Origin: Pseudomonas tructae
GTDB taxonomy: Bacteria; Pseudomonadota; Gammaproteobacteria; Pseudomonadales; Pseudomonadaceae
Direction of reading: 5' to 3'
DNA length: 64,000 nucleotides
Assembly (NCBI RefSeq): GCF_004214895.1
Contig: NZ_CP035952.1
Location: forward strand, 1,622,501 to 1,686,500
Below, piece after piece: positions 1-64,000 of this stretch; the stretch's first letter is position 1, and each line of letters opens with the position of its first letter. Position numbers and translations under genes: made by a program. A model generated the notes under the pieces. The model searched no databases. It saw only the letters and a list, made by a program, of their open reading frames with translations, and was not told the origin of the DNA.

Positions 1-1465
1 GCTTGCTGGCCAGCGGGAACTTCTCCGATACCGGCGTGTACTGCAGCTTGCGCAGGTGCTTGATCAGGTTGAGGGTGTGCGCGTCGACCGTATAGATGTG
101 GAACAGGTCATGCTGCATCTGCCCGATGATCAGGCCGAACTCCGGCAGGTAGCGGCCGAGGATGCCGTAACGGTTCATCCGGCGCAGGTTGCGGTGGATG
201 CCGATCTCGCACTTGAACAGTTCGATGAACAGGCTGGTGTTGCGGATATCGTTGCGGAACTCGTCGTCGATCAGGTGCCGGTGTTCGCGCAGCAGGCGGA
301 TGGTGTCGGCGCGCACCCCCTTGATTTCCGGGTGCTGGGCCATCAGCACGAAAATTTCCAGCATGGCGAACGGTGTACGTTTGAAGACGTTGGTGCGTAC
401 CGCCTCGATGTAGCCGTCGTGCACCTGGAAGCGCGGATTCAGCGGCTGGGTGCTGCCGCTGTCGTCCTCCAGGATGACTTCTTCGAAGTGCTGGATGATC
501 AGGTCGCTGAGCTCGGCGATGCTCATGACCACCCGATAATACTGCTGCATGAACTGTTCGATGGCGCGCTTGGGGTTCTCGTCGCCAAAACCGAGCAGGG
601 CGGCGATGCTGCGCTGGTGGTCGAACAGCAGGCGGTCTTCGGCGCGCCCGGCGAGCATGTGCAGGGCGTAGCGCACTTTCCACAGGAACTCCTGGGACGA
701 GGCCAGCAGGTTGTTCTCGCTTTCCAGCAGGAAGCCTTCGCCGGCCAGGGCGTGCAGGTTGAGAGTGCCGTATTGGCGGCGGGCGATCCACAGGACCGTC
801 TGGATGTCGCGCAGCCCCCCGGGCGAGCCCTTGACGTTGGGCTCCAGGTTGTATTCGGTGTCGTTGTACTTGTGGTGCCGGGCCTTTTGCTCGGCGCGCT
901 TGGCCAGGAAGAATTCCTTGCTCGGCCACATATGGGCGGTGCTGGTGACCTCGAGCATGCGCTGGCGCAGGTGCTCGGGGCCGGCGATGGTGCGGCTCTC
1001 CATGAGGTTGGTGACAACCGTCAGGTCGGCGCGGGCTTGTTCGGCGCATTCTTCGACCGAGCGTACGCTTTGACCCACTTCCAGGCCGATATCCCAGAGT
1101 AGGGTCAGAAAGCGTTCGATCGAGTCGCGAAACACCTCGTGATCGGCGCTGTCGAGCAGGATCAGCAGGTCGATGTCGGAATAAGGGTGCAGTTCGCCAC
1201 GCCCATAACCACCGGTGGCGATCAGGGCGATATCGGCGTCTTCGCTCCAGGTGAACTGGTTCCAGGCCTGTTGCAGGATGTTGTCGACGAACCAGGCGCG
1301 GTCTTCGATCAGCCGGCGGATCTCGCGACCGCTGCGAAAGCGGTTGTCGAGCACCTCGCCGGCCTGGCGGATGGCTTTCTTGAAGGCCGCGATGGGGCTT
1401 GCCTTGAGGGCCAGTTCCGCCTGGAACTGGCCGCGATCGAACAGCTCGGGATCCACCTGGGGCAT
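1..1465 (-). CDS. glnD: GlnD, PII uridylyltransferase/uridylyl-removing enzyme (N-terminal part)
   Basis: Bifunctional nitrogen sensor that uridylylates PII when glutamine is low and removes the group when glutamine is high. The start codon lies at 1463-1465 on the minus strand, and about 488 codons are visible before the window edge cuts the gene. The nucleotidyltransferase signature [17 protein letters not shown] lies near residue 90, with the two aspartates of the SDxD active site. The beginning of the HD (uridylyl-removing) domain is reached near the edge (a [13 protein letters not shown] segment). The C-terminal ACT domains are outside the window. The gene follows map on the same strand with a gap of 19 bases, so co-transcription is likely. 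Confidence 0.95.
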
Positions 1466-1484
1466 CGAGGGGCTTTCCTGTAGG

Positions 1485-2267
1485 TCAGGCCGATGTGCGA
1501 GGAATGGTGTCGTCTTTGCGCAGGGTGAAGATCTCGTAACCGGTCGCGGTCACCACCAGGGTGTGTTCCCACTGGGCCGAGAGCTTGCGGTCCTTGGTGA
1601 TGGCGGTCCAGCCGTCGCCCAGCACCTTGGTGTCGGCGCGGCCCTGGTTGATCATCGGCTCGATGGTGAAGGTCATGCCTTCCTTGAGTTCGATGCCGGT
1701 GCCTGCGCGGCCGTAGTGGAGGATCTGCGGCTCTTCATGGAACACCTTGCCGATGCCGTGGCCGCAGAATTCGCGCACCACCGAGAAGCCGTTCTTTTCC
1801 GCGTGCTTCTGGATCACTTCACCGATATCGCCCAGGCGGCAGCCCGGCTTGACCAGTTCGATGGCCTTGTACATGCATTCCTGGGTGATCTGGGACAGGC
1901 GTTCGGCCCAGACTGGCACATTGCCGACGTGGAACATGCGGCTGGTATCACCGTGGTAGCCGTCCTTGATCACCGTGACGTCGATGTTCAGGGTGTCGCC
2001 ATCCTTGAGCGGTTTGTCGCCCGGGATGCCGTGGCAGACCACATGGTTGACCGAGGTACAGATCGACTTGGGGAAACCCTTGTAGTTGAGCGGCGCCGGG
2101 ATGGCTTTCTGGATGTTGACGATATAGTCATGGCACAGGCGGTCGAGTTCTTCGGTGGTGACACCGGGCTTGACGTGCTCTTCGATCATCTCCAGGACTT
2201 CGGCGGCCAGGCGGCCGGCGATGCGCATCTTTTCGATGTCTTCGGCGGTTTTGATGGTAACGGTCAT
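1485..2267 (-). CDS. map: Methionine aminopeptidase type I
   Basis: Cytosolic metalloenzyme that removes the initiator methionine from new proteins. It has 260 residues, the usual length of type I enzymes. The five metal ligands are visible: Asp96 (NIDVT), Asp107 (GDTSRMF), His170 (CGHGIGK), Glu203 (FTIEPM) and Glu234 (QWEHT). It is divergent from rpsB, with about 345 bases between the two start codons, an arrangement common in proteobacteria. Start [14 protein letters not shown] matches the family N-terminus. Confidence 0.97.
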
Positions 2268-2439
2268 TGCAGGCTCTCTACGGCGCAGCGAGGCGCTAAT
2301 AATCTGGGGAAAGGCCGGATTCTAACAGAGCCGGGCGCGGTTCAGGCGGCCATGGCGCTGATACAGCCTTTATATAGGGGCATTCTGGCGCCAATGGCCG
2401 GCATGTGCAAAAGCCTGTGCGCTTCGTTGGTAATTCGGG

Positions 2440-2468
2440 TTCCGTTTGGCGGGCGTGTGTGGTATAAA
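2440..2468 (+). promoter_or_regulatory. Candidate rpsB-tsf promoter
   Basis: TTCCGT (2440-2445) and TATAAA (2463-2468) are separated by 17 bases, and TG one base before the -10 makes it an extended -10 element. It predicts a leader of about 140 bases before the rpsB start. Sequence match only. Confidence 0.55.
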
Positions 2469-2474
2469 ATGCGC

Positions 2475-2612
2475 CGCTTTGCCGGGGATAGCCCCTGCAA
2501 GCACTAAACCCACACACGTGTCGACACGATGACCTGGGTGCCTAAGATCTTCGGGTCGCGGGTTGGTCATTGGGATACGTGGAGGCCCAACCCGACTTAT
2601 CAAGGAACTATC
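2475..2612 (+). promoter_or_regulatory. rpsB mRNA leader (possible S2 autoregulatory region)
   Basis: This is the untranslated leader between the predicted transcription start and the rpsB ATG. It holds a GTGTCGACAC palindrome and ends in AAGGAAC as Shine-Dalgarno. In gammaproteobacteria the rpsB leader is known to be bound by S2 for feedback control. Whether this leader folds the same way was not computed. Confidence 0.35.
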
Positions 2613-3347
2613 ATGTCCCAAGTCAACATGCGCGATATGCTGAAGGCCGGTGTGCACTTCGGTCACCAAACCCGTTACTGGAACCCGAAAATGGGTAAGT
2701 ACATTTTCGGTGCGCGCAACAAGATTCACATCATCAACCTTGAAAAAACCCTGCCAATGTTCAACGACGCACTGACTTTCGTCGAGCGTCTGGCCCAGGG
2801 CAAAAACAAGATTCTGTTCGTCGGCACCAAGCGTTCGGCTGGCAAGATCGTTGCTGAAGAAGCAGCACGTTGCGGATCGCCGTACGTCGATCACCGCTGG
2901 TTGGGCGGCATGCTGACCAACTACAAAACCATCCGCGCTTCGATCAAGCGCCTGCGCGACCTGGAAACCCAGGCCGAAGACGGCACTTTCACCAAGCTGA
3001 CCAAGAAAGAAGCGCTGATGCGCTCCCGTGATCTGGAAAAACTGGATCGCAGCCTGGGTGGTATCAAGGACATGGGCGGCCTGCCTGATGCCCTGTTCGT
3101 GATCGACGTTGACCACGAGCGCATTGCAATCACCGAAGCCAACAAGCTGGGCATTCCGGTCATCGGCGTTGTCGATACCAACTCCAGCCCGGAAGGTGTT
3201 GACTACATCATCCCAGGTAACGATGACGCCATCCGCGCTATCCAGCTGTACATGGGTTCGATGGCTGACGCCGTTATCCGTGGTCGCAACAACGTTGCTG
3301 GCGGTACCGAAGTGTACGCCGAAGAAGCAGCACCAGCTGCTGAGTAA
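2613..3347 (+). CDS. rpsB: 30S ribosomal protein S2
   Basis: Small-subunit ribosomal protein of 244 residues. The start is placed at [13 protein letters not shown] (ATG 2613, preceded by AAGGAAC). An upstream in-frame ATG at 2529 would add 28 residues that are not family-like. Typical S2 segments are seen: [13 protein letters not shown] near the start, [12 protein letters not shown], and [11 protein letters not shown]. It is followed by an intrinsic terminator and then tsf, the usual rpsB-tsf pair. Confidence 0.97.
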
Positions 3348-3375
3348 TTGACGCCTGGCGTCTACTCGGCACGCG

Positions 3376-3400
3376 AAAAGGGGGCTTTGCCCCCTTTTTG
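3376..3400 (+). terminator. Intrinsic terminator after rpsB
   Basis: The stem AAAAGGGGGC / GCCCCCTTTT with a TTT loop ends in a T run. It probably attenuates read-through into tsf so that S2 and EF-Ts levels differ. Confidence 0.85.
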
Positions 3401-3536
3401 CCACCTTGAAATCCTCTTGTCAGTATCGCCGTTGCAATCTTGTTACCGCATGAGTGCTGATGAGTGGATTTACAGAATTGAACGCCCGTCAAGTATCGGG
3501 TGGAATGGTTGAAAACCTATCCAAGAGGAATTTGAA

Positions 3537-4400
3537 ATGGCAGAGATTACTGCAGCACTGGTCAAAGAACTGCGTGAGCGTACCGGCGAAGGCATGATGG
3601 ATTGCAAAAAGGCCTTGACCAAGGCTGGCGGCGACATCGAAAAAGCCATTGACGACATGCGCGCTTCGGGCGCCATCAAGGCCGCCAAAAAGGCTGGCAA
3701 CGTTGCCGCTGAAGGCGCAATCGCCATCAAGGCCGACGACAAGTCCGCCGTCCTGCTGGAAGTCAACTCGCAGACCGACTTCCTGGCTCTGCAAGATGAC
3801 TTCAAAAACTTCGTCGCTGAAAGCGTTGAACAGGCTTTCGCCGAGAAGCTGACCGATGCCGCTCCGCTGATCGCTTCCCGTGAAGCAGCGCGTGAAGCCC
3901 TGGTTGCCAAGGTTGGTGAGAACGTCAACATCCGTCGTCTGGTACGTGTTGAAGGTGACGTTGTCGGCACCTACCTGCACGGCAACAAGATCGGTGTTGC
4001 TGTTGTCCTGAAGGGCGGCGACGTCCAGCTGGCCAAAGAAATCGCCATGCACGTGGCTGCCAGCAACCCAGAGTTCCTGAATCCATCGGAAGTCTCCGCT
4101 GAAGCAATCGAGCGCGAGAAGGCTGTGTTCCTGCAGCTGAACGAAGAGAAGATGAAAGGCAAGCCTGAGAACATCGTCGCCAACATGATCGACGGTCGTA
4201 TCAAGAAGTTCCTGGCCGAAGCTTCGCTGGTCGAGCAAGCCTTCGTCATGAACCCGGAAGTCAAGGTCGGCGATCTGGCCAAGAAAGCCGGTGCTGAAAT
4301 CGTTTCCTTCACCTACTTCAAAGTAGGCGAAGGCATCGAGAAGCCAGTCGACAACTTCGCTGAAGAAGTTGCCGCACAGCTGGCTGCTGCCAAGCAGTAA
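3537..4400 (+). CDS. tsf: Elongation factor Ts
   Basis: Guanine-nucleotide exchange factor for EF-Tu, 287 residues, full length. The N-terminal UBA-like part (MAEITAALVKELRERTGEGMMDCKKAL) and the TDFLAL motif of the core domain that inserts into EF-Tu are clear. AGAGGAATTTGAA precedes the ATG as ribosome binding site. It lies 189 bases after rpsB and ends before a terminator hairpin. Confidence 0.97.
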   Translation: MAEITAALVKELRERTGEGMMDCKKALTKAGGDIEKAIDDMRASGAIKAAKKAGNVAAEGAIAIKADDKSAVLLEVNSQTDFLALQDDFKNFVAESVEQAFAEKLTDAAPLIASREAAREALVAKVGENVNIRRLVRVEGDVVGTYLHGNKIGVAVVLKGGDVQLAKEIAMHVAASNPEFLNPSEVSAEAIEREKAVFLQLNEEKMKGKPENIVANMIDGRIKKFLAEASLVEQAFVMNPEVKVGDLAKKAGAEIVSFTYFKVGEGIEKPVDNFAEEVAAQLAAAKQ

Positions 4401-4423
4401 GACAGACTCACCTCTGTCGCCCC

Positions 4424-4457
4424 CAAGAGGCTGCCCGCTCACGCGCGCAGCCTCTTT
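4424..4457 (+). terminator. Intrinsic terminator after tsf
   Basis: The stem AAGAGGCTGC / GCAGCCTCTTT has a 12-14 base loop and a short T run. It ends the rpsB-tsf unit before pyrH. Confidence 0.75.
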
Positions 4458-4580
4458 GTCAAAGCGCGAGCGGTTTACGAGACCGCTTGGCGCTGGCGCA
4501 GTCGCTGCGCCACGCTACAGTTAGCAGGCTGAAAACAGCCGGCCCAGATTTTTATACAAACGCCGCAGGAGAGATTCGCA

Positions 4581-5324
4581 ATGGCTCAGCAGGGCAGTGG
4601 TTATCAAGCTCGCTATAAACGCATTCTACTCAAGCTTAGCGGCGAGGCCCTGATGGGCTCGGAAGAGTTCGGGATCGACCCCAAGGTCCTGGATCGCATG
4701 GCGCTGGAAGTCGGCCAACTGGTCGGCATTGGTGTTCAGGTAGGCTTGGTGATCGGTGGTGGCAACCTGTTCCGTGGCGCGGCGCTCAGTGCAGCCGGCA
4801 TGGACCGCGTCACTGGCGACCACATGGGCATGCTGGCGACGGTAATGAACGCCCTGGCCATGCGCGATGCGCTGGAGCGGGCGAACATCACCGCGATCGT
4901 CATGTCGGCGATTTCCATGGTAGGTGTTACCGATCACTATGATCGTCGCAAAGCCATGCGTCACCTGAACGCCAAAGAAGTTGTGATCTTTGCTGCCGGT
5001 ACCGGCAACCCGTTCTTCACTACCGACTCCGCAGCCTGCCTGCGCGCCATCGAAATCGATGCTGATGTGGTATTGAAGGCAACCAAGGTCGATGGTGTAT
5101 ACACTGCAGATCCATTCAAAGACCCGCATGCCGAGAAGTTCGATCATCTGACCTACGATGAAGTACTGGATCGCAAGCTGGGCGTGATGGACCTGACGGC
5201 AATCTGCCTGTGCCGCGACCACAAGATGCCACTGCGCGTCTTCAACATGAACAAGCCCGGCGCCCTGCTGAACATCGTGCATGGCGGCGCGGAAGGAACT
5301 CTGATCGAGGAAGTTCAAAAATGA
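4581..5324 (+). CDS. pyrH: UMP kinase
   Basis: Amino-acid-kinase-fold enzyme that phosphorylates UMP to UDP, 247 residues. The phosphate-binding KLSGEALMG segment and the glycine-rich [10 protein letters not shown] are present, as is the conserved [14 protein letters not shown] region. The stop overlaps the frr start by ATGA (5321-5324), implying translational coupling. Confidence 0.97.
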
Positions 5325-5878
5325 TCAACGAAATCAAGAAGGACGCGCAAGAGCGCATGCAGAAATCGCTGGAATCCCTGGCGCACGCCTTTAGCCGAAT
5401 TCGTACCGGCCAGGCGCACCCTAGCATTCTGGAAGGTGTCATGGTGCCTTACTACGGTGCCGATACGCCGATCAAGCAAGTGGCCAGTATCACCGTGAAA
5501 GATGCGCGTACCCTGCAGGTCGTGGCATTCGAGCGCAACATGTTGGGCGCAGTCGACAAGGCGATCGGCAGTGCAGGCCTGAACCTCAATCCGACCAACC
5601 TGGGCGAATTGCTGCTGATTTCCATGCCGGCCCTGACTGAAGAGACCCGCAGGGGCTTCACCAAGCAGGCGCGCGACGCCGCTGAAGACGGTCGTATTGC
5701 CGTGCGCAATATCCGTCGTGATGCGCTGAGCCAGCTCAAGGATCTGGTCAAGGAGAAGGAGATCAGCGAAGACGACGAGCGTCGCGCCGCTGATGACATC
5801 CAGAAGCTGACTGACAAATTCGTGGCCGAGATCGAAGTTGCCGTCAAGCAGAAAGAAAAGGACCTGATGGCCGTTTAA
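5321..5878 (+). CDS. frr: Ribosome recycling factor
   Basis: Splits post-termination ribosomes with EF-G. The 185-residue length is typical. The start [13 protein letters not shown] (ATG 5321) overlaps the pyrH stop. An earlier in-frame start lies inside pyrH and is not credible. The helix-rich body with [12 protein letters not shown] and [24 protein letters not shown] matches RRF domain I. Confidence 0.97.
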
Positions 5879-5896
5879 GGGCCGGGACTTTTTTTA

Positions 5897-6652
5897 ATGG
5901 AAAAGACCAAGCAAGGTGTGTCCCCGACGGTGCCGCGCCATGTCGCGATCATCATGGATGGGAATAATCGCTGGGCGAAGAAGCGTCTGTTGCCCGGTGT
6001 AGCCGGGCACAAGGCCGGTGTGGATGCGGTGCGCGCGGTCATCGAGGTGTGCGCCGAGGCCAAGGTCGAGGTGCTGACCCTGTTCGCCTTCTCCAGTGAA
6101 AACTGGCAGCGCCCGGCCGAAGAGGTCGGGGCGTTGATGGAGCTGTTCTTCTCGGCCTTGCGCCGGGAAGCCAAGCGCCTCAATGACAACAACATCAGCC
6201 TGCGTATCATCGGTGATCGCTCACGCTTCCACCCTGAGCTGCAGGCTGCCATGCGCGAGGCCGAAGCGCTTACCGCAGGCGCTAACCGCTTCATTCTGCA
6301 GATCGCTGCCAACTATGGCGGTCAGTGGGATATCGCCCAGGCCGCCCAGCGCCTGGCGCGTGAAGTCCAGGCCGGTCACCTGCGTCCGGAGGACATCACC
6401 CCCGAGCTGCTGCAGACCTGCCTGGCCACGGGTGACCTGCCGCTGCCCGACCTGTGCATTCGTACCGGCGGAGAGCGCCGCATCAGCAATTTCCTGCTGT
6501 GGCAACTGGCTTACGCCGAGTTGTACTTTTCCGACCTGTTCTGGCCGGACTTCAAACACGAGGCCATGCGTACCGCGCTGGCCGATTTCGCTTCGCGCCA
6601 GCGCCGCTTCGGGAAAACCAGCGAGCAGGTTGAAGCTGGAGCCCGTGCTTAA
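5897..6652 (+). CDS. uppS: Undecaprenyl diphosphate synthase
   Basis: cis-Prenyltransferase that makes the C55 carrier lipid for peptidoglycan and O-antigen, 251 residues. The catalytic Asp sits in IIMDGNNRWAKKR, and the substrate-binding RTGGERRISNFLLWQ and AYAELYF motifs are present. The gene lies 18 bases after frr, and its stop overlaps the cdsA ATG. Confidence 0.97.
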   Translation: MEKTKQGVSPTVPRHVAIIMDGNNRWAKKRLLPGVAGHKAGVDAVRAVIEVCAEAKVEVLTLFAFSSENWQRPAEEVGALMELFFSALRREAKRLNDNNISLRIIGDRSRFHPELQAAMREAEALTAGANRFILQIAANYGGQWDIAQAAQRLAREVQAGHLRPEDITPELLQTCLATGDLPLPDLCIRTGGERRISNFLLWQLAYAELYFSDLFWPDFKHEAMRTALADFASRQRRFGKTSEQVEAGARA

Positions 6653-7467
6653 TGCTTAAACAACGCATTATTACTGCGCTGATCCTGTTACCGATCGCCT
6701 TGGGTGGCTTCTTCCTGTTGAACGGTGTTGATTTCGCTCTGTTCATCGGAGTGGTGGTGACCCTGGGGGCCTGGGAGTGGGCACGCCTGGCCGGTCTGGT
6801 CGCGCAAACCCTGCGGGTCGCCTACGCTGCGGTGGTCGCAGGGTTGCTGATGCTGCTCTATCTGATGCAGGAGCTGGCGCCCTGGGTGCTGGGGGCTTCG
6901 GTACTGTGGTGGGGGCTGGCAACCTGGTTGGTGCTGACCTACCCGCGCAGCAGCGAGCTGTGGGCCAGTGCTGCCTGTCGCCTGCTGATCGGTCTGCTGA
7001 TCCTGCTGCCAGCCTGGCAAGGCCTGGTGCTGCTCAAACAATGGCCGCTGGGCAACTGGCTGATCATGGCGGTGATGGTGTTGGTCTGGGGGGCGGACAT
7101 CGGTGCGTACTTCTCCGGCCGCGCCTTCGGCAAGCGCAAGCTGGCCCCGCAGGTCAGTCCGGGCAAGAGCTGGGAGGGCGTCTATGGCGGCCTCGCCCTG
7201 AGCCTGGTGATCACTGCGGCAGTGGGTCTGTACCGCGGCTGGAGCGTTGGCGAGTTGATGCTTGGCCTGTTCGGCGCCGCCGTCGTGGTGCTGGTCTCGG
7301 TGGTCGGTGACCTGACCGAAAGCATGTTCAAGCGTCGCTCGGGGATCAAGGACAGCAGCAACCTGCTGCCTGGTCACGGTGGCGTACTGGATCGCATCGA
7401 CAGCCTGACCGCCGCGATCCCGGTATTTGCGGTGCTGCTCTGGGCAGCCAATTGGGGCGTGATGTGA
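6652..7467 (+). CDS. cdsA: Phosphatidate cytidylyltransferase
   Basis: Inner-membrane enzyme forming CDP-diacylglycerol from phosphatidate and CTP, 271 residues with about eight hydrophobic segments. The C-terminal CDP-DAG synthase signature is intact ([21 protein letters not shown], near residue 225). It starts at the last base of the uppS stop region and overlaps dxr by GTGA. Confidence 0.96.
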
Positions 7468-8654
7468 GCGGGGTGCAGCGTATTACCGTACTGGGTGCGA
7501 CCGGCTCGATCGGTCTGAGCACCCTTGATGTGATTGCCCGTCATCCGGATCGCTACCAGGTGTTCGCCCTGAGTGGCTACTCCCGCCTGCAAGAGCTGCT
7601 GGCGTTGTGCTTGCGTCATGCTCCGGTGTTTGCCGTGGTGCCTTCGGCCGAGGCTGCGCAGCAGTTACGCGAAGGCCTGGCGGCTGCGGGTTCGGCCACT
7701 GAGGTGCTGGTCGGTGAAGCAGGCCTGTGCCAGGTGGCCGCTGCTGCCGAGGTCGATGCGGTCATGGCCGCGATCGTCGGCGCCGCCGGCCTGCGGCCAA
7801 CCCTGGCGGCGGTCGAGGCGGGCAAGAAGGTGTTGCTCGCCAACAAGGAAGCACTGGTGATGTCCGGCGCCTTGTTCATGCAGGCGGTGCGGCGCAGTGG
7901 CGCGGTGCTGCTGCCGATCGACAGCGAGCACAATGCGATCTTCCAGTGCCTGCCGGGTGATTATGCTCGCGGCCTGGCCCAGGTTGGGGTACGCCGCATC
8001 CTGTTGACTGCCTCGGGCGGGCCGTTTCGCGAAACGCCGATGGCCGAGCTCATGGATGTCAGTCCGGAGCAGGCTTGCGCCCATCCGAACTGGTCCATGG
8101 GGCGCAAGATCTCGGTTGACTCGGCCAGCATGATGAACAAGGGCCTGGAACTGATCGAGGCGTGCTGGCTGTTCGATGCACGACCCAGCCAGGTCGAGGT
8201 GGTGGTGCACCCGCAAAGCGTGATTCACTCGCTGGTCGACTATGTTGACGGTTCGGTGCTGGCCCAGTTGGGCAACCCGGATATGCGTACACCGATCGCC
8301 AGCGCCCTGGCCTGGCCGGAACGTATCGATTCGGGTGTGGCGCCACTGGACCTGTTCGCGGTTGCGCGCCTGGACTTCAAGGCGCCGGACGAGCAGCGTT
8401 TCCCTTGCCTGCGCCTGGCCCGTGAGGCCGCAGAGGCGGGCAACAGCGCGCCGGCCATGCTCAACGCGGCCAATGAAGTGGCGGTGGAGGCTTTTCTCCA
8501 GCGGCGCATCCGCTTCCCGGAGATCGCGAGTATGATCGAACAAGTGCTCGATCAGGAGCCGGTGGTTGCAGTCGAGTCGCTCGAAGCGGTGTTTGTCGCC
8601 GATCAGCGCGCGCGGCAACTGGCCGGACAATGGTTGGCTCATCACGGCCGCTGA
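7464..8654 (+). CDS. dxr: 1-deoxy-D-xylulose 5-phosphate reductoisomerase
   Basis: Second step of the MEP isoprenoid pathway, giving MEP with NADPH; 396 residues from the GTG at 7464 (overlapping the cdsA TGA). A TTG at 7452 is possible but adds only four residues. The NADPH-binding GATGSIG, the NKEALV segment and the metal-site SEHNAIFQ are all seen. With ispD and ispF further along, three MEP-pathway genes are in this window. Confidence 0.97.
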
Positions 8655-8711
8655 GGTCTGGCGCTTTAGTGCGTCGGGCGCGGTGCCGCTGAACGTCATT
8701 CGGAGAAAGAC

Positions 8712-10064
8712 ATGAGTGCGCTCTACATGATTATCGGCACCCTGGTGGCATTGGGTGTGCTGGTCACCTTTCACGAATTCGGCCACTTCTGGGTGGCCAG
8801 GCGTTGCGGCGTCAAGGTTTTGCGTTTTTCCGTAGGCTTTGGCCCGGCGTTGCTGCGCTGGCATGACCGCCATGGCACCGAGTTCGTGGTCGCGGCCATC
8901 CCGTTGGGCGGCTATGTGAAGATGCTCGACGAGCGTGAAGGTGAAGTGCCTCGCGATCAGGCTGAGCAATCCTTCAACCGCAAGAGTGTGCGTCAGCGTA
9001 TTGCGATCGTTGCGGCGGGGCCGGTTGCCAACTTTCTCCTGGCTATTTTCTTCTTCTGGATCCTGGCCATGGTCGGTACCCAGCAAGAGCGCCCGGTCAT
9101 CGGTGGGGTCGAGGCCGGCAGTATTGCCGAAGTGGCCGGGCTCAAAGCCGGTCAGGAAATTGTTTCGATTGATGGCAAGCCAACCAGCGGCTGGGCAGCG
9201 GTCAATCTGCAGCTCATCCGCCGCCTGGGCGAGAGTGGCCAGTTGCACATCAGTGTGCGTGACGAGGGCGCGACGGTCGACAGCCCTCATGTGCTGACCC
9301 TGAACAACTGGCTCAAGGGTGCCGACGAGCCGGATCCGATCCGTTCGCTGGGCTTGCGCCTTTGGCGTCCGGCGTTGCCGCCAGTGCTGGCCGAACTTGA
9401 TCCGAAAGGCCCGGCCCAGGCGGCAGGGCTTAAGACCGGCGACCGCCTGCTGACCCTGGATGGTCAGGCGTTGAGCGACTGGCAGCAAGTGGTCGATACC
9501 GTGCGTGGTCGTGCAGGCAGCAAGATCGTCCTGGGCATCGAGCGTGACGGTGCGCCACTGCAACTGCCGGTCATTCTGGCCAGTCGCGGTGAAGGTGCTT
9601 CGGCCAAGGGCTATCTGGGGGCCGGGGTCAAGGCAGTGAAGTGGCCGGATGCCATGCTGCGCGAGGTCAGTTACGGGCCGCTGGAGGCTGTAGGGGAGGG
9701 GCTTTCACGGACCTGGAACATGAGTGTCCTGACCCTCGAATCGCTGAAGAAAATGCTGTTCGGCGAGCTCTCGGTAAAAAACTTGAGCGGACCGATAACC
9801 ATTGCTAAAGTGGCGGGCGCTTCGGCCCAGTCCGGCGTTGGAGATTTCCTGAATTTCCTCGCCTACCTGAGCATTAGCCTGGGGGTTCTTAACTTGCTGC
9901 CCATTCCTGTACTGGATGGGGGGCATTTGCTGTTCTACCTGATTGAGTGGGCGCGTGGTCGTCCGCTCTCGGATCGGGTGCAAGGTTGGGGGATCCAGAT
10001 CGGTATCAGTTTGGTAGTCGGGGTGATGTTGCTTGCCCTGATCAACGATTTGGGTCGACTGTAA
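8712..10064 (+). CDS. rseP: RseP site-2 protease
   Basis: Inner-membrane zinc protease that cleaves the anti-sigma factor in the envelope stress response, 450 residues. The HEFGH motif is at residues 21-25 in the first membrane helix, two PDZ domains occupy roughly residues 110-290, and the C-terminal NLLPIPVLDGGHL carries the third zinc ligand. It lies just upstream of bamA, the usual order. Confidence 0.97.
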   Translation: MSALYMIIGTLVALGVLVTFHEFGHFWVARRCGVKVLRFSVGFGPALLRWHDRHGTEFVVAAIPLGGYVKMLDEREGEVPRDQAEQSFNRKSVRQRIAIVAAGPVANFLLAIFFFWILAMVGTQQERPVIGGVEAGSIAEVAGLKAGQEIVSIDGKPTSGWAAVNLQLIRRLGESGQLHISVRDEGATVDSPHVLTLNNWLKGADEPDPIRSLGLRLWRPALPPVLAELDPKGPAQAAGLKTGDRLLTLDGQALSDWQQVVDTVRGRAGSKIVLGIERDGAPLQLPVILASRGEGASAKGYLGAGVKAVKWPDAMLREVSYGPLEAVGEGLSRTWNMSVLTLESLKKMLFGELSVKNLSGPITIAKVAGASAQSGVGDFLNFLAYLSISLGVLNLLPIPVLDGGHLLFYLIEWARGRPLSDRVQGWGIQIGISLVVGVMLLALINDLGRL

Positions 10065-10138
10065 CGCTTCGCTCAATTGCGAACCTGTCGCGTCCCGCGA
10101 CGGGTCGTTTATTGCCAGTTGGAATAAGAAAGGACTTC

Positions 10139-12499
10139 ATGAAACGTCTGCTGCTAACTGCGGTTCTCGCCGTACTGATGATCGCTGAAGTTCACGCCGA
10201 GTCCTTCACCATCTCCGATATTCGTGTCAATGGTCTGCAGCGGGTTTCCGCGGGCAGCGTTTTTGGTGCCTTGCCATTGAACGTCGGCGATGAGGCCGAT
10301 GACCGGCGCCTGGTGGAATCCACCCGGTCCCTGTTCAAGACCGGTTTCTTCCAGGACATCCAACTGAGCCGGGACGGCAACGTCCTGATCATTACCGTGG
10401 TCGAGCGTCCTTCGGTGTCGAGCATCGAGATCGAAGGCAACAAGGCGATCAGCACCGAAGACCTGATGAAGGGCTTGAAACAGTCCGGTCTGTCCGAAGG
10501 TGAAATCTTCCAGCGTGCCACCCTTGAAGGTGTGCGTAACGAGCTGCAACGCCAGTATGTTGCCCAAGGCCGCTACTCGGCCGAGGTTGACGCCGAAGTG
10601 GTGCCGCAGCCGCGCAACCGTGTGGGCCTGAAGATCAAGATCAACGAAGGCACCGTTGCCGCGATCCAGCATATCAACGTGGTCGGCAACACCGTCTTCC
10701 CTGATGAAGACCTGATCGGCCTGTTCGAACTCAAGACCACCAACTGGCTGTCGTTCTTCAAGAACGATGACAAGTACGCCCGCGAAAAACTTTCCGGTGA
10801 CCTGGAGCGTCTGCGTTCCTACTACCTGGACCGCGGCTACATCAACATGGACATCGCTTCCACCCAGGTGTCGATCACCCCGGACAAGAAGCACGTCTAC
10901 ATCACCGTCAACGTCAACGAAGGCGAGAAGTACACCGTTCGTGACGTCAAGCTCTCCGGTGACCTCAAGGTGCCGGAAGACCAGGTCAAGTCGCTGCTGC
11001 TGGTGCAACCGGGCCAGGTGTTCTCGCGCAAGGTGATGACCACCACCTCCGAGCTGATCACCCGCCGTCTGGGTAACGAAGGCTACACCTTCGCCAACGT
11101 CAACGGCGTGCCGCAGCCGCATGATGACGATCACACCGTCGATATCACCTTCGTGGTCGACCCGGGCAAGCGTGCCTACGTCAACCGCATCAACTTCCGC
11201 GGCAACACCAAGTCCGAAGACGAAGTGCTGCGTCGCGAGATGCGCCAGATGGAAGGCGGCTGGGCTTCGACCTACCTGATCGACCAGTCCAAGACCCGTC
11301 TGGAGCGCCTGGGCTTCTTCAAGGAAGTCAACGTCGAAACCCCGGCCGTACCGGGTACCGACGACCAGGTCGATGTCAACTACAGCGTTGAAGAGCAAGC
11401 CTCCGGTTCGATTACCGCCAGCGTCGGTTTCGCCCAGAGCGCCGGCCTGATCCTCGGTGGTTCGATCAGCCAGAACAACTTCCTGGGTACCGGTAACAAG
11501 GTGTCCATCGGCCTGACCCGCAGTGAATACCAGAGCCGCTACAACTTCGGCTACGTGGACCCCTACTGGACTGCCGACGGCGTCAGCCTGGGCTACAACG
11601 CCTTCTATCGCACCACCGACTACGACGACCTCGACGTCGATGTGGCCAGCTACGCGGTCGATAGCCTGGGTGCTGGTGTCAGCGTCGGCTACCCGATCAG
11701 CGAAACCTCGCGCCTGACCTTCGGCCTGACCGTACAGCAGGACGAGATCAAGACCGGTAAATACACCGTCGACGAGATCTTCGACTTCGTCAAAGACGAA
11801 GGCGACAAGTACCTGAACTTCAAGGCGTCGGCCGGCTGGTCCGAGTCGACCCTGAACAAGGGCGTGCTGGCCACCCGTGGTCACTCGCAAAGCCTGGTGC
11901 TGGAAGCCACCACTCCGGGTAGCGACCTGTCGTTCTTCAAACTCGATTACCGTGGCCAGCTGTTCAAGCCGATCACCAACGACTACACCCTGCGCCTGCA
12001 CACCGAGCTGGGCTATGGTGACGGTTTCGGTTCGACTTCCGGCCTGCCGTTCTACGAGAACTACTATGCGGGTGGTTTCAACTCGGTACGTGGTTTCAAG
12101 GACAGCAGCCTGGGGCCGCGTAGTACCCCGAGCCGTGGTTTTGACAAGACCGGTAACGAAGGCACCATTGCCGACCCGGACCAGGATCCACTGCCGTTCG
12201 GTGGTAACGTCCTCGTTCAGGGTGGTGTAGAGCTGCTGTTCCCGCTGCCGTTCGTCAAGGACCAGCGCTCGCTGCGCACCTCTGTTTTCTGGGATGTGGG
12301 TAACGTTTTCGACACCAACTGCGGTTCCAAGCCGGACTGCGAGAAGGTCGGCCTGTCGGGCCTGGCCAGCTCCGTCGGCCTGGGCGTAACCTGGATTACT
12401 GCACTCGGTCCGCTGAGCTTCAGCCTGGCGATGCCGATCAAGAAGCCGGACGAAGCCGATACCCAGGTGTTCCAATTCTCTCTGGGTCAGACCTTCTAA
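10139..12499 (+). CDS. bamA: BamA outer-membrane assembly factor
   Basis: Core of the BAM complex inserting beta-barrels in the outer membrane, 786 residues. The signal peptide is MKRLLLTAVLAVLMIAEVHA, followed by five POTRA repeats to about residue 420 and a C-terminal barrel ending in a terminal Phe (SLGQTF). The barrel has the VRGF motif (residue ~650) that contacts the lid loop. The start at 10139 follows AAAGGAC; a much longer open frame from 9947 overlaps rseP and is rejected. Confidence 0.97.
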   Translation: MKRLLLTAVLAVLMIAEVHAESFTISDIRVNGLQRVSAGSVFGALPLNVGDEADDRRLVESTRSLFKTGFFQDIQLSRDGNVLIITVVERPSVSSIEIEGNKAISTEDLMKGLKQSGLSEGEIFQRATLEGVRNELQRQYVAQGRYSAEVDAEVVPQPRNRVGLKIKINEGTVAAIQHINVVGNTVFPDEDLIGLFELKTTNWLSFFKNDDKYAREKLSGDLERLRSYYLDRGYINMDIASTQVSITPDKKHVYITVNVNEGEKYTVRDVKLSGDLKVPEDQVKSLLLVQPGQVFSRKVMTTTSELITRRLGNEGYTFANVNGVPQPHDDDHTVDITFVVDPGKRAYVNRINFRGNTKSEDEVLRREMRQMEGGWASTYLIDQSKTRLERLGFFKEVNVETPAVPGTDDQVDVNYSVEEQASGSITASVGFAQSAGLILGGSISQNNFLGTGNKVSIGLTRSEYQSRYNFGYVDPYWTADGVSLGYNAFYRTTDYDDLDVDVASYAVDSLGAGVSVGYPISETSRLTFGLTVQQDEIKTGKYTVDEIFDFVKDEGDKYLNFKASAGWSESTLNKGVLATRGHSQSLVLEATTPGSDLSFFKLDYRGQLFKPITNDYTLRLHTELGYGDGFGSTSGLPFYENYYAGGFNSVRGFKDSSLGPRSTPSRGFDKTGNEGTIADPDQDPLPFGGNVLVQGGVELLFPLPFVKDQRSLRTSVFWDVGNVFDTNCGSKPDCEKVGLSGLASSVGLGVTWITALGPLSFSLAMPIKKPDEADTQVFQFSLGQTF

Positions 12500-12543
12500 G
12501 GTCTGCCCCTTGCTAACGACAACGGATTCTGTAGGAGTGCATC

Positions 12544-13047
12544 GTGCGTAAGTTGACTCAACTGGCAGTACTGGCTGCGACCCTGATCGCAACCCCGGCT
12601 TTCGCCGAAATGAAGGTAGCGGTGCTGAACTATCAAATGGCCCTGCTGGAGTCGGACGCGGCGAAGAAGTACGCCGTTGATGCCGAGAAGAAGTTTGGTC
12701 CGCAACTGACCAAGCTGAAGAACCTGGAAAGCAGCGCCAAGGGCATCGCCGACCGCATTCGTGCCGGTGGCGACAAGATGGCCCAGCCTGAGCGCGAGCG
12801 CCTGGAGCTGGAATACAAGCAGAAAGCCCGTGACTTCCAGTTCCAGTCCAAGGAACTGAACGAGTCCAAGGCCGTAGCCGATCGCGAAATGCTCAAGCAA
12901 CTGAAGCCAAAACTCGACGGCGCGGTTGAAGAAGTGATCAAGAAAGGCGGTTTCGACCTGGTTCTCGAGCGTGGCGCGGTGATTGATGTCAAACCTCAGT
13001 ACGACATCACCCGCCAGGTCATCGAGCGTATGAATCAGTCCCGTTGA
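12544..13047 (+). CDS. skp: Periplasmic chaperone Skp/OmpH
   Basis: Trimeric periplasmic holdase for outer-membrane proteins, 167 residues. GTG start after GTAGGAG. The signal peptide [21 protein letters not shown] ends at AFA-E. A long Lys/Glu-rich coiled-coil arm occupies residues 40-130. It sits between bamA and lpxD as in most gammaproteobacteria. Confidence 0.94.
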
Positions 13048-13049
13048 TC

Positions 13050-14105
13050 ATGACCGTGACCATGAAACTCGGCCAGCTGGCCGAGTTCCTCGGCGCCACC
13101 CTCAGTGGCCCCGAGGAGCTGGAGATCACTGGCCTGGCGACCCTTCAGGAAGCCGGGCCGGGGCAGTTGAGCTTCCTCGCCAATCCACAGTACCGCAAGT
13201 ACCTGGGTGACAGTCACGCAGCAGCGATCCTGCTCAAGGCAGACGACGCCGAAGGCTTTGCCGGCAATGCGCTGATCGTTCCCGACCCGTATCTCGCCTA
13301 TGCGCGCATCTCCCACCTGTTCGATCCAAAGCCCAGGGCTGTAGCGGGAGTTCATCCCAGCGCCGTGGTAGCCAGCGATGCCCAGGTGGATGCCAGTGCC
13401 AGTATTGGTGCCTGCGCGGTGATCGAGAGCGGTGCGCAGATCGGTCCGGGCGTGACCATTGGTGCCCAGTGCTTCATCGGTGCACGTTGCGTGATCGGTG
13501 AGGGCGGCTGGTTGGCCCCGCGGGTAACCCTGTACCACGACGTGCGCATCGGCAAGCGGGTGGTGATCCAGTCCGGCGCGGTGATCGGTGGCGAAGGCTT
13601 CGGCTTTGCCAATGAGAAGGGCGTGTGGCAAAAGATCGCCCAGATCGGTGGCGTGAGCATCGGTGACGATGTCGAGATCGGGGTCAATACTGCGGTTGAC
13701 CGCGGCGCCCTGGCCGACACCCGTATTGGTGACGGGGTAAAACTCGACAATCAGATTCAGATCGCCCATAACGTGCAGATCGGCGATCATACGGCGATGG
13801 CGGCGTGCGTCGGTATTTCCGGCAGTACCAAGATCGGCAAGCACTGCACCATTGCCGGCGGTGTCGGCATGGTTGGGCACATTGATGTCTGCGACAACGT
13901 TTTCGTATCCGGCATGACCATGGTCACCCGCTCGATTACCGAGCCGGGCGCTTATTCTTCCGGTACGGCGATGCAACCGCTGGGCGAGTGGCGCAAAAGC
14001 GCTGCACGAATTCGCCAGCTGGATGAGATGTCAAAACGCCTTCAACAGCTGGAAAAGCGTATCGCCGCCGTGACCTCCGGCGATAATGCTTCATCAGAAG
14101 GCTGA
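13050..14105 (+). CDS. lpxD: UDP-3-O-acylglucosamine N-acyltransferase
   Basis: Third step of lipid A synthesis, adding the N-linked hydroxy-acyl chain; 351 residues. The start is set at [15 protein letters not shown], three bases after the skp stop. The left-handed beta-helix of hexapeptide repeats runs from about residue 105 to 320. The catalytic His lies in the [21 protein letters not shown] stretch. Confidence 0.96.
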
Positions 14106-14215
14106 TACCATTTCCTGATCAAGCGTGAGCAGCCCTAGACTGTCTCTTTGATTTGCTAAAGGAGCGCCGTGTGAAAACCGGCGCTCCCTATCTTTACTAC
14201 AGGCTTCCCCCCGAA

Positions 14216-14656
14216 ATGATGGACATCAACGAGATTCGCGAATACCTGCCTCACCGTTACCCGTTCCTGTTGGTGGACCGGGTAGTGGAACTGGACGTCG
14301 AGGCCCAGCGCATTCGTGCCTACAAGAATGTCAGCATCAACGAACCTTTCTTCAATGGTCACTTCCCGGCGCACCCGATCATGCCGGGTGTGCTGATCAT
14401 CGAAGCCATGGCCCAGGCGGCCGGTATCCTTGGCTTCAAGATGCTCGACGTGAAACCTGCGGACGGTACCCTGTACTACTTCGTCGGTTCCGACAAACTG
14501 CGCTTCCGCCAGCCAGTGCTGCCGGGTGACCAGTTGATCCTCGAGGCCAAGTTCATCAGCTGCAAGCGCCAGATCTGGAAGTTCGCATGCCAGGCGTCGG
14601 TCGATGGCAAGCCGGTATGCTCGGCCGAGATCATCTGTGCGGAACGTAAACTATGA
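14216..14656 (+). CDS. fabZ: 3-hydroxyacyl-ACP dehydratase FabZ
   Basis: Dehydrates beta-hydroxyacyl-ACP in fatty-acid elongation; 146 residues, the family length. Start chosen at [20 protein letters not shown] 14153 and GTG 14171 are in frame upstream but add residues not typical of the family. The catalytic His is in the [13 protein letters not shown] motif and the Glu in VLIIEAMAQ. It overlaps lpxA by ATGA. Confidence 0.95.
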
Positions 14657-15429
14657 GTTTGATTGACCCTCGGGCAATCATCGACCCCTCGGCAAAGCTT
14701 GCCGAGGGTGTCGAGGTAGGCCCTTGGTCGATCATCGGTGCCGGGGTAGAGATCGGCGAGGGGACCGTCATTGGTCCGCACGTGGTTCTCAAGGGGCCGA
14801 CCCGCATCGGTCGGCACAATCGCATCTACCAGTTTTCCTCGGTGGGCGAAGACACCCCTGACCTCAAGTACAAGGGTGAAGCCACGCGCCTGGTGATCGG
14901 CGATCACAACGTGATCCGCGAGGGCGTGACCATCCACCGTGGCACCGTGCAGGACCGCGCGGAAACCACCCTGGGCGATCACAACCTGATCATGGCCTAT
15001 GCCCACATCGGCCATGACAGCGTCATTGGCAACCATTGCATCCTGGTCAACAACACCGCATTGGCGGGCCATGTGCACGTGGACGACTGGGCGATCCTCT
15101 CCGGGTTCACCCTGGTGCATCAGTTCTGCCATATCGGCGCCCACAGCTTTTCCGGCATGGGCACGGCGATCGGCAAGGATGTACCGGCCTATGTCACCGT
15201 GTTCGGCAACCCGGCCGAGGCGCGCAGCATGAACTTCGAGGGTATGCGCCGTCGTGGTTTCAGCGAAGACGCTATTCATGCCCTGCGCCGGGCCTACAAG
15301 GTGGTCTACCGCCAGGGCCTGACTGTCGAGCAGGCGATTGCCGAGCTGGCAGAGCCTGCTAGCCAGTTCCCTGAAGTCGACGTGTTCCTCAAGTCGATCC
15401 AGAACTCCACCCGCGGCATCACCCGCTGA
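14653..15429 (+). CDS. lpxA: UDP-N-acetylglucosamine acyltransferase
   Basis: First committed step of lipid A synthesis; 258 residues. A hexapeptide-repeat beta-helix forms the first two-thirds. The active-site His lies in [16 protein letters not shown] near residue 122. A helical C-terminal part follows. Coupled to fabZ by ATGA; lpxB starts one base after its stop. Confidence 0.97.
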
Positions 15430-15430
15430 T

Positions 15431-16555
15431 ATGGCCGAGCTTTGTGTAGCGCTGGTGGCGGGAGAGGCCAGCGGCGATATTCTCGGCGCCGGGTTGATGC
15501 GCGCGCTCAAGGCGCGTCATCCGCAGGTGCGTTTCATTGGCGTGGGTGGGCCGTTGATGCAGGCAGAAGGCCTGACCTCGTACTTCCCGATGGAGCGTCT
15601 GGCGGTGATGGGCCTGGTGGAGGTGCTAGGGCGCCTGCGCGAGTTGCTCAAGCGCCGCAAGGAGCTGATCCAGACCCTGATCGCCGAGCGCCCGGACGTG
15701 TTCATCGGCATCGATGCGCCGGATTTCACCCTCAACATCGAACTGAACCTGCGCAAGGCCGGGATCAAGACCGTGCATTACGTCAGCCCGTCGGTATGGG
15801 CCTGGCGGCAGAAGCGCGTGCTGAAGATTCGCGAAGGCTGCGACCTGATGCTCACGCTGTTTCCGTTCGAAGCCCGGTTCTATGAAGAGAAGGGCGTGCC
15901 GGTGCGCTTTGTCGGTCATCCGCTGGCCGACAGCATCCCGCTGGACGCTGACCGTGCCGCTGCCCGTGAACAGCTGGGCCTGCCAGAGGGGCCGTTGGTT
16001 GCCCTGATGCCCGGCAGCCGTGGCGGTGAGGTTGGCCGCCTGGGTGCGCTATTTCTCGATACCGCCCAGCGTCTGCGCGAACTGGTGCCTGGGGTGCGTT
16101 TCGTTTCCCCTTGCGCCAATGCCGAGCGTCGTGCCCAGCTTGAGCAGATGCTCCAGGGCCGCGACTTGCCAGTGACCCTGCTCGACGGTCGCTCGCATCA
16201 GGCCCTGGCCGCCTGCGATGCGGTGCTGATCGCCTCCGGAACCGCGACCCTTGAAGCCTTGCTGTTCAAGCGGCCGATGGTGGTGGCCTACCGTTTGGCG
16301 CCGCTGACCTACTGGATTTTGAAACGCCTGGTTAAAAGCCCGTACGTATCCCTGCCCAACCTGCTGGCCCAGCGCATGCTGGTGCCCGAGTTGCTGCAGG
16401 AAGCAGCCACCGCCGAGGCCCTGGCCCAGACCCTGGCGCCACTGGTGCGCGGTGGTGTGCAACAGACCGAAGGTTTTGACCAGATCCACCGTACCTTGCG
16501 CCGCGATGCCTCGAACCAGGCAGCTGACGCGGTGCTGACCCTGCTGGAAAGCTGA
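15431..16555 (+). CDS. lpxB: Lipid-A-disaccharide synthase
   Basis: GT19 glycosyltransferase joining lipid X and UDP-diacylglucosamine; 374 residues from ATG 15431. The N-terminal [15 protein letters not shown] motif and the C-terminal [10 protein letters not shown] donor-site motif are present. Completes the lpxD-fabZ-lpxA-lpxB block. Confidence 0.97.
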
Positions 16556-16558
16556 TAG

Positions 16559-17188
16559 ATGCAAATGGGATTGGACTTCAACCTGGTCGAGGACCTGGTC
16601 GCCGGTGTCGATGAAGTGGGCCGTGGCCCACTGTGTGGCGCTGTGGTTACCGCCGCAGTGATTCTCGACCCGCAACGGCCGATTCTGGGGCTCAACGATT
16701 CGAAAAAGCTCACCGAAGCCAAGCGTGAAAAGCTTTTTGACGAAATTTGTGAAAAAGCGCTGAGTTTTTGCATTGCCCGTGCCGAAGTCGAGGAAATCGA
16801 CCAGTTGAACATCCTTCATGCCACCATGCTGGCCATGCAGCGTGCGGTCGAAGGCCTGAGCGTGACGCCGAAACTGGCGCTGATCGACGGCAATCGCTGC
16901 CCGCAGTTGTCGGTGCCAGCGGCGCCGGTGGTCAAGGGTGATAGCCAGGTGCCGGCGATTGCCGCAGCGTCGATCCTGGCCAAGGTTACCCGTGACCGGG
17001 AAATGGCCGCCTTCGAGCTGATTTACCCCGGCTACGGCATTGGTGGGCACAAGGGCTACCCGACGCCGGTGCACCTCGAAGCCCTGGCGCGCCTGGGACC
17101 GACGCCGATTCACCGGCGCTCCTTCGCACCGGTGCGTGCCGCTTTCGAGGCCCGCGATGCGCTCAGTGGCGGGTTCGCCGAGGTCTGA
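16559..17188 (+). CDS. rnhB: Ribonuclease HII
   Basis: Removes ribonucleotides from DNA; 209 residues. The catalytic [10 protein letters not shown] motif is at about residues 18-27, with further acidic residues in LIDGN and in the [12 protein letters not shown] region. It starts three bases after lpxB, and its transcript would meet a hairpin before dnaE. Confidence 0.96.
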
Positions 17189-17245
17189 CCGGGCGAGGCG
17201 GGCGTCACACGTCAGGACTGCCCCACACTGGCTGTTGTTTTGATC

Positions 17246-17275
17246 AAGGCCCGGTACAATCCGGGCCTTGTTGTT
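17246..17275 (+). terminator. Terminator-like hairpin between rnhB and dnaE
   Basis: The stem AAGGCCCGG / CCGGGCCTT has a six-base loop and is followed by GTTGTTTT. It sits only about 25 bases before the dnaE start, so it may act as a partial terminator or a leader structure. The loop TACAAT also looks like a -10 box. Confidence 0.55.
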
Positions 17276-17296
17276 TTGTGCTGCTATAGGATCACC

Positions 17297-20818
<3,522 letters not shown>

Positions 20819-20916
20819 ATTTTTAATCTCGACCTGAATGCGCCTGATCCCTTAAGGTAGGGCGCCAAACGGATCAACCGGCCGGCCGCCTGGCCGTAGA
20901 CCCAAGACGGATGCCT

Positions 20917-21864
20917 ATGAACCCGAATTTTCTGGATTTCGAACAGCCGATTGCTGACCTGCAAGCCAAGATCGAAGAGCTGCGCCTGGTTGGCAATGAC
21001 AACTCGCTGAACATCGGCGATGAGATTGCCCGTCTGCAAGACAAGAGCAGCACCCTGACCGAGAGCATTTTCGGCAATCTGACCAGCTGGCAGATCGCCC
21101 GCCTGGCGCGTCACCCGCGTCGCCCGTACACCCTGGACTACATCGAGCACATCTTCACCGAGTTCGACGAGCTGCACGGCGACCGTCATTTTTCCGATGA
21201 CGCTGCCATCGTTGGTGGTATCGCCCGTCTGGACGACAAGCCGGTGATGGTCATCGGTCACCAGAAGGGCCGCGAAGTGCGCGAAAAGGTGCGCCGCAAC
21301 TTCGGCATGCCGCGCCCTGAAGGCTACCGCAAGGCGTGCCGCCTGATGGAAATGGCCGAGCGCTTCAAAATGCCGATCCTGACCTTCATCGACACCCCGG
21401 GCGCCTACCCTGGCATCGACGCCGAGGAGCGCAACCAGAGCGAAGCGATCGCCTGGAACCTGCGGGTCATGGCACGCCTGAAAACCCCGATCATCGCCAC
21501 TGTTATCGGTGAAGGCGGATCCGGTGGTGCACTGGCCATCGGTGTGTGCGACCAGTTGAACATGCTGCAGTACTCGACCTACTCGGTGATCTCGCCGGAA
21601 GGTTGCGCCTCGATCCTGTGGAAAACCGCCGAAAAGGCCCCGGATGCTGCCGAAGCCATGGGTATCACCGCCGAGCGCCTGAAAGGCCTGGGCATCGTTG
21701 ACAAGATCATTGCCGAACCTCTGGGCGGCGCGCACCGTGATCCGGCGAAGATGGCCGGCAACGTTCGCGGCGAGCTGATCGAGCAACTCGACATGCTCAA
21801 GAAGTTCGACAACGACGCGCTGCTCAAGCGCCGTTACGACCGTCTGATGAGCTACGGGCTCTGA
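20917..21864 (+). CDS. accA: Acetyl-CoA carboxylase carboxyltransferase subunit alpha
   Basis: Transfers carboxyl from biotin to acetyl-CoA together with AccD; 315 residues from [12 protein letters not shown]. The upstream ATG at 20911 adds only two residues. The carboxyltransferase core with [22 protein letters not shown] and [15 protein letters not shown] is intact. It has its own 98-base gap after dnaE. Confidence 0.96.
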
Positions 21865-21872
21865 TCTGACAA

Positions 21873-21950
21873 TCGCGGGTCAAGTCGAGTCGTCGCACCG
21901 CCGCTCCCACAGTTTGCCTAGAGCTCTGTGGGAGTGGGCTTGCCCCGCGA
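21873..21950. repeat. Inverted pair of REP-like elements
   Basis: The right copy (21926-21950) reads CTGTGGGAGTGGGCTTGCCC followed by CGCGA. This is the reverse complement of the REP element abundant in P. putida genomes (TCGCGGG-CAAGCC-GCTCCCACAG type). A diverged inverted copy (21873-21912) begins TCGCGGGTCAAG and ends GCTCCCACAG. Placed between accA and tilS, it may stabilise or terminate the accA transcript. Confidence 0.75.
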
Positions 21951-21968
21951 TCAAACGGGTCGACGCTG

Positions 21969-23264
21969 ATGATTGATCTTCACACCAAGCTTGCCCCCTA
22001 CCTGAACGCCCCCTCCTGGACCATCGCCCTCTCTGGCGGCCTGGACTCCACTGTTCTTCTGCACCTGCTGGCAACGCTTTCGCGTCAGCAAACCTTGCCT
22101 CCGATCCGCGCCATCCACATCCACCACGGCTTGCAAGCTGCGGCTGACGCCTGGCCGGACCATTGTCAGCGCTTGTGTGACGGTCTGGGCGTCGAACTGC
22201 AGATCATCCGGGTTGAGGTCAGCCCAGGCCCCAGCATCGAGCAGGGCGCCCGTGAGGCGCGCTACGCAGCCTTTGCCCAGGTCATGGGGGCCGGTGAAAT
22301 CCTGCTGACCGGTCAGCACCGCGAAGACCAGGCCGAAACCCTGTTGTTTCGCCTGTTGCGCGGAGCCGGCCTGCGCGGCTTGAGCGCCATGCCTGCGCAG
22401 CGACCGTTAGGCCAGGGCATGCTGGTGCGGCCGTTGCTGGGCGTTTCGCGCAATGAACTGCGGCGCTACGCTCAAGCACAGCAGTTGACCTGGATCGAGG
22501 ATCCATCCAATGACGACACGCAGTTCTCCCGCAATTACCTGCGCCACCAGGTTTTCCCTGTGTTGTTGCAGCGTTGGCCGCAAACGGCGCAAAACCTGGC
22601 ACGCAGCGCGGAACACCTGAGTGAGGCCCAGGGCCTGCTCGATGAGCTGGCCCTTGAGGATCTGGCCCGGGCCGCAACTGCGGCACCGTTCGGCTGGCTT
22701 GGCCTGGACTTGCTTGATCTGGAGGTGCTGCGTCAGCTATCCCCGGCTCGTCAGCGCAACGCCCTGCAGCATTGGCTGGCCCAGCGCACACGCTTGCCCG
22801 ATAGCCGTCACTGGGCTGGCTGGGACGCCCTGCGCGACGCGGCATCCGACGGACGGCCAGTGTGGCGCCTGACCGACGGTGAGCTGCATCGCAGCAGTGA
22901 GCGAATCTGGTGGCTGGCCGGTGATTGGCTGAGCGTTCCGAGCGGCCAGCAGCTTTGGGTTGAACCAGGTAAACCGCTGGTATTGAGCCGTAACGGCAGC
23001 GTCAGCCTCAGCGGCACGTTGCCGCAGGGGAGCTTGCATATTGCCTACCGCCAGGGTGGCGAAACCCTGGCAATCAACGGCCGTGGCCAGCGTGATCTGA
23101 AGCGCCTGCTCAACGAGTCACAGCTGCCGCCGTTTGTCCGCGCGCGCCTGCCGTTGCTGTATTGCGGCGAGCAATTGCTGGCGGTGGCCAACCTGCCGGG
23201 TTTGAGCCAGGGCGACTGGCAATTGCACTGGCATGCGCCGACGAGCGAGCAAGGTTTGAGATGA
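21969..23264 (+). CDS. tilS: tRNA(Ile)-lysidine synthase
   Basis: Modifies C34 of the CAU anticodon tRNA-Ile with lysine using ATP; 431 residues. The PP-loop ATPase motif SGGLDSTVLLH is at residues 22-32, a HREDQAETLLFRLLRG segment follows, and the C-terminal tRNA-binding domains occupy the last 200 residues. It is translated from an ATG just after the REP pair. Confidence 0.95.
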   Translation: MIDLHTKLAPYLNAPSWTIALSGGLDSTVLLHLLATLSRQQTLPPIRAIHIHHGLQAAADAWPDHCQRLCDGLGVELQIIRVEVSPGPSIEQGAREARYAAFAQVMGAGEILLTGQHREDQAETLLFRLLRGAGLRGLSAMPAQRPLGQGMLVRPLLGVSRNELRRYAQAQQLTWIEDPSNDDTQFSRNYLRHQVFPVLLQRWPQTAQNLARSAEHLSEAQGLLDELALEDLARAATAAPFGWLGLDLLDLEVLRQLSPARQRNALQHWLAQRTRLPDSRHWAGWDALRDAASDGRPVWRLTDGELHRSSERIWWLAGDWLSVPSGQQLWVEPGKPLVLSRNGSVSLSGTLPQGSLHIAYRQGGETLAINGRGQRDLKRLLNESQLPPFVRARLPLLYCGEQLLAVANLPGLSQGDWQLHWHAPTSEQGLR

Positions 23265-26013
<2,749 letters not shown>

Positions 26014-26031
26014 TCCTCGATTCTCCGGTAA

Positions 26032-27456
<1,425 letters not shown>

Positions 27457-27544
27457 GCAAGAGATGGTAAAAAGACAGCAGCAAAGCGGCGCCGAGCGGT
27501 CATACTGATCGTTCGTAAGCCCCTGCCGCAGGTGTCTGAACACA

Positions 27545-27566
27545 AAGCCTGGCTTCGGCCAGGCTT
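27545..27566 (+). terminator. Hairpin after eno
   Basis: A perfect nine-base stem AAGCCTGGC / GCCAGGCTT with a TTCG tetraloop. The T run after it is weak (CGTGCC), so it may stabilise the eno mRNA 3' end rather than fully terminate. Confidence 0.6.
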
Positions 27567-27617
27567 CGTGCCATCAGCGACCTGCAGATGTGGCGGTCTT
27601 TTCCACTGGATACCCTG

Positions 27618-27896
27618 ATGCGCAGTCCTTATTGGTTGTTCCTCGTCTTGCTCCTGCTGCTCGGTGGCCTGCAGTATCGTCTGTGGGTGGGCAACGGCAG
27701 CCTGGCCCAGGTCACCGAACTCAAGCAACAGATCGCTGACCAGCACGCTGAAAACGAGCGTCTGCTGGAGCGTAACCGCGTGCTTGACGCCGAAGTGCTG
27801 GAGTTGAAGAAAGGTATGGAAACCGTTGAAGAACGGGCTCGCCACGAACTGGGTATGGTCAAGGAGGGTGAAACCCTCTACCAGCTTGCCCAATGA
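27618..27896 (+). CDS. ftsB: Cell division protein FtsB
   Basis: Small bitopic divisome protein working with FtsL and FtsQ; 92 residues. One membrane helix (residues 5-21, WLFLVLLLLLGGLQY) is followed by a periplasmic coiled coil (residues 30-70) and the conserved ERARHELGMVKEGETLYQ end. The start at 27618 places the helix at the N-terminus; an earlier ATG would add ten residues. It overlaps ispD by ATGA. Confidence 0.93.
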   Translation: MRSPYWLFLVLLLLLGGLQYRLWVGNGSLAQVTELKQQIADQHAENERLLERNRVLDAEVLELKKGMETVEERARHELGMVKEGETLYQLAQ

Positions 27897-28597
27897 GCCA
27901 GACCTTGCCGGCCTTCTGGGCCGTGATTCCTGCCGCGGGCGTCGGTGCCCGCATGGCTGCCGACCGTCCCAAGCAGTACCTGCAACTGGGTGGGCAGACC
28001 ATTCTCGAGCATAGCCTCGACTGTTTTCTTGATCACCCCTGTGTCAAAGGGGTGGTGGTCAGCGTTGCCGCTGACGATCCTTACTGGCCCGGTTTGCGCT
28101 GCGCCAGCGATACACGCATTCAACGCGCCGAAGGTGGCCGTGAGCGCGCAGGCTCCGTGCTCAATGCCCTGTTGCTGCTGCACGCCCAGGGCGCGGCAGA
28201 CAACGACTGGGTGCTGGTGCACGACGCCGCCCGGCCGAACCTGGCACGCAGTGACCTTGACCGCCTGCTGGCCGAGCTTGCCGATGATCCGGTCGGCGGG
28301 CTGCTGGCGGTACCGGCGCGCGATACCCTCAAGCGCGCCGATGCCAATGGCCGGGTGAGCGCCACCATTGACCGTAGCACAGTGTGGCAAGCCTACACCC
28401 CGCAGATGTTCCGCCTTGGCGCCCTGCACCGGGCTCTGGCCGACAGCCTGGTGGCCGATGTGGCGATTACCGACGAGTCTTCGGCCATTGAATGGGCGGG
28501 GCAGGCGCCACGGCTGATCGAAGGGCGCAGCGACAACATCAAGGTCACCCGCCCGGAAGATCTGGAGTGGCTGCGCCAGCGTTGGGCCAAACGCTGA
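27893..28597 (+). CDS. ispD: 2-C-methyl-D-erythritol 4-phosphate cytidylyltransferase
   Basis: Third step of the MEP pathway; 234 residues. The nucleotide-binding PAAGVGARMAADRPKQYLQL segment is intact, as are the HDAARPN motif and the C-terminal TDESSAIEW plus NIKVTRPEDL. It is coupled to ftsB and is the last gene before the accessory insertion. Confidence 0.97.
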   Translation: MSQTLPAFWAVIPAAGVGARMAADRPKQYLQLGGQTILEHSLDCFLDHPCVKGVVVSVAADDPYWPGLRCASDTRIQRAEGGRERAGSVLNALLLLHAQGAADNDWVLVHDAARPNLARSDLDRLLAELADDPVGGLLAVPARDTLKRADANGRVSATIDRSTVWQAYTPQMFRLGALHRALADSLVADVAITDESSAIEWAGQAPRLIEGRSDNIKVTRPEDLEWLRQRWAKR

Positions 28598-28805
28598 TTG
28601 CAGTGCAAGCCCGCCCCATAGAATCACTAGTGGCCTGTACGGGCCACTGGCGACACCCCTTTTCAAGTAGGAATGGCTTCCTCCTTCTTGCGCTCAATAC
28701 CTTACGATAATGTCGCTACTTTTCGGACGCTGAAACTAGTGCTTGCCCGTACCTCCCTCTGAGCAGTTGCGGACGCATGGCTGATGGCCGGTGATGAGGG
28801 ATGTT
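28598..28805 (+). other. ispD to toxin-like gene intergenic region
   Basis: No gene seen. A seven-base-pair hairpin AGTGGCC / GGCCACT at about 28630-28649 may end the ispD transcript. A GATAAT (28706-28711) could be a -10 box for the next gene, but no good -35 lies at the right distance. The base composition drops to lower GC from about 28680 onward, marking the edge of the accessory segment. Confidence 0.4.
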
Positions 28806-31713
28806 ATGGATAAAATGGTAGGTACTGCAGCGCATTCGATGCGGACAATCGGGTTGCTGCCTGAGCCCGAAGCCAGGCCAGTGTCGTTAACCTCGTTCTT
28901 TAATGATCGTGATGTTATTGAGTTCCAGGCTGTGCAGGCAGAATTGGCAGATGATGAGTCGACGATGGGCGGGGCCAGAACAAAAGATGTGATATTCGAT
29001 TCGGAAGAAAAGCTGAGGCAGGTCGATTACAAGGTCAAGGGCGGCAGTCTCTACCGCGCTCATCATTCTTCAGAAAATGATGTCAATGAACGAGGGGTGT
29101 TAAGAAATACGTCCGGTGATGATGCGGAAAGCTTCGATGATTATCTTGTAAAACTCTTTCAACATACAGCTGGGCACGGTAGTCATGGCGCAGTTATGTC
29201 GTTTAGTTCAGAGGCCACCAACGCGAAGGGTTTTTTATCTGATAATAAGGTGCTGGTAGAAGTAGCGGTTGACGTTTCCAAGCCAGAATTTATTTCAGTC
29301 CCGCAACTCATCTTGCAGCATGCAGGGCGCCTGCTAAGCAGTGGCAAACTGGAAAAGTGCACGCTGTTAACGGCCATGGATCAGTTGAACAATAATGAGC
29401 ATGAATTTTTCTGTATAGGGAAGCATGAAGGCTATCAATGGGGCGAGATTCCACCCTTAAGGTCAAGTACAGTCAACTCTGATGAGAAGCCGAACGTCAT
29501 ACCAGGAAAAACACAAAGCCGCCATCCGTCATCAGTCGTCTCTGCAGTCCTGATGCCCGGGCTTCCAAATCCAGGCAACAACGTGACCTGGTTACTGAAC
29601 ACCATCAACGACCCCTCAGCCTGGCGCGACGACCGTTTTGCTGCTGTGCCCTCTCTGATTTCGCTGGCCCCGCTGTTTCACGACAGCGGGAGCTTCGTGG
29701 TGATCACCGATGCGCAAGGTCGGTTAATGTCCGACCCCATCGATCCATTGGGGCAGATGATCTGCGTAGACACGCTGCTGCGCATTCCGGATGGCCGAAC
29801 GCCTATTGTTCTTGAGTTTGTGAATGCATCCGACCGTGAAAATACCGGCAATCGCAATCATTACAATCGCCTGAGTCCGGGGAGTGAAGGTTCATTTTCC
29901 TTCAAAAGCAGTGAAACAGGCATATACCTTGACAGGGGCCAGACCCGTGTCGTGAATATTGCCCCTAGCGGGCTCTGCTTCACGGATGCCTTGGCTGACG
30001 GTTTAAACGTTAGCGGCCAGGCGCTGAGGGATGATTTTGTCCGAGCGCTGTCCTCGGCAGACAGAGCCGTGCTCGAGGATGCAGAGGCCCGCCTGGGTTT
30101 GGCATCGATTCCGGATACCGCGCCACAGGCATCAGTGGTGATCGGCCCTGACACTACGAAGAACATAGTTAGTGCGGCGCCAGGCTCGTCACTAAAGCCG
30201 GGCGTCGAGGCCGGGAGTGGGCAGCCGGAAGGGCTGATGGCGATGCTGCAGAGTCTGGACGCCCAGCAGCCAGACGTTCAGTTCAGGGCATTGGCGCAAA
30301 CCAAGCTTTTGCGTCGCCTGTTAAGTTCGTGTCTGAAACAGCCCTCCTACTGCTCGCGTACTGAACCCAGTGCGCCACTGGCGTTCGCCCTGCAACGCAT
30401 GTCTCATTTAATTGCCAATGCCCCCGTCGGCGAGAGGGCAGGTATGGCCAGGGGGGCTCTCGAGTCGCTGTTTGAAACTTCGGATACGCTGGCAGTAGCA
30501 ATTGCCAGGCAGCATCAGCACCCCGCTCAGGAAAAAGCGGTGTTGGCTATGATCAACTTGGTAAACAGCTGCGCATGGGCCCTGCCTGGAGAGCAGGGAA
30601 GAATTGCCACGTTGTTGGGTATGACCAAAAAGCCTGGCGGCCTGAGCCGTCTGTTGGGACGGCAAACGGACACTGGAGTAGCCTTTGCCCTGAATATGAG
30701 AGGAAACAACGGGCCCGGCGCAGATGCCAGAATCAAGTTCGACAACCTTAAAGTGCAATTGCGTGAAGCGATTAAATCACCGGATTTCAAGATCAAACTT
30801 GCTCCATCAATAACAGATCCAGCATCGTTAGGTCTCGACTGGCTCGAAAGCCGTACCGCTGAGGATCGCAAGCCGCAGGTAGGTGTTGTGATCTCCCCAA
30901 TACGTGAGGCCGTCACGCGGGAGCATGAGCGAAAGATGCGCAATGCACGCCTTGACCGGGAAAGTGCGCAAAGTCTTGCTCGGTTTGGGCACGGGTTAGA
31001 AGAGGCCACAGAGCAGCGTAGACAGCGCAAAGCGCAAGATGCCGCGGTACCAAGTTCGGAGTTTCTCGCCAATGTCGCGGCAGATGAACGACGCAAGGCT
31101 GAACAGCTGCAGCACAATGCACAAGCAGCGGCGTTCAACATGCAGAGTTATGAGCGGGCTACCCTGTCGAGGCAAGCAGCGCAATTGGAGGCTCACAAAC
31201 GCGCTATTGCAGCCGGGCCAACGAACAGTCAGATCGATGGTATACCTACGTCAGCCCTGAGAGCAGTTGCAGGGCAGCAGCATGGGCGAGCGATTTCAGA
31301 TTCGGCCTTCAAGCGGCCACTCTCGACCATGGTCCCCGCTTCCCGTCAGCCAAATGCAGGTGTGGGCACGTTGACGCAGGTGCAAGTGACGGGGCCATCC
31401 CCAAAGCATGGATCTCATCATGCATTTCCGGTTCGTGGACTGGATGGAAAACAGCAAACCCTTACAGCGGCCGGACCCATCAGTAGCCCGCAGTTCAAAC
31501 CTTTCACTCAAGGGCAATTGACCTTCATGCAAAGTGTGCCGCCATCGACGTCCTTACGAAAGGAGCCGATATTAGCGGGTATGGGCTCAGGGGCAACGGG
31601 CGTCAAAGCCACCTTGGTCATAGCTGAAGGTGTGGGCAGCTTTTCCGCGCCTCGCATGTCGGTGACTCAGTCTGGCGGCAGGGTAGATGAGTATCGGCAA
31701 ACGCCTCTAGCGG

Positions 31714-33820
<2,107 letters not shown>

Positions 33821-33828
33821 GGTCTGCC

Positions 33829-34683
33829 ATGAGCCTGGAAAACATCTCCTGTCAGAAAAGCTTTGGCGGCTGGCATAAGCGCTACCGCCATCGCTCCCAG
33901 GTGCTCGGTTGCGACATGGTGTTTGCCGTATACCTGCCTCCGCAGGCCGAGCAGGGCGGCACGTTGCCAGTGCTGTACTGGCTGAGCGGCCTGACCTGTA
34001 CCGATGAAAACTTCATGCAAAAGGCCGGCGCGCACAAGCTTGCGGCCGAGCTTGGCCTGATCATCGTCGCCCCCGACACCAGCCCGCGCGGCCCGCAGGT
34101 GCCGGTTGACCCGGAAGGCGCCTGGGACTTCGGTCTGGGTGCCGGGTTCTACCTCAATGCCAGCGAGCAACCCTGGGCCCAGCATTACCGCATGCACGAC
34201 TATGTGGTGAATGAGTTGCCGGCCCTGGTCGAGGCGCATTTCCCGGCCTCCGATCAGCGCGGTATCAGTGGTCATTCCATGGGCGGCCATGGCGCGCTGG
34301 TCTGCGCCTTGCGCAATCCCGGGCGCTATCGTTCGGTGTCGGCGTTTGCGCCGATCAGCAACCCGATGGATTGCCCCTGGGGGCAGAAGGCATTCAGCCG
34401 TTACCTGGGCGAGGACCGGGCACGCTGGCGCGAGTGGGATGCCAGTGTGTTGCTTGCGCAGGCGAGTGAACGCTTGCCGTTGCTGGTCGACCAGGGAGAT
34501 CGCGATGACTTTCTCGATAACCAGCTCAAGCCACAGACGCTCGAGCAGGCGGCTAAAGCGGCGGGCTATCCGTTGACCTTGCGGTTGCAGCCGGGCTATG
34601 ACCACAGCTATTACTTCATCGCCAGCTTCATCGACGACCACTTGCGTCATCATGCCGCAGCGCTGACAGGCGAGGGTAACTGA
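33829..34683 (+). CDS. fghA: S-formylglutathione hydrolase
   Basis: Alpha/beta-hydrolase (esterase D type) releasing formate and glutathione; 284 residues. The nucleophile Ser sits in the GHSMGGHGA elbow near residue 148, and the catalytic His in GYDHSYYFI near the C-terminus. With adhC it completes glutathione-dependent formaldehyde detoxification. Confidence 0.96.
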
Positions 34684-34726
34684 TCCTACAAATCAAGCCC
34701 AAGCGCCGGCAAAGCAGGTAGAATCA

Positions 34727-34754
34727 CGCCCTGACTCAATCAGGGCGTTTTTTT
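34727..34754 (+). terminator. Intrinsic terminator abutting the ispF start codon
   Basis: The stem CGCCCTGA / TCAGGGCG (loop CTCAA) is followed by seven T, and the ispF ATG begins on the next base. It ends fghA transcription. A TAGAAT at 34719-34724 just before the stem could be a -10 box for ispF. Confidence 0.85.
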
Positions 34755-35228
34755 ATGCGTATTGGCCACGGCTACGATGTGCACCGCTTCGCGGAAGGCG
34801 ATTTCATCACCTTGGGTGGGGTGCGCATTGCGCACAAGTTCGGGCTGCTGGCTCATTCCGATGGCGACGTCGTGTTGCACGCCCTGAGCGATGCCCTGCT
34901 CGGCGCAGCCGCACTGGGTGACATCGGCAAGCACTTTCCCGACACCGATCCGCAGTTCAAGGGGGTCGACAGCCGTGTGCTTTTGCGCCATATCGTGCAG
35001 ATCGTTCAGGCCAAGGGCTGGAAAGTCGGCAACGTTGACGCCACCATCGTTGCCCAGGCGCCGAAGATGGCCCCGCATATCGACACCATGCGCCAGTTGA
35101 TCGCGCAAGACCTGCAGGTCGAGCTGGACCAGGTCAACGTCAAGGCCACCACCACCGAAAAGCTCGGTTTTACCGGGCGTGAGGAAGGCATTGCCGTTCA
35201 CGCCGTTGCCCTGTTGCTACCGGCATGA
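34755..35228 (+). CDS. ispF: 2-C-methyl-D-erythritol 2,4-cyclodiphosphate synthase
   Basis: MEP-pathway enzyme; 157 residues. Metal ligands Asp8 and His10 are in [12 protein letters not shown] and His42 in [14 protein letters not shown]. No Shine-Dalgarno precedes the ATG; it follows a terminator T run directly. It overlaps truD by ATGA. Confidence 0.97.
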
Positions 35229-36270
35229 CCGAACTCGAACTGCTGGGCCCGCGGGCAGCGGGCGAAGCGCTGGGCAGCGCAATTCTCAAGGCCACCGCTG
35301 AAGACTTCCAGGTCGACGAAGTACTCGATATACCCCTGAGCGGGACCGGTGAGCACTTGTGGCTGTGGGTCGAAAAGCGCGACCTCAATACCGAAGAGGC
35401 GGCCCGCCGACTGGCCCGCGCCGCTGGCGTGCCGCTGCGCAGCATCAGCTACGCCGGCCTCAAGGACCGTCAGGCCCTGACCCGTCAGTGGTTCAGCCTG
35501 CACCTGCCGGGCAAGGCCGACCCAGACCTGAGCGCTGCGCAAAACGAAACCCTGAGCATCCTCAAACAGACCCGCCACTCGCGCAAATTGCAGCGGGGTG
35601 CGCATTCGGCCAATGGTTTTACCTTGCGCCTGACGGGCCTTAAGGCCGAGCACGCGGCGCTGGATGCACGGCTTGAGCAGATCCGCAGCCAGGGCGTGCC
35701 GAACTATTTTGGTACCCAGCGCTTCGGCCACGGCGGCGGCAACGTCCACGATGCCCGCGAATGGGCTGGCCGGCAGGCGCTACCTGAGCAGCGTAACGTG
35801 CGCTCACGGCTGCTTTCCAGCGCCCGCAGCTACCTGTTCAACCAGGTGTTGGCTCAACGTGTGGCCGACGGCAGTTGGCAACAGGCGCAGGTTGGCGATC
35901 TGCTGGCGTTCACCGACAGCCGCAGCTTTTTTCCGGCGGGCGAGGCCGAATGCTCCGATCCACGCCTGGCGATTCTTGACTTGCACCCCACCGGCCCGCT
36001 GTGGGGCGAGGGCCAGTCCGGCGCCACAGGCGTTGCCGGTGAACTCGAGCAAAGCATCGGTCAACAGCACTCAGCGTTGTGCCAATGGCTGGCGCGGGCG
36101 GGCATGAGTCACGAACGGCGCATCCTGCGACTGCCCATTGGCGGTCTGACGTGGCATTATCCCGAGCCTGATATCCTGCAACTGGAATTCGTCCTTCCGG
36201 CCGGATGCTTCGCCACCGTGGTGGTGCGCGAGCTTGTTGATCTGGTGCCGGTAGGGCAGACGGACAGCCC

Positions 36271-36283
<13 letters not shown>
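35225..36283 (+). CDS. truD: tRNA pseudouridine(13) synthase TruD
   Basis: Makes pseudouridine at tRNA-Glu position 13; 352 residues. The catalytic Asp is in [16 protein letters not shown] near residue 80. Other family segments are [13 protein letters not shown] and the C-terminal [10 protein letters not shown]. It overlaps surE by 13 bases. Confidence 0.95.
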
Positions 36284-37697
<1,414 letters not shown>

Positions 37698-37819
37698 CCT
37701 GGATTATTTTCGCCCCGGGCGAATTCCTGCGGCATTGCCCTGTCTATCTGGCGGGCTACCATAGTCTGTTGCAGATCACGTTTGGCAATGCCTGACGTTC
37801 GCAGGGCGGCGCGCTCGGG

Positions 37820-37825
37820 TATAAT
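37820..37825 (+). promoter_or_regulatory. Candidate -10 box upstream of nlpD
   Basis: TATAAT with TTCGCA 16 bases upstream, in the 178-base pcm-nlpD gap. It could give nlpD-rpoS its own transcript. A TTGCAACAATATTGCA dyad directly follows. Confidence 0.4.
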
Positions 37826-37875
37826 TGCAACAATATTGCATTTTTGGCATCGGTCACCATTAGAGGGAGCGGCGG

Positions 37876-38772
37876 GTGGGTCACACAATCATTCGGCAGC
37901 GCAAAGGTCTATCGAACTTCAAGCTTCTGCTGATTGCAATGGCTGTAGGCACGCTGGTGACGGGGTGCTCGAGCACGTCCTCGAACAGTGTCCGGGTGGT
38001 CGATCGCAACAACGCAGCCCCCAAGCGCCCGGTGGTCACTACCGGCCAGTACGTGGTGCGTCCGGGCGACACGTTGTTCTCCATTGCCTTTCGCTATGGT
38101 TGGGACTACAAGGCCCTGGCTGCCCGTAACAGCATTGCCCCGCCGTACACCATCCGTCCCGGCCAGGCGATCCGTTTTGACGGGCGCTCAAACGCTCCGG
38201 CTACAACAGGGACTACCACGGTCGTCACCAGTACGCCGTCATCCTCGAGCAAGACCACTGTCTTCAAGCGTCCGCTGGACAGTTCTGGCAAGCCGGTCGC
38301 GCCCCCTGCGACCGCGCCCGCAAACACACCAAACACCCCGCCAGTTGCCCCGGTGGTAGCTACCACCGCACCCGTTCAAGTGCCCCCGGCAGGGCGTTCC
38401 ACGGCCGGCTGGGCCTGGCCGGCCAATGGTGTGCTCATTGGTAAATTTGCTTCAAACGGTAGTTTGAATAAAGGCATTGATATCGCCGGTGATTTGGGAC
38501 AGCCTGTTTTTGCTGCATCTGATGGTTCAGTTGTCTACGCCGGGAGTGGCTTGCGGGGCTACGGCGAGCTGGTAATCATCAAGCACAACGATACCTACGT
38601 CAGTGCCTACGGCCACAACCGCAGGCTTTTGGTTCGGGAGGGACAGCAGGTCAAGGTAGGGCAGACAATTGCCGAAATGGGGTCCACGGGTACTGACCGG
38701 GTGAAGCTTCATTTTGAAATTCGCCGCCAGGGCAAACCTGTCGATCCGCTGCAATTCCTGCCACGTCGTTGA
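37876..38772 (+). CDS. nlpD: NlpD-type lipoprotein, LysM and degenerate LytM (M23) domains
   Basis: Septal amidase activator; 298 residues from GTG 37876. The lipobox LVTGC puts the lipidated Cys at residue 31. A LysM domain spans about residues 57-101, a Pro/Thr-rich linker follows, and the LytM domain occupies roughly 178-298. The peptidase motifs are altered: the expected H-x-G-I-D is N-K-G-I-D and H-x-H-F-E is K-L-H-F-E. This fits an activator without zinc-peptidase activity. Lies 106 bases before rpoS. Confidence 0.92.
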   Translation: MGHTIIRQRKGLSNFKLLLIAMAVGTLVTGCSSTSSNSVRVVDRNNAAPKRPVVTTGQYVVRPGDTLFSIAFRYGWDYKALAARNSIAPPYTIRPGQAIRFDGRSNAPATTGTTTVVTSTPSSSSKTTVFKRPLDSSGKPVAPPATAPANTPNTPPVAPVVATTAPVQVPPAGRSTAGWAWPANGVLIGKFASNGSLNKGIDIAGDLGQPVFAASDGSVVYAGSGLRGYGELVIIKHNDTYVSAYGHNRRLLVREGQQVKVGQTIAEMGSTGTDRVKLHFEIRRQGKPVDPLQFLPRR

Positions 38773-38878
38773 TTGCTAGGCCCGGCCTGTTCCTCGCGTA
38801 GAGGGGACAGGCTCCAGCGCTGCCAAGGATTAAGGCGTCGCTCGAGTCTGAGTTCGAACTCAGCAAAGGACTATAACA

Positions 38879-39886
38879 ATGGCTCTCAGTAAAGAAGTGC
38901 CGGAGTTTGACATCGACGATGAGGTTCTCCTGATGGAGACCGGCATTGTTTTGGAAACGGATGTGATGTCAGACGAACCTGCTGTATCTACGGTTCGGAC
39001 CAAGGCTAAACAGGGCTCAACGCTCAAGCAGCACAAGTACATCGACTACACCCGTGCACTTGATGCGACCCAGCTTTACCTCAATGAAATCGGCTTTTCG
39101 CCTTTGCTGTCACCGGAAGAGGAAGTTCACTTTGCGCGCCTGTCGCAACGTGGCGACCCCGCCGGGCGCAAGCGCATGATCGAAAGCAACCTGCGCCTGG
39201 TGGTTAAAATCGCCCGGCGTTATGTCAACCGGGGGCTTTCGCTGCTCGACCTGATCGAGGAGGGCAACCTTGGCCTGATTCGTGCGGTCGAAAAGTTCGA
39301 TCCCGAACGCGGCTTTCGGTTCTCTACCTACGCCACCTGGTGGATCCGTCAGACCATCGAACGGGCGATCATGAACCAGACCCGGACGATTCGCCTGCCC
39401 ATTCACGTGGTCAAGGAGCTTAACGTCTATCTGCGCGCAGCCCGCGAACTGACCCAGAAGCTCGATCACGAACCGTCCCCGGAAGAGATTGCCAGCCTGC
39501 TGGAAAAACCCGTCGGCGAGGTCAAGCGCATGCTTGGGCTCAACGAGCGGGTATCCTCGGTAGATGTGTCCCTGGGGCCGGATTCGGACAAGACCCTGCT
39601 CGATACCCTCACCGATGATCGTCCCACCGATCCGTGTGAGCTGCTTCAGGATGACGACCTGTCGCAAAGCATCGACCAATGGCTCAGCGAGCTGACCGAC
39701 AAGCAGCGTGAGGTGGTGATTCGCCGCTTTGGCTTGCGCGGCCACGAGAGCAGTACCTTGGAGGATGTCGGCCTGGAAATCGGCCTCACCCGCGAGCGGG
39801 TACGGCAAATTCAGGTGGAGGGGCTCAAGCGTCTGCGTGAGATCCTCGAAAAGAATGGCCTGTCCAGCGAGTCGCTGTTTCAGTAG
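38879..39886 (+). CDS. rpoS: RNA polymerase sigma factor RpoS
   Basis: Stationary-phase sigma factor; 335 residues. Region 2 ([25 protein letters not shown] and the [11 protein letters not shown] -10 recognition helix), region 3, and region 4 with its helix-turn-helix ([20 protein letters not shown]) are intact. The acidic N-terminal extension is typical of Pseudomonas. It is followed by a strong terminator and rsmZ. Confidence 0.98.
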
Positions 39887-39910
39887 GAACTGCGGTAGTG
39901 CTGTGAAGAG

Positions 39911-39938
39911 CGCCCCGACTTGTCGGGGCGTTTTTGTT
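39911..39938 (+). terminator. Intrinsic terminator after rpoS
   Basis: The stem CGCCCCGAC / GTCGGGGCG is followed by TTTTTG. Confidence 0.9.
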
Positions 39939-40040
39939 TCTGGCTGCGCTGAAGGCTCCGAGAACCTTTTCCCCAGGGGGATGATGAAACATCCGGGTTT
40001 GGGCGCGATCTGACGGCAATGTTGGTACTGTTCTAGTTCA

Positions 40041-40058
40041 TGTAAGTCATTGCTTACA
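40041..40058 (+). promoter_or_regulatory. GacA upstream activating sequence of rsmZ
   Basis: TGTAAGTCATTGCTTACA is a perfect TGTAAG-N6-CTTACA GacA box, centred about 180 bases before the predicted rsmZ start. The same spacing is known for rsmZ in other pseudomonads. The AT-rich stretch 40059-40215 that follows contains no gene; such linkers are reported MvaT/IHF targets. Confidence 0.9.
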
Positions 40059-40218
40059 TGTGATGTAAGCCTTAGCTGTACACTTTAGTAAATCGTTGTC
40101 GTTTTTAGTGTACGTTTTTATATAACTATCTGATTAATATAAGTTTTTTTGTTTGTGACAGTTATGTTTCCGCAGCTTTTTGAGAGCTTTGTGCAGTTGT
40201 GAGGAATCTAGGAAACGC

Positions 40219-40224
40219 TAATAT
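40219..40224 (+). promoter_or_regulatory. rsmZ -10 box
   Basis: TAATAT lies seven bases before the predicted first base of rsmZ (about 40231). No strong -35 is seen, as expected for an activator-dependent promoter. Confidence 0.7.
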
Positions 40225-40230
40225 TTGTCC

Positions 40231-40363
40231 TGTGTCTACGGACTGACACAGGCTTTCAAGGATGGAGGCCAAGGACATCGCAGGATGCGATTCATCAGGA
40301 TGATGAAAGGGAACAAAGGGACTACGGAAAAAATGTGGGCGGGTTAAACCGCCCCTTTTTTTT
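40231..40363 (+). ncRNA. rsmZ: Small regulatory RNA RsmZ
   Basis: GacA-dependent RNA that sequesters the translational repressors RsmA/RsmE. About 133 bases run from the predicted start to the end of a GGGCGGG / CCGCCC terminator with eight T. I count nine GGA motifs, several in A-GGA context and exposed in loops; the first hairpin TGTGTC / GACACA presents ACGGAC. The place between rpoS and fdxA is the conserved rsmZ locus. It links this Gac/Rsm output to the stationary-phase genes next door by position only. Confidence 0.93.
40337..40363 (+). terminator. rsmZ terminator
   Basis: GGGCGG-TTAAA-CCGCCC followed by eight T. Confidence 0.9.
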
Positions 40364-40381
40364 GCCTGCGCAAAACATGAA

Positions 40382-40407
40382 AAAAGGCCCTCGAAGGGCC
40401 TTTTTTG
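40382..40407. terminator. Bidirectional terminator between rsmZ and fdxA
   Basis: AAAAAGGCCC-TCGA-GGGCC then a T run; A run on one side and T run on the other let it work on both strands, mainly for fdxA on the minus strand. Confidence 0.8.
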
Positions 40408-40421
40408 TTGATCGGGGCGCC

Positions 40422-40745
40422 TTAGCGCTCCAGATCGGCGATCTTGCCGGTCTTGCCATCCCACTCGGCGGCGTCTGGCAGCGAATCTTTCTTTTCGGTG
40501 ATGTTCGGCCAGATTTCCGCAAGCTCGGCATTGAGCTCGATGAAGTTCTCCATGCCGGCCGGCACTTCGTCTTCCGAGAAAATGGCGACGGCGGGGCATT
40601 CAGGCTCGCACAGTGCACAGTCGATGCACTCGTCCGGGTGAATGACCAGGAAGTTCGGGCCTTCGTAGAAGCAGTCCACCGGACAGACTTCTACGCAGTC
40701 GGTGTACTTGCACTTGATGCAGTTGTCGGTGACGACGAAGGTCAT
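40422..40745 (-). CDS. fdxA: Ferredoxin FdxA (7Fe, 3Fe-4S/4Fe-4S)
   Basis: Small electron carrier; 107 residues. Two cluster motifs are present: [17 protein letters not shown] at residues 9-25 and [12 protein letters not shown] at about 40-51. The long C-terminal tail ([19 protein letters not shown]) is typical of Azotobacter/Pseudomonas-type 7Fe ferredoxins. It is transcribed away from mutS's 3' end on the same strand. Confidence 0.96.
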
Positions 40746-40885
40746 TTCTAATTCTCTCCTCAGGCGACGGCAGCGGTACCCTTCCAGACAGGGCCGCTCG
40801 GTTTGGATGTTCGGCTGCAGGCCAGGCTAGTAACCTGCAGCGCCACCAAACCGCGCGGGATTCTATCAGCTTGTACGGGCCCGCG

Positions 40886-43456
40886 TTATAACAGAGTCTT
40901 TAGTGTATAGAGCATTTCGATAGCTTGACGCGGCGTCATGTTGTCCAGGTCCAGCTTTCCGAGCTTCTCGATGGCCGGATGCGGCAGGCTGGCAAACAGG
41001 TCGCTTTGGTGCGGTACCGCAGGTGCACCTTGATGCTGCTGCACAGGCATTTCATGGGGTAGGCTGGCGGTTTCCAGACGGCCCAGGTGCTCACGGGCAC
41101 GCTGGATGACCGGCGACGGCACGCCAGCCAGTTGGGCTACCGCCAGGCCGTAGCTCTGGCTGGCAGGCCCTGGCAGCACGTGGTGCAGGAACACGATCCG
41201 CTCGTTGTGCTCGGTGGCGTTCAGGTGCACGTTGGCTACCAGCGGCTCGTTCTCGGGCAGAACCGTCAGCTCGAAGTAATGGGTGGCGAACAGAGTATAG
41301 GCACGCAGTTGCGCCAGGCGCTCGGCGGCAGCCCAGGCCAGCGACAGGCCGTCGAAGGTACTGGTGCCGCGGCCGACTTCGTCCATCAGCACCAGGCTGC
41401 GCTCGGTGGCGTTGTGCAGGATGTTGGCGGTTTCGCTCATCTCGACCATGAAGGTCGAACGCCCACCGGCCAGATCGTCGCTGGAGCCGATGCGGGTGAA
41501 GATGCGATCGACCAGCGACAGCTCGCAGGCGGCGGCCGGGACAAAACTGCCGATATGCGCCATCAGTACGATCAATGCGGTCTGGCGCATGTAGGTGGAT
41601 TTACCGCCCATGTTCGGGCCGGTAATCACCAGCATCCGGGTGTTGTCATCCAGTGCCAGGTCGTTGGCCACGAACGGCGTGGTCAACACCTGCTCGACCA
41701 CCGGGTGACGGCCCTGGGTGATGCGCATGCACGGCTCGTCGACAAAGCTTGGGCAGTTCAGGTCCAGGTTCAGCGCGCGCTCGGCCAGGTTGCTCAGCAC
41801 GTCCAGCTCGGCCAGGGCCGCAGCGGTATCCTGCAGCGGCGGCAGATGGCCGATCAGATTTTCGAGCAAGGCATCGTAGAGCATCTTCTCACGGGCAAGC
41901 GCGCGGCTCTTGGCCGACAGCGCCTTGTCCTCGAAGGTTTTCAGCTCCGGGGTGATGAAGCGCTCGGCGCCCTTGAGGGTCTGGCGCCGGATATAGTCAG
42001 CGGGCGCCTGTTCAGCCTGCTTGCTCGGCAGCTCGATGAAATAGCCGTGCACCCGGTTGTAGCCGACCTTGAGGTTGGCCAGGCCCGTGCGGGCTTTCTC
42101 TCGGGCTTCCAGGTCGATCAGGAACTGGCCTGCGTTCTCGCTCATGGCCAGCAACTCGTCGAGCTCGCTGTCGTAGCCGGTCTTGAGCACACCGCCGTCA
42201 CGGATCACCGCGGGAGGGTTGTCGATGATGGCTTTGGCCAGCAGGTCGGCCAGCTCCGGGTAGGTGCCAGCAATGGCCGCCAGGCGCGCCAGGTGCGGCG
42301 CCTCGAGCTCGGCCATGGCGTTCTGCAGTTCCGGCAGGGCGCCGAGGGCATCGCGCAGGCGCGCCAGGTCGCGGGGACGGGCGTTACGCAGGCCGATACG
42401 GGCGAGAATCCGCTCGATGTCGCCGATTTCCTTGAGCTGGGGTTGCAGCTTTTCGAAACGATAGCCATCGAGCAGGCAACGAATCGATCCCTGACGTGCC
42501 TGCAGGACTTTCAGGTCACGCAGCGGGCGGTTCAGCCAGCGGGTCAGCAGACGGCTGCCCATGGCGGTCTGGCAGCGGTCGATGACCGACTGCAGGGTGT
42601 TGTCACGGCCACCGGCCAGGTTCACGTCCAGCTCGAGGTTGCGACGGCTGGCACCATCGAGCACCACGGTGTCGTCCAGGCGCTCATGCTTGAGGCTGCG
42701 CAGGTGCGGCAGGGCGGTGCGCTGGGTTTCCTTGGCATAGCCGAGCAGGCAGCCGGCGGCGCCGATGGCCAGGGTCAGCTTCTCGCAGCCAAAACCCTTG
42801 AGGTCCTGGGTAGCGAACTGCTGACAAAGACTTTTACGTGCCGAGTCACGGTCAAAATCCCACGGCGCACGGCGACGTGCACCACGGCGTTTTTCCGCAG
42901 GCAGGCCCTGGGGCCAGTCGTCCGGGATCAGCAGCTCGACCGGATTGATCCGCTCAAGTTCCGCCAGCAGGTTTTCCCAGCCCTTGATCTCCAGCACGCT
43001 GAAGTTGCCGCTGGTGATATCCAGCACGGCCAGGCCGAACAGGCGCTCGTCACCCAGTACAGCAGCGATCAGGTTGTCGCGTCGCTCGTCGAGCAACGCC
43101 TCGTCGCTGACCGTCCCCGGGGTGATGATCCGCACCACCTGGCGCTCCACAGGGCCCTTGCTGGTGGCCGGGTCGCCGATCTGTTCGCAGATCACCACCG
43201 ACTCGCCCAGCTTCACCAGCTTGGCCAGGTAGCCCTCGGCTGCGTGGTAGGGGATACCGCACATGGGGATCGACTGGCCCGCCGACTGCCCACGGGCGGT
43301 CAGGGTGATGTCCAGGAGTTTTGCGGCTTTCTTCGCATCTTCGTAGAAGATCTCGTAGAAATCGCCCATGCGGTAGAACATCAGCTGGTCCGGGTGCTGG
43401 TTTTTCAGCTTCCAGTACTGCTGCATCATCGGGGTGTGTGCGGAAAGATCGCTCAT
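40886..43456 (-). CDS. mutS: DNA mismatch repair protein MutS
   Basis: Mismatch recognition ATPase; 856 residues from [16 protein letters not shown] start 14 codons upstream adds nothing family-like. The mismatch-wedge Phe and Glu are in [13 protein letters not shown] near residue 30, the Walker A motif is [13 protein letters not shown], and [19 protein letters not shown] is the Walker B/signature region. mutS marks the left border of the tailocin insertion. Confidence 0.98.
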
Positions 43457-43566
43457 TGCAAAAACAGGGCTCGCAGTGTCGTTGTAGACCAAAGGCAAGC
43501 GGGCAATGGTACAGGGATTTTATCCGGGCTGCCGAGGGCAAACGGGCGGGCGCGACCATTTGTCCG

Positions 43567-43630
43567 TGCATATCCATGCATAGCAGGGTTTGCATTCCGT
43601 TACAGGCACCGGCATTATGCATTTTATGCA
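43567..43630 (+). promoter_or_regulatory. prtR promoter with two TGCAT/ATGCA operators
   Basis: TTGCAT (43590-43595) and CATTAT (43613-43618) are 17 bases apart, predicting transcription from about 43625. Palindrome TGCAT-ATCC-ATGCA lies at 43567-43580 and TGCAT-TTT-ATGCA at 43618-43630, the latter covering the -10 end and the start codon. The same half-sites recur in the tailocin promoter, pointing to autorepression. Confidence 0.65.
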
Positions 43631-44360
43631 AAAACGCAACGTAGCATCCGTCTTAAGAGCACTGCTCGATCGCCACGGTCTCTCCCCCACGGAGTTGCAC
43701 CGGCGTACCGGCGTGCCGCAATCCACCCTGTCGCGCATTCTCAGCGAGAAGATCGTCGACCCGTCCGATAAGCATGTGTCGAAAATCGCCGAATACTTTG
43801 GCGTGAGCACCGACCAGCTGCGCGGTCGCGTCGAGCTGGGTGACAGCCGCGAAGCTGCGCCTGCACGCAGCCACGCCGAGTTGAACGATATCAGTCTGTG
43901 GGATGACGACACACCCGTCGAGGACGACGAGGTGTCCATTCCATTTCTTCGCGAGGTCGAGTTGGCAGCAGGATCAGGAAGATTCGTAATCGAAGAAAGC
44001 GAGAAGGCCAGCCTGCGCTTCGGCAAGCGCAGCTTGCGCCACAACGGCGTGCAGTTCGACCAGGCCAAGTGTGTGACGGTGCGCGGCAATAGCATGTTGC
44101 CGGTGTTGCGTGACGGCGCCACGGTGGGTGTCAACGCCGGCAAGAGCGGCATCGGCGACATTGTCGACGGCGACCTGTACGCCATCAACCACAATGGCCA
44201 ACTGCGGGTGAAGCAGTTGTATCGCCTGCCTACCGGCATTCGCCTGCGCAGCTTCAACCGCGATGAACACCCGGATGAAGACTACAGCTTCCAGCAGATG
44301 CAAGAGGAGCAGATCAGCATCCTTGGGCATGTGTTCTGGTGGGGCATGTACGCTCGCTGA
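43626..44360 (+). CDS. prtR: PrtR/CI-type S24 repressor of the tailocin
   Basis: Predicted SOS-cleavable repressor; 244 residues from MQKRNVASVLRALL (ATG 43626). ATG 43617 would add three residues. The N-terminal helix-turn-helix is at residues 19-43 (LSPTELHRRTGVPQSTLSRIL). The C-terminal S24 peptidase has the Ala115-Gly116 cleavage pair (VELAAGSG), the catalytic Ser156 (GNSML) and Lys196 (RVKQL). RecA-stimulated self-cleavage after DNA damage would open the tailocin promoter downstream. No PrtN-like activator gene is seen. The predicted transcription start lies at or next to this ATG, so the mRNA may be leaderless. Confidence 0.88.
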   Translation: MQKRNVASVLRALLDRHGLSPTELHRRTGVPQSTLSRILSEKIVDPSDKHVSKIAEYFGVSTDQLRGRVELGDSREAAPARSHAELNDISLWDDDTPVEDDEVSIPFLREVELAAGSGRFVIEESEKASLRFGKRSLRHNGVQFDQAKCVTVRGNSMLPVLRDGATVGVNAGKSGIGDIVDGDLYAINHNGQLRVKQLYRLPTGIRLRSFNRDEHPDEDYSFQQMQEEQISILGHVFWWGMYAR

Positions 44361-44380
44361 GTAGTCCTACTCCTCAGAAT

Positions 44381-44404
44381 AACCCGCTTCGGCGGGTTTT
44401 TTTT
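44381..44404 (+). terminator. Intrinsic terminator after prtR
   Basis: AACCCGC-TTCG-GCGGGTT then a long T run. Confidence 0.92.
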
Positions 44405-44456
44405 CGCCTGCAGAAAAGCGATCCAGCCCAGGCAGGGCAAGGCCTACATGCGCAGG

Positions 44457-44521
44457 TGCATTTTCTCATGCATAAATATTTCCATAAATGCATTGACTGC
44501 ATATGCATTGATGCATAATCT
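44457..44521 (+). promoter_or_regulatory. Tailocin operon promoter and repressor operator cluster
   Basis: TTGACT (44493-44498) and TAATCT (44516-44521) are 17 bases apart. TGCAT/ATGCA half-sites crowd the region: 44457-44461, 44468-44473, 44488-44493, a perfect TGCATATGCA at 44498-44507, and TGCAT-TG-ATGCA at 44504-44515, the last two inside the spacer. This fits tight repression by PrtR with release on SOS induction. Confidence 0.75.
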
Positions 44522-44833
44522 TTGTCTCAAGCCGGTCGACACCGGTAGCGACAAAGGCAGCGATGAACAGGCCTGAACTGTTCAGAGGGTTGGCAACTGG
44601 CCCGGGTGTGCAGCGTAAAGCACCACAAGCAGTTATCCGGCGGGCAGGTGGCCGCGGTCGGAGGAACAACTTGAAGCGGAGTCGCCCAGCGCACCAGTCG
44701 TGGCGGGCGGTTCGACAACGCATTACTGAAAAGCCTGGGGAGGCCGGGCTTTTTGGAATGCCGAGTGATCGGTTTAGCAGTGACCGCTGTTGGCAAGAGG
44801 CCGAGCAGCGTCAATTCTGAAAGGGAGTTTTAC
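44522..44833 (+). other. Tailocin operon leader (about 310 bases, no supported gene)
   Basis: It runs from the predicted promoter to the first bacteriocin. An 85-codon open frame at 44563-44820 lacks a Shine-Dalgarno and family resemblance, so it is not called. A terminator-like hairpin, AAAGCCTGG / CCGGGCTTT plus TTT, at 44729-44754 could attenuate transcription before the toxin gene. Confidence 0.5.
44729..44754 (+). terminator. Terminator-like hairpin in the tailocin leader
   Basis: Nine-base stem (one G-T pair), five-base loop, then T run. Possible attenuator. Confidence 0.55.
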
Positions 44834-45853
44834 ATGGCGCTAGAACTGGCAACGACCATTATCTACGGTGATGGATCTGTTGAATTTATCAGTCTCAATC
44901 CTGGCCAGGTCCGGGGCAGTATTCTGGGTAACTACCCAATGGGCAACCCGATGCTGGGTGCTGTCATTGGCATCGAAAATGACTACAAAGCGGCGCACGC
45001 CAACCTGGAAATCAACCTGCAGAAGGAACTGGACGTGTTGTCCAGCCAGTTTCCACCGCTGACAGATACTGCAACGATTACCGGACTGCAAAGGCAGGTG
45101 GCGGTGATCAATTCGCTGATGGTTCGCAAGAACAGTGAACTGCAGACCGAGTTGAAGGCGGTCAAAAGCAGCCGCAGCATTGGCAAGCTGATGGCTACTT
45201 ACAACGCAAAACTGCTTAATGAACAGGTCGCTAGTCTGTTGGCGCAGGTAGGCAAACTGGATGCCGAGATCACTCGGCAGCAACAGGCGAATGACGCCAA
45301 GGCCGAAGTTGATTACAAGGCCGCGGTAAAATTCACCGCAGACTTTTACAAAGAGCTGACATCGAAAGTAGGTGGGCAGTTGGCAGCGGAGGCGCAAGCC
45401 TTGGCGGCGGGCGTCCAGGGCAAGCGTATTGGCAATGCCAAGGAGGCCATGGCCGCGTATGAAAAATACAAGGATGCGTTGAACAAAAAATTCAGTGCCA
45501 AGGACCGAGAGGCCATTGCCAAGGCGTTGGACTCGCTGAACAAAGAGCAACTGGCGAAAAACCTGGAACAGTTCAGCAAAGCGTTCGGCTATGTGGGTAA
45601 AGCCATGGATTACGCTGACCTGCTGGTCGAGATCAAAAAAGGCTACGCGACAGGAGAGTGGGGTAGCACCTTTTTGAAGATCGAAACGCTGTTGGCTGGC
45701 AATGCCGCAGGTGCACTGCTTGCGTTTGCGTTCGGTGTGGCGGCGTCGACCGTCATGGGGGCTATTGCATTCGCCATGATCATGGCAGTGACCAGTGCCT
45801 ACATTGATGAGGCGCGGGTCAAGAAGTTCAACGATGCGCTGCTTGCGCTCTGA
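44834..45853 (+). CDS. Pore-forming colicin-like bacteriocin, E1/Ia type (tailocin cargo 1)
   Basis: Predicted bacteriocin that kills by depolarising the inner membrane; 339 residues from ATG 44834 after AAAGGGAG. Residues about 162-339 match the colicin channel domain: AAYEKYKDALNKKFSAKDREAIAKAL, FSKAFGYVGKAMDYADLLVEIKKG, then a hydrophobic hairpin of about 38 residues (286-324) near the C-terminus. The hairpin length suits the E1/Ia group. The N-terminal part is short (about 160 residues, mostly coiled coil), so a full receptor/translocation region like that of colicin Ia or pyocin S5 is not obvious. First gene after the SOS-type promoter; its convergent neighbour encodes the matching immunity type. 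Confidence 0.88.
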   Translation: MALELATTIIYGDGSVEFISLNPGQVRGSILGNYPMGNPMLGAVIGIENDYKAAHANLEINLQKELDVLSSQFPPLTDTATITGLQRQVAVINSLMVRKNSELQTELKAVKSSRSIGKLMATYNAKLLNEQVASLLAQVGKLDAEITRQQQANDAKAEVDYKAAVKFTADFYKELTSKVGGQLAAEAQALAAGVQGKRIGNAKEAMAAYEKYKDALNKKFSAKDREAIAKALDSLNKEQLAKNLEQFSKAFGYVGKAMDYADLLVEIKKGYATGEWGSTFLKIETLLAGNAAGALLAFAFGVAASTVMGAIAFAMIMAVTSAYIDEARVKKFNDALLAL

Positions 45854-45860
45854 AGTGACG

Positions 45861-46193
45861 CTACCGTTTCATCAGTAGATAGACACAGTAGGCGCCACCC
45901 AGCGGGATCGCTGTCGCCATGCACAGCAGATAAAAAAGCGCATAGAGGCCGTTTTTACCCGGGGTCTCGACAAATAGGCCGCGGCTCCAGAATGCCGAAG
46001 AAGAAAACTTTAAAACGCTCTGTTCAATCAACTTTCTCGAGAAGGGGAACAACAACAGGCTCGCACTGGAAAGCAGCAAGTAAATCAGGTTTTCCCGGGT
46101 TGAGAATGAATTGTCGTACCACCAGATTGCTGTGCCTATTGCAAACAGGCTCAGTGCGAGCAAGAGGTTTTTTACATAGTAGTTTTTTTCCAT
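45861..46193 (-). CDS. Colicin E1-type immunity protein
   Basis: Predicted inner-membrane immunity to the adjacent pore former; 110 residues from ATG 46193, which has GGA upstream. A longer frame from 46256 lacks support. Three membrane helices are predicted (about 7-24, 36-51, 83-107). The pattern YYVKNLLL, a central FPFSRKLIEQ and the ending LLCMATAIPLGG resembles colicin E1 immunity protein. Convergent orientation, with seven bases between stops, is the classic layout for pore-forming colicins, allowing expression while the toxin is repressed. Confidence 0.85.
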   Translation of the reverse strand: MEKNYYVKNLLLALSLFAIGTAIWWYDNSFSTRENLIYLLLSSASLLLFPFSRKLIEQSVLKFSSSAFWSRGLFVETPGKNGLYALFYLLCMATAIPLGGAYCVYLLMKR

Positions 46194-46389
46194 AGCGTCC
46201 GCTGTGGTTCGAGATATCTGGGGAGTCATTGCGGCCTGGCGAATCGCTACTGGCATCGCTGGCCTTTGGGCATGTCCTTGCAGACGCGCGTCGACGGATG
46301 AACTTTACCTTTTTTTACCTCGCAGAGGTGATCGATACAAAAACGCCGCTGGCACGTTGCCAAGCGGACTTATCCAAGGAGACAGGACA
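46194..46389 (+). other. Immunity-holin intergenic region
   Basis: No gene seen. It should hold the minus-strand promoter of the immunity gene and the junction where the bacteriocin module was inserted ahead of the holin. A dyad CGCTGGCA / TGCCAAGCG lies near 46347-46366. AAGGAG at 46376 is the holin ribosome binding site. Confidence 0.45.
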
Positions 46390-46737
46390 GTGACGAACGA
46401 ACAACAGACGTTACTGGAAATGCCGATCTGGCTGGTGATCGTCCTGGCGTTGCTGGGCGGCGTATCCGGCGAGATGTGGCGGGCGGACAAGGCCGGTGCC
46501 CGTGGTTGGGCGCTGTTTCGGCGCCTGGTGTTGCGTTCGGGGGCCTGTATGGTCTGCGGCGTGTCGACGGTGATGCTGCTGTACGCCAGCGGCATGTCGA
46601 TCTGGAGCGCCAGCGCTTTTGGCTGCCTGACCGCCATGGCCGGTGCCGATGTCGCCATCGGGCTTTATGAACGCTGGGCGGCACGGCGACTGGGCATCGA
46701 TGCACAAACGTCAAACAGCGACAGCAACAAGGGATGA
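46390..46737 (+). CDS. Holin
   Basis: Membrane protein that triggers lysis and lets the endolysin reach the wall; 115 residues from GTG 46390 (AAGGAG, eight-base spacing). Three hydrophobic segments (about 12-32, 49-72, 74-96) and a charged hydrophilic C-terminus fit a class I-like phage holin. It heads the tailocin genes proper. Confidence 0.82.
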   Translation: MTNEQQTLLEMPIWLVIVLALLGGVSGEMWRADKAGARGWALFRRLVLRSGACMVCGVSTVMLLYASGMSIWSASAFGCLTAMAGADVAIGLYERWAARRLGIDAQTSNSDSNKG

Positions 46738-46798
46738 GGCGATGAGCGATGGCTTACGGATACCGTGCGCCTGACAACCGTGTCGCCAAGGAGCGCAG

Positions 46799-47317
46799 GT
46801 GAACGAACTGACGACGCTACACGAGGCCATCACCGCGACCATCAAGGCCGCGATGCCTCAACTTGAAACCGTTGCCGGCTACGCCACGACGGAGCAGAAC
46901 ACGGCGCTGCCGGCCCTCAATCACGCCATGGTCAGCTTCAGGCCCGGAACCGACCCAGGTGATGGCCGTTGTTGCATCCTGGCCACTTTCGAAGCGGATA
47001 TCCATGTGGATGCCAGTGTTATGCAAGCTCCATTGCAGGCTGCCAGCCTGGCAACACAACTGACCGTACTGTTGCGTCAGCAGTTCTGGCAACTGGACTT
47101 TGTCCAAGCGGCGAACAATGTTCAGGCGTCTGTTGTACAACCCGGCGCAGGCACAACGTTTCCCACAACTTGGCGAGTGCAATGGGAGCAGGCGCTGCTC
47201 CTGGGAGCGGTGCAATGGCCCTGGCCCGATCAGACTGGGCCCCTGGCCTTCGCCTTCAGCCCTGACACCGGTCCGAGATTTGAGGCCGACTACCAATCGC
47301 CGGAGGATCTGCAATGA
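46799..47317 (+). CDS. Tailocin protein of unknown function
   Basis: 172 residues from GTG 46799 (AAGGAG six bases before). No family recognised. It is soluble, with no signal or membrane helix, and the composition is normal for the region. Its place between holin and baseplate spike genes and an ATGA overlap with the spike gene suggest a tail or tail-completion protein; that is inference. Confidence 0.7.
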   Translation: MNELTTLHEAITATIKAAMPQLETVAGYATTEQNTALPALNHAMVSFRPGTDPGDGRCCILATFEADIHVDASVMQAPLQAASLATQLTVLLRQQFWQLDFVQAANNVQASVVQPGAGTTFPTTWRVQWEQALLLGAVQWPWPDQTGPLAFAFSPDTGPRFEADYQSPEDLQ

Positions 47318-47874
47318 GCTACGCCAGTGCCATGCACGACCGTATGCTCGCCGGCCTGGTGATTCCCTGCCGGGTGGTGGCCGTAGACCTTGCCGCCGCC
47401 CGGGTGCGGGTGTCCGACGGCGCCGGCTGGACCAGCGCCTGGTTGCGCTGGCACAGCCAGGCCGCTGGCAAGGCCCGCCACTGGCGGGCACCGAGCCTGG
47501 GTGAGCAGGGCATTGTGCTCAGCCCCAGTGGCGAGCCGGCCCAGGGTACGTTCGTGCCTGGCTTGTACGGCAACGCCGGCGACCAGCCGGACAACCGCGA
47601 GCATGTCGAGGTCTGGCGTTTCGACGATGGTGGCTCGCTGGTATACGACTGGCAGGCCCGCAGTTACAGCATCGAGCTGCCCAGCGGTACCGTCAGCATC
47701 AAGGTCGGCGGTAGCTCGGCAGTAGTGACCGATCAGGCCATCACCGCCAATGCCGCGAGCATTACCCTGACCGGTGAGGTGCAGATCAACGGCCCGCTGC
47801 GGGTAAGCGGCGACATTCTCGGTGGCGCCAAGATCATCGATACCGGTGGCAACACTGCCAACCACAAACACTGA
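47314..47874 (+). CDS. Baseplate assembly protein V (membrane-piercing spike)
   Basis: 186 residues; P2 gpV-like spike at the tip of the tube. An N-terminal OB-like region (VVAVDLAAARVRVSDG), a triple beta-helix-like middle (residues 125-170) and the C-terminal GGNTANHKH with the H-x-H iron-binding tip are all characteristic. It overlaps the previous stop by ATGA. Confidence 0.9.
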   Translation: MSYASAMHDRMLAGLVIPCRVVAVDLAAARVRVSDGAGWTSAWLRWHSQAAGKARHWRAPSLGEQGIVLSPSGEPAQGTFVPGLYGNAGDQPDNREHVEVWRFDDGGSLVYDWQARSYSIELPSGTVSIKVGGSSAVVTDQAITANAASITLTGEVQINGPLRVSGDILGGAKIIDTGGNTANHKH

Positions 47875-47879
47875 ATCCA

Positions 47880-47902
47880 GCCCGCCCACAGCGGGCTTTT
47901 TT
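47880..47902 (+). terminator. Intra-operon terminator-like hairpin 1
   Basis: GCCCGC-CCACA-GCGGGC then TTTTTT, six bases after the spike stop and directly before a CCTGGAG ribosome binding site. Confidence 0.75.
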
Positions 47903-47917
47903 ATTCCTGGAGACATC

Positions 47918-48115
47918 ATGGCCAGCATAAAGAAAAGCACTTCCCAAGCACCCGCCACCCGGGTGTTCTGCGACAGCCGCTACACCTCTCGCGTGCTCAT
48001 CCTGGCGGATGCCCGCCAACTGAGCGTAAGTGCAGGACAAGTCATTGTCGCCGCTGATGACAGCGTCGCCCTAGGCTACCTGCAGGAGCACCCGGACTTC
48101 ACAGCCAAGGAGTAG
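47918..48115 (+). CDS. Small tailocin protein, unknown function
   Basis: 65 residues from ATG 47918 (TGGAG at 47908). Not recognised. It is basic at the N-terminus (MASIKKSTSQ), with a short beta-rich middle and an acidic end. It sits between the spike and gpW genes, four bases before gpW. Confidence 0.75.
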   Translation: MASIKKSTSQAPATRVFCDSRYTSRVLILADARQLSVSAGQVIVAADDSVALGYLQEHPDFTAKE

Positions 48116-48119
48116 GGCG

Positions 48120-48446
48120 ATGATCGGCATGGATCGCCGGAGCGGCCAGCCGTTATCCGGTCTTGCACATTTGCGCCAATCCATCGAAGACATCCTCACC
48201 ACGCCACTGGGTAGCCGGCGCATGCGCCCGGAATACGGCAGCAAGCTGCGCCGCTTTGTCGACCTGCCGGTCAACGAAGGTTGGAAAAGCGCGGTGCAGG
48301 CGGAGGTGGCCCGCGCCCTGGGGCGTTGGGAGCCACGTTTGAAGCTGGAACGGGTCAGGGTAACGGCAGTGGTTGGCGGGCAGATTACCTTGCAGCTCAC
48401 CGGGCAATACCTGAACGCCAGCCAGACCCTGGAGGTGGTGGCATGA
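48120..48446 (+). CDS. Baseplate wedge protein W (gp25-like)
   Basis: 108 residues. The gp25-family pattern is present: a central LTTPLGSRRMRPEYGSKL near residue 30 with the EYG-type motif that joins baseplate and sheath. ATGA overlap with gpJ. Confidence 0.9.
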   Translation: MIGMDRRSGQPLSGLAHLRQSIEDILTTPLGSRRMRPEYGSKLRRFVDLPVNEGWKSAVQAEVARALGRWEPRLKLERVRVTAVVGGQITLQLTGQYLNASQTLEVVA

Positions 48447-49324
48447 GTAGTGTGGATCTATCGGCGTTGCCCGCGCCGCAGGTACTGGAAGACCTCGATT
48501 TCGAGGCCATCTACCAGGCTGACCTGGCGACCTTCCGGTCGCATATGGGCGACAACTGGGACGCTGCAGTCGAAAGCGACCCTGTGAACAAACTGCTGGA
48601 AGTCGGCGCCTACCGCAAGCTGCTCAACCGTGCGCGGGTCAATGATGCCGCCAAGGCACTGTTGCTGGCCTATGCGCAAGGTGCCGACTTGGATCAACTG
48701 GCCGCCAATGTGCAACTGCAGCGGCTGGAGGTGCAGGCTCAAGACACCAGCAGCGTACCGCCCACCCCGCAGGTGCTGGAGGAAGACGACGCGCTGCGCG
48801 AGCGGGTGCAACTGGTGTATGAAGGGCTGACCACGGCCGGCCCGCGCAACAGCTACATCCTGCATGCCCGCAACGCGTCCGGCCAAGTGGCCGATGCGAC
48901 GGCCGAAAGCCCGTCGCCGGCCGAGGTGGTGGTGACCGTGCTGGCGCTCGAAAGCGATGGCGACGCTGGGGTACAACTGTTGGAAACCGTGCGGCGCAAG
49001 CTCAATGACGATGACGTGCGCCCAGTGGGTGATCGCTTGACGGTGCAAGGTGCGCAGATCCTGCGCTACCGCATCGACGCTGTGGTGCACATGAGCGGCA
49101 GCGGCCCGGAGATCGAGGCGACGCTTGCCGAGTGTAAACGCCGCCTGCAAGCCTGGATCAATCCGCGCCGGCGCCTGGGTGTTGAAGTGGCCCGCTCGGG
49201 CGTGGATGCGCAGTTGCATATCAACGGCGTCAGCCGCGTCGACCTGAACAGCTGGACCGACATTCGCCCGACCCCGGCACAAGCGGCCTGGTGTGAAGGG
49301 ATCAGCGTAACGCGGGGGAGCTGA
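48443..49324 (+). CDS. Baseplate protein J
   Basis: 293 residues from ATG 48443 (inside the gpW stop). The P2 gpJ/Mu gp47-like wedge protein has an N-terminal FRSHMGDNWDAAVESDPVNKLLE segment, a conserved ANVQLQRL, and a C-terminal LNSWTDIRPTPAQAAWC. An earlier open frame from 48281 overlaps gpW and is rejected. Confidence 0.92.
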   Translation: MSSVDLSALPAPQVLEDLDFEAIYQADLATFRSHMGDNWDAAVESDPVNKLLEVGAYRKLLNRARVNDAAKALLLAYAQGADLDQLAANVQLQRLEVQAQDTSSVPPTPQVLEEDDALRERVQLVYEGLTTAGPRNSYILHARNASGQVADATAESPSPAEVVVTVLALESDGDAGVQLLETVRRKLNDDDVRPVGDRLTVQGAQILRYRIDAVVHMSGSGPEIEATLAECKRRLQAWINPRRRLGVEVARSGVDAQLHINGVSRVDLNSWTDIRPTPAQAAWCEGISVTRGS

Positions 49325-49325
49325 C

Positions 49326-49934
49326 ATGGACAGTTTGCTTCCGCTCAACAGTACCGATCTTGAACAAGCCATCGAGGCCGCAGGATTTGAAACCACCGAA
49401 GTCCCCCTGCGTGCCCTGTACAACCCCGACACCTGCCCTGCGCACCTGCTGCACCAACTGGCCTGGGCCTGGTCGGTGGACCGCTGGGATGAAACCTGGC
49501 CAGAGGCAATCAAGCGCTCGGTGATCCGCTCGGCGTTCTACGTACATGCACACAAAGGAACCATCAGTGCACTACGAAGGGTGGTGGAGCCGTTCGGTTA
49601 TCTCATTGAGATAGCCGAATGGTTCAACCAGCAGCCCGAGGGCGCGCCGGGAACCTTCGCCTTGAAGATCGGCGTTTCCAACGGCGGGATCAGCGAAGAG
49701 AGCTACCGTGAGCTGTCGGCGTTACTTGATGACGCCCGGCCAGTGAGTCGGCACATGACAGGTTTGGCAATCAGCCTGGAATCGCTTGGCGGCTTCTACG
49801 TGGGCGGCTCGGTGAGCGAGGGCGACGTACTCGACGTATACCCACCTGTACCACGAGAAATTGAGGTCGCCGGCCTGATTGGCCGTGGTGGCCGTGAACA
49901 CACCATTGATATCCTGGACATTGCATATGGTTGA
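49326..49934 (+). CDS. Tail protein I
   Basis: 202 residues; P2 gpI-like baseplate protein with the conserved LLHQLAWAWSVDRWDETW and FYVHAHKGTISALRRVVEPFGY segments. It starts one base after the gpJ stop and overlaps the tail-fibre start. Confidence 0.92.
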   Translation: MDSLLPLNSTDLEQAIEAAGFETTEVPLRALYNPDTCPAHLLHQLAWAWSVDRWDETWPEAIKRSVIRSAFYVHAHKGTISALRRVVEPFGYLIEIAEWFNQQPEGAPGTFALKIGVSNGGISEESYRELSALLDDARPVSRHMTGLAISLESLGGFYVGGSVSEGDVLDVYPPVPREIEVAGLIGRGGREHTIDILDIAYG

Positions 49935-52611
49935 CCAGAACTCCCAGTTTTACGCCATCCTCACCAACGTGGGGGCAGCAAAGCAGGCCAACGCCGATGC
50001 CTTGGGCATCCCTTGGAAAATTACACAAATGGGCGTAGGGGATGCCAACGGCACCGACCCTACACCTAATGCCACTCAAACCGCCCTGCTCGGCGAATGG
50101 CGTCGCGCGCCGCTGAATCAGCTGAAAGTGGATGAAAAGAACAGCGCCATTATCGTTGCCGAACAGGTGATTCCGGCTGACGCGGGGGGGCGCTGGATTC
50201 GTGAAATCGGCCTCTACGATGCGGACGGTGACCTGGTTGCGGTGGCCAACTGTGCGCCAACCTACAAACCGTTGCTGAGCCAAGGTTCGGGTCGTACGCA
50301 AGTAGTACGTATGAGTCTGGTGGTCAGCAGTTCCAGCAGTGTGCAGCTGAAAATTGACCCTAGCGTAGTGTTGGCCAGCCGTGAATGGGTGACAGAGGAG
50401 CTGTCCCGCCAGGACTTCAAACACTCGGTACTGGCCGCGACCACGGCCTCTGTCGAACTGAGCGGCCTGCAGACGGTCGACGGGGTGGCGCTGCAGGTGG
50501 GTAACCGTGTGCTGGTCAAGGACCAAGCCGCTGCAAAGGATAATGGCTTGTACCTGGTTGCTGCCGGGGGGTGGACTCGATGCTCTGATGCGGATAGCAG
50601 TGCCAAGGTAACACCAGGCCTGCTGGTGTTGGTGGAGAAGGGCAACTCCAATGGCGATAGCGCTTGGCAACTGGTGAGCGATGCCCTGATTACCCTCGGT
50701 GTGACCGGACTGGCCTTCGAAATGGCCTTTGGTCGCACCGGTGTGACAGCTGGCATTTATCGTTGCGTTACAGTGGACAAGTATGGCCGCGTGGTTGCTG
50801 CAACCAACCCGACCACAGTGGCAGGCTACGGCCTCACTGATGTGTACACCAAGATTCAGGTGGACAAGGCTCTGGCGGAAAAAGCGCCATTGCTGAGTCC
50901 TGCGTTGGCGGGGATTCCAACGGCGCCGACGGCGGCCCTAGGCAGTGATTCACTTCAGCTTGCCAACACGGCCTTCGTGAATGCCGCGGTCAGCAAGCTG
51001 ATAGCGGGGTCACCCGGTGCGTTGGACACGCTCAAGGAGCTGGCAGATGCGCTGGGTAACGACCCGAATTTTGCTACGACCGTCCTTAATAGCCTGAACA
51101 GCAAGGCGGACAAGGCGAACAATCTTGTGGGCTATGGGATCTTGGATGACGTTCAGATTCGCGGCCGGAATCTGACTGGTGCTTTCACTGTGGAATGCAT
51201 CGATGCGACCGTCAACGGGCAAACCACCGGCATTTTGATTCGGACCAAAATTCCCGCATCGGAAGGCACCATGCCTACGTTGACGATCAAGGGGGCGCTT
51301 AACGGCTATACCAGCCCGTTCGAAGCCCAGCTTTGCTGGTACTACTACCAGAATGCGATATACATGCCGCAGGTGATTGTCAGCGGCGCAAGTGTTGATA
51401 TTGACAACTTGTTCAAGGTTCACCTCAGTCACAGCAATGGATTGGTTAACATTCGCCTGGACTTCGGGTCCAATGCGTACATTCCACGGCTCACTGTTAC
51501 AGCACTCAAGGAGCGCAGTTATGGTGGTGGCTTGGCGATCTATCAAGATTGGACGAGTGAGCCCTACAGTACTGTCATCTCCGGTGAGGTCCAGGCACGG
51601 CGGGTCGCTGTACTAACCACTGCCAATGTCTCGAACGCCGCCTTGGATTTTGCAAGAACAGGTGCGCTTTCGAGCAATGCGGTAACCGGGTTGGGGGACG
51701 CGCTGGCCGACAAAGCACCGCTCGCTCATAGCCACGGCATTTCCCAGGTCAATGGTTTGCTTGATGCGCTGCAGGCCGTGTCAGGTTTGAATCAAGGAGC
51801 AATCGATCAGGACCCTGATAAGGCGACAAGTCAGGTGATTCTCACCAATCACCCCAATGTGCCAATACCGGGTTTTTACTGGCACATCACAACCACCTTT
51901 TTCAGACACATTGCCCCCCATTCGAACCGTTCCCAGATAGCGGTTCAGTATGACGGTGGTAGCGCGATTTTTGTCCGCAGTGTGTACACCGACCTTGGTG
52001 GATGGACGAAGTGGGAGCGCCTGGATAATCAGGTGGCGCCAGGCACCATTGTCTATTTCCCTTCGTATTCCGCGCCTCCTGGCTACCTCAAGGCCAACGG
52101 TGCACAAGTGAACCGAGTGACTTACGCCAAGCTATTCACCGCCATCGGAACGTTCGGCGGAGCAGGTGATGGCAGCACTACTTTTCACTTGCCAGACCTG
52201 CGAGGCGAGTTCATCCGGTGTTACGACGATGCCCGGGGTGTGGATATCAACCGCGCGCTCGGTTCTGTTCAGTTCGGGCAGAACGCTACTCACGCGCACA
52301 CCGGGTATGCCGCATTGAGCGGAGAGCACTACCACGCGATAAGCGGCTTGACCAGCAGCGGGGGCTCGCATAGCCACAACATTTCTATGGGTGGCAACGA
52401 TGTAGCGGGTTATCGGCCGCCTATCACCGCACCGGGCGCGAACGGCGAATGGACGGCCGGGGCAATTTCGGCCGCAGGTGACCACACCCATACCCTAACG
52501 GGTACGGCCGCTAATGCCGGTGGTCACACCCACCAGTTGGTCATCAACACCGACGGCGGCAGTGAGGCCCGGCCCCGCAATATGGCATTGCTCGCCTGCA
52601 TCAAATACTGA
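49927..52611 (+). CDS. Tail fibre protein (gpH-like, receptor binding)
   Basis: 894 residues from MVDQNSQFYAILTN (ATG 49927). Residues 1-165 form the conserved fibre attachment domain. Two repeats of phage-fibre type follow (DGVALQVGNRVLVKDQ, then PTAALGSDSLQLANTAFVN). The middle (about residues 400-700) is variable and somewhat AT-richer, expected for the host-range region. The end has a phage collar domain (FPSYSAPPGYLKANG, LPDLRGEFIR) and five H-x-H motifs (HAH, HYH, HSH, HTH, HTH) for metal at the fibre tip. Confidence 0.92.
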   Translation: MVDQNSQFYAILTNVGAAKQANADALGIPWKITQMGVGDANGTDPTPNATQTALLGEWRRAPLNQLKVDEKNSAIIVAEQVIPADAGGRWIREIGLYDADGDLVAVANCAPTYKPLLSQGSGRTQVVRMSLVVSSSSSVQLKIDPSVVLASREWVTEELSRQDFKHSVLAATTASVELSGLQTVDGVALQVGNRVLVKDQAAAKDNGLYLVAAGGWTRCSDADSSAKVTPGLLVLVEKGNSNGDSAWQLVSDALITLGVTGLAFEMAFGRTGVTAGIYRCVTVDKYGRVVAATNPTTVAGYGLTDVYTKIQVDKALAEKAPLLSPALAGIPTAPTAALGSDSLQLANTAFVNAAVSKLIAGSPGALDTLKELADALGNDPNFATTVLNSLNSKADKANNLVGYGILDDVQIRGRNLTGAFTVECIDATVNGQTTGILIRTKIPASEGTMPTLTIKGALNGYTSPFEAQLCWYYYQNAIYMPQVIVSGASVDIDNLFKVHLSHSNGLVNIRLDFGSNAYIPRLTVTALKERSYGGGLAIYQDWTSEPYSTVISGEVQARRVAVLTTANVSNAALDFARTGALSSNAVTGLGDALADKAPLAHSHGISQVNGLLDALQAVSGLNQGAIDQDPDKATSQVILTNHPNVPIPGFYWHITTTFFRHIAPHSNRSQIAVQYDGGSAIFVRSVYTDLGGWTKWERLDNQVAPGTIVYFPSYSAPPGYLKANGAQVNRVTYAKLFTAIGTFGGAGDGSTTFHLPDLRGEFIRCYDDARGVDINRALGSVQFGQNATHAHTGYAALSGEHYHAISGLTSSGGSHSHNISMGGNDVAGYRPPITAPGANGEWTAGAISAAGDHTHTLTGTAANAGGHTHQLVINTDGGSEARPRNMALLACIKY

Positions 52612-52620
52612 GGACGCTTT

Positions 52621-53217
52621 ATGACTGCACCAACGATTTATCACGCCCACCCTATCTCGGGTGAGTACCTGAGCAAGGGGATTGCTGATCCTGACCCGCT
52701 GGACCCTGACAACTGGCTAATTCCGGGCTTCGCTTATCTGGATGCCCCCCCGAAAGTCCCCCAGTGGCATGTGGCCAAGCGTTCGGCGGACAAAACCACC
52801 TGGGAGCCAATCGAAGACAACCGCGGAACCGTTTACAACACCGGGACGGGCTTTCCTGAGGAATACACCCGGTTGGGGGGGCTACCTGCGGGCTTGTCAC
52901 GGGTTCCGCGTCCGAGTGTTTACCACCGCTGGAGCGGCACTGACTGGGTTCTGGATGAGCCCGCTCAGCGCTCTGGCATGCGCCTGGAGGTAATGGCCCA
53001 GCGCGATGACCGGCTTTATGTCGCCTCGTTGCGCGTCGCTCCACTTCAGGACGCCGTTGATCTGGGGCGTGCGACAGCAGCCGAGCAGGTGCTGCTGGTG
53101 GCCTGGAAAGACTACCGAGTAGATCTGGCCCGCATTGAGCAGCAAGAAGGCTTCCCCCTTGCGGTGGAGTGGCCGCCAAGTCCCGAAGACGGCAAGGCCG
53201 CCAATTCAATCACCTGA
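52621..53217 (+). CDS. Tail fibre assembly chaperone
   Basis: 198 residues; P2 gpG/caudovirales assembly type. An N-terminal proline/tryptophan-rich part (FAYLDAPPKVPQWHVAKRS) precedes the C-terminal tail-fibre-assembly segment (LVAWKDYRVDLARIEQQEGFPLAVEWPPSP). Immediately follows its fibre, with which it is expected to co-evolve. Confidence 0.88.
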   Translation: MTAPTIYHAHPISGEYLSKGIADPDPLDPDNWLIPGFAYLDAPPKVPQWHVAKRSADKTTWEPIEDNRGTVYNTGTGFPEEYTRLGGLPAGLSRVPRPSVYHRWSGTDWVLDEPAQRSGMRLEVMAQRDDRLYVASLRVAPLQDAVDLGRATAAEQVLLVAWKDYRVDLARIEQQEGFPLAVEWPPSPEDGKAANSIT

Positions 53218-53246
53218 CGCCCCGCACTGCCGGGGCGTTTTCTTTT
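53218..53246 (+). terminator. Intra-operon terminator-like hairpin 2
   Basis: CGCCCCG-CACTGC-CGGGGCG then TTTTCTTTT. A second weaker hairpin (GCCC-TGCT-GGGGC, TTTT) follows at 53259-53275 before TTTCTGGAG and the sheath start. Confidence 0.75.
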
Positions 53247-53296
53247 CTGCTGTACCACGGCCCTGCTGGGGCTTTTGCATTTCTGGAGACTTACTC

Positions 53297-54463
53297 ATGA
53301 GTGGATTTTTCCACGGCGTTACCGTAACCAACGTCGACACCGGCGCACGCACCATCGCGTTGCCTTCTTCCTCGATTATCGGGCTGGTCGATACCTTCAC
53401 CCCCGGGCCGACCGCCAGTGCCAAGGCCAACGACCTGGTGCTGATCACCAGCGAGCGTGAAGCGGTTGCCGCGTTCGGCGCCGATGCGGCGATCACCCGG
53501 GCCTGCCAGGCCATCTACAGCCGTGCCAAGGCGGTCATCGTTGCCTGCGGCGTGGCCAAGCTCGACGAAGAGGCGGCGCAGACTTCGGCGATCATCGGCG
53601 GTGTGCTGGCCGACGGCAAACGCACCGGCCTGCAGGCGCTGCTCGACGGCAAAAGCCGTTTTAACGCCCAGCCACGCCTGCTGGTGACGCCCAAGCACAG
53701 TTCCACCCTGGCTGTCGGTACCGCCCTGGTGGCCCTGGCTGACAAGCTGCGTGGCCTGGCCATCATCGATGGCCCGAACACCACCGACGAGGCGGCCATC
53801 GCCTACGCCGACAACTTTGGCGCCAAGCGTGCCTACCTGGTCGACCCGGGTGTGCAGTACTGGGACACCGGCAAGAGCGCAACCCTGGATGCCCCTGCAT
53901 CGGCCTGGGTGGCTGGCCTGTTCGCCTGGACCGACAGCGAGTACGGCTTCTGGGCTTCGCCGTCGAACAAGGAGTTTGTCGGCATCACCGGCACCAGCCG
54001 CTCGATCGAGTACCTCGATGGCGATGCCACTTGCCGGGCCAACCTGCTCAACAACGCCAACATCACCACCGTGATTCGCGATGACGGCTATCGCCTGTGG
54101 GGCAACCGTACTCTGAGCAGCGACCCGAAGTGGGCCTTCGTCACCCGCGTGCGGACCATGGACATCGTCATGGACGCAATCCTCTACGGCCACAAGTGGG
54201 CGGTGGACCGCTCGATCACCGCGACTTACGTCAAGGATGTCACCGAAGGCCTGCAGGCGTTCATGCGTGATCTGAAGGCCCAGGGCGCAATCATCAATTT
54301 CGAAGTGTTCGCCGACCCCGAGCTGAACACCGCCAGCCAGCTGGAGCAGGGCAAGGTCTACTGGAACATTCGTTTCACCGACGTGCCGCCAGCCGAGAAC
54401 CCGAATTTCCGTGTCGAGGTCACCAACCAGTGGTTGACCGAAGTCCTCGACCAAGCCGCTTAA
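53297..54463 (+). CDS. Tail sheath protein (FI)
   Basis: 388 residues from MSGFFHGVTVTNVDTGAR. The contractile sheath subunit; its C-terminal half (WGNRTLSSDPKWAFVTRVRTMDIV, TFVKDVTEGLQAFMRDLKAQG-like and QLEQGKVYWNIRFTDVPPAE) is typical of P2/R-pyocin sheaths and forms the handshake and lysozyme-like core. Presence of a sheath defines the particle as R-type. Confidence 0.96.
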   Translation: MSGFFHGVTVTNVDTGARTIALPSSSIIGLVDTFTPGPTASAKANDLVLITSEREAVAAFGADAAITRACQAIYSRAKAVIVACGVAKLDEEAAQTSAIIGGVLADGKRTGLQALLDGKSRFNAQPRLLVTPKHSSTLAVGTALVALADKLRGLAIIDGPNTTDEAAIAYADNFGAKRAYLVDPGVQYWDTGKSATLDAPASAWVAGLFAWTDSEYGFWASPSNKEFVGITGTSRSIEYLDGDATCRANLLNNANITTVIRDDGYRLWGNRTLSSDPKWAFVTRVRTMDIVMDAILYGHKWAVDRSITATYVKDVTEGLQAFMRDLKAQGAIINFEVFADPELNTASQLEQGKVYWNIRFTDVPPAENPNFRVEVTNQWLTEVLDQAA

Positions 54464-54475
54464 GGAGCAATAACC

Positions 54476-54985
54476 ATGGCAATGATTCCCGAAACCCTGG
54501 CCAACCTGAACCTGTTCGTCGATGGCGTCAGTTTTCAAGGTGACGTCCCCAGCCTGACCCTGCCCAAGCTCACCCTGAAGATGGAGGAGCACCGTGCCGG
54601 CGGCATGGACATGGCGATCGAAATCGATCAAGGCATGGAGAAGCAGGAAGCCGGCTTCGTCACCACTGGCGTGCGCCGCGAGTCGCTGAAGTTCTTCGGC
54701 CTGGCCGACGGCTCGGCGTTCAACGGCACCTTCCGCGGTGCCTTCAAAGGCCTCAAAGGCAAAATCACCCCGGTCATCGTCACCCTGCGCGGGGCGCTCA
54801 AAGAGGTCGACATGGGCGACTGGAAACCGGGCGACAAGGCCGAGATCAAGCACAACGTGGCCGTGACCTACTACAAGCTCGAAGTCGACGGCCGCCTGGT
54901 CTACGAAATCGACCCGCTGGGCATGAAACGCGTCATCAACGGCGTCGACCAGCTCGCCGCCCAACGTTCGGCCCTGGGCCTGTAA
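54476..54985 (+). CDS. Tail tube protein (FII)
   Basis: 169 residues; inner tube subunit. MIPETLANLNLFVDG at the start and the beta-barrel pattern with DYKPGDKAE-like MGDWKPGDKAEIKHNVAVTYY near the end match P2 FII. It follows the sheath by 12 bases. Confidence 0.95.
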   Translation: MAMIPETLANLNLFVDGVSFQGDVPSLTLPKLTLKMEEHRAGGMDMAIEIDQGMEKQEAGFVTTGVRRESLKFFGLADGSAFNGTFRGAFKGLKGKITPVIVTLRGALKEVDMGDWKPGDKAEIKHNVAVTYYKLEVDGRLVYEIDPLGMKRVINGVDQLAAQRSALGL

Positions 54986-54994
54986 GGAGCTCCC

Positions 54995-55297
54995 ATGCAA
55001 CAAGCAAACAAGACACCGAGCTGGCTGGCGGTGAGCGCCGAGCGCGTCGTTGTGACCTTGAGCAAACCCTGCCAGGCCAATGGCGTTCAAGTCGACAGTC
55101 TGGCACTGCGGGCGCCGACCGTGCGTGACATCCGTACCGCACAATCGGTGGCCAGTGGCGATGACGAGCAGCGTGAGCTGAACCTCTTCGCCTCCCTGGC
55201 CGAAGTCGGGATCAAGGATCTCGAGGAACTGCCGCTCAAGGATTACGGCCGCTTGCAGGCGGGCTATTTTCGTCTGGTGCAAGACGACGAGCTTTGA
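54995..55297 (+). CDS. Tape-measure chaperone gpE
   Basis: 100 residues, P2 gpE-like. The central TVRDIRTAQSVASGDDEQRELNLFASLAEVGIKDLEELPLKDYGRLQ is the family core. It ends in GAG CTT TGA at 55289-55297. CTT TGA is a known +1 slip site, and the next frame continues into the gpE' sequence. Confidence 0.9.
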   Translation: MQQANKTPSWLAVSAERVVVTLSKPCQANGVQVDSLALRAPTVRDIRTAQSVASGDDEQRELNLFASLAEVGIKDLEELPLKDYGRLQAGYFRLVQDDEL

Positions 55298-55409
55298 TCC
55301 CAGGCTGCAGAAGGCGGCGGCAAAGCGGCTCGCCAAAGAGCTGAATTTTACCGCTGCCCAGATCATGACCATGTCGTACAGCGACATGGTCTGGTGGCTC
55401 ACGGATTGA
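55293..55409 (+). CDS. gpE' extension in the +1 frame (programmed frameshift candidate)
   Basis: From TTT 55293 the +1 frame encodes 38 residues ending in MTMSYSDMVWWLTD, which looks like the P2 gpE' (GpE family) helix that recruits tube subunits to the tape measure. No ATG, GTG or TTG with a ribosome site precedes it in this frame; ATG 55365 would give only 14 residues. A gpE-gpE' fusion by +1 frameshift at CTT-TGA is therefore the simplest reading. Confidence 0.7.
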   Translation, partial: FDPRLQKAAAKRLAKELNFTAAQIMTMSYSDMVWWLTD

Positions 55410-55437
55410 GCGTATAGCCATGCACAAGGGGGATCAG

Positions 55438-57861
55438 ATGGCGAGCAAATTGGCGCAAACGCGGGTGATTGGTGCCATCGTCAAGCCGACGCTAGGGGTG
55501 GTTTTCAAGGCGGTCCTGGAGCGAATCAACAGATTCAAACAGGCCGATCAGAACACCCTTGGCAAGACCCAGAGGCCGCGCGAGGAACCGCACGGGGCAG
55601 GTTCAGATGAGTTGGCTTCGACTGATGATTCGGCAGCGGGGCAGGATGCTACGGTGCCAACGCAGTCGAACAGCAGCAACCCGTTGGTGGTGAAAATTGC
55701 GGGCCTTGATGTGCTGTCACTGGGCTTGATGAAGTTGGTCTTAGGGTTGAAGTCAGGCGCAGGCCAGGCCGAAGCTCGCCCAGGTGCATCCAGCAAGGCA
55801 CAGCCAGGTCCTGGCCTGGCCCCATCGGGCAGCAATACAACACAAGCAGCAGTGCCGGAAGTTGATTGGCTTTCCCTGGGCGTGATGACAATGGCCCTTG
55901 GCAAGCAAGGGGGCAAGGCTCGCCCAGGGAAAGCGAGCAAGGCCCAAGCAAAGGCGCGTTCAGGCGGGCCTGAGCAACGTTCGGCAGCCAAGAAAGAAAC
56001 CCGACCCACCGGGTCTGGAAGTGCGCACCAGCCACCTGCAAAGCAACCTCCTCGCACTGAAGCATCGCACGACCCGTCAGCGAAACCGGGCGATGCTGCT
56101 GAGCGGTGGGGTAAGCGGCTTGATTATCTGGAAGCGGGATACGATATTTTCAGTACCTATACCAGTGACCAGTCACCTGAAGAAAAGGCCAAGAGTTATG
56201 GTGAAACCCTGGGCGGGCTCGCGGGGGCACGGTTCGGGGGCTGGGTTGGGGGCAGACTCGGTGGGCCGATCGGGGCTGTATTCGGCGAACGGGGTGGCGA
56301 ACGGGGTGGCGAATGGGTCGGTGGTTTGGTGGGCGAAAACTTGGATGCGTATCTGCGCAAACGCTGGATGAGTGACCCGGAGGCATCAGCTCCAGCTTCA
56401 AGGCCTGCGACAGGCCAGGCCGAAGCTCGCCCAGGTGCATCCAGCAAGGCACAGCCAGGTCCTGGCCTGGCCCCATCGGGCAGCAATACAACACAAGCAG
56501 CAGTGCCGGAAGTTGATTGGCTTTCCCTGGGCGCGATGACAATGGCCCTTGGCAAGCAAGGGGGCAAGGCTCGCCCAGGCAAAGCGAGCAAGGCCCAAGC
56601 AAAGGCGCGTTCAGGCGGGCCTGAGCAACGTTCGGCAGCCAAGAAAGAAACCCGACCCACCGGGTCTGGAAGTGCGCACCAGCCACCTGCAAAGCAACCT
56701 CCTCGCACTGAAGCATCGCACGACCCGTCAGCGAAACCGGGCGATGCTGCTGAGCGGTGGGGTAAGCGGCTTGATTATCTGGAAGCGGGATACGATATTT
56801 TCAGTACCTATACCAGTGACCAGTCACCTGAAGAAAAGGCCAAGAGTTATGGTGAAACCCTGGGCGGGCTCGCGGGGGCACGGTTCGGGGGCTGGGTTGG
56901 GGGCAGAGTCGGTGGGCCGATCGGGGCTGTATTCGGCGAACGGGGTGGCGAACGGGGTGGCGAATGGGTCGGTGGTTTGGCGGGCGAAAACTTGGATGCG
57001 TATCTGCGCAAACGCTGGATGAGTGACCCTGAGGCACCAGCGCCAGCTTCAAGGCCTGCTCAGGCGCTGCCACCGATATCCTTGTTGCGCAAGGACAGTG
57101 GCAATGCCTCGGCGGATGGACCGATGCCGGTGCTGACGAGACTGTCATCTGCGCCGTCGTCAATATCAGGGGCCGGCCCTTTGCCAAGTGCATCCTCGGG
57201 GCAGCCAGCGCATGACGGTTTGAGTGGCTGGATGGCGAAGCGCTGGTTTGCTCCCCCAGCAGACACGTGCAAACCATGCCCCAGCGAGCAGAGCAAAACC
57301 ACACCCGCCGTAGGCCAAGCACCGACGAGAGCCGATGAGGACGACAAACTCATGAAGTTTGTCAGCGCATCAGTGACCGGAGCATTGCTTGGAGCGGCGC
57401 CAGGCGTGCCTGTTCTGCTGCCAGGCCGGGAGTTTGGCTCATTGGTGGGGGGGCATCTCGCAGGTACGCTTGACAGCAAACAGGCCGGATCGCTCGTCAC
57501 CCCCGCCCAGGACAGGGGCCAGGCCCCGTCAGCCGCCCGGCAACCCTTGAACTTGCAGCGTTCCAAGGATGACGCTGGCATTGCCGTCGGGCGAATCGGC
57601 AACATTGTTCGTGGGATGGAGCCTGCGGCAGACCAGCCAGGCGTGCTTTCCATGGCACCCAGGATGGAACAGCCTGGCGCCAGCCAACCGCCGCAGCCAG
57701 TTCAGCAAATCACCTTTTCACCCACCATCACGGTTCAGGGCGGGATGAGCGATCCCTTGCAGCTTGCCCAGCAAGTCGGTGCCATTGTCCGGCGGGAGTT
57801 CGAGGATCTGCTGCGTCAATCCACCAGCCGTCAGTTGTACGACGTTCCTCACGTTGCTTAA
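55438..57861 (+). CDS. Putative tail tape-measure protein with internal tandem duplication
   Basis: 807 residues from ATG 55438 (AAGGGGGA just upstream); ATG 55420 adds six residues. Position after gpE/gpE' and the C-terminal QQITFSPTITVQGG...DLLRQSTSRQLYDVPHV tail mark it as the tape measure that fixes tail length and is ejected. Two almost identical blocks of 217 residues lie head to tail (about residues 109-325 and 326-541). Each has an Ala/Pro/Gln-rich linker, then AERWGKRLDYLEAGYDIFS and a Gly-rich LGGLAGARFGGWVGGR membrane-active-looking stretch. Without the duplication the protein would be about 590 residues. The long helices usual for tape measures are scarce here, so the assignment is mainly positional plus the C-terminus. 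Confidence 0.8.
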   Translation: MASKLAQTRVIGAIVKPTLGVVFKAVLERINRFKQADQNTLGKTQRPREEPHGAGSDELASTDDSAAGQDATVPTQSNSSNPLVVKIAGLDVLSLGLMKLVLGLKSGAGQAEARPGASSKAQPGPGLAPSGSNTTQAAVPEVDWLSLGVMTMALGKQGGKARPGKASKAQAKARSGGPEQRSAAKKETRPTGSGSAHQPPAKQPPRTEASHDPSAKPGDAAERWGKRLDYLEAGYDIFSTYTSDQSPEEKAKSYGETLGGLAGARFGGWVGGRLGGPIGAVFGERGGERGGEWVGGLVGENLDAYLRKRWMSDPEASAPASRPATGQAEARPGASSKAQPGPGLAPSGSNTTQAAVPEVDWLSLGAMTMALGKQGGKARPGKASKAQAKARSGGPEQRSAAKKETRPTGSGSAHQPPAKQPPRTEASHDPSAKPGDAAERWGKRLDYLEAGYDIFSTYTSDQSPEEKAKSYGETLGGLAGARFGGWVGGRVGGPIGAVFGERGGERGGEWVGGLAGENLDAYLRKRWMSDPEAPAPASRPAQALPPISLLRKDSGNASADGPMPVLTRLSSAPSSISGAGPLPSASSGQPAHDGLSGWMAKRWFAPPADTCKPCPSEQSKTTPAVGQAPTRADEDDKLMKFVSASVTGALLGAAPGVPVLLPGREFGSLVGGHLAGTLDSKQAGSLVTPAQDRGQAPSAARQPLNLQRSKDDAGIAVGRIGNIVRGMEPAADQPGVLSMAPRMEQPGASQPPQPVQQITFSPTITVQGGMSDPLQLAQQVGAIVRREFEDLLRQSTSRQLYDVPHVA
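55760..57059 (+). repeat. 651-bp tandem direct repeat inside the tape-measure gene
   Basis: Copy 1 is 55760-56410 and copy 2 is 56411-57059, period 651 bases (217 codons, in frame). I see only about eight single-base differences (for example GTG/GCG in LGVMTM vs LGAMTM, GACTC/GAGTC, GTG/GCG in GLVGEN vs GLAGEN), so the duplication is recent. Confidence 0.95.
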
Positions 57862-57870
57862 GGAGGTGCC

Positions 57871-58716
57871 ATGACCTACATGGATCAGTTGCAATCAGGG
57901 CTTGGTGCCCTGGTGGCGGCGGGCGAGGCGGGGCGGCGCAGTGCTGATGAAATGCTGGCGCCGGTCAAGGATGCCGCCGCCGAGTTCATCGGTGCCGCCG
58001 CCGAACTTGAGGCGTTGCCCTTTGTCGGGCCTGCCATCGGTGCCAAGCTGCAGCGCAGCTTGCGGGCGATCAACAAGGCCCAGTCCAGCGTCGATCAAGC
58101 GCTGGCGAAATATGATCGGGCCGTGGCGGTGGTGGCGCAGGTACGTGATGGCGTCGCCACGGTGAAGGCCCAGGTTGGCCGGGTCAGTGCCGCGATCAAT
58201 CGGTTGGCGGGCAAGATCAGTCCGTCCCTGGCCAATATCCTGCCGACCAGCAGCTTCGCCCCCGAAGCGACGCCGGCGGCAGAAGCGGTCAAGCCGTTTC
58301 CGCATTTGCTGATTCTGCAACCGCTCAAAGCCCAGTCACCGGCCTATTACTTCAACCTCGACACGGCAGCGTTCGATGAGCTGCGTCGGCAGACCAGCTT
58401 TCGCTGGGCAGGCCAGGAGCGTCTGACCCGCAGCACGGCGCAACAGGCCGTGGGCCTGGGTGATGAGAAGATCAGCATCAAGGGCGCGATTTTCCCCGGT
58501 TTCAAGGGCGGGCTTGGCCAGTTGCAGGCGTTGCGCAGCATCGGTCGGCAACTGCAACCATTGACCCTGACCAGTGGTTACGGCGAGGTGTTGGGCACCT
58601 GGTGCCTGACCGGCGTTGATGAAGACCAGAGCAATCTGCTGGCCGGGGGCATTCCGCGAAAACAAGGTTTCTCACTGGAGTTTGTGAGCTATGGCGACGA
58701 CCTGCAGAACCGCTGA
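57871..58716 (+). CDS. Tail protein U with N-terminal helical extension
   Basis: 281 residues after a strong AAGGAGG. The C-terminal ~130 residues match P2 gpU (FDELRRQTSFRWAGQERL, DEKISIKGAIFPGFKGG, LGTWCLTGVDEDQS, PRKQGFSLEF), a protein that caps or completes the tail. The N-terminal ~150 residues are Ala-rich helices (residues 10-115), absent from the short phage gpU. Confidence 0.88.
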   Translation: MTYMDQLQSGLGALVAAGEAGRRSADEMLAPVKDAAAEFIGAAAELEALPFVGPAIGAKLQRSLRAINKAQSSVDQALAKYDRAVAVVAQVRDGVATVKAQVGRVSAAINRLAGKISPSLANILPTSSFAPEATPAAEAVKPFPHLLILQPLKAQSPAYYFNLDTAAFDELRRQTSFRWAGQERLTRSTAQQAVGLGDEKISIKGAIFPGFKGGLGQLQALRSIGRQLQPLTLTSGYGEVLGTWCLTGVDEDQSNLLAGGIPRKQGFSLEFVSYGDDLQNR

Positions 58717-58897
58717 GGGTGACGTGCTCGACACCTTGTGTCAGCACTACTACGGCCACCTGAGCGGCACCGTCGAGGCCGTGTTGGCAGCTAATCAAGG
58801 CCTGGCCGAGCAACCGCAACCGTTTCACGCCGGGGTATTGATCCTGCTGCCGGAGCTGCCGGCAGCGAGCGATGCCACGGTGCAGCTGTGGGATTGA
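58691..58897 (+). CDS. Tail protein X
   Basis: 68 residues, P2 gpX-like LysM-type small tail protein: EGDVLDTLCQHYYGHLSGTVEAVLAANQGLAEQ then LPELP and the terminal VQLWD. It overlaps the gpU end by 26 bases in another frame. Confidence 0.9.
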   Translation: MATTCRTAEGDVLDTLCQHYYGHLSGTVEAVLAANQGLAEQPQPFHAGVLILLPELPAASDATVQLWD

Positions 58898-58921
58898 TGC
58901 TTGTCGTTAACTGTGATGATC

Positions 58922-58950
58922 AGGCCCCGCCGTGTGCGGGGCCTTTCTTT
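58922..58950 (+). terminator. Intra-operon terminator-like hairpin 3
   Basis: AGGCCCCGC-CGTGT-GCGGGGCCT then TTCTTTT, leading straight into CTGGAG, the gpD ribosome binding site. Confidence 0.78.
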
Positions 58951-58965
58951 TCTGGAGCCTGAACC

Positions 58966-60018
58966 ATGCAGCCAGTGTTTCGCCTTGTTGCCGATGGCAA
59001 GGACATTACCGAACTGATCAACGATCGCTTGCTGTCATTGCGTACCTCGGACAAGCCTGGAATGGAGTCCGACGAGTTCGAACTGCGCATTGACGATCGC
59101 GACGGCGCTGTGACCCTGCCTGCCAGGGGGGCGCTGATCGAAGTGCACCTGGGCTACGCCGGCCAGGTCTTGACGCGCCTGGGGCGCTACACCGTGGATG
59201 AGATTGAATTGTCCGGTCCGCCCGACAGTATCGTCATCCGTGGCAAGGCCAGCGACATGCGTGGTACTGGCAAGAGTATCCGCAGCGGTAGCTGGGAGGA
59301 CGTGCCGTTGCAGCAGATCGTCAGGGACATTGCCGCGCGCAACGGCTGGCAACCGCTCTGCCCGGTGAGCACACGGGTGCCACGGGTCGACCAGTTAAAC
59401 GAGTCGGATTTCAACTTCATTACCCGCCTGGCCAGGCAGTACGACTGCACGGCCAAGATCGGCGACGGCAAGTTGCTGGTGCTGTCGCGTCAGGCCGGGC
59501 GCAGCGCCAGTGGGCAGGCCCTGGGGGTCGTTACCCTCAACCGCAGCGATGTGAGCCGCTGGCAGATTCGTCTGGCGGACAAAGGCACGCACAAGGCTGT
59601 GCAAACCCGACATCAGGACCCCAAAAGCGGCGGGCTGAAGATTATCGACCTGGCCAATGACGACTCGCCGGCCGGGCTGCAGCCGGTACACAGCGACCGT
59701 CATCTCTACCCCAACAAAGCTGCTGCCGAGCAGGCTGCCAAGGCGCGCCTGGCGGCGTTCAACCGCAGTACTGCCAGCGTGCGACTGGAAATGGCCGGAC
59801 GCACCGATCTGTTTGCCGAGCGCCTGATTCTTGCCCAGGGCTTCAAGGACGGGCTGGACGGCGAGTACCTGATCGAGTCGGTCGAGCACAGCTTCAGCGC
59901 CAATGGCTGGGGAACCACGGTCGACTGCAACGGTGGCAGCCAAGGCAAAGCCAAAGCCAAGGGCAAGAAAGCCAAAAGCAGGCCGGGTCTGAAGACGATT
60001 CAGTTGCACCCCATTTGA
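58966..60018 (+). CDS. Late control/tail hub protein D
   Basis: 350 residues. P2 gpD/Mu gp44/VgrG-like hub: N-terminal RLVADGKDITELINDRLLSL, ESDEFELRIDD, the middle LNESDFNFITRLARQYDCTAKIGDGKLLVL and the YLIESVEHSFSANGWGTTVDCNG end. Connects spike and tube in the baseplate. Has a Lys-rich tail (residues 325-345). Confidence 0.93.
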   Translation: MQPVFRLVADGKDITELINDRLLSLRTSDKPGMESDEFELRIDDRDGAVTLPARGALIEVHLGYAGQVLTRLGRYTVDEIELSGPPDSIVIRGKASDMRGTGKSIRSGSWEDVPLQQIVRDIAARNGWQPLCPVSTRVPRVDQLNESDFNFITRLARQYDCTAKIGDGKLLVLSRQAGRSASGQALGVVTLNRSDVSRWQIRLADKGTHKAVQTRHQDPKSGGLKIIDLANDDSPAGLQPVHSDRHLYPNKAAAEQAAKARLAAFNRSTASVRLEMAGRTDLFAERLILAQGFKDGLDGEYLIESVEHSFSANGWGTTVDCNGGSQGKAKAKGKKAKSRPGLKTIQLHPI

Positions 60019-60042
60019 ACCCCCAAGGATGAGGAACCTTAC

Positions 60043-60588
60043 ATGACGCTGGAGCAACTTGCTGCCGTGTTCCCCAACGCCCGCCTGAATGCGGGCGTTT
60101 TTCTACCTGCCTTGAACCTGGCCATGGCCCGCTGGGACATCGACACCCCACGGCGCATGGCCGCCTTCCTCGCCCAGATCGGCCACGAGTCCGGTCAGTT
60201 GCGCTACGTCAAGGAGCTGGGCAATGACCGCTACCTGGCACGTTACGACACCGGCAGCCTGGCCTTGCGTTTGGGCAACACCCCCGAAGCGGACGGTGAT
60301 GGCCAGCTGTATTGCGGCCGCGGCCTGATCCAGGTCACCGGGCGCAACAACTACCGGGCTTGCAGCATGGCCCTGTTCGCTGACGAGCGTTTGCTCAAGC
60401 AGCCACAACTGCTCGAACAACCGCAATGGGCGGCCGAGTCGGCGGCCTGGTTCTGGCACTCGCGCGGCCTCAACCAACTGGCCGACCTGGGCGAGTTCAA
60501 CCGCATCACCCGGCATATCAACGGCGGGCTCAACGGCCTTGAAGACCGCCTGAAACTCTGGGCGCGGGCCCGCGAGGTGCTGTGTTGA
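60043..60588 (+). CDS. Endolysin, GH19 chitinase-like lysozyme
   Basis: 181 residues. Degrades peptidoglycan to release particles. The active-site Glu49 lies in AQIGHESGQL, and YCGRGLIQVTGRNNY is the GH19-type substrate loop. No signal peptide, so it relies on the holin. Codons 12-20 contain a terminator-like hairpin (60076-60102). It overlaps Rz. Confidence 0.92.
   Translation: MTLEQLAAVFPNARLNAGVFLPALNLAMARWDIDTPRRMAAFLAQIGHESGQLRYVKELGNDRYLARYDTGSLALRLGNTPEADGDGQLYCGRGLIQVTGRNNYRACSMALFADERLLKQPQLLEQPQWAAESAAWFWHSRGLNQLADLGEFNRITRHINGGLNGLEDRLKLWARAREVLC
60076..60102 (+). terminator. Terminator-like hairpin inside the endolysin gene start
   Basis: AACGCCCGC-CTGAAT-GCGGGCGTT then TTTTT within the coding region. 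It could limit lysin expression; function not shown. Confidence 0.5.
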
Positions 60589-61085
60589 GCCGACTGCAAT
60601 GGGGCGCTGTTGCATTGCTGATGTTGCTGGCCTGTGCACTGACCTGGCAGGTCCAGGGTTGGCGCATGGGGCACAAACTTGCGGAGCAAGCGCAACAGCA
60701 CGGACAGGAGTGGCAGGCACAGGCCGAAGCCGCTGCCGCGCAACTGGTCGCCGAACGCCTGCAACGCCAAGGAATGGCGCAGCGGCTGGCGGTCAGTGAG
60801 CAACGACATTATCAGGAGCTACTCGATGCCCAACAGACTCAGGCACGCCTGCGTGATCGCCTGGCTACTGCTGACGTGCGGCTGTCAGTCCTGGTCGAGC
60901 GCGACGCCGCCGGTTGTGCCGGCCTGCCTGCCGCCCCCGGCACCGGCGGCCTGGATCATGGCCCCGTACGCGCCCGACTTGACCCGGCGCATGCTCGACG
61001 AATTGTCGCCATCACCGACGACGGCGACCGTGGACTGATCGCCTTGCGCGCGTGCCAGGCCTACGTGCGCGGGCTGATGCCCTGA
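60582..61085 (+). CDS. Rz-like inner-membrane spanin
   Basis: 167 residues from GTG 60582 (or TTG 60585, overlapping the endolysin stop). One N-terminal membrane helix (residues 8-24) and a Gln/Ala-rich periplasmic coiled coil (residues 30-110) match i-spanins that fuse inner and outer membranes during lysis. Rz1 is nested in the +1 frame. Confidence 0.85.
   Translation: MLSRLQWGAVALLMLLACALTWQVQGWRMGHKLAEQAQQHGQEWQAQAEAAAAQLVAERLQRQGMAQRLAVSEQRHYQELLDAQQTQARLRDRLATADVRLSVLVERDAAGCAGLPAAPGTGGLDHGPVRARLDPAHARRIVAITDDGDRGLIALRACQAYVRGLMP
60826..61038 (+). CDS. Rz1-like outer-membrane spanin lipoprotein (nested in Rz)
   Basis: 70 residues from ATG 60826 with AGGAG eight bases upstream, wholly inside Rz in another frame. 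The lipoprotein signal VIAWLLLTCGC gives a lipid-modified Cys (probably residue 20), followed by the proline-rich TPPVVPACLPPPAPAA expected of Rz1. Confidence 0.85.
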   Translation: MPNRLRHACVIAWLLLTCGCQSWSSATPPVVPACLPPPAPAAWIMAPYAPDLTRRMLDELSPSPTTATVD

Positions 61086-61192
61086 GCGTCGGGGCTGTGC
61101 AAAAGACTTTCTGTTTTCAACCAACCATATGAGGACGGCCGGCATGGCTGTGTCCTCGCTATCAATTGACTCAACAAAAAAGGACTTTAAAC

Positions 61193-62491
61193 ATGGGTGA
61201 AAAAAATATCATCGTCGACCGTGGCATTCCCCCAGGCGGCGGTAGCGGTGCTTCCGCTGGCAATGTCTTCGGCGGCTTCTGGGGCAGCGGCAACATCGGT
61301 AGCGTGATCGGTTCGGTGACGGTGTCGATCGATGGCGTCAGCAGGCCCACGGGCCCTGCGTTCAATGCGGCAATCGTGTTCAACTCCACGATCGTCGAAT
61401 CCGTGCTGTCGGGTTACGGTTGGCCGAGTATCGATGCCTACTACGACCTGGGCATGAGTGTCTGGGGCATTCTGCCTTATCAGATCCTCGAGGTGCGTGA
61501 CGAGGTTCACGGCAGCTTCGTGCGCAAGGAGCGCGCCCTGCCGGCAGAGCTCGATGCCGAACAACGCGCCGCCGAAGCCGCTGCCGGCAGCAATGCGGCC
61601 CTGAGCCCGGGGCAACGCCTGGAGCGCTCTATCGGTATCGTCAAAGCGATGATGGCCAAGCGCGACGAGCTGATCAAATTCAATCGTCTGCGCCTGTCCA
61701 CCTCGCCGGGCAGCGAGCTGATCGAGCGCAACATCGACAAAATGGTCGCCGAGTTGAAAAAACTCGACGACGAGCAGATCCCGCCTGCTATCGATCAGGT
61801 CCTGGATGTCATGAGCGCAGGCTTGAGCCTGCACGTGGACCTGACTGCCAACGCGATGCTCCAGGAGAAACTCGACAAGCTGCAGGCCCAAGCCCGGGAA
61901 GTGGCGGAGCAGGAGGCGTACAAAAGCGCAGTTAGCTTCGCCAGTGATGTCGGCAAGGAGGTCGCCAGCCGTTTCGGAGCGCAGATGGCCAAGGCTGCCG
62001 ACGAGCTGAAGAAGGACATCACCGGCAAGACGGTCAAGAGCTACGACCAGGCCATGCAGGCGTTTGAAAAGCTTGCGCGCAACCCGGGCTTCAAGATGAA
62101 CCAGAAGGACACTGCCGCCATCGCTCAGGCCCTCAATGCCCTGGATGTGGCAACCTATGCCGACAACGCCATGCGGTTGGGCAAGGCGTTTGGTGTAACG
62201 GGCAAGGCTGTGCAGGCAACGACCCTGGCACAGAAGGCGGCCAGTGGTTTCAGCACCGGTGAATGGAAGCCGTTCTTTCTGGAGCTGGAAAGCATTGCCG
62301 TGGGCGCTCTGGTAGGCGCTGCCGCCGGCGCCGTACTGGGTGCCGGCCTGGCGCTGGTGCTGGCACCTGGTTTGGCCGCAGGTGCGGGTATCATTGCCTC
62401 CGGGGTGATTCTGGCTGCCGTGTCGTCCTACATCGACGCCCAGGCAATGGAGTCGTTCAACCAGATGGTGCTCAATGCAGTAGCATCCTGA
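61193..62491 (+). CDS. Pore-forming colicin-like bacteriocin, A type (tailocin cargo 2)
   Basis: 432 residues from ATG 61193 (AAAAAGGAC, eight-base spacing). Gly/Ser-rich N-terminus (IPPGGGSGASAGNVFGGFWG), a middle helical part (residues 125-250), then a channel domain (about 240-432): MQAFEKLARNPGFKMNQKDTAAIAQAL, AMRLGKAFGVTGKAVQATTLAQKA, GEWKPFFLELES and a long hydrophobic hairpin of about 45 residues (366-410). The longer hairpin suits the colicin A/B/N group, unlike the first bacteriocin. It sits 107 bases after the spanins with the same direction, so it would be made and released with the tailocin. Confidence 0.88.
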   Translation: MGEKNIIVDRGIPPGGGSGASAGNVFGGFWGSGNIGSVIGSVTVSIDGVSRPTGPAFNAAIVFNSTIVESVLSGYGWPSIDAYYDLGMSVWGILPYQILEVRDEVHGSFVRKERALPAELDAEQRAAEAAAGSNAALSPGQRLERSIGIVKAMMAKRDELIKFNRLRLSTSPGSELIERNIDKMVAELKKLDDEQIPPAIDQVLDVMSAGLSLHVDLTANAMLQEKLDKLQAQAREVAEQEAYKSAVSFASDVGKEVASRFGAQMAKAADELKKDITGKTVKSYDQAMQAFEKLARNPGFKMNQKDTAAIAQALNALDVATYADNAMRLGKAFGVTGKAVQATTLAQKAASGFSTGEWKPFFLELESIAVGALVGAAAGAVLGAGLALVLAPGLAAGAGIIASGVILAAVSSYIDAQAMESFNQMVLNAVAS

Positions 62492-62540
62492 AAAGATGGG
62501 TCAGGGGGAGCCGCCGTGCTGCTGCCCCTGGCCCGGCTCA

Positions 62541-63128
62541 ATGGACGCAGTGAATATGAATGTGATGAAAGCCGACCCGCAACAGGGGGCCTACCTGTAT
62601 ATCCCGTACCTGTTGATTGGTGTGAGCCTGGCGCCGGTCATCCTGCTTGCCTGGTTGATCCCGGCCGTGGCGGATCAGGGCTTCTACGCGGAACTTGAGC
62701 GGTTTCTCGATGACTGCCTGTTCGGTCGGGTGGGCGTCTGGTCATCGATGTTTCCCCTGACCGCCAAGGCGATCGGCAACTACATTGCCGTTGCCGCGCC
62801 GTTTTTTTCCCTGTGGATCACTGTCTGCATCATGCGGCGATCGCTGCTGCGACCGGGGCCTCCGGCGCAGGTGGCGTTGGGCCGATATGCATTGATTGCC
62901 GCAGGCTGTGTATTGCTGGATGCTTTTCTGATCTACCAGAATTATTTTACCTTCACCGACTTTGCCGCTCACTCTAGAAGGTTTCGCTTCTTTGGCCTGA
63001 GCGTGGTGTTCTTTCCGTTTATCGCGATGCTGTCGCTGTTGGCGTTCTACGCGATGACATTTTTCAGTTACAACTTGCTGCTGCGCTTTCCTCGCGAGGT
63101 ATTGGCGCAGCGCAGGCAGCGGCATTGA
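62541..63128 (+). CDS. Putative immunity protein for bacteriocin 2 (four membrane helices)
   Basis: 195 residues if started at ATG 62541; ATGs at 62556 and 62565, and at 62496 upstream, are alternatives and none has a good ribosome site. Four hydrophobic segments (about 19-42, 76-98, 113-133, 150-178) fit the A-type colicin immunity topology. No confident sequence family match; the call rests on topology and position right after the pore former. Same strand as the toxin, which is unusual for this class. Confidence 0.68.
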   Translation: MDAVNMNVMKADPQQGAYLYIPYLLIGVSLAPVILLAWLIPAVADQGFYAELERFLDDCLFGRVGVWSSMFPLTAKAIGNYIAVAAPFFSLWITVCIMRRSLLRPGPPAQVALGRYALIAAGCVLLDAFLIYQNYFTFTDFAAHSRRFRFFGLSVVFFPFIAMLSLLAFYAMTFFSYNLLLRFPREVLAQRRQRH

Positions 63129-63142
63129 CCAAGGAGCTTGGC

Positions 63143-63625
63143 ATGGACCCGATTACTGTACTGTCCGCCCGCCTGGGGGAACACCTGCGCCGTTTCAATG
63201 CCCAGGTGACTACCGCCGAGTCCTGCACCGGCGGCGGTATTGCCGAGGCCATCACACGGATCCCGGGCAGCTCGGCCTGGTTCGAGGCCGGTTATGTGAC
63301 CTATTCCAACCGCCAGAAGACCTGTCAGTTGGCGGTGCCCGAGGCGCTGTTCATGCAGGTCGGGGCGGTCAGCCAGGACGTGGTCGAGGCCATGGTGCGG
63401 GGCGCCCAGGCTGCCAGCGGCGCGCGTTTTGCCGTAGCGGTCAGCGGCGTGGCCGGGCCCGATGGCGGCTCACCGGCAAAACCGGTGGGCACTGTTTGGC
63501 TGGCCTGGGCCGATGGCAGCCACGTCAGCAGCGAGCGCCGGCACTTCGAGGGTGACCGTGACGCGGTGCGCCGACAAACGGTAATCGCCGCGCTAGAGGG
63601 CTTGTTACAGCTTGGCGCAGAGTAA
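63143..63625 (+). CDS. cinA: CinA-like nicotinamide-nucleotide amidase (PncC)
   Basis: 160 residues from ATG 63143 (AAGGAG six bases before). It is the C-terminal CinA domain alone, which deamidates NMN: TTAESCTGGGIAEAIT with the catalytic Ser, then AVSGVAGPDGGSPAKPVGTVWLA. It marks the right border of the tailocin insertion and precedes recA. Confidence 0.94.
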   Translation: MDPITVLSARLGEHLRRFNAQVTTAESCTGGGIAEAITRIPGSSAWFEAGYVTYSNRQKTCQLAVPEALFMQVGAVSQDVVEAMVRGAQAASGARFAVAVSGVAGPDGGSPAKPVGTVWLAWADGSHVSSERRHFEGDRDAVRRQTVIAALEGLLQLGAE

Positions 63626-63670
63626 ATCGCACATCGGGGGTAGGCGCGAAGAAAACCCTGTGGAATAATA

Positions 63671-63686
63671 CTGGCTACTTATACAG
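63671..63686 (+). promoter_or_regulatory. LexA box upstream of recA
   Basis: CTGGCTACTTATACAG matches CTG-N10-CAG, 42 bases before the recA start. It fits SOS control of recA. The 63626-63728 gap otherwise holds only the recA promoter and GTGAGGAC ribosome site. Confidence 0.8.
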
Positions 63687-63728
63687 GTGTTCTGGCCGTC
63701 AGGCCCTATCGATTACGTGAGGACTTCA

Positions 63729-64000
63729 ATGGACGACAACAAGAAGCGCGCCTTGGCTGCGGCCCTGGGGCAAATCGAGCGTCAATTCGGTAAAGGCGCG
63801 GTCATGCGCATGGGCGACCACGAGCGCCAGGCCATTCCGGCCATTTCCACCGGTTCCCTGGGCCTGGACATCGCCCTGGGCATTGGCGGTCTGCCAAAAG
63901 GCCGTATCGTCGAAATCTACGGCCCGGAGTCGTCCGGTAAAACCACCCTGACCCTGTCGGTGATCGCCCAGGCACAGAAGGCAGGCGCTACCTGTGCCTT
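63729..64000 (+). CDS. recA: Recombinase A (N-terminal part)
   Basis: Recombinase and co-protease for LexA and PrtR-type repressors. About 90 residues are visible before the window ends. [29 protein letters not shown] and the Walker A motif GPESSGKTT (near residue 65) are clear. Confidence 0.97.

Follow-up and report, generated by a model that had tools for sequence, protein, structure and literature searches.

Two predicted pore-forming, colicin-like toxins of different type as cargo of an R-type tailocin cluster in Pseudomonas tructae

Why would a tailocin cluster carry two colicin-like toxin/immunity pairs of differing type, one at each end, and do both toxins share its induction and its release? 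The cluster that raises these questions lies in the chromosome of Pseudomonas tructae, is of the contractile (R) type and is bordered by mutS on one side and by cinA and recA (the latter downstream of cinA, from 63729) on the other; its toxins are called here toxin 1 (5') and toxin 2 (3') (Table 1). In the reading that we consider highly probable, this is a mutS-cinA R-type tailocin with two bacteriocin cassettes as cargo, which would be SOS-induced and released together by the lysis genes.

Table 1. Features of the locus, numbered within the window (the whole stretch of DNA that was analysed, 64,000 nucleotides).
Feature	Position	Strand	Basis
mutS, left edge of the locus	40886..43498	-	ORF
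CI/PrtR-like repressor with S24 peptidase domain	43590..44360	+	HTH_3 6.6e-11; Peptidase_S24 1.6e-18; PHROG repressor 1.3e-48
Terminator-like hairpin 3' of the repressor gene	44381..44398	+	kept in aligned relatives
Presumed tailocin promoter/operator	44473..44524	+	TTGACT 44493-44498, CATAAT 44514-44519, amid TGCAT/ATGCA repeats
5' cargo insert, ~1.5 kb	44807..46335		alignment to cargo-free sites
Toxin 1, 339 aa, predicted pyocin S5/colicin Ia (E1)-type pore former	44834..45853	+	PF01024 8.5e-53
5' immunity protein, 110 aa from inner ATG	45861..46193	-	PF03526 7.6e-9; ORF start possible at 46256
Holin	46390..46737	+	PF16085 8.1e-56
Contractile tail genes (baseplate, fibre, fibre assembly, sheath, tube, tape measure, tail proteins)	46799..60018	+	PHROGs
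GH19-type endolysin	60043..60588	+	Pfam GH19 lysozyme 1.2e-6; PHROG
Rz-like spanin	60582..61085	+	PHROG Rz-like spanin 1.1e-48
3' cargo insert, ~2 kb	61087..63102		blastn vs cargo-free relatives G007, G089, G077
Toxin 2, 432 aa, predicted colicin N (A)-type pore former, TonB-box-like N terminus EKNIIVDRGIPP	61193..62491	+	PF01024 5.1e-27
3' immunity protein, 195 aa, four hydropathy peaks	62541..63128	+	same strand as toxin 2
cinA, right edge of the locus	63149..63625	+	ORF

The R-type gene set (contractile sheath, tube, baseplate, fibre and lysis genes) was found with Pfam and PHROGs, the large ORFs scanned (a subset of the ORFs) being tail and lysis genes by PHROGs rather than capsid, terminase or integrase genes, and holin, endolysin and spanin genes sit where the original prediction had placed them. 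The gene at 54476-54985, labelled 'head closure' in PHROG 55, we take to be the tube gene from its position beside the sheath. Of 10 proteins compared with NCBIfam, none scored above the cut-offs, and Rfam gave no match at gathering scores between 43.4 and 64.0 kb. The same cluster occurs in relatives, where the bordering MutS is 99% (P. rubra, G096) and 98% (P. wadenswilerensis) identical.

Both toxins have the positions and sizes first proposed for them, and the profile search that had been suggested for their C-termini identifies colicin pore domains in both; nothing else in the genome matches PF01024 at E <= 0.001. Toxin 1 matches pyocin S5 (8e-69) across residues 47-337 and falls, in a tree of pore domains, within the E1-type clade together with pyocin S5 and colicin Ib (support 100/100), so that it is predicted to be a pore former of E1 type, killing by its pore. 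For toxin 2, the family profile places colicin N on top (3.9e-35) with pyocin S5 nearly equal (1.2e-33), and pyocin S5 ranks first when the single sequence is used; in the pore tree it stands apart from colicins N, B and S4, which are on a long branch, and nearer to the E1 clade (83/89, with midpoint rooting and weak deep forks). The hydrophobic hairpin, expected to be short in the 5' protein and longer in the 3' one, indeed measures 37 vs 45 residues (33 in colicin Ib and 37 in pyocin S5; 45, 46 and 46 in colicins N, B and S4) by a crude motif count that failed or was plainly wrong in 5 of 32 rows. With the same count, eight other ColN-side Pseudomonas toxins give 41 residues, intermediate between both classes.

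The immunity proteins tell the same two types apart. The 5' gene is antisense to toxin 1 and encodes a three-helix, E1-type protein, with three hydropathy peaks in a 17-residue window at threshold 1.2 (one at a stricter setting), whereas the 3' protein has four peaks at both settings, in line with the three and four helices originally described. The profile search proposed for them succeeded in part: the 5' protein matches the Pfam family 'Colicin E1 immunity', but for the 3' protein Pfam gives no match with E as high as 1. Homologues of the latter adjoin all 10 of the survey toxins placed outside the E1 clade. Profiles, hairpin length, the pore-domain tree and relatives bear out that toxin type and immunity type agree at both ends; toxin 2 is best read, from its sequence, as a predicted colicin N (A)-type pore former, an assignment that is weaker than the E1-type assignment of toxin 1.

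Both toxins appear to be built from an N-terminal segment, one bundle resembling domain 2 of pyocin S5, and the pore. Only the helix-bundle part of the AlphaFold models was used, given a mean pLDDT of 60.5 (weak) for toxin 1 and of 45.7 (poor outside the bundle) for toxin 2. Since domain 2 alone is matched, toxin 1 is not a pyocin S5 proper, which has two kTHB domains. The N terminus of toxin 2 is almost invariant across 8 aligned proteins. Modules seem to be exchanged between types: typing by whole-protein score, in which the fragment from G302 obtained no score, misassigned six ColN-side toxins (G347, G036, G047, G312, G159 and G019) because they have the N-terminal segment of toxin 1, and a pore-only tree was substituted for it. 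Three short fragments left out of that tree (G019, G201 and G302) have one immunity type each, encoded on the strand where that type is normally found.

Relatives with empty slots identify both cassettes as inserted cargo. At the 5' site, alignment to the cargo-free sites of P. wadenswilerensis and G089 breaks off after 44806 and is regained from 46336, with an overlap of ~31 bp there, and alignment to that of G007 breaks off after 44772 and is regained from 46376; at the 3' site, alignment on the right side starts again at 63103, 63130 or 63142 in different relatives. Both toxins were found together in 2 of 398 Pseudomonas species genomes (the present one and P. rubra), and no toxin 1 was found in the P. 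fontis cluster, whose fetched stretch stops short of the holin end.

Are the toxins then mere passengers at a recombination hot spot, with promoters of their own and release by other means? We regard this as unlikely, although several observations speak for it. The gap between repressor and holin exceeds 900 bp in 39 of at least 111 paired loci, the present one included (repressor matches were found in 126 genomes, with one row each for 124, leaving out G069, G117 and second copies; holins were those resembling the main copy among the matches listed), and, as unrelated genes occupy this slot in many Pseudomonas, insertion there is not specific for bacteriocins. The idea of a general bacteriocin slot was abandoned, given that no PF01024 match was found inside 36 other occupied 5' slots. 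Seven proteins from six of the occupied slots were searched in Pfam (two tail-fibre assembly proteins, a DUF642 protein, a transposase and three unmatched), the remaining proteins of the fetched slots being examined by eye. On the 3' side, 53 lysozyme-cinA pairs were chosen by eye, a lysozyme match being present in 61 of 99 genomes. In addition, 25 of the 28 genomes with a PF01024 match have no toxin inside a similar tailocin by tblastn with the proteins of this window, a context check that may miss tailocins of other types and, because of short contigs, a tailocin beside the toxin in G136, G122, G159, G201, G302, G105 and G047. Terminator-like hairpins inside the cluster favour passengers as well: three conserved ones on the coding strand (47879, 53216 and 58922) argue against the simplest picture of a single transcript. 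Against this stand two placements: toxin 1 follows the conserved promoter region and precedes the holin gene, and toxin 2 comes 107 bp past the spanin gene, no promoter being called in between in either case. This fits genes that are transcribed with the cluster; the search was a consensus scan only, by which the presumed tailocin promoter is not called either.

Com-like zinc-finger genes, which precede some tailocin cargo genes according to passages of PMC6240691, were not found beside either toxin by their cysteine motif. Of 42 loci fetched, made up of 36 occupied and two empty 5' slots plus four stretches with the 3' slot, 8 have the motif, all of them occupied 5' slots.

The regulatory region bears on shared induction. 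The repressor looks SOS-cleavable, and the Ala-Gly, Ser and Lys typical of repressors that cleave themselves can be picked out in it by eye. In the putative promoter/operator, TTGACT is kept in 6 of 6 aligned loci and CATAAT in 4 of 6; there is an inverted repeat (11 nt, 91%), and the core occurs once in the window. LexA boxes, allowing up to one mismatch, are absent from this promoter, the nearest being at 44877 (one mismatch, within the toxin 1 gene), and their number in the window does not exceed that expected by chance (18 vs 22), so that it is the repressor that points to SOS control. The one exact LexA box, at 45911 inside the 5' immunity gene, was taken as chance.

Joint SOS induction and joint release of toxins and tailocin are plausible, and the favoured reading of a tailocin with two cargo cassettes can be put as follows. 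The cassettes would have been acquired separately into two slots, an E1-type pore former with an antisense immunity gene between repressor and holin, and a ColN-type pore former with a sense immunity gene between the spanin gene and cinA. DNA damage would lead, through RecA, to self-cleavage of the repressor, and the promoter at ~44.49-44.52 kb would fire to yield toxin 1, tail, lysis proteins and toxin 2. Holin, endolysin and spanin would burst the producer and set free all three weapons. Each toxin may then dock on its target through the bundle resembling domain 2 of pyocin S5 (which in S5 binds the common polysaccharide antigen), thread its N terminus to TonB via an outer-membrane transporter and open its pore in the inner membrane, while the two immunity proteins would spare sister cells.

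A bolder version of this scheme, which we hold to be rather improbable, sees, instead of a chance collection, a coordinated three-weapon device with both toxins docking on LPS polysaccharide, the receptor class of tailocin fibres, and with an antisense transcript lowering toxin 1 immunity. The toxins would differ in their N-terminal entry segments and in the immunity classes they call for, on account of which a target would have to overcome three unrelated defences; and since the induced toxin 1 transcript crosses the cognate immunity gene in antisense, it could reduce protection solely in cells already committed to lysis.

It is very unlikely that one or both toxins are attached to, or delivered by, the tailocin particle, an idea for which physical gene linkage speaks, since both have import parts of their own (the TonB-box-like N terminus of toxin 2 and the S5 domain-2-like bundles), relatives of both pore types are found away from tailocins of the present kind, and P. 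bharatica has a relative of the N-terminal part of toxin 2 joined to a lysozyme domain of pesticin type. Least credible of all is that the toxins, adjoining the holin and spanin genes, are additional lysis factors acting on the producer, given that both are accompanied by a membrane immunity gene that is likely their own and that colicin pore domains, which work from the periplasmic side, need import.

Together with its cargo-free relatives, the cargo-bearing tailocin provides an intact case of colicin-type toxins beside tailocin lysis genes. Passages of PMC6240691 and PMC5821083 propose that bacteriocins are 'piggybacking' on the lysis genes of prophages or tailocins, and for Pseudomonas bacteriocins this becomes testable here within one strain; the two toxins also offer a natural test of receptor and transporter choice by short pyocins that have just one helix-bundle domain.

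Among known toxins, pyocin S5 (PDB 6thk, PMC7064778) resembles toxin 1 from domain 2 through the C terminus and in its three-helix immunity protein, but its FptA-binding kTHB domain 1 is replaced in toxin 1 by ~46 other residues. Toxin 2 shares the pore domain with colicin N, whose hairpin length it equals, and with the Pseudomonas ColN-type toxins (PmnH and the 'mono' ColN pore formers), which, as passages of PMC5358913 have it, come with a four-helix immunity protein on the toxin's strand, as here; PmnH is described there with an additional colicin M domain, of which Pfam finds none in toxin 2. Bacteriocin cargo is likewise found in the pseuM-pmiA tailocin (between mutS and cinA, PMC5277000) and in tailocins with llpA (passages of PMC6240691), although from other toxin families, and in the 3' slot of G061, where an LlpA-like gene is the one cargo vs two in P. 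tructae. The R-tailocin locus of P. protegens CHA0 is alike in its mutS-cinA/recA site, PrtR-like regulator, lysis genes and release by lysis, while the available passages of PMC7815802 mention no pore-forming cargo. Closest is P. putida PA14H7, for which passages of Ghequire 2017 (PMC5358913, which cites The tailocin tale, 2015) already state that two single-toxin bacteriocins, of ColN type and of ColIa/PyoS5 type, are cargo of one tailocin cluster. The novelty implied for a tailocin with two pore formers is thus not supported: the arrangement is real and its kind has been reported before. For PA14H7 these passages give neither slots nor N-terminal parts; the P. tructae locus adds useful detail on slots and module swapping.

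The mutS-cinA/recA interval of this Pseudomonas chromosome (a single contig of 5.69 Mb, of which the window is positions 1,622,501-1,686,500) contains a repressor, a holin, contractile-tail genes, an endolysin gene and a single spanin gene, and the tail genes are flanked by two toxin/immunity pairs. The original prediction had placed pore-forming bacteriocins at both ends of this tailocin locus, in the same region as its lysis genes, and both points are borne out: a genome-wide search for PF01024, the colicin pore domain, gives two matches at E <= 0.001, one in each flanking pair, and the holin, endolysin and spanin genes all lie between mutS and cinA. The 5' toxin (toxin 1) is of the pyocin S5/colicin Ia (E1) type and the 3' toxin (toxin 2) probably of the colicin N (A) type. 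Within the presumed tape-measure gene there is a 300-nt direct repeat, with copies 99% identical and 651 nt apart, a duplication that could alter tail length.

Features of the tailocin cluster (window coordinates)
Feature	Position	Strand	Remarks
mutS	40886-43498	minus	left border of the cluster
Terminator-like hairpin	44381-44398		at the repressor
Toxin 1	44834-45853		339 aa; PF01024 8.5e-53
5' immunity gene	45861-46193	opposite to toxin 1	between presumed tailocin promoter and holin
Intergenic terminator-like hairpins	47879-47897, 53216-53239, 58922-58944	+	coding strand; each shortly upstream of a gene start
Direct repeat	55760-56059, 56411-56710		presumed tape-measure gene
Toxin 2	61193-62491		432 aa
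cinA, then recA	from 63149		right border of the cluster

Comparison with related loci indicates that both cassettes (toxin plus immunity gene) are cargo of the tailocin cluster and not part of its core. The toxin 1 cassette breaks, in the repressor-holin space, a stretch that is uninterrupted in P. wadenswilerensis and in the survey genome G089; the flanks align up to 44806 and again from 46336, overlapping by ~31 bp in these two cargo-free sites, and the repressor-holin distance is 472 bp in P. wadenswilerensis versus 2,032 in the window. The toxin 2 cassette fills the gap that separates the spanin gene from cinA, and the sequence on either side aligns in all three cargo-free relatives compared (G007, G089 and G077). 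Base composition suggests that the toxin 2 cassette is the older arrival, since its GC content (61.5% for the toxin, not lowered, and 56.5% for the immunity gene, slightly lowered) is near that of the tail genes (61.8%), unlike the 5' cassette (53.7% and 48.0%). In agreement with this order, toxin 2 is found in the same slot in three of the four named loci (P. rubra, P. wadenswilerensis and P. fontis), and full-length toxin 1 in one of these four genomes (P. rubra, 99%).

The original prediction had also proposed a survey of mutS-cinA loci for similar cargo. Among 398 genomes of Pseudomonas species, P. tructae included, 28 have a PF01024 match, and in two of them (P. tructae and P. rubra ID1025) both toxins lie in one mutS-cinA tailocin. 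In a third (G074), a 45% relative of toxin 1 is positioned after the holin gene of a mutS-cinA cluster, adjoining tail genes with no match to window proteins; in the remaining 25, no toxin was found within ~20 kb of genes like those of the window tailocin (G209 has weak hits 16-20 kb off). A P. fluorescens protein with 76% identity to toxin 1 probably occupies the same slot, because in the longer reading frame that holds it (P0003) it is preceded by an apparent translation of the conserved slot sequence. Repressor and holin positions were taken from 199 genomes, of which at least 111 could be paired; the space exceeds 900 bp in 39 of these pairs, and PF01024 is absent from it in the 36 wide-slot genomes other than P. 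tructae, P. rubra and G074. Seven proteins scanned from this slot in other genomes include tail-fibre assembly proteins, a DUF642 protein and a transposase. Com-like zinc-finger frames occur in the slot in eight of 42 fetched loci (L104, L109, L116, L118, L119, L124, L125 and L126), some adjoining exported-looking proteins. The 3' slot is seldom occupied, exceeding 2 kb in three of 53 lysozyme-cinA pairs (P. tructae, P. rubra and G061). That of G061 encodes a 280-aa B-lectin protein of the LlpA kind (PF01453 9.3e-10; L134 1519-2361) so that, together with toxin 2, two unrelated bacteriocin families use this slot.

The predicted agreement between toxin type and immunity type at both ends was upheld by a pore-domain tree of both window toxins, 25 other survey toxins of sufficient length and five references. 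One clade (support 100/100) joins toxin 1, pyocin S5, colicin Ib and 15 survey toxins, all 15 paired with an E1-type immunity gene in opposite orientation, and each of the ten survey toxins outside it is accompanied by a toxin-2-type immunity gene in the same orientation. Three fragments left out of the tree (G019, G201 and G302) are shortened or split toxin genes adjoining an immunity gene, possibly immunity-only relics. The 5' immunity protein has a hit to the colicin E1 immunity family (7.6e-9); the three helices predicted for it are seen as three hydropathy peaks, which are reduced to one at a stricter setting.

Among solved structures, toxin 1 best matches pyocin S5 (8e-69), followed by colicins Ib, Ia and E1 (9.1e-32 or better), with far lower scores for colicins S4, N, A and B (1.7e-10 or weaker). 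Its AlphaFold model is confident mainly in residues 21-150, the part resembling the second helical domain of S5. Similar N termini precede different killing domains, and these parts therefore look like delivery modules traded between them. Some 34-40 of the first 42 residues of toxin 1 align in six ColN-side toxins from other genomes (the broken G019 among them), and tblastn adds a seventh (G105). The P. fluorescens homologue is identical to toxin 1 over the first 67 residues (67/67) but shares 142 of 178 in the pore domain. Toxin 2 has an N-terminal relative in P. bharatica CSV86 (L088 9998-11365; 31% over residues 1-260) with a fused pesticin-type lysozyme domain (PF16754 2.6e-37); a small opposite-strand gene just downstream could be its immunity gene.

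Regarding control, the repressor has HTH and S24 peptidase domains by profile match, and the Ala-Gly, Ser and Lys that we take to be those of self-cleaving repressors are visible by eye. Downstream of the hairpin at the repressor, a strongly conserved stretch with TTGACT (six of six loci), CATAAT 15 bp further (four of six) and surrounding TGCAT/ATGCA repeats is the presumed tailocin promoter/operator, for which a consensus promoter scan gave no call. The 5' immunity gene is encoded antisense on the way from this promoter to the holin, and would be crossed by an induced transcript. The three intergenic hairpins, drawn from a scan with 16 sites found versus 12.4 expected, have equivalents at matching positions in P. 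rubra and P. wadenswilerensis; they speak against a single tailocin transcript, and may govern the relative amounts of tail proteins or delimit separate transcription units. In 60900-64000 the coding strand has no called terminator, including the stretch 63100-63730 that leads from the 3' immunity gene across cinA to recA, and transcription of the last segment could therefore run on into cinA and recA. The latter is an SOS gene, and tailocin induction could thereby extend into it. Passages of PMC7815802 state that laboratory DNA damage induces tailocins, whose release appears to employ lysis cassettes.

The literature searched holds no description of two separate cargo slots with cargo-free relatives, of the apparent single-bundle architecture of both toxins or of the swap of the toxin 1 N-terminal segment between pore types, some of which may already be in print. 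The strand rule linking pore type to immunity gene orientation is stated in a passage of PMC5358913. Toxin 1 has in common with pyocin S5 the second helical domain (residues 47-146 versus S5 203-303; 36 identities over 99 aligned residues) and lacks the first, transporter-binding domain, since the alignment starts only at S5 residue 203, within the second domain; a section of PMC7064778 gives 39% identity for this domain among pyocins S2, SD3 and S5, and has all three bind the common polysaccharide antigen. The kind of arrangement seen here is already known, given that prophage or tailocin lysis genes have been proposed to release such bacteriocins (in parts of PMC6240691 and PMC5821083), that colicin-M-like cargo between mutS and cinA appears in a portion of PMC5277000, and that P. 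putida PA14H7, according to PMC5358913 (which credits a 2015 tailocin review), has ColN and ColIa/PyoS5 single-toxin pore-forming bacteriocin genes "as cargo of its tailocin", that is, both pore-former types, as in the window cluster.
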